DNA of 36,347 nt, from NCBI GenBank assembly GCA_017554385.1, contig JAFZIL010000078.1, forward strand, positions 1 to 36,347, given 5' to 3'. The number at the start of each line of letters is the position of its first letter. The first letter of the stretch is position 1. Under the pieces are notes generated by a model, which was given only the letters and a program-made list of their open reading frames with translations, was not told the origin of the DNA and searched no databases. The stretch is from Prevotella sp. GTDB lineage: Bacteria > Bacteroidota > Bacteroidia > Bacteroidales > Bacteroidaceae. Both the position numbers and the translations under genes were made by a program. Positions 1-36,347 of the stretch are shown piece after piece.

Positions 1-246
1 ACAGGCGAGACCTTCAGCGCTGCCGAGACGTTGACGTTCGTCAGCGACGTGGTGGGCAGCCGCAAGAGCCCCTACGCCGTGAACATCAGCACGACAACGG
101 GTATCAGTCAGCAGATGGCCGACCAGCCGATGACCATCTACACGCTCGACGGTATCCTCGTCAGCCGCGATGCCACCATCAAGACGCTGCACACGCTACC
201 GAAGGGTGTCTACATCGTCAATGGACGAAAGACGGTGGTTAAGTGA
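1..246 (+). CDS. C-terminal end of a large secreted surface protein (5' end outside window)
   Basis: The first base is in frame with no start codon, so this is the 3' end of a longer gene. The 81 visible residues form a C-terminal domain of the kind found on secreted Bacteroidetes proteins, ending in a short beta hairpin 'LPKGVYIVNGRKTVVK'. This resembles type IX secretion (T9SS type A) sorting domains; that role is known for the family and inferred here. Bases 1 to about 217 match 13395-13611, the end of the 2668-residue protein, with about six differences, so the two genes are paralogues or have been homogenised. This copy lacks the 10-residue insertion found near the end of the other. Its stop codon TGA is the first three bases of a heptanucleotide repeat tract. 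Confidence 0.85.
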   Translation, partial: TGETFSAAETLTFVSDVVGSRKSPYAVNISTTTGISQQMADQPMTIYTLDGILVSRDATIKTLHTLPKGVYIVNGRKTVVK

Positions 247-355
247 AAAGGGAAAAGTGAAAAGTGAAGAGTGAAAAGTGAAGAGTGAAAAGTGAAGAGT
301 GAAAAGTGAAGAGTGAAAAATGAAAAGTGAAGAGTGAAAAGTGAAGAGTGAATAA
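244..355 (+). repeat. Heptanucleotide tandem repeat tract, TGAAAAG/TGAAGAG
   Basis: Sixteen consecutive 7-base units run in perfect phase. They mostly alternate TGAAAAG and TGAAGAG, giving a 14-base higher-order period, with variants GGAAAAG, TGAAAAA and TGAATAA. Unit one supplies the stop codon of the upstream gene. Every unit carries TGA, so all plus-strand frames are closed, while the complement stays open. The tract lies between the upstream stop and the promoter of the 1720-residue gene. Confidence 0.97.
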
Positions 356-425
356 TTTGCTTCCGCTTTGTAAGTGAAAAGAGCACCGCTGACGTAACTG
401 TTGGCAGTGTTTTTTTGTCTGATTT

Positions 426-457
426 TTTGGCTGTTTCATTTTTTCTTTCTACCTTTG
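426..457 (+). promoter_or_regulatory. Bacteroidetes-type promoter of the LRR/dockerin gene
   Basis: TACCTTTG at 450-457 matches the Bacteroidetes -7 element TAnnTTTG. TTTG at 426-429 lies 20 bases upstream and fits the -33 element. The ATG at 488 follows about 30 bases later, which favours 488 as the start over upstream TTG codons in the same frame. Confidence 0.65.
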
Positions 458-487
458 TCAGCCCCAAAATTCCTAAAACACATTACT

Positions 488-3400
488 ATGATAGTACATT
501 TCATAAAAACAACAGGTCGACGGACGTCCATGACCGCCCTTGCAGTCATCCTTATGCTACTGACGGGCAGCCTCATGGTAAAAGCTCAAACCTCATTGGT
601 TGAGCCCGCTGCCTCCGAATTTGCCGAGGACACTGAGTTCTATCTCTACAACGTGGGCACCGGCATGTTCTACACCGCTGCCAACTCTTGGTACACCCGG
701 GCCTGCGTAGGCTTTGAAGGCGTTCCCGTGAAGTTCGTCAAGCAAGCCAATGGCATCTATCTCCTGTCCAACTATCTGCCGAGGCTCGGTGCTTGGTACA
801 ATGCTTTCTTCGACAACGAGTATAGCGTGTGGACCGACCTAAGGAACCAAGCCAACTACGGATGGGCCATTACCCAAAATAACGACTACTACCGCATAGG
901 CGTGGCTGTTGCTAACGATATCAATCCCAGTCTTAACCAAGACAACTATCCTGATTGCTTCACAGGCATTGATATCACGGCCAACATCCACAACAACGAG
1001 CTCTCACCGCTGTTGAACGACGCAATGGGCCACTACATTGACTGGTACTTGGTGAGTGCCGACGACTATGCTCAGTACATGGCCGACGAGACCATCCAGC
1101 AACGTCGTCGGTTGCAGCAGCTCAAGACCCTCTGTGCCGAGGTCGATGCTACGTTCCAGTATCAGTCTCTCCTCGACGATGCCGCTGCCACTGCCGCTGC
1201 ACTGCTTCAAGCGCGTACCGACACCTATAGGCAGCTGTTGGAAGCAGGGAAGAACATCATCCTCAGTCCGAAGTTCACTGGAGGCTATGGAGGATGGCAA
1301 AACAATCAGGTCGGTAACATGCCCACGACAAATTGCAACACCGCCGAGGCGTTCCAGACAAACTTCAACATCTGTCAGGAGTTCAGCGCACTGCCCAACG
1401 GCTACTACACCCTGAAGGCCAGCGCCTTCTGCCGGCCCTACGAAGCCATTGAAAGCTACAACAAGGCAGCAGAGACCGAGATCAAGACCTATCTCTATGC
1501 CAACAACGACCGCGTGGCAGTGAAGAGTCAGGTAGACGGTGCACGATCTGGGGTCAGCTATCCCGGATGGGTCGTCACCCTGCCCGACGGCACCATGGTG
1601 CCCAATACCCAGGATGCTGCCGAGGCTGCATTCGCAGAGGGCTACTACGATAATGTCGTCACCACACAGGTTACCGACGGGACCCTGCGCATCGGCATCG
1701 GCACTACCGAAGGCGAGGGCACTGCCCGCTGGAACTGCTTTAGTAATTTCCTGCTGACCTATAGTGAGGACAATGTAGACCTGACAGCATATATAGAAGC
1801 CTTCGAGGAAGCATATACTGCCGCTAAGACAGCCTTCGAGGACCAGGCAAACGATGTCATCACTGGCGAGGAGCGCACCGCCCTGCAGCAGGCACTTGCC
1901 CTCTACGAGAACCCCGAGCAGAGCGTCGATGCCCTGACCGCTGCCGCGCAGGCTCTGCGCCAGGCCACCCAGGCCTTCACCAGCGTTAGGACTGCCTATG
2001 CCAACCTCGCCACCATACGTGCCAACCTCAGCGTAGACAATTATCTCTATGCCAGCACAGAGCTGCGTCAGAAGCTCAGCACGGAGGCTGCCAGCCAGCC
2101 GAAGAACGGCACCGAGGCACTGTCGTTCGTTCAGACCTACCGCGAGATAGCCGAGTCGAACGCCTTAGCCGAAGGTGTGGAGGATGCCGAGAATATCACC
2201 TCCTACATCACTAATCCCGATTCCAACAACGAAACGAGCGGATGGACCACCACGTGCAATAACGGCTCCGGTGGCGGTATCGGCATTCTGAGTAACGAGC
2301 CATGGACCGATGCCTCTGGCAACAACACGCATAACTATTTCGATGGTGGCGACTGGAGCAACACCGGTTGGGATGTCAGCTTCACGCAGAACGTCACCCT
2401 GAACAAGGGCACCTACCTGCTTTCGGCCATTGGCCGTTCGGGCGGTGCCACCGTCACCCTGTTTGCCGACGATGCCACGGCAACGTTCCCCAGCATAGGC
2501 AGTAGTGGCGGCGTGTTCGACCGTGGATGGAATATGCAGTTCGTCCGCTTTGAGGTCAATGAGCAAAAGAGCGTCACACTGGGTGTGCGTGGCGTCAGCG
2601 AAGGACTGCACTGCTGGATGTCGTTCTCGCGTTTCCGTCTGGTGTGCCTGGAGAAGGGCCAGGAGCAGGTTGACCCGGACTCATGGAAAGTCATTGACTA
2701 TGAGAATGAGGTGATTGACTGGACTACCGCAACAAATGGACGATACACTCCTGTTATCATGACTGACGGTGGCAACCACTACCTAAGCGTCAATCAGGAT
2801 ACAAGATACAACAACGGCACCACCTTGAGTAGCACGTCCCTAAAGAACGTCGTGCCCGAGGGCGAAGACTACGTGCTGCAGATGGATTTGAAGTTAGGCA
2901 ATGCTTTCAATGGTGGAGCCGCCTCGTTTGTTATCCTTGACGGCAGTGATAAAGATGGGGTGCTTACGCTGACAGGTAGTGCTACCAACAGCGCAGACTG
3001 GAAGATTAATGGACGGTCGACTGTGGTTACACTGCCAAATTCGGGTGATGTTAGGTATAAGACCATCACCGATATCAATTGGTGCACTGTGAAGCTTGTG
3101 CGCAGTGGTCAGCTGACCTTCCTTTCGATTGTCGACAAAAGTAGCGGCAACGATGTGTTCCCCATGGGCGTGATCTTCGGTTCAAGCAAACAGGGTGGAC
3201 TGGGACAAATGCGTTTCGCTACTGCGCGCTACTCGGCCAATTTCGCCATCGACAACGTTGTGGTGCGTCCTGTGAAAAACGGTGAGGTGCCCGAACTGGA
3301 ACCCACTACATGCACTGTACATTATGTTGACGGCAGTGGCAATGCCATAAAGGACGATGAGGTGGTAAACACTGTTATTGGTATAGAGTATGCCGCTGAC

Positions 3401-5650
3401 GATGACTTGAAGGCCGATTTTCTCTCTGACGATGGAACCAAGAAGTATATCTTTGTATCGGGTACGACTGTCGAGACCACCGACGATGCTACACACAACG
3501 AGGTGACGCTCACCTTCCGTGAGGCAGAAAAGTGGACATACACGCTGAACGCCGTTGACGGGGATGGCAATCTGATCAAGGAGCTGGCTACCGGCGAACG
3601 CTTTGAGAACGACGAGTTCCTGCAGCCCTATCAGCGCTTCATCAGCCACAACAACATCCTTTGGCGCACCGATGCACAGCGTGGCGGCGTGGCCGACAAG
3701 CAGTTCCGCGTGCCCGTATCGATGACCTCGGACAACGTAGTGGTCAATCAGGCATATAGCTACTATGATGAGAACCCCGTGTTCGTTGCCGAGGCCGAGG
3801 ACTTACCCGGCATGACGGCCTGCAGCAACGGTAACATGGTCATCAGGTGCTCGAACGCTGCCTGTGCCTACGCTACTGACAAGGTGGAGGTTACCACCCT
3901 GCCTTCTGGCCAGTATCATATCTATGTCGGTGGTTCCGTCCCTGGTAGCGAGACACCACTCTACGTCTGTTTCACCAACGGTGCCGACGAGGATTACTAC
4001 ATGTACCTGGTCACCAAGAACACAAATCTCTATGAGAAGGATGAAATTCTGTGGAGCGACCGCCCGCTTAAGGTGAGCTTTATGGGTGGTCATGCCAATG
4101 CTGGTTTCGACTATATCGCCATTGTGAAGACTGCCGACGTGGAGGATGTGACGAAGCCGCTGAACATCAATGCCGACGAGCTGGCACTGCTGAAGGCTGC
4201 CCACGCTGCCATGCCCTCGACCGATGCATGGTATACCAAGTGGAATACCAATACCGACGAGCCGACTGCCGAGGATCTGCCCTATGTGACTGTTGTCGAC
4301 GGTCATATCATAGGCATCGACCTCTCAAACAACAACCTTACCGGCACCTTCCCCTTTGACCTGCTGAAGCTACCCTACTTAGAGGAGCTTCATGTGGGCT
4401 ATAACAAACTGACTGGCGACATCGGCACAGGCATGCAGGCCTTTGCCCTCGAACTGCCTGCCAACGGTCCGGTGCTGTCCGTACTCGACATTAGTGGCAA
4501 CCAGCTGTCGGGTAATCTGGGACTCTTTGCCCAGAGCCTGCCTAATCTGGAGTATCTGGATGCCTCTGAAAACAGGTTGAGCGAGGTGTCGCCTATGATA
4601 TCAGATAAGGTTACCGACCTGAGCATCTTCGGTCAGACCATCAGCCAGGAAGTCAGTCTCCATCCCGGACAGCTTTCGGCAGAAGAACTGAGCCAGCTGC
4701 CCAGTATCTTACTCTACGACCATACGTCACAGGCCTACACTCCATATATCAGTCGCGTCTATCTGACCAGTAAAACAAACTACGACGCCTTCATATTCAA
4801 TGGTAAAGGCCGATGGGAGGCCACCTGCGGACTCGATGGCGGCTGCTTCTACGTGTGGCAGGCATCAGAGTACTACCCCTTCCGTGGACAGAATGGTGAG
4901 GTGGTAGACGCCTCGACCGACCAAGGGCACTACTTCCCTGTAAAGCTGACTTTCGACATGGGCGACAGCAATTTCGACGGCGAGGTCAGCGTGCTCGACC
5001 TTCAGGCTGACATCAATTGTATTGTCGGTGATCTGGACTACAACAGCCCGATCAACTTCACCGCTGCTGACCTGAAGACCGACGCTGTCATCAATGTGCT
5101 GGATGTGGTGAAGCTTGTCGATCTGCTGATGGCCAATGTCAGCGAAAGCAGCAGTGGCGACGAGGTGGCTAGCGGTTCAAGACGCTTGGAACAGAGCGGC
5201 GAGGGCCAGGCTACGGTCAGCGTTGCCGACGGTCAGCTTGTGCTTAGCAGCAGTGTGCCAGTGGCCGCCTTCGATATCGTGGTGAGCGGAGCAGGCACGT
5301 TTGTCATCGCTCAGGCGTTAAAGCAGGTGGGCTTCACCTGTCGCTTTGAGCAGCAGCAAGGAGGCGTGCGCATCATCGGCTACTCGCTGGGTGGCGCTAC
5401 CCTGCCCGCAGGCTTTACGACGCTGGGCCGAGTGGCACAGGGCATGGTCACACGCGTCACACTCTCTGACAAGAGTGCCCGCCTCATTCCCGCCACGGGC
5501 GAAGGTGGTGTGACCACGGGTGTCGAGGCCACGCCGGGTGATGGCAGTGACGGTGCTGTCTACCGAATGACCATCGGACGCGACCGCGCCATTGCCATCG
5601 ACCGTGAGGGCAACAAGACCATTGAGAAGAAATCGAGTACAATGAAATAA
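488..5650 (+). CDS. Secreted 1720-residue protein with carbohydrate-binding-like, LRR and dockerin domains
   Basis: A large exported protein, probably surface-located. Residues 1-34 are a signal peptide (hydrophobic stretch ending VKAQ). Next come a ricin-like 'EFYLYNVGTGMFYTA' segment, helical FIVAR-like stretches (near 430-540), beta-rich regions that look like carbohydrate-binding modules ('GWDVSFTQNVTLNKGTYLLSA'), MucBP-like repeats near 940-1050 and leucine-rich repeats at about 1265-1395 ('IDLSNNNLTGTFP'). Residues 1492-1548 form a dockerin: two F-hand loops, DSNFDGEVSVLD and DLKTDAVINVLD, each with calcium-ligand spacing. A beta-rich, cohesin-like tail follows. I see no catalytic motif, so adhesion or glycan binding is the most likely role. 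There is no 'GRKVVVK' type C-terminus, unlike its neighbours. The next gene starts 13 bases downstream and begins with a cohesin-like domain, so the two are probably co-transcribed. Start 488 is set by the promoter and signal peptide; 530 is an alternative. Confidence 0.85.
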   Translation: MIVHFIKTTGRRTSMTALAVILMLLTGSLMVKAQTSLVEPAASEFAEDTEFYLYNVGTGMFYTAANSWYTRACVGFEGVPVKFVKQANGIYLLSNYLPRLGAWYNAFFDNEYSVWTDLRNQANYGWAITQNNDYYRIGVAVANDINPSLNQDNYPDCFTGIDITANIHNNELSPLLNDAMGHYIDWYLVSADDYAQYMADETIQQRRRLQQLKTLCAEVDATFQYQSLLDDAAATAAALLQARTDTYRQLLEAGKNIILSPKFTGGYGGWQNNQVGNMPTTNCNTAEAFQTNFNICQEFSALPNGYYTLKASAFCRPYEAIESYNKAAETEIKTYLYANNDRVAVKSQVDGARSGVSYPGWVVTLPDGTMVPNTQDAAEAAFAEGYYDNVVTTQVTDGTLRIGIGTTEGEGTARWNCFSNFLLTYSEDNVDLTAYIEAFEEAYTAAKTAFEDQANDVITGEERTALQQALALYENPEQSVDALTAAAQALRQATQAFTSVRTAYANLATIRANLSVDNYLYASTELRQKLSTEAASQPKNGTEALSFVQTYREIAESNALAEGVEDAENITSYITNPDSNNETSGWTTTCNNGSGGGIGILSNEPWTDASGNNTHNYFDGGDWSNTGWDVSFTQNVTLNKGTYLLSAIGRSGGATVTLFADDATATFPSIGSSGGVFDRGWNMQFVRFEVNEQKSVTLGVRGVSEGLHCWMSFSRFRLVCLEKGQEQVDPDSWKVIDYENEVIDWTTATNGRYTPVIMTDGGNHYLSVNQDTRYNNGTTLSSTSLKNVVPEGEDYVLQMDLKLGNAFNGGAASFVILDGSDKDGVLTLTGSATNSADWKINGRSTVVTLPNSGDVRYKTITDINWCTVKLVRSGQLTFLSIVDKSSGNDVFPMGVIFGSSKQGGLGQMRFATARYSANFAIDNVVVRPVKNGEVPELEPTTCTVHYVDGSGNAIKDDEVVNTVIGIEYAADDDLKADFLSDDGTKKYIFVSGTTVETTDDATHNEVTLTFREAEKWTYTLNAVDGDGNLIKELATGERFENDEFLQPYQRFISHNNILWRTDAQRGGVADKQFRVPVSMTSDNVVVNQAYSYYDENPVFVAEAEDLPGMTACSNGNMVIRCSNAACAYATDKVEVTTLPSGQYHIYVGGSVPGSETPLYVCFTNGADEDYYMYLVTKNTNLYEKDEILWSDRPLKVSFMGGHANAGFDYIAIVKTADVEDVTKPLNINADELALLKAAHAAMPSTDAWYTKWNTNTDEPTAEDLPYVTVVDGHIIGIDLSNNNLTGTFPFDLLKLPYLEELHVGYNKLTGDIGTGMQAFALELPANGPVLSVLDISGNQLSGNLGLFAQSLPNLEYLDASENRLSEVSPMISDKVTDLSIFGQTISQEVSLHPGQLSAEELSQLPSILLYDHTSQAYTPYISRVYLTSKTNYDAFIFNGKGRWEATCGLDGGCFYVWQASEYYPFRGQNGEVVDASTDQGHYFPVKLTFDMGDSNFDGEVSVLDLQADINCIVGDLDYNSPINFTAADLKTDAVINVLDVVKLVDLLMANVSESSSGDEVASGSRRLEQSGEGQATVSVADGQLVLSSSVPVAAFDIVVSGAGTFVIAQALKQVGFTCRFEQQQGGVRIIGYSLGGATLPAGFTTLGRVAQGMVTRVTLSDKSARLIPATGEGGVTTGVEATPGDGSDGAVYRMTIGRDRAIAIDREGNKTIEKKSSTMK

Positions 5651-5663
5651 TACACGCAAAGAT

Positions 5664-8600
5664 ATGAAACATACGAGATGCTATATACTGTTGATGCTCC
5701 TGACCCTGATGGGCTTGAGCATGGAGGCACAGACCGCCAACACCATCAGCGTGCCTGACATCACTGCACAGATAGGCGAGGCGCAGTTGCCAGTGGTCTT
5801 AGAGAACAGCAGCGACATCGTGGCACTGCAGTTCGACCTGAAGCTACCTGAGGGCATGACTGCCGATGAGACGGCCACGCTGAGCAACCGTTGTGACGAC
5901 CATGTGGTCACCGTACGCTACATCAGCGGTGATACCTACCGCGTAGTGCTCGTCTCACCCACCAACCGTCCTGTTCGCGGACAGTCGGGCGTACTGCTAT
6001 ACATTCCCATCTACATTTCCCCGACTTTTGATGAGGGTGGTGAGTACACGGTAGCCGTCAATGGTGCCGTATTGAGCGACGCTGCCGGCGACAACGTCGT
6101 CACCGGCATGCAGGCGGGCACTATCAGTATCACGAAACTGCCCGACCTGACGGTAAAGAGCATCGTGCTCGATAAGCAGACCATCACACCTGGCGACACC
6201 GTCCGTGCATCATGGGTCGTAGAGAACGTCGGTGGGCTGGCCACCGGTGGAGGCTGGACCGAGCAGCTGTCGCTCGTCAGCGAGGATGGTAGCGTGAGCA
6301 AGCTCGTTGCCACCACTTATTATGACCAGACGTTAGAGGCTGGTGCCACCGTGAACCGTCAGGCCGAAGTGGTGATTCCGGCCCTGTTAGGCATCGACGG
6401 CGACGCACGGCTACAAGTGCGGCTCGTACCTGGCGAGAAGACGGGCGAGTCGCAGTCTGCCCAGGGCAACAATACCGGCAGCAGCGAAGCTTCTTATATC
6501 ATTAAGAAGGTGCTGACCTTGCAACTGCAACCCAGTAGGGTCGAGGAGAACAGCAGCAAGCGCATCACTGCCCGGTTGAGCCGCAGTGGTCGCTGGGACC
6601 TGGGACAGGTGTTCAACCTCCATACCACCACCGACAGTCGTCTCAGCGTGCCTGCCACGGTGACTATTCCGGCCAGTCAGTCTGCTCGTGTCTTCTATCT
6701 GACCTTGACCGATAATGATGTGCTCGATACCGATTCCATCATCAATATCGCTGTTGAGGGCAATGGCTACGACAAGATAGAGCAGCAGCTTGTCATTATA
6801 GACAACGAGTATCCCGACTTGCAAGTCACTGCCTCGAAATCATCACTGAATGAAGGAGAGACCTTCCAACTGACTATCACCACCACACACGTTTCTGCTG
6901 ATCCTATCGTGGTGACGCTCAGTTGCGAGAATCCCCGTCGCTTCACCTTCCCCTCGCAGGTTACCATTCCTGCGGGCGAAAGCTCGGTAACGGTCGATGT
7001 TACCGCCATCAACGACGATATCCCCTCGATCCAGCTCTCTACCGCCTTCACCGCTTCGGCCACCAATTATAATAAGGGCGAAGTGGTTGTCGTGCTCAAC
7101 GACGATGACCTGCCATTGCTCGAACTCTCGCTCACCCCGTCGACCGTACAGGAGAATGCCGGTCCTGTGTCCGTGATAGGTGTGCTGCGCCGCACTACCA
7201 ACACTGATAGTAAGATCACTGTGAAGATTTCTGACGATTCTAACGGAGGACTTTACTTCGGCAACCAGACCCTTGAACTGGCCAAGGGAGTAGAGGAAGT
7301 ACACTTCAACTTTGGACCTGTTGACAATATGCAGGTCGACGGTGACCGCACTTATACCATTACGGCAGCGGTCTATATGTCGACATGCGATTGCTCGGTT
7401 GTTGGCGATGCAGCAGGCGCAGTGAGCACACAGCTCATAGTGCTTGACAACGATGGTCCTGCACTTTCGGTGACAGCCAGTGCAACGACCGTGAAGGAAG
7501 GTGACACAACGACGCTTACCATCACCCGAAACACCGCTACCGATGCCGCTATCAGCGTGCAACTGTCGAGCGATTACGATGACCAGCTGACTTACGACCA
7601 CATGGTTACCATACCTGCCGGAGAGTCGTTGGTGAATATCGATGTTGTCTCCAAGACGAACGATATTACCAATGACAACCACATCGTAGTATTTACAGCT
7701 CAGACCGACGGTTATTCCTCTGGCACATGCTGGGTGATGATTACCGATCAGACCCTGCCGGATATGACGGTGAAGTCTATTGCCATCACTCCTGATAATA
7801 TCATGGTAGGAGACTGCTATACGGTCGATGTCACGATAGCCAATAACGGTGTGGCTGACATACCAGCACGTAGCACCTTTGTAATCAGCATTGCAGGTGA
7901 GACACTCGCCATGACCATTGCTGATGCCATTGCTCCTATGCAAGAGAAGGTGGTCACGCTGAATATGACAGCTCCTGCTATTCCTGGGGACTATACTGTC
8001 AGTGTGGAGTGTAACCGGGACTTTGCGTTTGCCGAGCTTCAGACGTACAACAACTCGCTGTCAGTTCCCTTGGCTGTTGCATCTGCTTTTGACTTCAGTG
8101 TAACCACCGACCGCACTGTATATCAAATTGGCGAAACGGTGAAAATCAGCGGTCATGTGTCGGCCATCAAGGGCAACGCTGCCAACGTAAATGTTGAACC
8201 ATATATTATTTGCTATGGTATGCGTCAAGTGCTTTCGGCTACAACCGATGCAAACGGTAACTTTACAGCCGAATATACGTTGCCTGTGGGTATGGGTGGC
8301 GACTTCACTGTCGGTGCTTGTGTACCTGGCGAAGAAGCTGTAGAGGCTCAGGCAACGATTCATGTTTATGGCATGGCCCGTACGTCGGCAGCTTACCTGA
8401 AGGGATACGTGACGGTGGGTAAGACTGAGAATATCAGTGTGCCCATCAAGAACCTGAGTAGCCTGCCCCTGCACAATATCAAGACCACGGTAACCGACAA
8501 TGCCGGGCATTATGATGTCACTGCTCCTGTGCTCGCAGAGCTTGATGGTAATGGTGAGGCAACAATAGAGTTGGCCCTTCGCTCTGATGTGGCTTCGACC

Positions 8601-11600
8601 ACAAGATCGTGGGAAGTGGTGCATGTCACACTGAGCAGTGACGAGGGCACCACTATGGACTTTGTGATTCACTGCTTTGCCAATGTAGAGGAGGGAAGAC
8701 TTGAGATTGACCGGACCAATATCAATGCGAACATTGGCAATACCAAACCTACTGTCATTCCTGTCACGCTGACCAATACGGGGCAGGGGGCAACTGGGCG
8801 CATCACCGTCATGGTGCCTGGTGGACAGCAGTTCTTCTCGCTTACTACACCAGCCGAGATTTCCTCTTTGGAACAGGGCGACAGCGTTGTCGTGGGTCTT
8901 TGCTTCAATCCTGAAGGACTTGACGTCAACGTCATTCAGCGCGGAAGCATTGCCATCAACTGTGAGAACGCCGACGGTAAGTTGATTAACTATAACCTGA
9001 AGGTCGTGGGTGAACAGAATGGAAACCTAAAGGTACTTGTTGAGGATGAGAATACCATATACGGAAATGCCGCTGGTGAGCATCCATACGTCAGTGGTGC
9101 TACCGTTGCGCTGAAGGACTATAGCACGGGTAACGTGCTCTATTCAGCCGTCACCCAGGATGAGGGTAGTGTGCTGTTCAGCGACGTGCCCGAGGGCTAT
9201 TATACCCTTTATGTCACTGCTTCCAAGCATAGCTCTTATATGCAGAACGTACTGGTGAGCCCTGGTCAGACGAATGAGCATCTGGCCACCATTTCCTATC
9301 AACCTATCAGCATTAGCTGGAACGTAGTGGAAACGACCACAGAAGACCAGTACGAGATTGTCACGGAAGTGGACTACGAGACACAAGTGCCCGTTCCTGT
9401 GATGGAAATGATTGCTCCTGACACGCTCGACCTGTATAGTGTGGAGGAGGGACAGCCGCTACTCTACCATATCGTGGTGACCAACAAGGGTCTCATCGCA
9501 GCCCAGAACGTTTGTATCGGTCTGCCAGAGGCAGAAGGATTCAAGTTTACTCCGCTTGACACCTATGCCGGCTTTGAACTTGCTCCGCAGCAGTCGCAGA
9601 CCATCCCCGTGCTTGTCACACGTGATGACTCGCCGTCGGCATCGCGCCGAATGGCTGATGACAACATTAAATATATCTGTGGAAAAGACACGTATCTCAA
9701 CTGGCAGTGGGTGTGCAAAAACCACCGTGACGCTTGGTGGGTCAAAACAGTCTACTTCTTAATGAGAAATTGTAAGCCAACAGGCGTGAAGCCCATGCCG
9801 CCAGCTAATGTAGAAGAAGACTGGCCAACCCGCGACGTCGGTCCTGAACCCAAGCTTAGGTATTATAACATAGAACCTGTTGATCTTGAAACCATTAAGG
9901 AGATAGTAAGTACCGTTGCTTGCATGATGGTGTGCGCATTACCCGAAAAACTTACAACAGAATGGGTGAAAGAACCCAAGTTCAGATGGAGGTGTGCTTT
10001 TGAAGAAGCGGCAAACAGACATCCCTATCCTGCTTCCAGCAGACAGATGGCTAACAGCTCATCGCCATCGCTTCGTGACAGCTATCTCGACCGGTTGTAT
10101 CTTTTTATTAATCTGAGTGAATCTGTTTACAATTTCTATGAAATGTTGGCTAACGCTCCGCAATTGAGCGACGACTCAGAGACCTTCAACCTGCTGATGC
10201 CCAGCATGGACGAAATACTTTTGCTGATGGGTCAATTGCATAATGAGGGTACACTCTATACCATCAGTATTGATGACCTTTGCGGCATGTCAGTCTCATT
10301 GCTACCGCAGCAAACGGCAGACTGGTACGACTTCAATCTCCGTACTTTCATTGAGCGACAGCTCAACACGTTCCGTCTGCGCGACGGACAGACCGTCAGC
10401 AGCGACAACTACTGCGACGTGGCGAAGCTGGATGCAGCAGCTGACAGTATGGCCTTGTGGCAGTCGCGCATCAGGGACTTAGGCTATGTGGACTACAAGG
10501 ATATGATTGAAAGTATGAATGCCGATGCCGAGGTGATTAACAGCAAACAGAGCAACGTCTGCGCCAAGGTGAAGATGCAGCTCTCACAGGAGATGGTGTT
10601 CACTCGTCAGGCATTCCTCGGAACGCTTGTCATCGAGAACTCCACCGACAACGAGCTCACCGACATTTCGGCTCTGATAACGGCTACCGACGAGAATGGT
10701 ACTGTCGCCACCAGTCGTGAGATGGAAATCATACTGGAGAGTGCAGAAGGCTTTGTAAAAGCTGATGACGGCAGTTACAAGCTTGGGGCCGGGCAGACGG
10801 GAAGCTTTGCCTACAAGTTCATCCCCACGAAGTATGCAGCCCCCAATCATGTCGTTGACTACGATTTCGGTGGCGTGCTCACCTTCAACGACGGCTCCGG
10901 CATTACCAAGCGTGACCTCTACCCCGTGACCCTTACTGTCAAGCCTTCGCCAGTGCTCGATCTCACCTACTTCATGCAGCGCGACATCTATGGCGATGAT
11001 CCGCTGACGCTCGATGTGGTGGAGCCGACGGTGCCTGCTGAGTTTGCCTTGCTTATCAATAATGTGGGCAATGGCGATGCTACAAACGTAAGGATGACCA
11101 CGCAGCAACCTGAGATTATTGATAACGAGAAGGGACTGAACATCAACTTCGAGTTCCTAAGTTCGCAAGTCAACGGACAACCTGCAAGCCTTGCTTTCGG
11201 ACAGTCGATTGCCAACGACTTCGGTACGATTGCTGCTCACGAGCAGGCTTACGGACAATGGTGGCTGCAATCGTCGCTTCTGGGCCATTTCATCAACTAT
11301 AATGTCACGGCTACCCATGTGACCAGCTACGGCAATCCAGACCTCTCTCTGTTAGGCGACGTGACCATCCATGAGCTGATTCACAGCTTGGAGGTTACCG
11401 ATGGCGAAAAGACCTTGCGTGGCTTTATGGTCAACGATGTGGCCGATGCCGAGGACCTGCCCGACATGCTCTATCTGACCAATGGCGATGTGATGCCCGT
11501 AGCTGTCAGCACCAACGTGCAGGCAACGAAGACATCGGCCACCATGTGCGAGGTGACCGTCGTACCTGCTGAGGCTGGTTGGAACTATGGATGCGTGGCC

Positions 11601-13670
11601 GACCCGACCCACGGACTGGCTACCATCACGTCGGTGGTGCGCAAGAGTGATGGTACGGCCCTGTCCGCACAGAACTTCTGGCAGACCGACCGTACCCTGC
11701 GCGACGGAAAGGACTGGCTCTATGAGAATCGGCTACACCTTGCCGACAACTTTGCCGACGGCACAGCGCAAACCTACATCCTGACGTTTGAGCCAGTGCC
11801 CGAAACATTGCTTGAGATTGCGGCTATTGAGGGCATACCTGCTGATGGCACATTAGCTACTGAGCCTGTCGATGACATTACTGTTCGATTTAACAAGGCC
11901 ATTGATCCGGTTACGTTCACTGCCGATGACCTGACGCTTGTCGTTCAGGGCACAAAGCAGGACATCTCGCAGATAGCCATCTCTACCGATGACAACACCG
12001 CCTTCACCCTCCACCTTACACCCTCCACCCTCCACCTTCCCAACGGTTACTATGTGCTCACCGTAGCTACTGCCGACATTACCGACCACGAGGGTTTCCA
12101 GGGTCGTAACGGGCGTCAGGCTGCTTGGGTGATGTATCGCGGCGGACTCGTGCAGTTGCTCACGTCGACCTATCCTGCCAACTCAGGTACTGTGTCGCGT
12201 GGTACGCAGGAAGACACCAACGGTTCGCGCTTACTGACACCCGCCAATGATGACGAGACAGCTACCTATGGCTCTACCGTCGTGCTCACCGCCGAGCCTG
12301 CCGAAGGCTATGAGTTCAGCAGTTGGTCGCTCAATGGCGAGACGGTATCTACCGACCCGCAGTACACCACCACCGCTCTTGGCGATATGGATGTGGTGGC
12401 CAACTTCGTGAAGAAGAAGTATATGGTCAACATCGCCTCTGCCGATGAGACAATGGGAACTGTCAGCGGTACGGGCACAGGTATCTACGAGCATGGCACC
12501 AACATTGAACTGACTGCCGTGCCAGCCTACGATTATGCCTTCAAGGAGTGGATTGTCGATGGAGCTGCCATCACCTCGCCTTCCACCCTCTCGCTCACCG
12601 TTGACAAAGAGCTTGACGTCAAAGCCTCGTTCCTGCGCGAGTACTACTACCAGACGTTGAGGTTCACGCGTGGATGGAACTGGGTGTCTGGCTACCTCCA
12701 GGAACCCATCGACCTGGCTACGATTGCCAACGGCAGCAACCGCATCTTGAGTCAGACCAACGAGCTCATTCGTGACCCTCAGTTGGGTATGGTAGGCCCA
12801 TTGCAGTCGCTGCAGCCTGCTGAGAGCTACAAGGTGCAGGCTGCCAGCACGTTCAGTTGCACATTCCGTGGACATCTTGTTGATGTTGCCCAGAACGGCC
12901 TGTCGCTTGAGAAAGGATGGAACTGGATGGGCTACCCGTCGTCTGAGAACCAGCCTATCAGCACGATCGTAAATCCCGAGGAGGGTGACTATATCGCTGC
13001 GCAGGAGGGCTTCTCCGAGTATGCCAATGGTAGTTGGGCTGGCTCGCTCGCTCAGCTGACTCCCGGCCAGGGCTACCTCTACAAGTCGGCCACGCAGAAG
13101 ACGCTTGCCTTCGACTTCACCGAGGCACCTGCCGGCAGCCGTATGGCTAAATCTCAAATCTCAAACCTTAAATCTCAAACCTCCAGCGTCGATCCTCACC
13201 AGTATCCCTCGACGATGAACATCACCGCCCGCATCTACCGCGACGGCATGGAGCTGCCCGGCAGTCAGTACACGGTGTATGCCTACGCCGGTGACGAGCT
13301 GCGTGGTGTGAGCCAGTTTGTGGGAGAGAACCACTACCTCACGGTCTATGGCGACGAGCCGGTGAACATCAGCTTCATCGTGGAATCGGCAGAGACAGGC
13401 GAGACCTTCAGCGCTGCCGAGACGTTGACGTTCGTCAGCGACGTGGTGGGCAGCCGCAAGAGCCCCTACGCCGTGAACATCAGCACGACAACGGGTATCA
13501 GTCAGCAGATGGCTGACACGCCGATGACCATCTACACGCTCGACGGTATCCTCGTCAGTCGCGATGCCACCATCAAGACGCTGCACACGCTGCCCAAGGG
13601 TGTCTACATCGTGCGCTCGGCCGACGGACGCTTGCCTGGCAAGAACGGTCGCAAGACGGTGGTGAAGTGA
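5664..13670 (+). CDS. Giant secreted multi-domain adhesin-like protein (2668 residues)
   Basis: Begins with a signal peptide (about 1-23, ending MEAQ). Visible order: cohesin-like beta domain (24-157, 'LPVVLENSSDIVALQFDL'); CARDB (158-280); four Calx-beta-like repeats (283-694, each with 'xxExxG/EEN' and 'VTIPAG' signatures); second CARDB (698-805); macroglobulin-like domain (807-900); SpaA/Cna-B-like domain (1133-1215); a long region with a Cys-containing segment; Big_5 (near 2055-2150); two InlB-B repeats (2202-2325, 'GYEFSSWSLNG'); two 'GWNWxxGY' repeats (2336, 2417); and a C-terminal sorting-like domain. No enzyme motif is seen, so a structural or adhesive surface role is inferred. Three repeat-derived peptides are embedded: PSTLHL at 2115-2126, KSQISNLKSQ at 2496-2507, and RSADGRLPGKN at 2651-2661. 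The last is absent from the paralogue at 1-246. The stop codon is part of a heptad repeat unit. Confidence 0.88.
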   Translation: MKHTRCYILLMLLTLMGLSMEAQTANTISVPDITAQIGEAQLPVVLENSSDIVALQFDLKLPEGMTADETATLSNRCDDHVVTVRYISGDTYRVVLVSPTNRPVRGQSGVLLYIPIYISPTFDEGGEYTVAVNGAVLSDAAGDNVVTGMQAGTISITKLPDLTVKSIVLDKQTITPGDTVRASWVVENVGGLATGGGWTEQLSLVSEDGSVSKLVATTYYDQTLEAGATVNRQAEVVIPALLGIDGDARLQVRLVPGEKTGESQSAQGNNTGSSEASYIIKKVLTLQLQPSRVEENSSKRITARLSRSGRWDLGQVFNLHTTTDSRLSVPATVTIPASQSARVFYLTLTDNDVLDTDSIINIAVEGNGYDKIEQQLVIIDNEYPDLQVTASKSSLNEGETFQLTITTTHVSADPIVVTLSCENPRRFTFPSQVTIPAGESSVTVDVTAINDDIPSIQLSTAFTASATNYNKGEVVVVLNDDDLPLLELSLTPSTVQENAGPVSVIGVLRRTTNTDSKITVKISDDSNGGLYFGNQTLELAKGVEEVHFNFGPVDNMQVDGDRTYTITAAVYMSTCDCSVVGDAAGAVSTQLIVLDNDGPALSVTASATTVKEGDTTTLTITRNTATDAAISVQLSSDYDDQLTYDHMVTIPAGESLVNIDVVSKTNDITNDNHIVVFTAQTDGYSSGTCWVMITDQTLPDMTVKSIAITPDNIMVGDCYTVDVTIANNGVADIPARSTFVISIAGETLAMTIADAIAPMQEKVVTLNMTAPAIPGDYTVSVECNRDFAFAELQTYNNSLSVPLAVASAFDFSVTTDRTVYQIGETVKISGHVSAIKGNAANVNVEPYIICYGMRQVLSATTDANGNFTAEYTLPVGMGGDFTVGACVPGEEAVEAQATIHVYGMARTSAAYLKGYVTVGKTENISVPIKNLSSLPLHNIKTTVTDNAGHYDVTAPVLAELDGNGEATIELALRSDVASTTRSWEVVHVTLSSDEGTTMDFVIHCFANVEEGRLEIDRTNINANIGNTKPTVIPVTLTNTGQGATGRITVMVPGGQQFFSLTTPAEISSLEQGDSVVVGLCFNPEGLDVNVIQRGSIAINCENADGKLINYNLKVVGEQNGNLKVLVEDENTIYGNAAGEHPYVSGATVALKDYSTGNVLYSAVTQDEGSVLFSDVPEGYYTLYVTASKHSSYMQNVLVSPGQTNEHLATISYQPISISWNVVETTTEDQYEIVTEVDYETQVPVPVMEMIAPDTLDLYSVEEGQPLLYHIVVTNKGLIAAQNVCIGLPEAEGFKFTPLDTYAGFELAPQQSQTIPVLVTRDDSPSASRRMADDNIKYICGKDTYLNWQWVCKNHRDAWWVKTVYFLMRNCKPTGVKPMPPANVEEDWPTRDVGPEPKLRYYNIEPVDLETIKEIVSTVACMMVCALPEKLTTEWVKEPKFRWRCAFEEAANRHPYPASSRQMANSSSPSLRDSYLDRLYLFINLSESVYNFYEMLANAPQLSDDSETFNLLMPSMDEILLLMGQLHNEGTLYTISIDDLCGMSVSLLPQQTADWYDFNLRTFIERQLNTFRLRDGQTVSSDNYCDVAKLDAAADSMALWQSRIRDLGYVDYKDMIESMNADAEVINSKQSNVCAKVKMQLSQEMVFTRQAFLGTLVIENSTDNELTDISALITATDENGTVATSREMEIILESAEGFVKADDGSYKLGAGQTGSFAYKFIPTKYAAPNHVVDYDFGGVLTFNDGSGITKRDLYPVTLTVKPSPVLDLTYFMQRDIYGDDPLTLDVVEPTVPAEFALLINNVGNGDATNVRMTTQQPEIIDNEKGLNINFEFLSSQVNGQPASLAFGQSIANDFGTIAAHEQAYGQWWLQSSLLGHFINYNVTATHVTSYGNPDLSLLGDVTIHELIHSLEVTDGEKTLRGFMVNDVADAEDLPDMLYLTNGDVMPVAVSTNVQATKTSATMCEVTVVPAEAGWNYGCVADPTHGLATITSVVRKSDGTALSAQNFWQTDRTLRDGKDWLYENRLHLADNFADGTAQTYILTFEPVPETLLEIAAIEGIPADGTLATEPVDDITVRFNKAIDPVTFTADDLTLVVQGTKQDISQIAISTDDNTAFTLHLTPSTLHLPNGYYVLTVATADITDHEGFQGRNGRQAAWVMYRGGLVQLLTSTYPANSGTVSRGTQEDTNGSRLLTPANDDETATYGSTVVLTAEPAEGYEFSSWSLNGETVSTDPQYTTTALGDMDVVANFVKKKYMVNIASADETMGTVSGTGTGIYEHGTNIELTAVPAYDYAFKEWIVDGAAITSPSTLSLTVDKELDVKASFLREYYYQTLRFTRGWNWVSGYLQEPIDLATIANGSNRILSQTNELIRDPQLGMVGPLQSLQPAESYKVQAASTFSCTFRGHLVDVAQNGLSLEKGWNWMGYPSSENQPISTIVNPEEGDYIAAQEGFSEYANGSWAGSLAQLTPGQGYLYKSATQKTLAFDFTEAPAGSRMAKSQISNLKSQTSSVDPHQYPSTMNITARIYRDGMELPGSQYTVYAYAGDELRGVSQFVGENHYLTVYGDEPVNISFIVESAETGETFSAAETLTFVSDVVGSRKSPYAVNISTTTGISQQMADTPMTIYTLDGILVSRDATIKTLHTLPKGVYIVRSADGRLPGKNGRKTVVK
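12006..12040 (+). repeat. In-frame heptad tract ACCCTCC/ACCTTAC
   Basis: Five 7-base units in phase (ACCCTCC, ACCTTAC, ACCCTCC, ACCCTCC, ACCTTCC) lie within the Big_5-like domain of the 2668-residue protein. They encode TLHLTPSTLHLP. The same peptide PSTLHL appears from similar tracts in the TonB receptor gene downstream. Confidence 0.92.
13149..13182 (+). repeat. In-frame heptad tract AAATCTC/AAACCTT
   Basis: Four 7-base units plus a partial one (AAATCTC, AAATCTC, AAACCTT, AAATCTC, AAACC) encode the polar linker KSQISNLKSQT, just before the C-terminal domain of the 2668-residue protein. Confidence 0.92.
13395..13611 (+). repeat. Direct repeat of window positions 1-217
   Basis: Nearly identical to bases 1-217 (about six differences) and in the same orientation 13.39 kb away. 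It encodes the shared C-terminal domain. The real repeat may extend upstream of base 1, beyond the window. Confidence 0.93.
13614..13646 (+). repeat. 33-base single arm of the palindromic element, in frame
   Basis: This matches the right arm of the large inverted repeat at 36306-36338 with three differences in 33 bases. It falls exactly where this protein has 30 extra bases (10 residues) relative to its paralogue at 1-246, which indicates insertion into a coding sequence without loss of frame. Confidence 0.85.
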
Positions 13671-13751
13671 AAAGTGAATAGTGAAGAGTGAAAAGTGAAT
13701 AGTGAAAAGTGAATAGTGAAAAGTGAATAGTGAAAAGTGAATAGTGAATAG
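13668..13751 (+). repeat. Heptad tract TGAAAAG/TGAATAG bridging two genes
   Basis: Twelve 7-base units in phase. The first TGA is the stop of the 2668-residue gene, and the GTG start of the TonB receptor lies across units 11 and 12 (13744-13746). The tract fills the whole 73-base gap, so no conventional promoter is visible between these genes. Confidence 0.95.
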
Positions 13752-15846
13752 AGCAGCCTTAAGCTTTTTCCTTGCTATCCTGACCGTAGCTACTGCGCAT
13801 GCACAGCAACAGTCGGGACGGTTCGACTCCCTGCAACACGTCAAGGAGGTGGTGGTGACATCGAAGCTGGTGTTCCGTGAGGTCATGCCGTCGCAGAAGC
13901 TTAACGGTGAGGAGTTGGAGCGGCTGAGCAGTCATAGCGTGGCCGACGCCCTGCGCTACTTCTCCGGCGTACAGCTGAAGGACTATGGCGGCGTGGGCGG
14001 CGTGAAGACCGTCGATGTGCGGTCGATGGGAACAAACCATCTGGCGGTGAGCTACGATGGTATTGTGCTGGGGAACGCGCAGAACGGACAGGTGGACTTA
14101 GGGCAGTTCTCGCTCGACAATGTCGACGAGATCACGCTGTTCAACGGTCAGAAGAGTGCCATCTTCCAGCCCGCCAGCGACTTCGCCTCGGCCTCGTCGG
14201 TCTACATCCGTACAAGGGCACCGCGCTTCACCGTGGGGAAGGATACCAACTGGAAGCTGCGGGCGAAGTACGGTGCCAGCGACCTGCTGCGTCTGTCGGC
14301 CCTCTATGAGCACCGCTTCCACGAGGACCTGAGCCTCAGTGCCAACACGGAGGTGCTCATGGCCAGCGGCAAGTATAAGTTCCGCTACCACCGTAAGAAC
14401 CTTGACGGCACTACGGCATGGGACACCACCGCCACCCGCCAGAACGGTGATATACAGGCCGTGCGGGCCGAGGTAAACCTGCACGGGCTGCTGACGCAGG
14501 GTGCCTGGCAGCTGAAGGGCTACTTATACAACTCTGCACGAGGCATTCCTGGTGCCATCGTCAACAACGTGTGGATGCGGGGTGAGCGACAGCAGGACCT
14601 GAACACCTTCGTACAGGCCCACTTACAGAAGAGCGTGGGCGAGCGGTTCAGCACCCAGTGGTTGGCGAAGTACGCCTTCTACCGCACCCACTACGTGAAC
14701 CGCGACAGCACCCGCCTGCCCGTGGACAACCTATACCGACAGCAGGAGGCCTACCTCTCGACGGCCAACGTGCTGGAGCTGCTGCCTGGATGGAGCGCGA
14801 GCATGAGCTATGACCTGCGCTGGAACAAGCTCAGCGCTGACACCTATAACTTCGCATGGCCCACACGCTTCACCCACATGCTCTCCATCGCCACCGCCAT
14901 CGACTACCGTCACTTGAAGGTGCAGGGCAGCGTCGTCGGCACGCTCATCAACGACAAATCTCAAACCTCCACCCTCCATCCTCCACCCTCCACCCTCCAC
15001 CGCTTTACCCCCGCCCTCTTTGCCAACCTCTATCCCCTGCGGGGTAAGTGGCTGTCGCTGAGGGCCTATGTGAAGCAGAGCTTCCGCATGCCCACCTTCA
15101 ACGACCTGTACTATACCGACATCGGCAACGCCTCACTACTGCCTGAGAAAGCTACGCAGTACGATGTTGGCCTTGTCATCGACCGCCACTTCCCTTCACC
15201 CTCCACCCTCCACCTTCCGCTCGACCTCTGGTCGCTTGCAAGGCAAGAACCCTTCACCATCACCCATTTCGACCTCCACGCCGACCTTTATTATAACAAG
15301 GTGAGAGACAAGATCATCGCCTATCCCAAGGGCCAGCAGTTCCGTTGGACGATGCTCAACCTGGGCGAGGTGAACATCAAGGGCTTTGACCTCACCTCCA
15401 GCGTCTCGTTTGCCGTAGGTCGCGACTTGGTCGCGACGCTCCGTGGCCAGTACACTTACCAGGACGCTCGCGACGTGACCGACCCCGAGACACCCTACTA
15501 CCGGCACCAGATACCCTATATCCCCCGCCATAGCGGGAGCGTGATCATGGGCATGGACTGGCGGAGATGGACGCTGAACTACAGCTTCCTCTATACTGGC
15601 GAACGCTGGAACGAACAGGAGAACACGGCCTACAACCACATGCAACCCTGGTACACCAGCGACCTCTCGGTGAGCTTCCAGCCCATTGGCCTTATTAGCC
15701 ACATTAGCCCTGTTGGCCCTAAAAGTCCCATGACCCTCCGCATCACTGCCGAGGTGAACAACCTCTTCGACCAGCAATACGACGTTATCCTGAACTACCC
15801 GATGCCGGGCCGCAATGCGGCCATCGGCCTCGACATCACCTTTTAA
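13744..15846 (+). CDS. TonB-dependent outer-membrane receptor (BtuB/haem/siderophore type)
   Basis: A 700-residue receptor for energised uptake across the outer membrane. The signal peptide (about 1-21, 'FFLAILTVATAHAQ') is followed by a plug domain (about 30-160: 'VKEVVVTSK', 'LNGEELERLSSHSVADAL', 'VDVRSMGTNHLAVSYDG') and a beta-barrel ending in an aromatic residue (DITF). There is no N-terminal carboxypeptidase-like extension of the SusC kind, so a BtuB-like small-molecule receptor is more likely than a glycan transporter. It overlaps nothing but is only 2 bases from the periplasmic-binding lipoprotein, so the substrate is probably shared. The start is unusual: a stop at 13738-13740 leaves GTG 13744, inside a heptad tract, as the only start that keeps the signal peptide. 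The barrel contains several repeat-derived inserts (residues 405-420, 485-502, 647-661). Confidence 0.9.
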   Translation: MNRAALSFFLAILTVATAHAQQQSGRFDSLQHVKEVVVTSKLVFREVMPSQKLNGEELERLSSHSVADALRYFSGVQLKDYGGVGGVKTVDVRSMGTNHLAVSYDGIVLGNAQNGQVDLGQFSLDNVDEITLFNGQKSAIFQPASDFASASSVYIRTRAPRFTVGKDTNWKLRAKYGASDLLRLSALYEHRFHEDLSLSANTEVLMASGKYKFRYHRKNLDGTTAWDTTATRQNGDIQAVRAEVNLHGLLTQGAWQLKGYLYNSARGIPGAIVNNVWMRGERQQDLNTFVQAHLQKSVGERFSTQWLAKYAFYRTHYVNRDSTRLPVDNLYRQQEAYLSTANVLELLPGWSASMSYDLRWNKLSADTYNFAWPTRFTHMLSIATAIDYRHLKVQGSVVGTLINDKSQTSTLHPPPSTLHRFTPALFANLYPLRGKWLSLRAYVKQSFRMPTFNDLYYTDIGNASLLPEKATQYDVGLVIDRHFPSPSTLHLPLDLWSLARQEPFTITHFDLHADLYYNKVRDKIIAYPKGQQFRWTMLNLGEVNIKGFDLTSSVSFAVGRDLVATLRGQYTYQDARDVTDPETPYYRHQIPYIPRHSGSVIMGMDWRRWTLNYSFLYTGERWNEQENTAYNHMQPWYTSDLSVSFQPIGLISHISPVGPKSPMTLRITAEVNNLFDQQYDVILNYPMPGRNAAIGLDITF
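14956..15003 (+). repeat. In-frame heptad tract AAATCTC then CACCCTC in the TonB receptor
   Basis: Units AAATCTC, AAACCTC, CACCCTC, CATCCTC, CACCCTC, CACCCTC, CACCGCT follow in perfect 7-base phase, encoding KSQTSTLHPPPSTLH in a predicted barrel loop. It joins two unit families seen separately elsewhere, which suggests they are one superfamily. The complementary strand is G-rich and could form a two-tier G-quadruplex. Confidence 0.93.
15197..15217 (+). repeat. In-frame heptad tract CACCCTC in the TonB receptor
   Basis: Three units (CACCCTC, CACCCTC, CACCTTC) encoding PSTLHL, directly followed by a degenerate arm of the palindromic element at 15218-15250. Confidence 0.88.
15218..15250 (+). 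repeat. Degenerate palindromic-element arm in the TonB receptor
   Basis: This aligns without gaps to 36306-36338 (28 of 33 bases), with the last 18 bases (CGCTTGCAAGGCAAGAAC) identical. It is read in a different frame (LDLWSLARQE) from the copies at 13614 and 36306. Confidence 0.72.
15683..15727 (+). repeat. In-frame nonanucleotide repeat in the TonB receptor
   Basis: Five 9-base units (CCATTGGCC, TTATTAGCC, ACATTAGCC, CTGTTGGCC, CTAAAAGTC) encode PIGLISHISPVGPKS, a loop between late barrel strands. The same nonamer family lies after the SGNH-like gene at 21451-21513. Confidence 0.88.
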
Positions 15847-15848
15847 GC

Positions 15849-16964
15849 ATGAAACACCTGCTGAACCTCCTCCTCCTGTTGTCGCTTTGTGCCTGCGGAA
15901 ACAGGCATGCGACAGGCAATGCCGAAGCTACCGACTCGATAGCATTCAAGTACGCCCGTCTTATCCATGTCGAGCGCCACGATGGCTATACCCTTGCCCG
16001 AGTGGACAACCCTTGGAAGACGGGCAAGACGCTACATACGTATGTGCTCGTTCCCTATGATAAGCCACTGTCACCACAGCTGCCCCAGGGCACGGTCGTA
16101 CGCACACCGCTGCGTCGGAGCATCATCTTCACCAGCGTTCATGCTGCCCTTGCTGACCAGTTTGCTGCCCAGAGGCAGGTGGCTGGTGTGGCTGACAGCA
16201 AATATATCAAGGTACCCTTCGTGGTCGAGGGCTGTGCTGACGGCACGCTCGTAGACTGTGGCGACGGCATGAACCCTTTGGTCGAGAAGATCATCGATGC
16301 CGGAGCCGATGCCATCCTGCTGTCACCCTTCGAGAACTCAGGTGGCTACGGGCGCTTGGAGGACGTGGGCATACCGCTCATAGAGTGTGCCGAGTATATG
16401 GAGCAGTCGCCCTTGGCACGTGCCGAGTGGATGCGCTTCTATGGTATGCTCTACGGCAAGGAGCGCGAGGCCGACTCCCTCTTTGCCCTCGTTGACAGCA
16501 GCTATCACGCCTTGAAGACCCTTGCCGCCACGTCGCACGTAACGCGCACGGTGCTCATGGACAAGCAGACGGGCAGCGTATGGTATGTCCCTGGCGGACG
16601 GTCGACCATCGGACGGATGCTGAGCGATGCCCGTGGCAGTTATCCTTTTGCGCAAGACGAGCACAGCGGTAGCCTGCCCCTGCCTTTCGAAACTGTACTC
16701 GAACGCTCGGGCGATGCCGACGTGTGGCTGTTCCGCTACGACAGTCAGCAGCCTATCACGCGTCAGCAGCTGCTCGCCGAGCAGCCGGGCTACAGCCAGT
16801 TGCGCCCTGTCCGTGAGGGTGAACTATATGGTTGCAACGTCGCCACCTCGATGTTTTATGAGGAGTCGCCCTTCCGTCCCGACCTGCTCCTGCAAGACTT
16901 CATCCAGATTCTTCATCCCGACCTGCAGGGACTGTCGCCCCTGCGTTACTACAAAAAACTTTAA
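15849..16964 (+). CDS. Periplasmic substrate-binding lipoprotein of an ABC importer (BtuF/FepB family)
   Basis: A 371-residue class III binding protein. The N-terminus is a lipoprotein signal (hydrophobic stretch, lipobox LCAC, lipidated Cys16), so it should be anchored in the periplasm. The fold signatures are those of the PeripBP_2 family: an early lobe with 'RRSIIFTSVHAALADQF', a long linking helix after 'YMEQSPLARAEWMRFYGMLYG', and a second lobe with 'SVWYVPGGRSTIGRMLSDA'. It would take cobalamin, haem or a ferric chelate from the TonB receptor 2 bases upstream and deliver it to the permease 8 bases downstream. The sequence alone does not decide the ligand. No cobalamin riboswitch or Fur box was recognised upstream of the three genes. 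Confidence 0.87.
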   Translation: MKHLLNLLLLLSLCACGNRHATGNAEATDSIAFKYARLIHVERHDGYTLARVDNPWKTGKTLHTYVLVPYDKPLSPQLPQGTVVRTPLRRSIIFTSVHAALADQFAAQRQVAGVADSKYIKVPFVVEGCADGTLVDCGDGMNPLVEKIIDAGADAILLSPFENSGGYGRLEDVGIPLIECAEYMEQSPLARAEWMRFYGMLYGKEREADSLFALVDSSYHALKTLAATSHVTRTVLMDKQTGSVWYVPGGRSTIGRMLSDARGSYPFAQDEHSGSLPLPFETVLERSGDADVWLFRYDSQQPITRQQLLAEQPGYSQLRPVREGELYGCNVATSMFYEESPFRPDLLLQDFIQILHPDLQGLSPLRYYKKL

Positions 16965-16972
16965 GGCCTATC

Positions 16973-17992
16973 ATGAAACCCCACCAAGGACTCTCGCTCA
17001 CGCTGTTGGCACTGCTCATCGCCGTGCTCTTCGCTCTCTCGCTGCTCGTCGGTGCCATCAGGATACCTGTGGCCGACGTGCTGCAGATACTCTTCGGCGA
17101 TGCCGACGGCATCAAACCCTCATGGCGTTATATCATCATGGAGTCGCGACTGCCGCAAGCCGTCACTGCCACCTTGTGTGGAGGTGCCCTTGCTGTGAGT
17201 GGACTGATGTTGCAGACCGCCTTCCGTAATCCTCTGGCCGACCCCTCGATCTTCGGTATCTCGAGCGGAGCTGGTCTGGGTGTGGCGCTCGTCATGCTAT
17301 TGCTTGGCGGCAGCATGTCGGTAGGAACGGTGAGCGTGAGCGGTTTCGTGGCTGTCATCATGGCAGCCTTTGTGGGAGCGATGGCAGTGATGGCCATCAT
17401 CTTTGTGTTCTCGACGATGGTGCGCAGCCACGTGATGCTCCTCATCATCGGCATCATGATAGGCTACCTGTCGTCGAGTGCCATCTCGTTGCTGAATTTC
17501 TTTGCCACCGACGAGGGCGTGAAGTCGTATATGGTCTGGGGCATGGGCTCGTTTGGTGGTGTGACCACCAGTCACATGCCGGTATTTGCTGGCGTTACCC
17601 TGACTGGCATCGCGGTGTCGCTGCTGCTGATCAAACCCCTCAATGCCCTGATGCTTGGCGACCGTTATGCCGAGAACCTGGGCATCTCCGTACGTCGTAC
17701 ACGTAACCTGCTGCTCGTGGCTACGGGCTTGCTCACGGCTATTACCACCGCGTTCTGCGGACCGGTGAGCTTTATCGGACTGGCCGTTCCTCACATAGCA
17801 CGTTTGCTCTTCCAGACCGATAACCACCGTGTGCTGCTGCCTGCCACCATCCTCTGCGGCTCGGCTGTGGCCCTGCTGTGTAACATCGTATGTTTCCTGC
17901 CCGGCGAGAACGGCGTCATACCTCTTGGAGCCGTCACGCCGCTCATGGGAGCACCCGTCATCATCTATGTCATTATGAAGGGCAGGAGCTAA
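16973..17992 (+). CDS. FecCD/BtuC-family ABC permease
   Basis: A 339-residue inner-membrane permease with about ten predicted membrane segments, the normal size for the family. Recognisable motifs include 'RLPQAVTATLCGGALAVSGLMLQTAFRNPLADPSIFGISSGAGLG' (quoted here only as a region, residues about 55-100), a GDRYAENLG cytoplasmic loop that contacts the ATPase, and 'GPVSFIGLAVPHIARLL' near the end. It forms an operon with the receptor and binding protein upstream. The ATP-binding subunit expected next is missing: after the stop there is a promoter-like sequence and an unrelated gene. The ATPase must be encoded elsewhere or shared with another importer. Confidence 0.92.
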   Translation: MKPHQGLSLTLLALLIAVLFALSLLVGAIRIPVADVLQILFGDADGIKPSWRYIIMESRLPQAVTATLCGGALAVSGLMLQTAFRNPLADPSIFGISSGAGLGVALVMLLLGGSMSVGTVSVSGFVAVIMAAFVGAMAVMAIIFVFSTMVRSHVMLLIIGIMIGYLSSSAISLLNFFATDEGVKSYMVWGMGSFGGVTTSHMPVFAGVTLTGIAVSLLLIKPLNALMLGDRYAENLGISVRRTRNLLLVATGLLTAITTAFCGPVSFIGLAVPHIARLLFQTDNHRVLLPATILCGSAVALLCNIVCFLPGENGVIPLGAVTPLMGAPVIIYVIMKGRS

Positions 17993-18031
17993 TTTTCTGT
18001 TCAAAAATGCCGTGGGAACGAAAAAAATGGC

Positions 18032-18039
18032 TATCTTTG
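18032..18039 (+). promoter_or_regulatory. -7 promoter element, near-leaderless
   Basis: TATCTTTG fits TAnnTTTG and lies only 4 bases before the ATG at 18044, so the transcript would be leaderless or nearly so. It separates the next gene from the uptake operon. Confidence 0.6.
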
Positions 18040-18043
18040 CAAC

Positions 18044-18778
18044 ATGAAATACATCGTCTGGGCAGCTGTCGGCCTTCTCCTTGCAGCGGCAGTGCTGTGG
18101 TGGCGGGCGCCTGTCCTGACGGGACCGCTTACCAAGCAGACGCTCTACGTGGCACTCATCGATGCGCTGAGCAAGCACGATGCCGACGTGGCGCGGTGCT
18201 TGTGGATTGACGATGACGGCGGCGAGGGCGTGTTTGCGGTGAAACGTCTGTGCGACGAGCTGCATGTGAAGGCGACGTTTGCCGTCTGTCCGGCAAAGCT
18301 CTCTGACCGCGTAGCCGACTCGTTGTTCGTCTGGCAGCAGGAAGGTTTCGGTATCGCTCTGCACGGACTGAACCATGAGTCGTGGCGTGACTGGAGCGAG
18401 ACGATGATTAGGAACGACCTGCAGAAGTGCCGTCGCGTGTTGGCTCAGCGCGGTGTTGACACCCTAAGGCTCAGTATGGTCATCGTACCGCCACATGCCT
18501 CGAATACGAGTGCTGTCAGGCGCGTGGTGAAGGAGGTGGGCTGCAAGATGGTGACGGGCGCCCATGTGGTGAATCCCGACAGCAGCATGAAGCAGTGGGG
18601 ACGGCTCTGGGTGACGAGCGACACCGACATGGAAGGGATGCGTAGCTTGCTCGAAAGGGCCTATCGGCAACGGGGCTTCGTCGTCATCGGCACCCACTCG
18701 TCGGTCACTGGCGAGTTTTCCAAAGAGAAGATGCGTGCCGTCATCCGGATGACCCGGCAGCTCGGCTACGAGTGGTAA
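18044..18778 (+). CDS. Membrane-anchored NodB-like polysaccharide deacetylase
   Basis: 244 residues. An uncleaved signal anchor (about 4-20) is followed by a deacetylase-like catalytic domain facing the periplasm. Metal-ligand candidates are the Asp cluster in 'WIDDDGG' (56-58) and the His pair in 'HGLNHES' (His107, His111), which correspond to NodB motifs 1 and 2. 'ATFAVCP' and 'GFVVIGTHSS' fit the barrel core. The family removes acetyl groups from polysaccharides; the substrate is not visible. It precedes an acyl carrier protein, an MBOAT acyltransferase and an SGNH-like protein, so it may trim the same polymer that those genes acylate, though a 43-base gap separates it from them. Divergence from classic NodB leaves the exact activity uncertain. 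Confidence 0.72.
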   Translation: MKYIVWAAVGLLLAAAVLWWRAPVLTGPLTKQTLYVALIDALSKHDADVARCLWIDDDGGEGVFAVKRLCDELHVKATFAVCPAKLSDRVADSLFVWQQEGFGIALHGLNHESWRDWSETMIRNDLQKCRRVLAQRGVDTLRLSMVIVPPHASNTSAVRRVVKEVGCKMVTGAHVVNPDSSMKQWGRLWVTSDTDMEGMRSLLERAYRQRGFVVIGTHSSVTGEFSKEKMRAVIRMTRQLGYEW

Positions 18779-18821
18779 ACACCTAAACTTATAGAATCTA
18801 AACTCAAATAACTCATATATC

Positions 18822-19064
18822 ATGGAAAGAAATGAGATTCTGGAACGCGTACAGGATGTGTTCCGCGACGAACTGGAACTGGACGACCTTGTGCTTACCG
18901 ATGAGACCACGGCCGACGATGTGGAGGAATGGGACTCGCTGACCCACGTGCAGATTGTGGTGGCACTGGAAAAGGCGTTCGCCCTGAAGTTCACCTCGCG
19001 TGAGATCCTGTCATGGGACAACGTGGGCGACCTTGTTGACTGCATCGAAAAGAAAATAGGGTAG
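18822..19064 (+). CDS. Dedicated acyl carrier protein
   Basis: An 80-residue acidic four-helix carrier protein. Ser39 in 'EWDSLTH' is the phosphopantetheine attachment site (DSL motif). It differs from the usual housekeeping AcpP pattern and is not next to fatty-acid synthesis genes. Instead it sits 6 bases before the MBOAT gene, so it probably carries the acyl group for that enzyme, much as DltC serves DltB in D-alanylation. No adenylating enzyme (DltA-like) is next to it. Confidence 0.87.
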   Translation: MERNEILERVQDVFRDELELDDLVLTDETTADDVEEWDSLTHVQIVVALEKAFALKFTSREILSWDNVGDLVDCIEKKIG

Positions 19065-19070
19065 GGCGCG

Positions 19071-20528
19071 ATGGTTGTCAACTCGCTGGCTTTCCTGTGG
19101 TTCTTCTTGGTGGTGCTGGTGTTCTACTACCTGTTGCAGCAGCGCCGCTGGTGGCAGAACCTGTTCCTGTTGGTGTGCTCCTACTGGTTCTATGCCCAGA
19201 TAGACCTGTGGATGACGGGGCTGCTGGCACTGATGACCGTAGCCTTCTGGCTCTTGGGAGCAGGCATCGGGCGTGCCCTCGACCGCGAACGAATGCGCCT
19301 TGCCGCGTGGCTGACGAACATAGGAGTCGTCGCGGGCGTGGGAGCATTGTTCTATTTCAAGTACCTGAACTTCTTCGCCTCCTCGTTTGTGGCGGCTGCC
19401 AACGCTGTGGGCATGCACCTCTCCTGGACTACTATCGAGATTCTGGTGCCCGTGGGCCTGAGCTTCTTCTCGTTTAAGCTGATGAGCTATGTGCTCGATA
19501 TCTACCACGGGAAGATGCCGCCCGAGCGTGGCATCCTCGACTTTGCCAACTATATCGCCTTCTTCCCCACCATCCTCTCCGGTCCTATCGACCGTCCGAA
19601 ACCCTTCCTCAAGCAGTTGCGCGAGGCACGTCTGTTCCAGTCTGATGCGCTGATGGCGGGCTTCCGGCGAGTGCTATGGGGTATGTTCATGAAGATGTGT
19701 GTGGCCGACCGCCTCGATCTCTATATCAGTGCGGTGCTCGACAACTATCCCCATCACTCCACCGTGTCCATTCTCTTGGCCAGTCTGCTCTATCCGTTGC
19801 AGATGTATGCCGACTTCGGTGGCTATAGCGAGATGGCCATCGGTGTGGCGCAGATGATGGGACTGAAGGTGGCCGAGAACTTCCGTCGTCCGTTCTTCGC
19901 TACGAACGTGGCCGAATACTGGCGTCGTTGGCACATGTCGCTCACGTCGTGGCTCACCGACTATGTCTTCATGCCCTGCAACATCAAGTTGCGCGATTGG
20001 GGACTGTGGGGTACCTGCGCCGCCATCATCCTCAACATGCTCTTCGTAGGACTGTGGCACGGAGCCAACTGGACGTTCTTCTTCTTCGGACTCTACCACG
20101 GACTGCTGTTCGTACCGCTGATGCTCAGCGGACAGTTCTTCCGCAAGCAGAAGGTGCAGGTGGGGCAGCACGGACTGCCCACGTGGCCGTTCGTCCTGCG
20201 CATGACAGGCACCTACCTGCTGGTGACGGTGGGCCAGTTGGTATTCCGTTCACCGTCAATGGGCGAGGTCTGCCACATCGTGCAGCGTGTGTTCACAGGC
20301 TGGCACGGAGGACTGTTCATCGACATGAGCACGATGGTCAACGCGTTGATATGCCTTCTTATCCTTGTCTGTGCCGACGTGAAAGATGAATGGCTGCCGA
20401 AGAAACGATGGTGGCTGCCCTCATGGGCCGAGCGATGGCGCTGGGAGCTGGCTGTGGCATCTGAGCTCATCGTCATCCTGCTCTTCGGCATCTTCGATAA
20501 CAACCAGTTCATCTATTTCCAGTTCTGA
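19071..20528 (+). CDS. MBOAT-family membrane O-acyltransferase (AlgI/DltB-like)
   Basis: 485 residues with about ten or more membrane segments. The MBOAT signatures are 'EYWRRWHMSLTSWLTDYVF' and the conserved catalytic His in 'GLWHGANWTFFFFGLYHG' (His330, second His343). Members transfer acyl groups across the cytoplasmic membrane onto polysaccharides or teichoic acids. The gene is placed 6 bases after the carrier protein and 12 bases before an SGNH-like gene, forming a compact three-gene cassette. By analogy with AlgI/AlgJ or DltB/DltD, this enzyme would move the acyl group and the SGNH protein would complete transfer in the periplasm. The acceptor is unknown. Confidence 0.92.
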   Translation: MVVNSLAFLWFFLVVLVFYYLLQQRRWWQNLFLLVCSYWFYAQIDLWMTGLLALMTVAFWLLGAGIGRALDRERMRLAAWLTNIGVVAGVGALFYFKYLNFFASSFVAAANAVGMHLSWTTIEILVPVGLSFFSFKLMSYVLDIYHGKMPPERGILDFANYIAFFPTILSGPIDRPKPFLKQLREARLFQSDALMAGFRRVLWGMFMKMCVADRLDLYISAVLDNYPHHSTVSILLASLLYPLQMYADFGGYSEMAIGVAQMMGLKVAENFRRPFFATNVAEYWRRWHMSLTSWLTDYVFMPCNIKLRDWGLWGTCAAIILNMLFVGLWHGANWTFFFFGLYHGLLFVPLMLSGQFFRKQKVQVGQHGLPTWPFVLRMTGTYLLVTVGQLVFRSPSMGEVCHIVQRVFTGWHGGLFIDMSTMVNALICLLILVCADVKDEWLPKKRWWLPSWAERWRWELAVASELIVILLFGIFDNNQFIYFQF

Positions 20529-20540
20529 CCTCTGATCAAG

Positions 20541-21458
20541 ATGAAAAAGCTACTGACAACCATACTGATGACGGCATTGCTGTTCTTCGTGGCCGATCGT
20601 ACGCTGGGCCTTGTTCTCAGTGCGCTCTACGAGCACTCTAACGCCACCGATGAATACAAGGTCAGTGCCTCGTGCAGCCAGACGCGCGACTCAGTGCTGT
20701 TCATGGGAAGCTCGCGTTGTCTGCACCATTATGTGCCTGCGATCTTCGAACAGGAGTTAGGCGTGTCGTGCTTCAACGCTGGTGACTGGGGCATCAAGAA
20801 CATCTACTACCACTACGGACTGCTGAGCAATATCCTCAGCCGCTATACCCCCTCGGTCATCGTGCTCGAGGTGCACCCCAGCGAGTGGCTCGCATTGCCG
20901 TTCTCCGGTCCTGAGCGGGCGGGGTCGCTGGCTCCCTATTGTGGCATGAGCGAGGGTTGCGACGAGATGCTGCGACGTGCTGGCAGCTACTGGCCCTACC
21001 GTCTGTCGCATGTCTACCGATATGCGGGCTCCTTGCCCAACCTGCTGGCTGGTCCTTGGGGACCTATGGACAGACAGCTGAAAGGCTGGCGACCGATGGA
21101 TGGTATCATCGACATTGCTGGCGTCGAGGCCGAACAGTTTCCTTTCGAGCCCGATGCCGAGCGTATCGAGCTGTTGACGCGCTTCGTCGACACTTGCCGT
21201 GAGCACCATATCCGGCTGATGCTCGCCGTCTCGCCTATGTATGTCTGCACCGACGACGATGTGTTTGGCTTCCTCCATGACTTTGCCCAGAAACACGAGC
21301 TGCCGCTCTTCGACCATTTCCGTGACCCCCACTTCATTGGTCATCAGGAACTGTTCTACGACCGTGGACACCTGAATCGTCAGGGCGCCATGCTCTTCTC
21401 CTCGATGCTAAGCAAAGAGGTGAAGCTGGTACTCTATCGGGCTCACGGGACCAATTAG
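20541..21458 (+). CDS. SGNH-hydrolase-like periplasmic protein partnering the MBOAT enzyme
   Basis: 305 residues with an N-terminal membrane anchor or signal (about 3-22). The SGNH elements are block I 'FMGSSRC' (Ser nucleophile), an Asn in 'FNAGDWG', and the Asp-His pair in 'DRGHLNRQGA' near the end. The spacing resembles AlgJ/AlgX/DltD-type acyltransferases rather than secreted lipases. Its position after an MBOAT gene supports a role in transferring acyl groups to an extracytoplasmic glycan. The stop codon TAG lies inside a nonamer repeat tract, so the original C-terminus may have been replaced by repeat sequence: the last residues (THGTN-like tail) carry no conserved motif. Confidence 0.8.
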   Translation: MKKLLTTILMTALLFFVADRTLGLVLSALYEHSNATDEYKVSASCSQTRDSVLFMGSSRCLHHYVPAIFEQELGVSCFNAGDWGIKNIYYHYGLLSNILSRYTPSVIVLEVHPSEWLALPFSGPERAGSLAPYCGMSEGCDEMLRRAGSYWPYRLSHVYRYAGSLPNLLAGPWGPMDRQLKGWRPMDGIIDIAGVEAEQFPFEPDAERIELLTRFVDTCREHHIRLMLAVSPMYVCTDDDVFGFLHDFAQKHELPLFDHFRDPHFIGHQELFYDRGHLNRQGAMLFSSMLSKEVKLVLYRAHGTN

Positions 21459-21513
21459 CCCCATTCGTCCAATTAGTCCCATTCGCCCCATAGGCCTCAT
21501 TAGCCCATAAAAA
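21451..21513 (+). repeat. Nonanucleotide repeat tract containing the stop of the SGNH-like gene
   Basis: Six 9-base units and a partial one (CCAATTAGC, CCCATTCGT, CCAATTAGT, CCCATTCGC, CCCATAGGC, CTCATTAGC). Alternating units give an 18-base period at the start. The stop TAG (21456-21458) is in the first unit. Confidence 0.92.
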
Positions 21514-21516
21514 GCA

Positions 21517-21553
21517 ACAGGCCGCTCATTGCGCAATGCAATGAACGGCCTGT
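21517..21553. terminator. Bidirectional terminator between convergent SGNH-like gene and rpsT
   Basis: ACAGGCCG (21517-21524) pairs with CGGCCTGT (21546-21553), and TCATTG with CAATGA inside. The A-rich flank on the left (AAAAAG) gives a U-run for the minus strand transcript. Confidence 0.75.
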
Positions 21554-21572
21554 AGTATCTGGTAGACAATGC

Positions 21573-21827
21573 TTATCCCAGCTTGTTGATGTGCAGAGCG
21601 AGGCTCGACTTCAGGTTAGCTGCCTTGTTCTTGTGGATAATGTTGGTCTTAGCCAGCTTGTCCAGCATCTTCTGAATTTTGGGATAGAGAGCCACTGCCT
21701 CTTCCTTGTTGGTCATGGCACGCAGCTTGCGAACAGCGTTGCGCATGGTCTTTGCATAGTAGCGGTTGTGCAGTGTTCTTGTCTTTGTCTGGCGAATTCT
21801 CTTCACCGATGATTTGTGGTTTGCCAT
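21573..21827 (-). CDS. rpsT: 30S ribosomal protein S20
   Basis: 84 residues, highly basic, mainly helical. The N-terminus '[22 protein letters not shown]' and the C-terminal '[18 protein letters not shown]' identify S20, which binds 16S rRNA early in small-subunit assembly. Full length for the family. It lies downstream of tRNA-Glu on the same strand. No canonical -7 element is seen in the 182 bases between, so transcription from the tRNA promoter through a structured leader is possible. In other bacteria S20 controls its own synthesis; whether that applies here is not visible. Confidence 0.97.
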
Positions 21828-21932
21828 TTTTTTGAAATGTTTGAAAAGAGTTAATAATTAAAGCTTATAGGTCTTACATCTCTAAGGATTGCCTTGGGCG
21901 GATTTCCTGACCGGCAACCGAAGCCGCTTATC

Positions 21933-22000
21933 AAAAAAATCCTCCGTCACCCTTTCCCAGCTCCGTGCTGGTAGCGCATCGCTGCGCAGATGGCGGATTT
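21933..22000 (-). terminator. Branched hairpin with U-run between tRNA-Glu and rpsT (candidate terminator/attenuator)
   Basis: On the minus strand, AAATCC (22000-21995) pairs with GGATTT (21942-21937). Together they enclose two hairpins, GCGCA/TGCGC (21974-21987) and CCAGC/GCTGG (21957-21971), and a T7 run follows. This would end the tRNA transcript or attenuate rpsT. Confidence 0.5.
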
Positions 22001-22009
22001 AAGTTTTTG

Positions 22010-22081
22010 TAGTCCCTAGGAGAGTCGAACTCCTCTTTAGAGAATGAAAATCTCTCGTCCTAACCGATAGACGAAGGGACC
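22010..22081 (-). tRNA. tRNA-Glu (anticodon UUC)
   Basis: The 72-base cloverleaf on the minus strand has acceptor stem GGTCCCT/AGGGACT, anticodon stem AGAGA/TCTCT with loop TTTTCAT (anticodon TTC), and T-arm GGAGTTCGACTCTCC. The 3' CCA is not encoded (ACAA follows), as is common in this group. A -7 element lies 20 bases upstream. Confidence 0.96.
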
Positions 22082-22101
22082 AGCATTTTCAAATGCGGGT
22101 G

Positions 22102-22109
22102 CAAAATTA
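22102..22109 (-). promoter_or_regulatory. -7 element of the tRNA-Glu promoter
   Basis: The minus strand reads TAATTTTG, matching TAnnTTTG, 20 bases before the tRNA 5' end. The region where the -33 element should lie is a heptad repeat tract (22121-22148). Confidence 0.65.
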
Positions 22110-22120
22110 CAACTTTTAAT

Positions 22121-22148
22121 GAAGAATAAAGAATGAAGAATGAAGATT
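22121..22148. repeat. Heptad tract GAAGAAT upstream of tRNA-Glu
   Basis: Four 7-base units (GAAGAAT, AAAGAAT, GAAGAAT, GAAGATT). It is roughly the inverse of the tract at 22207-22234, so the two could pair and form a hairpin in the divergent promoter region. Confidence 0.88.
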
Positions 22149-22206
22149 TTCCAGTTTGGTAATGTTTATTTAACTTTTTTTTGCTATATCGTCCACATAT
22201 TCTTTG

Positions 22207-22234
22207 TTCTTCATTCTTCATTTTTCATTTTTCT
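22207..22234. repeat. Heptad tract TTCTTCA upstream of recO
   Basis: Four 7-base units (TTCTTCA, TTCTTCA, TTTTTCA, TTTTTCT), ending 3 bases before the recO -7 element. It is complementary to 22121-22148. Confidence 0.88.
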
Positions 22235-22237
22235 TCG

Positions 22238-22245
22238 TAATTTTG
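22238..22245 (+). promoter_or_regulatory. -7 element of the recO promoter
   Basis: TAATTTTG, 7 bases before the recO ATG, implies a very short leader. The heptad tract occupies the -33 region. Confidence 0.6.
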
Positions 22246-22252
22246 CCCCTCT

Positions 22253-22978
22253 ATGCTGACGAAAACAGAGGCTATTGTGCTCCATTCCCTGAAATACGGC
22301 GACCAGCGTGCCATCGTCGATTTGTTCACTCGCGACCATGGTCGGGTGTCGTTCATCGTGTCGTTGCCGCGCTCGGCGAAGGGACGGATGAAGAAGCAGT
22401 ACTTCCAACCGCTGACACTGCTCAGCATCGAGTATGACTTTCGCCCGCAGTCACAGTTGCAGAAGTTGCGCGAGGTTTCGTTGCTACAGCCGTTGGCATC
22501 GCTGCACACCGACCCTTCGAAGCTCGCCATTGCCCTGTTTCTCTCCGACTTCCTCTATCACGCCCTGCGTGGTGAGCAGCAGAACGAGCCGCTGTTCGAC
22601 TATGTGGTGTCGGGCATCGAATGGCTCGACAGCTGCCGCGACCGTTTTGCCAACTTCCACCTGGTGTTCCTCATGCGCCTTTCGCGTTTCCTGGGTTTCT
22701 ATCCGAACCTCGACCACGACGATGACAATTGTTGTTTCGACCTGCGTGCCGCGACCTTCACGGAGCACCCGCCTGTGCATGCCGACTTCCTCATGCCTGA
22801 GGAGGCTCGCCACATAAAACGTCTGATGCGCATGGATTATGTGTCGATGCATCTCTTCCGTCTGAGCCGCAGCGAACGTCAGCGCATCCTCCAACTCTTA
22901 CTCACGTACTATCGGCTTCACCTGCCCGACTTCCCCGAACTGCGCTCGGTCGACGTGCTCCAGGAGCTGTTCTCATAA
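22253..22978 (+). CDS. recO: DNA repair protein RecO
   Basis: 241 residues. RecO loads RecA onto SSB-coated single-stranded DNA in the RecFOR recombination pathway. The N-terminal OB fold is seen in 'TEAIVLHSLKYGDQRAIVDLFTRDHGRVSFIV', followed by 'RSAKGRMKKQYFQPLTLLSIEY' and a helical C-terminal domain ('FLMRLSRFLGFYPNL'), all typical of Bacteroidetes RecO. It is divergent from tRNA-Glu and convergent with the GH16 gene, whose 3' end overlaps its last 61 bases. The start ATG fits the -7 element just upstream. Confidence 0.93.
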   Translation: MLTKTEAIVLHSLKYGDQRAIVDLFTRDHGRVSFIVSLPRSAKGRMKKQYFQPLTLLSIEYDFRPQSQLQKLREVSLLQPLASLHTDPSKLAIALFLSDFLYHALRGEQQNEPLFDYVVSGIEWLDSCRDRFANFHLVFLMRLSRFLGFYPNLDHDDDNCCFDLRAATFTEHPPVHADFLMPEEARHIKRLMRMDYVSMHLFRLSRSERQRILQLLLTYYRLHLPDFPELRSVDVLQELFS

Positions 22979-23880
22979 TCGTAGATGCGCACGTAGTCTA
23001 TCTCGTAGCGCATGGGGAAGGCTGTGTCGTCGATCTCTCCACCGTTGTCCCCGCCCAAGGCGAGGTTGAGCAGCACGTACTGTTGTCCTTCGAAAGGATT
23101 GGTGTGTCGTCCTATCCTGCCGTTGACGGTCTGGCTGAGCGGAATCTCGTTGAGCAGTTCGTCGTCGAGATAGAGACTTATGCGCTGTTCGTCCCAGTCC
23201 ATGTGCCAGAGGTGGAAACGCTGTGCCCAGTCTGGGTCGCGTTTGGTGAAGTGGGTGAAGGGCACGCGCCGCGAGTTCCATACCGCCTCGAAGCGCCTGT
23301 CACTGCCCCACGCCGCGTTGGCAAGGATGTGCGGAACGCCCTTGATGCGGTAGTACTCCATCAGGTCCACCTCGCCGCACGATGGCCATGGCATTCCCTC
23401 GCCCAGCGTCCAAATGGCAGGCCAGGCACCGCCCGCTGTGGGTATGCGGGCGCTCACCTCAAGGCGTCCGTAGCGGAAATAGCGCTTGCCCTGCGTCGTG
23501 ATGCAGGCCGAGGTATAGTCGATGGTGGGTCGCTGTGCACCCCAGTGGTGCGCATCGGGGTTGTAGGTGGGGTTGGGTCGCTGTTCGCGCCGTGCCTCAA
23601 TCACGAGCAACCCGTCCTCGACGAACGCATTGTCGGCCTGGTACCACTGGTCCTCATGGTTACGTACAAAGCCTTCTTCGTAGTTCCATGTGGCAGGGTC
23701 GGGTCTGCCGTTGTAGTCGAACTCGTCGCTCCAGACGAGCCGCCATTCCCCTGTCGTCATCGTTTGTGCCTTCATCGTCGGTGATATCAGTAGGAGGACA
23801 ACCATCCACCATCCACTATCCACTATCATTCGCATTGACAAGGCAATGCCGCATGCTACGCTTGTTCTTTCTTTTTCCAT
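22918..23880 (-). CDS. Secreted glycoside hydrolase family 16 (beta-glucanase type)
   Basis: 320 residues from the first ATG. The GH16 catalytic site is 'GEVDLMEYY', with nucleophile Glu170, Asp172 and acid/base Glu175 (ExDxxE), and flanking 'GGAWPAIWTLG' and 'HxYxxxW'-type segments as in laminarinases. It would cleave beta-1,3 or mixed-linked glucans, or beta-galactans. Three start codons are possible (23880, 23835, 23829); only the region from 23829 looks like a signal peptide (IVDSGWWMVVLLLISPTMKAQ region), and its first codons are made of a heptad repeat. The domain ends at 'YVRIYDYENS'; the last 15 or so residues are antisense to recO and probably not functional. Co-directional with the GH30-like gene 9 bases upstream. 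Confidence 0.93.
   Translation of the reverse strand: MEKERTSVACGIALSMRMIVDSGWWMVVLLLISPTMKAQTMTTGEWRLVWSDEFDYNGRPDPATWNYEEGFVRNHEDQWYQADNAFVEDGLLVIEARREQRPNPTYNPDAHHWGAQRPTIDYTSACITTQGKRYFRYGRLEVSARIPTAGGAWPAIWTLGEGMPWPSCGEVDLMEYYRIKGVPHILANAAWGSDRRFEAVWNSRRVPFTHFTKRDPDWAQRFHLWHMDWDEQRISLYLDDELLNEIPLSQTVNGRIGRHTNPFEGQQYVLLNLALGGDNGGEIDDTAFPMRYEIDYVRIYDYENSSWSTSTERSSGKSGR
23801..23828 (-). repeat. Heptad tract encoding the signal-peptide start of the GH16 gene
   Basis: On the minus strand the units are TGATAGT, GGATAGT, GGATGGT, GGATGGT. The ATG at 23829 overlaps the first unit, and the tract encodes IVDSGWWMV, the N-region and first hydrophobic residues of the signal peptide. Confidence 0.88.
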
Positions 23881-23889
23881 ATTCCTACG

Positions 23890-26361
23890 TTAGCGCACCA
23901 CCACTTTCCGTCCTTGGACAATGTAGATGCCCTTAGGCAGTTTGCATCCGGTGGCATAGCGGCGGCCAGAGAGGTCGTAGATGAAGGCAGAAGATGGCGA
24001 GAAGGCTGGAGCAGGATGGGTCGTCAGCTCGGCGATGGCATCGGTTTGCTGTAGAGCTGATAGTGGGAAGAGCATCCACTGGCGATGGACAGGTGCAGGG
24101 TTGGTGCCCTGATATTGCCAGATGGTGACCTCTGTGCCGGCAGCTGTCGACTCGTTGCTCAGGTCGAAACCGTGGCTGCGCCCTTTGCTGGCCAGGATCT
24201 TGTAATAGGGCTGGTCAACGGGGTCAATATAGAAGCCTTGCTCGCTGGCCTTACTCTTTTGTGCAGTGAGCGATGAACTGTTGTTGTTGCGATGGGCCGT
24301 AAGACGCAGGCCGAGAGCATTTTGCAGGCCGTAGGTGCCGTCGCCCTGATTGGTCAGCGTCCAGCGTTGTGCGTCACCATAGTCAATGTCCTGAATGGTC
24401 ACTTTGCTTGCAGTTGCCGTTACTGCGCGGTTGTTCTCATTTCGGGGAATGATCAGATACTCCCAGTTGTCGCGCAGCAGCTCCTGCGGTTCGACGGCTG
24501 TACTGTGAATGGGGATGACGAGCGTGACGATGGACTGTACAGGCATGACGAGTCTGAGGCTGTTGCCATTGATGCTGATGCCGCTCTTCGTGCTGATCAG
24601 GTTCTCGTTGGCCGATGTGCGGTAGGCCTTGATAGCACTGAGCGCGGGTAGTTCGCCAAGGAGTGACAGGTCGATGTCGTGAACGGTCTTCGCTCCCTCG
24701 TTGAGTGCCACGAGCACCAGCGTGTCGCGACTGGCATTGACGGCAGCCAATGACTGCGGACAGAGCGAGGTCACGATGTCGTAGCCCCGACGGATGAAAC
24801 GGGTGCACTGCTGCCGCACGTAGTAGTTCTTCACCTTCGAGTAGGTCTGGTTGGCGAAGCTGCCGCGAATGGTACACCACTGGTCGTTGGCCTCCTCCAT
24901 ATACTGCCAGTCAATCCATGCCTCGGGCTGTATGTAGCGCATGTCATCAATGAGGCGCTGAGCTAGACTGAGGTTGCCGCCGATGCCATTGCCACCGGAA
25001 CCCGTCTCGCTCATCCAAAGCGGCACGTCGTTCTGACGTGCCAGCGAGGCCAGACGGGCGCGGTCGTGATTGCTGCCCGAATAGGTGTGGGTGTTCCACT
25101 GACCCACCAAAGGCATCACACCGGCATTCATGTACTCTGTGAAACCCTGTACAGACAGACCAACGTTGGTCTCGTCGGAAGCCGAGATAACGGTGTTGAG
25201 CCCCGACTCGCGCAGGATGGGTTCGAGCACGCGGATGAAGTTAATCTGCGACTGGTAGTCGAAGTGGCAGCCCTCCTGCGGGCCGTTGGCATACCAGAAA
25301 CCCGTCACCGACTCGTTGAACGGCTCAAGCGTCTTGAACTCGATGCCATACTCGTCCTTATAGTGCTTGCAGACATCTACGAGATAATGGGCAAACTCCT
25401 CATAGTATTCAGGCTTCAGGTTGTCCTTGCCGCCGTCGGTGTTGCCGCTGACGCAGCCGCTGTAGGTCATATAGTAAGGACAGGAGTTGCTGAAGGCTTC
25501 GAACACGGCGTCAGGCCGCTTCTCGCGTATCTTCAGCATGATCTTGCGCTGGGCGGCATCGCGGTCCCAATGGTATTCGTCGCCACTGAAGTCCTTGAAG
25601 CCCTCCATCTCGGCACGCAGCCCCTTGCCCTTTCCCATGTGATGAGGCTCGCAATTTCTGTTTTCAGGATCGTCGCCACCACCGATATTATAGCGGAAAT
25701 GACTATAATTCAGCCCAGTGGGACTGACCAGCCAATCCACAATCTCGTCAATCTTGTTGTCCGGCCACTTGCCGCATTGTCCAGCCCACCAGCAGAGCGA
25801 CACGCCCCAGCCGTCGACATGCTGGCGCACCAGTTGTGGATGGACCATATAGCTGAGGGTGTCTGTGGGTGGTGCGGCATTCACCTTCTCGCCAAAATAC
25901 CACTGGTGCTTCATGTCGGCACCGTCCTTGTTGGTATAGACCTTCTGATGACCGTCGTTGCTGTCGGTGCCCAGATACTTGTTGTTGGCCTTGCAGCGAA
26001 GCTTCACATACTGGCTCATGGTCTGCTCAATGGCCCATAGGGCCTCGTCAGCCGAAGGGTCAGTGCCGAACGTCGAGTTCCAATCGCCCGTTTTCGTCAG
26101 GTATTTCTGCTGCCCAGCCACCTGAATGGTGTAGTAGCCTTGCCCTACGGGGGTTACTACCATCTGCTGCGGACTGGACTTCGTCGATGACTCGATCCAT
26201 CCTCCGCCGTCACTGCCCATCTCCAAATGGTTGCCACTGCTGTGCAGCAGATATAGGGTAGTGGCCTCGCTGAAGCTGGTCTGTGCCCAAAGCGTACTAT
26301 GCAGCAGACACATCGCTGCCGCGAAAAAGAGTCGCATTCTTTTGTTCCGTGTATTCATCAT
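23890..26361 (-). CDS. Secreted GH30-like glycoside hydrolase with ricin-type lectin domains
   Basis: 823 residues. The signal peptide (about 1-27, ending LWAQ) is followed by a ricin-like beta-trefoil segment (about 30-160), a catalytic TIM barrel (about 170-560), a linker, a second ricin-type region (about 670-790), and a C-terminal sorting-like domain ending 'LPKGIYIVQGRKVVVR'. Catalytic candidates are Glu350 in 'LEPFNES' (acid/base) and Glu452 in 'WMSETGSGG' (nucleophile), as in GH30 endo-beta-1,6-galactanases or glucanases. With the GH16 gene 9 bases downstream it suggests attack on beta-1,3/1,6-linked glucan or galactan. The start ATG at 26361 (second at 26358) follows a -7 element, and the reading frame upstream lacks coding character. 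Confidence 0.88.
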   Translation of the reverse strand: MMNTRNKRMRLFFAAAMCLLHSTLWAQTSFSEATTLYLLHSSGNHLEMGSDGGGWIESSTKSSPQQMVVTPVGQGYYTIQVAGQQKYLTKTGDWNSTFGTDPSADEALWAIEQTMSQYVKLRCKANNKYLGTDSNDGHQKVYTNKDGADMKHQWYFGEKVNAAPPTDTLSYMVHPQLVRQHVDGWGVSLCWWAGQCGKWPDNKIDEIVDWLVSPTGLNYSHFRYNIGGGDDPENRNCEPHHMGKGKGLRAEMEGFKDFSGDEYHWDRDAAQRKIMLKIREKRPDAVFEAFSNSCPYYMTYSGCVSGNTDGGKDNLKPEYYEEFAHYLVDVCKHYKDEYGIEFKTLEPFNESVTGFWYANGPQEGCHFDYQSQINFIRVLEPILRESGLNTVISASDETNVGLSVQGFTEYMNAGVMPLVGQWNTHTYSGSNHDRARLASLARQNDVPLWMSETGSGGNGIGGNLSLAQRLIDDMRYIQPEAWIDWQYMEEANDQWCTIRGSFANQTYSKVKNYYVRQQCTRFIRRGYDIVTSLCPQSLAAVNASRDTLVLVALNEGAKTVHDIDLSLLGELPALSAIKAYRTSANENLISTKSGISINGNSLRLVMPVQSIVTLVIPIHSTAVEPQELLRDNWEYLIIPRNENNRAVTATASKVTIQDIDYGDAQRWTLTNQGDGTYGLQNALGLRLTAHRNNNSSSLTAQKSKASEQGFYIDPVDQPYYKILASKGRSHGFDLSNESTAAGTEVTIWQYQGTNPAPVHRQWMLFPLSALQQTDAIAELTTHPAPAFSPSSAFIYDLSGRRYATGCKLPKGIYIVQGRKVVVR

Positions 26362-26379
26362 TTCGTCGCAATTTGTGTG

Positions 26380-26387
26380 CAAATATA
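26380..26387 (-). promoter_or_regulatory. -7 element of the GH30-GH16 operon
   Basis: The minus strand reads TATATTTG (TAnnTTTG), 18 bases before the start at 26361. It gives the two hydrolase genes their own promoter. Confidence 0.55.
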
Positions 26388-26450
26388 AACAAAATATTTG
26401 AATTCCGGAAAAAAAGCGCAGATTTCTTTGGAGCACAAACTTGTTCTCTC

Positions 26451-28181
26451 TTAGTCGCCGACCCTTTCTACGATGAAGTCGCAGGCGGAGAACCAATTGC
26501 TACATTCAGCAGAGTTCAGGGCAACATCGGGAGCTAAGGTAACGCCATAGGTGAGGTTGCTGTTGCCAGACTCATTGGTAATGGTGATGTCGTCGAGGTA
26601 GATGCGGTTCCAACCGTAGCCCTGTCCGCCGTGAGCCGAGGCCTTGTTGAGGTCGAGGGCCAGGACACCTTCGTGGGCGTTGGCACGATTAGAGAAGCGG
26701 TTGAGGGCGGAGAACCACACGTTGCCACCCGCATCGCCATCGGCAGGAATCTCCTTTCGTACGGTCTGGTCGCCTACCTGTGCAAAGACGAGCAGTCCAG
26801 AGTGACCGCTGTCGGTATTCTTGGCACGTACCACAGCCGATACACGATAGCGCCCAGGACACAGGTTCTTGAGGGTGTTCTCAATGCGGAGACCGCTGCC
26901 ATAGTTCTCGCGCTTCACATGGAGATAGCCCGTCTGTTGGTCGGCGGTATAGTGTTCGCCACGAGCGGTAAACATGTCCTCGCGATGATAATCCATGGGC
27001 TGGTGAATGACGGTCCAGTGGTTACGGTTCAGGTAGTCCTGGTCGTTGTCGCTCAGACTGTCGATGTCGGCAGTAAGGTTGCGCTGCGCGTTGATGGTCA
27101 TCTGGGCGATATTGACCTGTTGCTTCAGGTCGTCGGGCATGTCGTTGGCGATACCGTTGGTCATGTTCATCAGTTCTTCAGCTTGACGCCAAGAGAGCAT
27201 GTAGGGGTAGCTCTCCACTTCTTTGTTGAGCGTATAGCAGATGGCTTTCTGCTCGGTGAGGGTGGCGGTGTTGCCGATACCCGTCATGAGCCACACCTTC
27301 GCCTTCAGTGCCTCGTAGCTGGTCTTGAGGTTGAACGTCCTGGGCTCGTCGTAAAGCTGCTGTGCCATCTTGATGAAATTGTACTGGAAGACTTCGGCCA
27401 GCGTGTCGGTGTCGAGGGCCTTGGCACGTTCGGGTTCCTTTTTACGGATGTCAAACAGCATGTTCTGCGCCACGCTTAGGGCTGTGTTGCTACGGTCGAG
27501 GTATTCCTCGTCATCGTAGGACTTGATCTGTGGCGTAGCCTTGAGCTTCGGACAGTGGAACTCGTACATGATACCGCCCGTGGCATAGTACTTGTGCTTG
27601 GTGTCGGCATTCTCCTCCTCTTCACTCTTCCACATGAGCAGATAGGTGGAACGGAAGCCGTCATCGTCCTTGAAACCGATGATGCGAACATTCATGGTCG
27701 GGTGAAGCTGTAGCGGGAAGGTCTCACCACCTTCACCGTATGCGATGCTGACACCTGGGAAGACGGCCTGCTCGTCGCCTGCCACATAGCTGTAGTAGCT
27801 GGCGGCAAAAGGCGACTGCTTGTCGTAGGCGTCGAGAATCTGTCGCAAGGGCAGGTTGGGGTCGTCGGGCACGTTGCGGAACTCGAAGCTCCAACCGTCG
27901 AGGTAGTTAGGTCCTATGTGTGCTCTGCCCTTTCCCAGCGGCACCACATGAATCTTGTTCTTGGGTACGAGACCGCCACCGTCAAGGGCTGTATAGATGA
28001 TGCTGAGGCTGTCCTTGCTGCCTGGTATCCATCGGGACGAGATATTCTTTGGAAACCTCTTGTCGAGTGTCTCTCTGAAGGCCGTATGCAGGGCCTGTGC
28101 GTGTTTGTTCTCCTGAGCATGGAGACTGGTTGTGCTGATGGGCATCAGCATGATTGCTATGATAATAATAATCGGTTTCAT
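26451..28181 (-). CDS. Secreted protein of unknown function (576 residues)
   Basis: I do not recognise the family. A signal peptide (about 1-22, 'IIIIIAIMLMPISTTSLHAQ') is followed by a compact mixed region, charged helical stretches (200-400, rich in Glu, Lys, Asn, Gln) and a C-terminal part about 400-560 with jelly-roll character ('YRVSAVVRAKNTDSGHSGLLVFAQVG', 'GWNRIYLDDITITNES') resembling a carbohydrate-binding module. It follows the anti-sigma-like gene with only a heptad repeat tract between, so it is probably the third gene of the sigma-factor operon and might be part of the stimulus-sensing or response. No catalytic motif was seen. Confidence 0.82.
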   Translation of the reverse strand: MKPIIIIIAIMLMPISTTSLHAQENKHAQALHTAFRETLDKRFPKNISSRWIPGSKDSLSIIYTALDGGGLVPKNKIHVVPLGKGRAHIGPNYLDGWSFEFRNVPDDPNLPLRQILDAYDKQSPFAASYYSYVAGDEQAVFPGVSIAYGEGGETFPLQLHPTMNVRIIGFKDDDGFRSTYLLMWKSEEEENADTKHKYYATGGIMYEFHCPKLKATPQIKSYDDEEYLDRSNTALSVAQNMLFDIRKKEPERAKALDTDTLAEVFQYNFIKMAQQLYDEPRTFNLKTSYEALKAKVWLMTGIGNTATLTEQKAICYTLNKEVESYPYMLSWRQAEELMNMTNGIANDMPDDLKQQVNIAQMTINAQRNLTADIDSLSDNDQDYLNRNHWTVIHQPMDYHREDMFTARGEHYTADQQTGYLHVKRENYGSGLRIENTLKNLCPGRYRVSAVVRAKNTDSGHSGLLVFAQVGDQTVRKEIPADGDAGGNVWFSALNRFSNRANAHEGVLALDLNKASAHGGQGYGWNRIYLDDITITNESGNSNLTYGVTLAPDVALNSAECSNWFSACDFIVERVGD

Positions 28182-28209
28182 ATTCTTAATTCTTAATTCT
28201 TAATTTTTA
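28182..28209. repeat. Heptad tract ATTCTTA filling an intergenic gap
   Basis: Four units (ATTCTTA three times, then ATTTTTA) fill the whole space between the 576-residue gene and the anti-sigma-like gene, and include the latter's stop codon (28207-28209). Confidence 0.92.
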
Positions 28210-28980
28210 AAAGCTAACATAATTTGTGGTACTGTCGTTCTGAATCTTGTTTAAGGCCTGTTCGACCTGTTTGCCTACGATGCGGTTGACCATCTGTTGC
28301 AGCCGTGCATCGGCGGCGATGAGTCTTTCCACCTGTGCCGAACTGACGCTGTCGTCAAGCTTTTCCATTTCTGCTTCGAGACGTGCAATACAGTTGGCAA
28401 GGTCCTCGGCTGATGAAACAGAGTTTGCCTTGGGAACCACTGTTGGAGCAACCTTCGTATTAGTAATCTGAGGTTTAGTTGATGTCGTTTGAGCCACGAC
28501 AGCTTGCTCTGTACTCTCCGTGGGGATGATGGCTTCGTGCTCGGGCTGTGACTCCCCTCCTGTGAGGGCAGGGTGCAGGTGGGGGGAGGCCTCTACGGTT
28601 TTCTCTGCCACCCATGTAGGCTGCTCAGCGGTGCTTCTTCCGAGATAGAACACCAACAACAGGGCGATGCTTGCAGCGATACCAGCCATCAGCCATCTAA
28701 GTGTGACTATCTTTGGCTTCTCCTTGACAGCCAGTGGAACCGATTCAGGCTTTTGGCTATTGGCTATCGGCCTTTGGCTGTTCGTGTCGGCTTCCGGCTC
28801 AATGTCCACTTGTCCGTTGTCGAACATCGCGAACATCTCTTTATATTCTGCCCAATCTTCGTCGACCTCATGGGTGCGGAAGTACTGTGCTAGCACCTCT
28901 TCCTCAGCAACGCTGGTCTCGCCAGCCATGAACTTGCTGAGCAAGTGGGCTATTTCCTGTTTGTCGTACTGTTGTTTCAT
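28207..28980 (-). CDS. Membrane anti-sigma-like protein
   Basis: 257 residues. The cytoplasmic N-terminal part (1-95) has an acidic helical start 'KQEIAHLLSKFMAGETSVAEEEVLAQYF', as in Bacteroidetes anti-sigma factors. A single membrane segment (96-114, 'WLMAGIAASIALLLVFYLG') is followed by a low-complexity periplasmic linker and a helical coiled-coil-like tail (190-245, 'LEAEMEKLDDSVSSAQVERL'). The gene overlaps the upstream sigma factor by four bases (ATGA), which supports translational coupling and a sigma/anti-sigma pair. The sequence has two repeat-like inserts: NSQRPIANSQKPES from a heptad tract (about 66-78) and ASPHLHPALTGGES from a GC-rich hairpin element (130-146). No FecR domain was seen, so the sensing role is inferred from context. 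Confidence 0.75.
   Translation of the reverse strand: MKQQYDKQEIAHLLSKFMAGETSVAEEEVLAQYFRTHEVDEDWAEYKEMFAMFDNGQVDIEPEADTNSQRPIANSQKPESVPLAVKEKPKIVTLRWLMAGIAASIALLLVFYLGRSTAEQPTWVAEKTVEASPHLHPALTGGESQPEHEAIIPTESTEQAVVAQTTSTKPQITNTKVAPTVVPKANSVSSAEDLANCIARLEAEMEKLDDSVSSAQVERLIAADARLQQMVNRIVGKQVEQALNKIQNDSTTNYVSF
28551..28590 (-). repeat. In-frame GC-rich hairpin sequence in the anti-sigma-like gene
   Basis: A C/G-biased segment with CTCCCC and GGGGAG at its ends, capable of forming a stem, encodes ASPHLHPALTGGESQ in the periplasmic linker. Its base bias differs sharply from flanking codons. It looks like an interspersed repeat; other genomic copies cannot be seen here. Confidence 0.5.
28750..28783 (-). 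repeat. In-frame heptad tract CTATTGG in the anti-sigma-like gene
   Basis: Units on the plus strand are CTTTTGG, CTATTGG, CTATCGG, CCTTTGG, then a divergent CTGTTCG. They encode the repetitive NSQRPIANSQKPES in the cytoplasmic linker. Confidence 0.85.
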
Positions 28981-29474
28981 TGTTGGTTCCTCTTCTTTAG
29001 CTTGTTAAGTAATTCGTTGCGGGCTCGTGAGAGCAGGGTGGATACTGATGCCTGCTGTATGCCTAAGATGTCGGCAATCTCGCCTAACTCGCGGTGTTCC
29101 AGCTGGCGCATCCTCAGCACCATTCCCGCTGTAGAAGGCAGACGGTCTATCTGTTCGGCTATCCAATGTTCCAGCTCCGTGTATTCCAAACGGTCGTGCA
29201 GCGAGTCTTCATCTATCAGCGGCATTGTGACGGCAATCTCAGCATACTGGTGTGCCGTGCGCCACCGGTCGATGCACACCCGTTTCGTGGTGATGACAGC
29301 CGAAGCCTTCAGGTGAGCCGCGTCGTTGAGCCGTTCGTGCAGGTTCCACAGCTTCAGCATCACGTCTTGCGCAATGTCCTCCGCATCGTCCTGGGAATAC
29401 CCGAACTGCTCGGCTATCGACACGGCCTTTGCCCGCGTCTCGGTGGCTTTGTATGTGAACTCTTGTTGTGTCAT
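28977..29474 (-). CDS. ECF-type RNA polymerase sigma factor
   Basis: 165 residues. Region 2 is at about 5-75 ('AVSIAEQFGYSQDDAEDIAQDVMLKLW') and region 4 at about 110-160 ('LPSTAGMVLRMRQLEHRELGEIADILGIQQASVSTLLSRARNEL', helix-turn-helix). This size and two-domain layout are those of small extracytoplasmic-function sigma factors. It is translationally coupled to the membrane anti-sigma-like gene, and the 576-residue secreted protein follows. The start at 29474 (MTQQEF) is preferred over a longer in-frame start. The promoter upstream is not recognised as a standard -7 element, which is compatible with autoregulation by a different consensus. Confidence 0.88.
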   Translation of the reverse strand: MTQQEFTYKATETRAKAVSIAEQFGYSQDDAEDIAQDVMLKLWNLHERLNDAAHLKASAVITTKRVCIDRWRTAHQYAEIAVTMPLIDEDSLHDRLEYTELEHWIAEQIDRLPSTAGMVLRMRQLEHRELGEIADILGIQQASVSTLLSRARNELLNKLKKRNQQ

Positions 29475-29570
29475 TACACTTATATAACGAAGAACCTCAT
29501 GGAAATTTAACAAGAAAGCGCATTTTTTTCAAAAAAACAAAGCAATTCCCGTCTTTTCGGATATTTTTCG

Positions 29571-29578
29571 TAACTTTG
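29571..29578 (+). promoter_or_regulatory. First -7-like element upstream of the HAD gene
   Basis: TAACTTTG, 110 bases before the HAD start. It duplicates the element at 29659-29666 in a 213-base divergent region between the sigma factor and HAD genes. A 24-codon frame (29612-29686) lies between the two elements and is probably not a gene. Confidence 0.4.
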
Positions 29579-29658
29579 CCAACAAGTGGGCGAAGTTACC
29601 AGCACTCGGAAATGAAAAGAAAAGCAAGCATTTCTTTTGCATTCCCCTCGTTTTTTAG

Positions 29659-29666
29659 TAACTTTG
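29659..29666 (+). promoter_or_regulatory. -7 element of the HAD hydrolase gene
   Basis: TAACTTTG (TAnnTTTG) lies 21 bases before the ATG at 29688 and supports that start. Confidence 0.6.
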
Positions 29667-29687
29667 CACTTTCAAACAAGATATAAT

Positions 29688-30380
29688 ATGACACCCTCCA
29701 CCATAAAAGTCATCGCTTTCGATGCAGACGACACGCTATGGGATTGCCAAGGTCACTTCGAACGCGTCATGCAGCAACTCTACGACGAGCTGCAGCCGTG
29801 GACCGACCGTGAGCAGGCTGCCACCGAGCTCTTTGCCACTGAGCGCAAGAACATGCCGTTGTTAGGCTTCGGCACGAAGGCGTTCACCCTCTCGCTCATC
29901 GAGACCGCCATGCGTGTGTCCAATTATGAGATAACGGCCGAGCGTATCGACCACCTCCTCAGGTTGGGCTATTCGCTCCTTGAGTTTCCCACTACGCCGC
30001 TCCCCGAGGTGCTTGAGACGCTCATCACCCTGCAGCGTCAGGGCCGTCGTATGGTGCTCTTCACCAAAGGTGAGCTGCTCGACCAGCAGAGCAAACTCGA
30101 GCGGTCGGGGCTTGCAGGCTTCTTCGAACATGTGGAGATTACCAGCGACAAGGGCGAGAAGGAGTTCATGGACCTTTGTCGACACCTGCAGGTCAAGCCC
30201 CACGAAATGATGATGGTAGGCAACTCACTGAAGAGCGACGTGGCCCCAGCCCTCGCCATCGGTTGTTGGGCCGTCCACATCCCCTTCCACGTCACGTGGG
30301 AACTGGAGCATACCGATGCCTTCGACCACGACCGCCTCTTTCATATTGAGCGCTTCGGTGAGTTGCTCAATATTCTATAA
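29688..30380 (+). CDS. HAD-superfamily hydrolase (phosphatase type)
   Basis: 230 residues. Motif I 'FDADDTLWD' gives nucleophile Asp12 and acid/base Asp14. Motif II is the Thr in 'VLFTKG', and motif III/IV is the Lys in 'TSDKGEKEF' with acidic 'GNSLKSDVAPA'. The helical cap (about 20-95) marks a subfamily I (YjjG/Gph-like) phosphatase or dehalogenase-like enzyme. The substrate cannot be told from sequence; phosphoglycolate or pyrimidine nucleotides are common. It stands alone, with no operon partner. The start was chosen at 29688 because the promoter lies between it and the first in-frame codon. Confidence 0.87.
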   Translation: MTPSTIKVIAFDADDTLWDCQGHFERVMQQLYDELQPWTDREQAATELFATERKNMPLLGFGTKAFTLSLIETAMRVSNYEITAERIDHLLRLGYSLLEFPTTPLPEVLETLITLQRQGRRMVLFTKGELLDQQSKLERSGLAGFFEHVEITSDKGEKEFMDLCRHLQVKPHEMMMVGNSLKSDVAPALAIGCWAVHIPFHVTWELEHTDAFDHDRLFHIERFGELLNIL

Positions 30381-30765
30381 CCGTGTCCATTTATGCTGAA
30401 AACATGCCGTCCGAACGGTTCGGACAAAAATCCGAACGCTTCGGACAAAAGTCCGGACAGTTCGGACGAAGGCAAACAGCCCCTGTTAAGACATCAAACA
30501 GCCCCTGTGCAGGAGCGAGGATGGTACGCATAACCAAATGAGAAATGAGGAAAGATATTGGTGTAGGATAATTGCGGATAAAATGCAGATAATTTGTATG
30601 TAACTAACTGGAAATCAGTATTTGGTGTAGGATAAGCGGATATTTGATAATGTTATTTGTGTACGAGGCTGGGGACAGTACTACCCAATGGCATCCTGGA
30701 CGACCAAACCAGCAAGCATGAAGCCGAAAATGTCCTGTGTTCCCTAAAGAGTGTTCATGTTGCTT
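30381..30765. other. 385-base gene-poor region with a 21-base tandem repeat
   Basis: Holds a 21-base palindromic tandem repeat (30410-30472), two copies of CAAACAGCCCCTGT (30473 and 30495), and two copies of TTGGTGTAGGATAA (30558 and 30622). One short frame, 30404-30541 (45 codons), spans the repeat and is doubtful as a gene. No RNA gene was recognised. It lies between the ends of two convergent genes. Confidence 0.8.
30410..30472. repeat. Three copies of a 21-base palindromic tandem repeat
   Basis: Each 21-base unit starts TCCGAAC or TCCGGAC and contains a centre near (G/C/A)-TTCGGAC that is complementary to the start, so every unit folds on itself. The third unit differs at several positions. 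The repeat length is three times seven, in keeping with the heptad theme. In one frame it reads SERFGQK, SERFGQK, SGQFGRR. Confidence 0.93.
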
Positions 30766-33336
30766 TTACTTGACGACATATTTCTTGTTGCCTCGCAGGT
30801 AGACACCCTTGTGTGGGCTGCCCGTCACGTAGCGACCCAACAGATCGGTGGTCACGCTGCGTCTCGTCGTGGGGAGGGTGGCATCGCCAATGGCGTCGAC
30901 CCCTTTGGAGGTGAGCACGACATTGTCGAAGCCGATGATCTTCTCCGAGCCGTTGTAGTTGTGCATGGCCGAGAGCTGGATGGTGGTTGAGGCTATACCG
31001 TCACTGGTGAAGTCGAGGGTCACCTGCTGCCACTCTTCCTTGTTGTCGAGTGAAGGTGCCTGGAGCGAGGGTCCGTCCTGCGTCACCACGTTGACATAGA
31101 CATCGCCGCCCAGTCCGCTCTTCCATACGTCGGCAGTGAGCGTGTACTCGCCCTCGGGTAAGAGCAGTTCCTGACAGAGCTTGATGGTGGAGGTGCCCCA
31201 GTTCTGGCGCACCCAGTAGGTTTGCTGGCTACCCGTTGAGGGAGCGGGCTTTGAGCCGAAGAAGCGGTCGAAGTAGAGGTCGCCCGTCTTCAGGGCGGTG
31301 AGGTCGTTCTCGTTGCGCGAGGTGTAGTCGACAGTCCAGCCTTCGGGCACGTAGATGGCGCGGTCGCTTGTGACGCCGCTGCCCTCCATCGGGGCGTAGC
31401 TACCCTCGAAGCCGCCGTTCTGCAGCTCGCGCGGCAGGTTCTGGTTGTGCTGAGCCCTGATAGCTGCCTTGGCCTGTTCCACCAGTGCCTGTACGGTCAA
31501 TGGTGAGCAGCAGGCGTAGTAGTCGGTCAGCACGAGACAGCTGTGGTTATTGGCTTCGCCATAAGTATCGACGGTACCACCTGGCAGGTTCTTGTCCTCG
31601 ATGACCTGGTCAACGAGTCCGTTGCGGTAGATGGTGAGCACCTCGCCGTCGTAGGTCAGGGTAATGATGACTGTCGAGAGCTTCGTGGGGTGGTTGTCAC
31701 CACTGGTGCCGGTGCTGTTGTAGGCCCAGTTGTCGCTGGTGAGCAGTCGGTTTTGGCTACGGTAGACCTTGCCGTTGATGCTGATCTCTGGATACTGGTC
31801 GGTGGCATTGATGCTGTAGACGATACCACCGTCGCCCTCCTGATAGTGGTTGATGGTGAACAGCGTACCCTCGTATTTTGCTGCGTTCAGCTCGAAGGCC
31901 ATCGTGACCGTCCTGTTCGGCGACAGGCAGATGCAGTCCACGCGCGGGTCCTCGTCTTCGCTGCTCTCCTTGGTCAGCTCCTCCTGCCAGTCGTAGTCGC
32001 AGTGCAGGGCGGTGGGGTAGCCCTTCGGATAGTTCTTGTTCACCATCCAATAGTAATAGTCGCCCTGAATCCATCCTATGCGCAGGGGTGAGTTTTTCGA
32101 GCCGGGGATGACGAAGGGGCGCGCGTTGTTCTTCGGCGAGTCATGGGTGATCTGTTCCGACGAGGCCACCGTGCCGTCGTCATCGATGGTGTAGCGCCAG
32201 ATCTCGTAGACGCCGTCCTTGTTGTACTGTCCGTCCTTCGTGGGGATGCTCACGTACATATCATTAATATGATCAGGGTCGAGGGTCATGCCGCCTGAAT
32301 AGCAGCGCTCGGTCTGGTTCCAGTTCTGGTGGAAGGCGTGGCCGGCATACTGTACCCAGGTGTTCTTCCACGCCGAGCCGTTCCAGCGGGCATACCAGTA
32401 GGTGTGCGAGGTTTTCGCGTCGTCGATATGGGGATAGGCAATGACGGGATGCTCGTCCTGGTCGAGTACGATCTGCCATACCCAGTTGCGGATGCCTGCC
32501 GTCTTGTCGACGATGGTAGCGGGATACTGGTTAGCATAGGAGTCGGTCTTCGAGACGTTGAACGGTCCGTCGCTGATGACCTTGAGCTGCTTGCCGTTGA
32601 GGTCGCGCAGGATGGGGCCGTTGCCCTCGTTGATGTCAATGACGTTGAAGTAGAGCCAGTTGGGCATCTCGTTGTCTGGATGGCCGGTGGTGTAGCTCAC
32701 GTAGATCTTGTCCTTGCCGTTGCTCGCATATTTGGCGTAGGGACGGGCACCGGTGGATTGCACAATCTGCTTCGGACCGAAGTCGAACTGGCAGTTGTCG
32801 TCGGCATCGGGCATGGTGATGCGGGCGAGGGTGGGGTGCCAGTTGATGCCGCGCCAGCAGAGGTAGACGTGCTGCGGGTCGTCGCTCATGATGAAAGGCG
32901 AGGGATAGGTGGTGTTGTTGGCCGTGGTCAGATACTTCTCGTCGCCAAGGGCGGTGATGTCACCGGGTTTCCGGGATATGCGGTACCATATCTTCGCCTC
33001 GTCGGTGTGACGGGTGTAGAAGATCATCACACGCTCGTCGGGCAGCACCACGAACGTTGGGTTGTTGTGGTCGTCGGGTTGGAAATAGCTGCGTATGAGC
33101 ACGTCGGTCTTACGGCTTTTCACCCAGTCGTACTGCGTGGCCATGACGTTGCCGTGCACGTCGATATAGCCTAAGTATGTGGCGTTGATAGTTCCGGCGG
33201 TGTTCTCGTAGTGCAGGGCGCGCGGGTCGGCAAACCAGCACCATGCACCTTCGTTGGCCACAACATTCGAAGCCATTGCCACAAGCGTCTGCAGCATCCA
33301 TGCAATGCAGATGGAGAGAAGTCTGTTATTTGTCAT
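30766..33336 (-). CDS. Secreted BNR-family protein with LamG-like and galactose-binding-like domains
   Basis: 856 residues. The signal peptide (about 1-22) is followed by a BNR_4-type beta-propeller domain (about 25-445, 'GAWCWFADPRALHYENTAGTIN', 'VMIFYTRHTDEAKIWYR', 'HPVIAYPHIDD'), a LamG/concanavalin-like domain (about 465-600), a galactose-binding-like jelly roll (about 645-800, 'LLPEGEYTLTADVWKSGLG') and a short C-terminal sorting-like motif 'HKGVYLRGNKKYVVK'. BNR_4 proteins include polysaccharide lyases and hydrolases acting on plant or algal glycans, so a carbohydrate-degrading enzyme is inferred; no catalytic residues were assigned. It stands alone, without SusC/D partners. No canonical -7 element was seen upstream. 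Confidence 0.83.
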   Translation of the reverse strand: MTNNRLLSICIAWMLQTLVAMASNVVANEGAWCWFADPRALHYENTAGTINATYLGYIDVHGNVMATQYDWVKSRKTDVLIRSYFQPDDHNNPTFVVLPDERVMIFYTRHTDEAKIWYRISRKPGDITALGDEKYLTTANNTTYPSPFIMSDDPQHVYLCWRGINWHPTLARITMPDADDNCQFDFGPKQIVQSTGARPYAKYASNGKDKIYVSYTTGHPDNEMPNWLYFNVIDINEGNGPILRDLNGKQLKVISDGPFNVSKTDSYANQYPATIVDKTAGIRNWVWQIVLDQDEHPVIAYPHIDDAKTSHTYWYARWNGSAWKNTWVQYAGHAFHQNWNQTERCYSGGMTLDPDHINDMYVSIPTKDGQYNKDGVYEIWRYTIDDDGTVASSEQITHDSPKNNARPFVIPGSKNSPLRIGWIQGDYYYWMVNKNYPKGYPTALHCDYDWQEELTKESSEDEDPRVDCICLSPNRTVTMAFELNAAKYEGTLFTINHYQEGDGGIVYSINATDQYPEISINGKVYRSQNRLLTSDNWAYNSTGTSGDNHPTKLSTVIITLTYDGEVLTIYRNGLVDQVIEDKNLPGGTVDTYGEANNHSCLVLTDYYACCSPLTVQALVEQAKAAIRAQHNQNLPRELQNGGFEGSYAPMEGSGVTSDRAIYVPEGWTVDYTSRNENDLTALKTGDLYFDRFFGSKPAPSTGSQQTYWVRQNWGTSTIKLCQELLLPEGEYTLTADVWKSGLGGDVYVNVVTQDGPSLQAPSLDNKEEWQQVTLDFTSDGIASTTIQLSAMHNYNGSEKIIGFDNVVLTSKGVDAIGDATLPTTRRSVTTDLLGRYVTGSPHKGVYLRGNKKYVVK

Positions 33337-33400
33337 TTTTTTGTAGTTAGTAGTTATTCATTAGTATAAACTTGTTGCCACAACAGATGTGTAGAAAAGC

Positions 33401-33437
33401 AAAACGGGCTGCAGCCTCTCAGCTACATCCCGTTTTT
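33401..33437 (-). terminator. Terminator of rpmH
   Basis: ACGGG/CCCGT outer stem and TGTAGC/GCTGCA inner stem on the minus strand, followed by a T run (CCCGTTTTGC). It separates rpmH from the BNR gene. Confidence 0.8.
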
Positions 33438-33455
33438 GTCTGTGTCGGACGAAGC

Positions 33456-33611
33456 TTACTTACCGTGGCGCTCGTCAGAAACAGTCAACTTCTTGCGACC
33501 CTTTGCGCGGCGTGAAGCCAGGACGCGACGGCCGTTCTTGGTGGCCATGCGCTCGCGGAAACCATGCTTGTTCACGCGGCGGCGATTGTGCGGTTGAAAT
33601 GTTCTTTTCAT
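33456..33611 (-). CDS. rpmH: 50S ribosomal protein L34
   Basis: 51 residues, extremely basic. The protein reads [18 protein letters not shown] at the start and ends [11 protein letters not shown], matching L34, one of the smallest large-subunit proteins. Size is slightly longer than E. coli L34 (46 residues), with the extra at the C-terminus as is usual in Bacteroidetes. It stands alone here with its own promoter and a strong terminator; the dnaA or rnpA neighbours that flank it in many other phyla are not seen. Confidence 0.97.
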
Positions 33612-33657
33612 TGCAATGATTCTTTATTTATTAGTACTAATCTTTCGATTTGGGCTG

Positions 33658-33688
33658 CAAAATTACGCAAATCTTTTGGAATACGCAA
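33658..33688 (-). promoter_or_regulatory. Promoter of rpmH
   Basis: The minus strand has a -7 element TAATTTTG (33665-33658) and a TTG at 33688-33686 with about 20 bases between, about 45 bases before the rpmH start. It faces away from the efp promoter, a divergent arrangement. Confidence 0.65.
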
Positions 33689-33701
33689 GTTTTTCTTAAA
33701 A

Positions 33702-33729
33702 AATTATGAATTATGAATTAAGAATAATT
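33702..33729. repeat. Heptad tract AATTATG upstream of efp
   Basis: Units AATTATG, AATTATG, AATTAAG, AATAATT in phase, ending 3 bases before the efp -7 element and occupying its -33 region. Confidence 0.8.
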
Positions 33730-33732
33730 TTG

Positions 33733-33740
33733 TACCTTTG
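33733..33740 (+). promoter_or_regulatory. -7 element of efp
   Basis: TACCTTTG (TAnnTTTG), 37 bases before the efp ATG at 33778. Confidence 0.65.
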
Positions 33741-33777
33741 CACTCGGAATTCAATAATTTATCACTTTATAATCCGT

Positions 33778-34344
33778 ATGATTAATTCACAAGACATTAA
33801 GAAAGGCACCGCCATTCGCATGGACGGCGCCATTTGGGTTTGCATCGATTTCCAGCATCGCAAGCCGGGTAAGGGTAACACCATTATGATCATCAAGTTG
33901 AAGAACGTCAGCGACGGCCGTGTGCTGGAGCGCCGCTTCAACATCGGAGAGAAGCTCGAGGATGTGATTATCGAGCGCCGTCCCTATCAGTATCTCTATG
34001 AGGACCAGTCGGGCCGTATCTTCATGAACCAGGAGACCTTCGAGCAGATTCCCATCGACAACGAGCTCGTTATCGGTCATGAGTATATGAAGGAGAGCGA
34101 CATCGTGGAAGTGGTGAGCGACACCACCGACGGTACCATCCTCTATGCTGAGATGCCCGTGAAGACCATCCTGCGCGTCACCCACTCTGAGCCTGGCATC
34201 AAGGGCGACACCGCCACCAACACGCTGAAGCCCGCTACCGTTGAGACCGGTGCCGAGGTACGCGTGCCCCTGTTCATCAACGAGGGCGACCTGATTCAGG
34301 TTGACACTCGTGACGGCAGCTACCTGGCTCGTGCCAAGGAGTAA
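33778..34344 (+). CDS. efp: Translation elongation factor P
   Basis: 188 residues, full length. EF-P rescues ribosomes stalled on polyproline. Domain I (1-60) carries the tip loop 'KPGKGN' with Lys32 at the position modified in other bacteria. Domains II and III follow ('RRPYQYLYED', then 'GDTATNTLKPATVETGAEVRVPLFI', then 'DTRDGSYLARAKE'). The start at 33778 (MINSQDIKKG) is preferred over an upstream in-frame ATG because the -7 element lies between them. Downstream is a terminator-like hairpin. Confidence 0.97.
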   Translation: MINSQDIKKGTAIRMDGAIWVCIDFQHRKPGKGNTIMIIKLKNVSDGRVLERRFNIGEKLEDVIIERRPYQYLYEDQSGRIFMNQETFEQIPIDNELVIGHEYMKESDIVEVVSDTTDGTILYAEMPVKTILRVTHSEPGIKGDTATNTLKPATVETGAEVRVPLFINEGDLIQVDTRDGSYLARAKE

Positions 34345-34371
34345 TAAGAAATACCCTTTCTATGATCATGG

Positions 34372-34411
34372 GGGCGTGTCATGTTTTTGGCATGCCCTCT
34401 TTATTTATCTC
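34372..34411 (+). terminator. Terminator of efp
   Basis: GGGCGTG (34372-34378) pairs with CATGCCC (34391-34397), followed by a T-rich stretch TCTTTATTTATC. Confidence 0.65.
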
Positions 34412-34487
34412 TTTTTGCTACACAATATTTTTTCCCCTTTCGTGTTATATACTATATACATTAATTAAATAGAAAACTTATTCCGCT

Positions 34488-35858
34488 ATGAAGAAATGTC
34501 TTTTTTTGTTATCGGCAATCGTTGCATGCTGCATGATGCCGTCGTGTTCGTCCGCTTCTGACGATGAGGAGGATAAAAAAGAAATTGTGGAAGAAGAAAA
34601 GAAGGACAATACCGAAGAAGTAATAGACGACGACGGAGACGTAGAGAAAAACGACTCCGACGATGTGGTCTACATGTTGCCGAGAACCACACCTGTGGTT
34701 TTGTCGGCAGCGCAGAAGGTGTTTGCCAACGATAACAACAGCTTCACGCTTAGCTTCCTGAAAACTATGAACGAAGCTGTAAACAGCGGCAAGGGTTTCG
34801 TCTGCTCTCCACTGAGCATTACCTATGTGCTGGCCATGGTGAACGATGCTGCTTCAGGCGAGACCGAGCAGGAACTGGAGCAGACGCTCGGCTTCCACAA
34901 AGGAGGCATCCAGGCGGTGAACGGCTATTGCAAGAACCTGATTGACAATCTGCCGAAGGTCGACGAGAACGTGCAGTTGACCATTGCCAATGCCATCTTT
35001 CTCAATAAGATTTACACGTTGAGAGACCAGTTCCTGAAGGACATGAAGACGTATTACGATGCCAAGGCCGAGGCCCTCGACTTCTCTTCGCCCGCCACGC
35101 TTGGCTACATCAACGGCTGGTGCAACGAGAAGACGCAAGGCATGATACCCACCATTCTGAACGAAGTGGATCCAGATGCGGTGTCCTATCTGCTGAATGC
35201 CATCTACTTCAAGGCCAACTGGATGTCAAAGTTCGACCCCAGTAAGACGAAGACGGAAACCTTCGCCACTCCCACTGGCACCAAGCAGATACCCTTGATG
35301 CATCAGAACGTGATGACCGGATACATGAAAACCGACGACTACGCAGCCGTCACCATGCCATACGGAAGCGGTCTGTGGAATATGACTGTGCTGTTGCCCG
35401 AGGAAGGTAAGACCACCGACGACGTGATCAGCATCCTGGCTAAAGAAGGATGGTTGACAGACTACGACAAGAATCCGCTGATGGGCTATAGGGAAGCAGA
35501 GGTAGACCTGAAGCTGCCGCGATTCGAGACTTCGACGGATACGAATGATTTCGGATCACTTGTCGGAATGCTGAAGGAAATGGGTATCCAGCAGGCTTTC
35601 AACCCGAAGAAGGCCGAGATCCTGAATATGTGTGATGTGCCGGTCTTTATTTCCATGATGCGTCAGAAAGCCAAGATCGAGGTCAACGAAGAAGGCTCGA
35701 AGATGGCAGCCGTGACAGTCGCTCAGATGGATGCTACCTCAATGGCGCCTGATGAAATGGTCAAGGCCGACTTCCATGCCAACCGTCCTTTTGTCTACCT
35801 CATCCACGAGGCCAGCTCGGGCGTCATACTCTTCGTCGGAAAATATACCGGAGAATAA
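34488..35858 (+). CDS. Lipoprotein serpin (serine protease inhibitor family)
   Basis: 456 residues. The lipoprotein signal ends at the lipobox MPSC with Cys20, and a strongly acidic spacer (about 25-62, Glu/Asp/Lys-rich) holds the domain off the membrane. The serpin fold is clear: 'NSGKGFVCSPLSITYVLAMVNDAASGETEQEL', 'NAIYFKANWMSKFD', 'NMTVLLPEEG' and the reactive-centre hinge 'VNEEGSKMAAVT' (Glu401, Glu402, Gly403), then 'ANRPFVYLIHEASSGVILFVGKY'. A short, small-residue hinge suggests an inhibitor. By counting 17 residues from the hinge, P1 would be Thr with P1' Ser in 'DATSMAP', which points to an elastase-like or papain-like target, though this is uncertain. The likely role is protection from host or rival proteases. 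Confidence 0.93.
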   Translation: MKKCLFLLSAIVACCMMPSCSSASDDEEDKKEIVEEEKKDNTEEVIDDDGDVEKNDSDDVVYMLPRTTPVVLSAAQKVFANDNNSFTLSFLKTMNEAVNSGKGFVCSPLSITYVLAMVNDAASGETEQELEQTLGFHKGGIQAVNGYCKNLIDNLPKVDENVQLTIANAIFLNKIYTLRDQFLKDMKTYYDAKAEALDFSSPATLGYINGWCNEKTQGMIPTILNEVDPDAVSYLLNAIYFKANWMSKFDPSKTKTETFATPTGTKQIPLMHQNVMTGYMKTDDYAAVTMPYGSGLWNMTVLLPEEGKTTDDVISILAKEGWLTDYDKNPLMGYREAEVDLKLPRFETSTDTNDFGSLVGMLKEMGIQQAFNPKKAEILNMCDVPVFISMMRQKAKIEVNEEGSKMAAVTVAQMDATSMAPDEMVKADFHANRPFVYLIHEASSGVILFVGKYTGE

Positions 35859-35900
35859 AAGTGTGATAGCAAACAAGGTAGAAACAATAGTTAGGCAGAG

Positions 35901-36347
35901 ATGAAGTATTCGTTTATAGTGCCAGTGTTCAACCGCCCTGAAGAAGTCGACGAACTGCTGCGGAGCATGTGTCAGCAGACGATGAAGGACTTTGAGGTAA
36001 TCATCGTGGAGGACGGCTCGAAGAACCCCTGTAAGGATGTCTGTGATAAGTATTCAGGGCAGCTGGACCTGCACTACTATTATAAGGAGAACAGCGGTCC
36101 CGGCCAGAGCCGTAACTACGGTGCCGAGCGTGCCCAAGGCGAGTGGCTTATTGTGCTCGACTCGGACGTGGTATTGCCGAAAGATTATATGGCAAGTGTA
36201 GAGTGTAGAGTGGAGAGTGTAGAGTTCTTGCCTTGCAAGCGTCCTTCGGCCGAGCGTGCTACCGCTCCTCAGGCTACTGCCTCAGGAAAAGGCAGTGCGG
36301 TAGCCCGCTCGGCCGAAGGACGCTTGCAAGGCAAGAACTCTACACTC
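35901..36347 (+). CDS. Family 2 glycosyltransferase, 3' end outside window, interrupted by a palindromic element
   Basis: The ATG at 35901 begins 'MKYSFIVPVFNRPEEVDELL', a GT-A family 2 start, with 'FEVIIVEDGSK', 'ENSGPGQSRNYGAERAQGEW' and the metal-binding 'LDSDVVLP' in order. The reading frame then enters a heptad tract (36195) and a large inverted repeat (36215-36347) and stays open to the window end for 51 further codons (ending ...GRLQGKNSTL). This stretch has no similarity to any GT2. The enzyme may be disrupted, or may tolerate the insertion in a loop after the nucleotide-sugar site. The 3' end is not in the window. Confidence 0.85.
   Translation, partial: MKYSFIVPVFNRPEEVDELLRSMCQQTMKDFEVIIVEDGSKNPCKDVCDKYSGQLDLHYYYKENSGPGQSRNYGAERAQGEWLIVLDSDVVLPKDYMASVECRVESVEFLPCKRPSAERATAPQATASGKGSAVARSAEGRLQGKNSTL
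36195..36222 (+). repeat. Heptad tract AGTGTAG in the glycosyltransferase gene
   Basis: Units AGTGTAG, AGTGTAG, AGTGGAG, AGTGTAG in phase. The last unit runs into the left arm of the palindromic element, and the complementary sequence (CTCTACACTC) closes the right arm at the window end. Confidence 0.92.
36215..36347. repeat. Large nested palindromic element (42-base exact arms)
   Basis: Left arm 36215-36256 and right arm 36306-36347 are exact reverse complements. Inside, GCTACCGC (36258-36265) pairs with GCGGTAGC (36297-36304) and ACTGCC with GGCAGT near the centre, so one long nearly perfect hairpin of about 133 bases forms. The window stops at the arm, so the true end may lie further on. 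One arm occurs alone at 13614-13646 and, degenerate, at 15218-15250. Confidence 0.95.

Follow-up and report, generated by a model that had tools for sequence, protein, structure and literature searches.

Why should so many short tandem repeats on one stretch of Prevotella DNA share a unit of seven bases and yet differ in the sequence of that unit? The stretch, here called the window, comprises 36,347 nucleotides, and an earlier note had named 13 tracts in it, stating that every short tract has a period of exactly 7. Tandem Repeats Finder (TRF) returned arrays of period 7 at all 13 positions, with offsets of no more than ~10 bases, and a fourteenth short array at 28683-28697. For the named tracts the period was thus confirmed, but the exclusiveness was not: at the lowest TRF threshold other arrays appeared as well, for example with a 21-bp unit at 30410-30467 and with 9/18-bp units at 21451-21506. 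With an in-house tandem scorer (threshold score ≥ 13, below which the tract at 28748 falls) the window contained 12 tracts of period 7, none of periods 4-6 or 8-13 and four rows of period 14; the 14-bp rows in TRF overlap the 7-bp arrays. In 100 third-order Markov surrogates of the window, tracts of periods 5-9 were not found. A genome sample consisting of the window and 20 further stretches (338,691 bp) gave 49 tracts of period 7 (12 from the window), and 0, 1, 7 and 2 tracts of periods 5, 6, 8 and 9, respectively. The corresponding numbers in 80 loci of relatives (1.43 Mb) were 138 and 0, 1, 29 and 18, the 138 being partly one site because all 80 loci have the EF-P gene in common and many of the tracts represent one orthologous promoter. 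Nine loci that look like isolates by title (185 kb) held 14 tracts of period 7, one of period 9, two of period 11 and no further ones in the period range 5-12; therefore, an artefact of metagenome assembly is excluded. The sharp genome-wide peak at 7 in several unit families, which the earlier note had proposed to look for, was indeed present in the genome and the genus. Dominance of period 7 was not found in other families of the same order.

The tracts of the window lie within and between genes. On the forward strand, a 16-copy array (241-352) and a cap variant, TTTGCTTCCGC (356-366), form the feature 241-366, which apparently begins where the preceding gene has its stop codon (...KTVVK*), as judged from a paralogue. 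An ORF of 2668 aa (5664-13670) contains two reverse-strand tracts, one at 12001-12040, where the C-rich strand reads AFTLHLTPSTLHLP, and one at 13149-13183 (KSQISNLKSQTS); at the latter site, a stretch of contig C40 that is 87.5% identical has another unit, of the TGGATGG type. A 12-copy array (13665-13751, forward strand) lies between the stop of this ORF and a TonB-dependent receptor, which likely starts with GTG at 13744, in the last unit of the array. The receptor itself holds two reverse-strand tracts: one at 14955-15001, in a segment variable among nine relatives, and one with the hairpin core CTTGCCTTGCAAGCGACCAGAGGTCGAGCG at 15192-15247. The latter is part of an in-frame insert of ~20 aa, absent from seven of nine relatives and much shorter in two (L104 and L108). 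Two tracts facing each other (22118-22146 and 22200-22233; unstranded feature 22118-22233) lie between divergent TAATTTTG boxes upstream of recO and are predicted to form a hairpin (z -5.9). Further reverse-strand tracts are found in the N-terminal segment of a GH16 ORF (23801-23827 in 22918-23880) and adjoining the ATG of ORF 26451-28181 (28182-28210), and a second, likewise unstranded facing pair (28683-28779) is in frame within ORF 28207-28980. The promoter slot of the EF-P gene contains a forward-strand tract (33702-33740) with a -7-like box, TACCTTTG, at 33733-33740. The 5' part of a family 2 glycosyltransferase (GT2) gene (35901-36347, forward strand), assigned to this family from EF-P-adjacent relatives and the invariant DSD motif, is cut by the contig end, as is the palindromic element (36195-36347, unstranded; z -14.5) that it carries in frame and through which the frame is open as SVECRVESVEFLPCKRPSAERATAPQATASGKGSAVARSAEGRLQGKNSTL. 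The order of this element is heptads, hairpin core, GCTACCGC (36258-36265), interior, GCGGTAGC (36297-36304), core and heptads. The hairpin core was also considered as a coding relic, a reading that was set aside: its reverse complement reads RSAEGRLQGKN and is similar to the C-termini of certain surface proteins.

Such tracts could be ordinary long simple sequence repeats, produced by slippage and a polymerase preference for 7-bp units, with shared words due to chance or segmental duplication. Passages of PMC4679880 and PMC4692102, which credit Mrazek and others (2007), describe heptamers as favoured in many bacteria, where they are the commonest long unit. Slippage is also in line with a duplicated gene end that is present in two copies with arrays of 16 and 12.3 units, and with the EF-P slot of the window, which at 44 bp is exactly one unit below the 51 bp of most relatives. 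Heptads occupy this slot in 31 of 79 species, periods 5, 6, 8, 9 and 10 in none of the 79; 27 of the 31 heptad alleles have a slot of 51 bp, and heptad slots keep the length of non-repeat alleles. This constant length is predicted neither by simple insertion nor by simple slippage. A parsimony count on a quickly built tree of 70 species gave at least 15 changes of presence and at least 25 changes of type, and the unit sequence is interchangeable between species, even in reversed form. The loop of the GT2 gene in which the palindrome of the window lies has period-7 DNA in 20 of 64 measured relatives, period 9 in one and periods 5, 6, 8 and 10 in none.

The EF-P slot also bears on two regulatory readings. 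Heptads might act as phase-variable contingency loci, in which changes of 7-bp copies toggle genes, as in the analogous case of Haemophilus hmw. Seven is not divisible by three, and some tracts reside in promoters or within a surface receptor; against this, housekeeping enzymes are among the hosts and the slot length is the same in nearly all heptad alleles, which makes toggling very unlikely. Alternatively, the repeats might be regulatory parts of messenger leaders, with a role in transcription or translation like that suggested for the TAACTGA repeats of Beggiatoaceae. Where tracts lie between ORFs of the same direction, their TG strand coincides with the coding strand in 47 cases versus 9 in our own sample and in 38 versus 13 in the relatives, several tracts adjoin start codons, and one promoter slot is filled with heptads in many species. 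A leader role is nevertheless improbable, given that 61 of 139 tracts are inside ORFs by a strict rule and that the units at one slot are exchanged and even reversed across species, unlike a binding site.

The earlier note had read the changing units as a common seven-base mechanism and not as descent from one seed. The excess at 7 in many unit families stands, but the sequences are related beyond their period by a composition rule and, for part of the tracts, by a cap and palindromes. TG is present in 48 of the 49 units of the genome sample, and 45 of the 49 are free of C on one strand. This C-free rule is left unexplained if the 7-bp repeats are taken as target-site duplications, and that idea was dropped. 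Many tracts end in the 3' terminal word TTTGCTACCGC in fixed phase; TTTGCTACC was the terminal word, again in fixed phase, of 33 of 165 tracts in a cap-enriched sample. The source genome has 53 copies of the cap and two of the reversed word. At least 10 copies were found in five of 35 congeners (46, 43, 25, 15 and 10) and none in 13, and in 24 genomes from other families the count never exceeded five. In capped tracts, unit repetition alone does not account for the sequence, which includes cap and core words. A further word, ATGATTAC, was considered as a start codon only, since it is often a gene start (MIT...), yet it closes facing pairs in the relatives L009 and L070 and is therefore kept as a probable second cap. 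A clear cap is absent from tracts of the TGAGGTT, TGGATGG and TGGAGGG types, so that these could have arisen by simple slippage or be the remains of decayed elements. We infer that the uncapped tracts, which are the majority, belong to the same family as the capped elements.

When two capped halves face each other, the pair makes a hairpin of some 100-150 bp; all six sequences that were folded gave z from -3.9 to -14.5. Of 299 genomes of the genus, 34, among them the source genome, contain the exact capped palindrome; none contains its reversed control. The sites of the elements are promoters, operon gaps and, in frame, the inside of ORFs; orthologous sites differ across species in presence, unit type and orientation. 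We consider it probable that genomes of the Prevotella lineage contain a family of small dispersed palindromic repeats and that the heptad tracts represent the bodies, arms or remnants of such elements. A half-element would consist of ~3-16 heptads TGNNNNN, nearly without C, and a fixed cap, best known as TTTGCTACCGC, and two halves facing each other across 12-64 bp would give the hairpin of roughly 100-150 bp.

Genes hosting the elements in frame encode PriA, ExoVII and RNase R in the source genome and GMP synthase, PurL and others in congeners. Compared with solved homologues, PriA and ExoVII have extra in-frame segments, and so does RNase R, between its catalytic motifs. Among 40 palindromes from 16 other genomes, 21 were in ORFs, all in one frame (FATA...AVAN) and all 21 with an interior of 1 mod 3; none of the remaining 19 was spanned by an ORF in another frame. 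Both arms were free of stops in 10 of the 21 hosted palindromes versus none of the 19 others. The interior length was 1 mod 3 at 49 of 77 palindrome places used, among the matches listed (p = 5e-8 if independent, which is optimistic because repeats and shared sites are among the 77 places). The in-ORF copies examined all use one frame, and this frame is free of stops even across the arm in which the strand is otherwise prone to them. Asymmetry of stops between the arms was dropped as proof of selection: it was seen in 9/9 hosted and 3/5 other palindromes of a first set and in 11/21 and 5/19 of a second, and since non-hosted palindromes show it too, it is weak evidence. Slippage gives neither a fixed cap in fixed phase nor facing pairs with complementary arms, neither residence in a single frame nor the C-free rule, and for capped tracts it is contradicted already by the counts of caps and palindromes. 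Taken for all tracts, we regard slippage as unlikely.

A search for enzymes that write or move the elements included reverse transcriptases. Some defence reverse transcriptases make repeats, and an enzyme of this or a telomerase-like kind, writing heptads off an RNA template, would suit one period with changing sequence; PF00078 genes are indeed present in the source genome and in the cap-rich congener G034. Against such a writer, PF00078 was found in 3 of 11 tested congeners with at least five caps versus 9 of 17 others, and the genes of the source genome, one of them split in two pieces, match group II intron maturases. This explanation is therefore hardly credible. The RAYT/Y1 transposase was rejected as mover, as the sole Y1 gene found in the source genome is flanked by a different palindrome without cap or tract; Y1 transposases (PF01797) are present in 15 of 24 congeners, 8 of the 11 that bear caps and 7 of the remaining 13, without clear association. 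A mobilising enzyme or parent transposase was not found for the elements. Target-site duplications were not readable, as the comparison gave no clean empty sites that were close enough at the DNA level.

Under the preferred reading, a family of dispersed palindromes, the elements may propagate through mobility or gene conversion and come to rest in spacers and in surface loops that tolerate them; 7-bp slippage would then alter their length, and substitutions would erode them. By analogy, they might behave like Rickettsia palindromic elements (RPE), selfish and tolerated by proteins, but built of heptad arrays. Judged from sequence, elements inside genes with the frame kept open would add odd loops to everyday enzymes. 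Rather doubtful is the further-reaching idea of a distinct mobile DNA of Bacteroidota: translation-compatible foldback elements with renewable heptad arms, copied in 7-bp steps by an unrecognised activity that would replace one array by another on site, in promoters as well as in protein loops, leave the length of the promoter slot unchanged and so continually add loops to housekeeping enzymes. For annotation and structure prediction it matters that such loops are probably inserts. Since the hosts are enzymes with solved relatives, the tolerance of proteins for new segments is directly testable, and the recurrence of one period with differing units at one site, seen both in the EF-P promoter and in the GT2 loop, opens the old question of why bacteria prefer seven-base repeats to comparative tests. 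In the literature consulted, in-frame genic palindromes are known chiefly from Rickettsia, which is hard to grow; here, a similar system is present in abundant gut bacteria, with the exact palindrome in 34 of 299 genomes and heptads in cultured species, for example Xylanibacter brevis (arrays in locus L003). In the open-licence papers searched, no description of the Prevotella elements was found.

Several known systems resemble these elements in part. REP/RAYT systems are likewise small palindromic repeats, but the Y1 gene of the source genome is not flanked by the palindrome of the heptad element. MITEs are also short, gene-free elements with inverted repeats; here, in contrast, neither a parent transposase nor a readable target-site duplication was found and the terminal repeats are variable heptads. 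Cyanobacterial STRR are tandem heptanucleotide repeats. A genome-wide excess of 7 bp is shared with the heptanucleotide long simple sequence repeats of other bacteria, according to passages of PMC4679880 and PMC4692102; unlike these and STRR, the Prevotella tracts have many units under one composition rule, and part of them are capped, pair up as palindromes and lie within ORFs with the frame kept. The TAACTGA repeats found in Beggiatoaceae, in cyanobacteria and in some Bacteroidetes are described in this literature as heptads with stop codons, often just upstream of starts; there, one unit is used and its one-base variants are rarely repeated, whereas dozens of units occur in Prevotella. RPE are, according to passages of PMC10969869, dispersed palindromes of ~150 bp, nearly half of which are in frame inside genomic ORFs. 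By description, the Prevotella elements match them in the hairpin palindrome of ~100-150 bp and in the in-frame insertion into genes of unrelated proteins; they differ in the phylum of the host, in arms that are capped heptad arrays and in the common solo halves and promoter copies. The heptad elements thus combine heptanucleotide repeats with RPE-like palindromes and are new as a variant.

The genome of the Prevotella sp. comprises 3.06 Mb in 98 contigs, one of which (C77) is the window. All 13 tandem tracts reported in an earlier note, each with a period of seven bases, were recovered; by our scorer the window contained 12 tracts at period 7 and none at periods 4–6 or 8–13, and 100 Markov surrogates of the window contained none. 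A sample of the same genome (the window plus twenty stretches, 338,691 bp) yielded 49 period-7 tracts, including the window's 12, versus 0, 1, 7 and 2 at periods 5, 6, 8 and 9. The relatives were the 80 best by EF-P (identity 81–97%), whose records, all but one, are titled Prevotella, Prevotellaceae, Xylanibacter or Bacteroidales and come in many cases from ruminant guts; their 80 loci gave 138 tracts versus 0, 1, 29 and 18 at the same periods. The period-7 peak that the earlier note proposed to look for in the genome and its relatives was found in both as a sharp excess over periods 5, 6, 8 and 9. Besides, periods 8 and 9 (tracts) and period 22 (exact repeats) were in lesser excess in the relatives. 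Twenty loci from other congeners yielded 35 period-7 tracts (versus 0, 0, 8 and 11), with nine loci lacking any, and only one was found in twenty loci from twenty other families. Therefore, the peak is a genuine property of the genus, patchy within it.

The units do differ in sequence, as the earlier note stated, but they are not arbitrary and follow a common rule: 45 of the 49 tracts have a C-free strand, versus 23% of genomic 7-mers. TG is present in 48 and TGA in 37 of the 49. In the relatives 116 of 138 tracts have a C-free strand, versus 25% of genomic 7-mers. Where neighbouring units differ, roughly every second change is an A/G exchange (193/375 in 118 tracts). The window's tracts lie within or between ORFs for large surface proteins, the genes of a TonB receptor operon, recO and the genes for polysaccharide hydrolases, a serpin, EF-P and a glycosyltransferase.

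Many tracts, when read on the TG strand, pass in fixed phase into a terminal word, the cap TTTGCTACCGC. The word has 53 copies in the window's genome and its reverse two; in a larger sample, enriched for the cap, TTTGCTACC stood at the 3' side of 33 of 165 tracts. Among 35 congeners it was most frequent in G034 (46 copies), G031 (43), G033 (25), G023 (15) and G022 (10) and absent from 13, and genomes of other families had at most five copies each (24 genomes). A second module is a 30-bp double hairpin with 13 exact copies of its first half. At least five copies break into heptad tracts at a unit boundary, the units on either side being alike within a locus and different between loci; further copies lie in other repeats or in no repeat. 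The hairpin core at 36227–36256 reads, reversed, RSAEGRLQGKN, which is similar to the C-terminus of the large surface protein encoded in the window, RSADGRLPGKNGRKTVVK (13614–13646).

Capped tracts often face one another round a short interior (21 printed examples, three without heptads on one or both sides), and six such palindromes folded with z from -3.9 to -14.5. Of 299 genomes of the genus, 34 had the exact capped palindrome, own genome counted, and none had the reversed control. From the list of capped palindromes 77 places were used, and at 49 of them the interior length was 1 mod 3 (p = 5e-8, which is optimistic because near-identical copies are among the places counted).

A second set comprised 40 palindromes from 16 other genomes, of which 21 were hosted by an ORF that stays open across both arms. 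Each of these 21 used the reading frame FATA...AVAN and had an interior of 1 mod 3; no other frame spanned any of the 19 non-hosted palindromes, whose interiors were 0, 1 and 2 mod 3 in 8, 8 and 3 cases. Two of the 21 (L277 and L285) look like a single insertion common to two species. With L285 omitted, 19 of 20 scanned hosts matched a Pfam family, among them GMP synthase, PurL, RsmF, a dGTPase, carbamoyl-phosphate synthase, threonine synthase and serine dehydratase. In the window's genome, residues 368–394 of PriA, between YHAR and the LGSATP motif, are extra between stretches contiguous in the solved homologue; residues 204–245 of ExoVII stand opposite seven residues of the solved chain, and residues 295–324 of RNase R, between DFDDA and GVHIADV, opposite four. 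Both tracts of the TonB receptor lie in segments extra or variable compared to nine relatives, and two tracts lie within the HD domain of an ORF that also encodes a poly(A) polymerase head domain. A palindrome in an ORF must be stop-free in the frame read. Both arms were stop-free in 10 of the 21 hosted palindromes of the second set versus none of the 19 others; in 11 of the 21 hosted ones, mirroring the opposite arm would introduce a stop. In the first set of 14, nine were hosted by test, and in all nine the mirror would carry one or two stops, but since three of the five non-hosted ones are asymmetric too (one, L181, is hosted by a separate ORF assignment), stop asymmetry alone is weak evidence. 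In the window's own element the frame stays open because one AGTGTAG unit reads AGTGGAG.

Orthologous sites carry changing heptads. The loop of the glycosyltransferase (GT2) beside EF-P had period-7 DNA in 20 of 64 measurable species, period 9 in one and periods 5, 6, 8 and 10 in none; the other species had plain sequence or entire palindromes, and it is precisely in this loop that the window stops, within a palindrome. In loci L014 (2473–3642) and L030 (10701–11930) it holds other G- or C-rich in-frame inserts without heptads, that of L014 being the inverted repeat CCCCTCTCC...GGAGAGGGG. EF-P and the glycosyltransferase lie within about 200 bp in most relatives examined, whereas the window has the serpin gene (34488–35858) in between. 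Of 79 species, 31 have an array in the EF-P promoter, with several units in both orientations, and periods 5, 6, 8, 9 and 10 were found in 0/79. With eight intermediate species excluded from both groups, the distance from an upstream anchor to the -7-like box was 51 bp for 27 of the 31 alleles with heptads (50 and 44 in one each, two unmeasured) and for 17 of the 40 without (50 in five, 40 in seven, 11 unmeasured); the 44-bp allele is the window's own, shorter by one unit. Parsimony on a quickly built tree of 70 species, with 24 of 67 inner branches weakly supported, gave at least 15 changes of presence and at least 25 of type in this slot (raw counts without a shuffled control). Within the genome, the site at 13149 has a different unit in a paralogous stretch of 87.5% identity, and next to a paralogous stretch of 95.6% identity nothing corresponds to the array at 241, the similarity stopping just short of it.

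Capped palindromes are dispersed, in part reside in frame inside ORFs, and turn over at the species level. They may have spread via a copying activity or gene conversion between arrays; arrays would change length through slippage, and selection would purge harmful insertions, leaving survivors in spacers, promoters and tolerant loops. Tracts in operon gaps have a strand bias, with TG on the coding strand in 47 vs 9 (own genome sample) and 38 vs 13 (relatives), which is compatible with a leader role or with selection. Reverse transcriptase genes were found in 3 of 11 cap-bearing congeners (five or more cap copies) versus 9 of 17 others; for Y1 transposase genes the figures were 8 of 11 and 7 of 13. 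A single Y1 transposase gene on contig C75 of the window's genome (L216) lies between GTAGGGGCAGGCCC...GGGCCTGCCCCTAC palindromes, apparently a RAYT/REP system distinct from the heptads. The 21-bp tandem palindromic unit TCCGAACGGTTCGGACAAAAA at 30409–30654, which with its flank has a copy of ~90% identity on contig C25 (L089, 7112–7303), is another dispersed repeat, and the over-represented 11-mers AACAGCCCCTG, AGTTAGGGGAA and GGGGGGCACAC in the own-genome sample point to additional ones.

Published work already describes a heptamer excess in bacteria (PMC4679880, PMC4692102) and in-frame palindromes, the Rickettsia palindromic elements (RPE; PMC10969869); our literature search retrieved no description of in-frame palindromes with heptad arms in Prevotella. 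Likened by description, not sequence, both are palindromes residing in frame, but the arms of the Prevotella elements are heptad arrays. By this analogy, the Prevotella element would be a variant beside RPE rather than a member of it.
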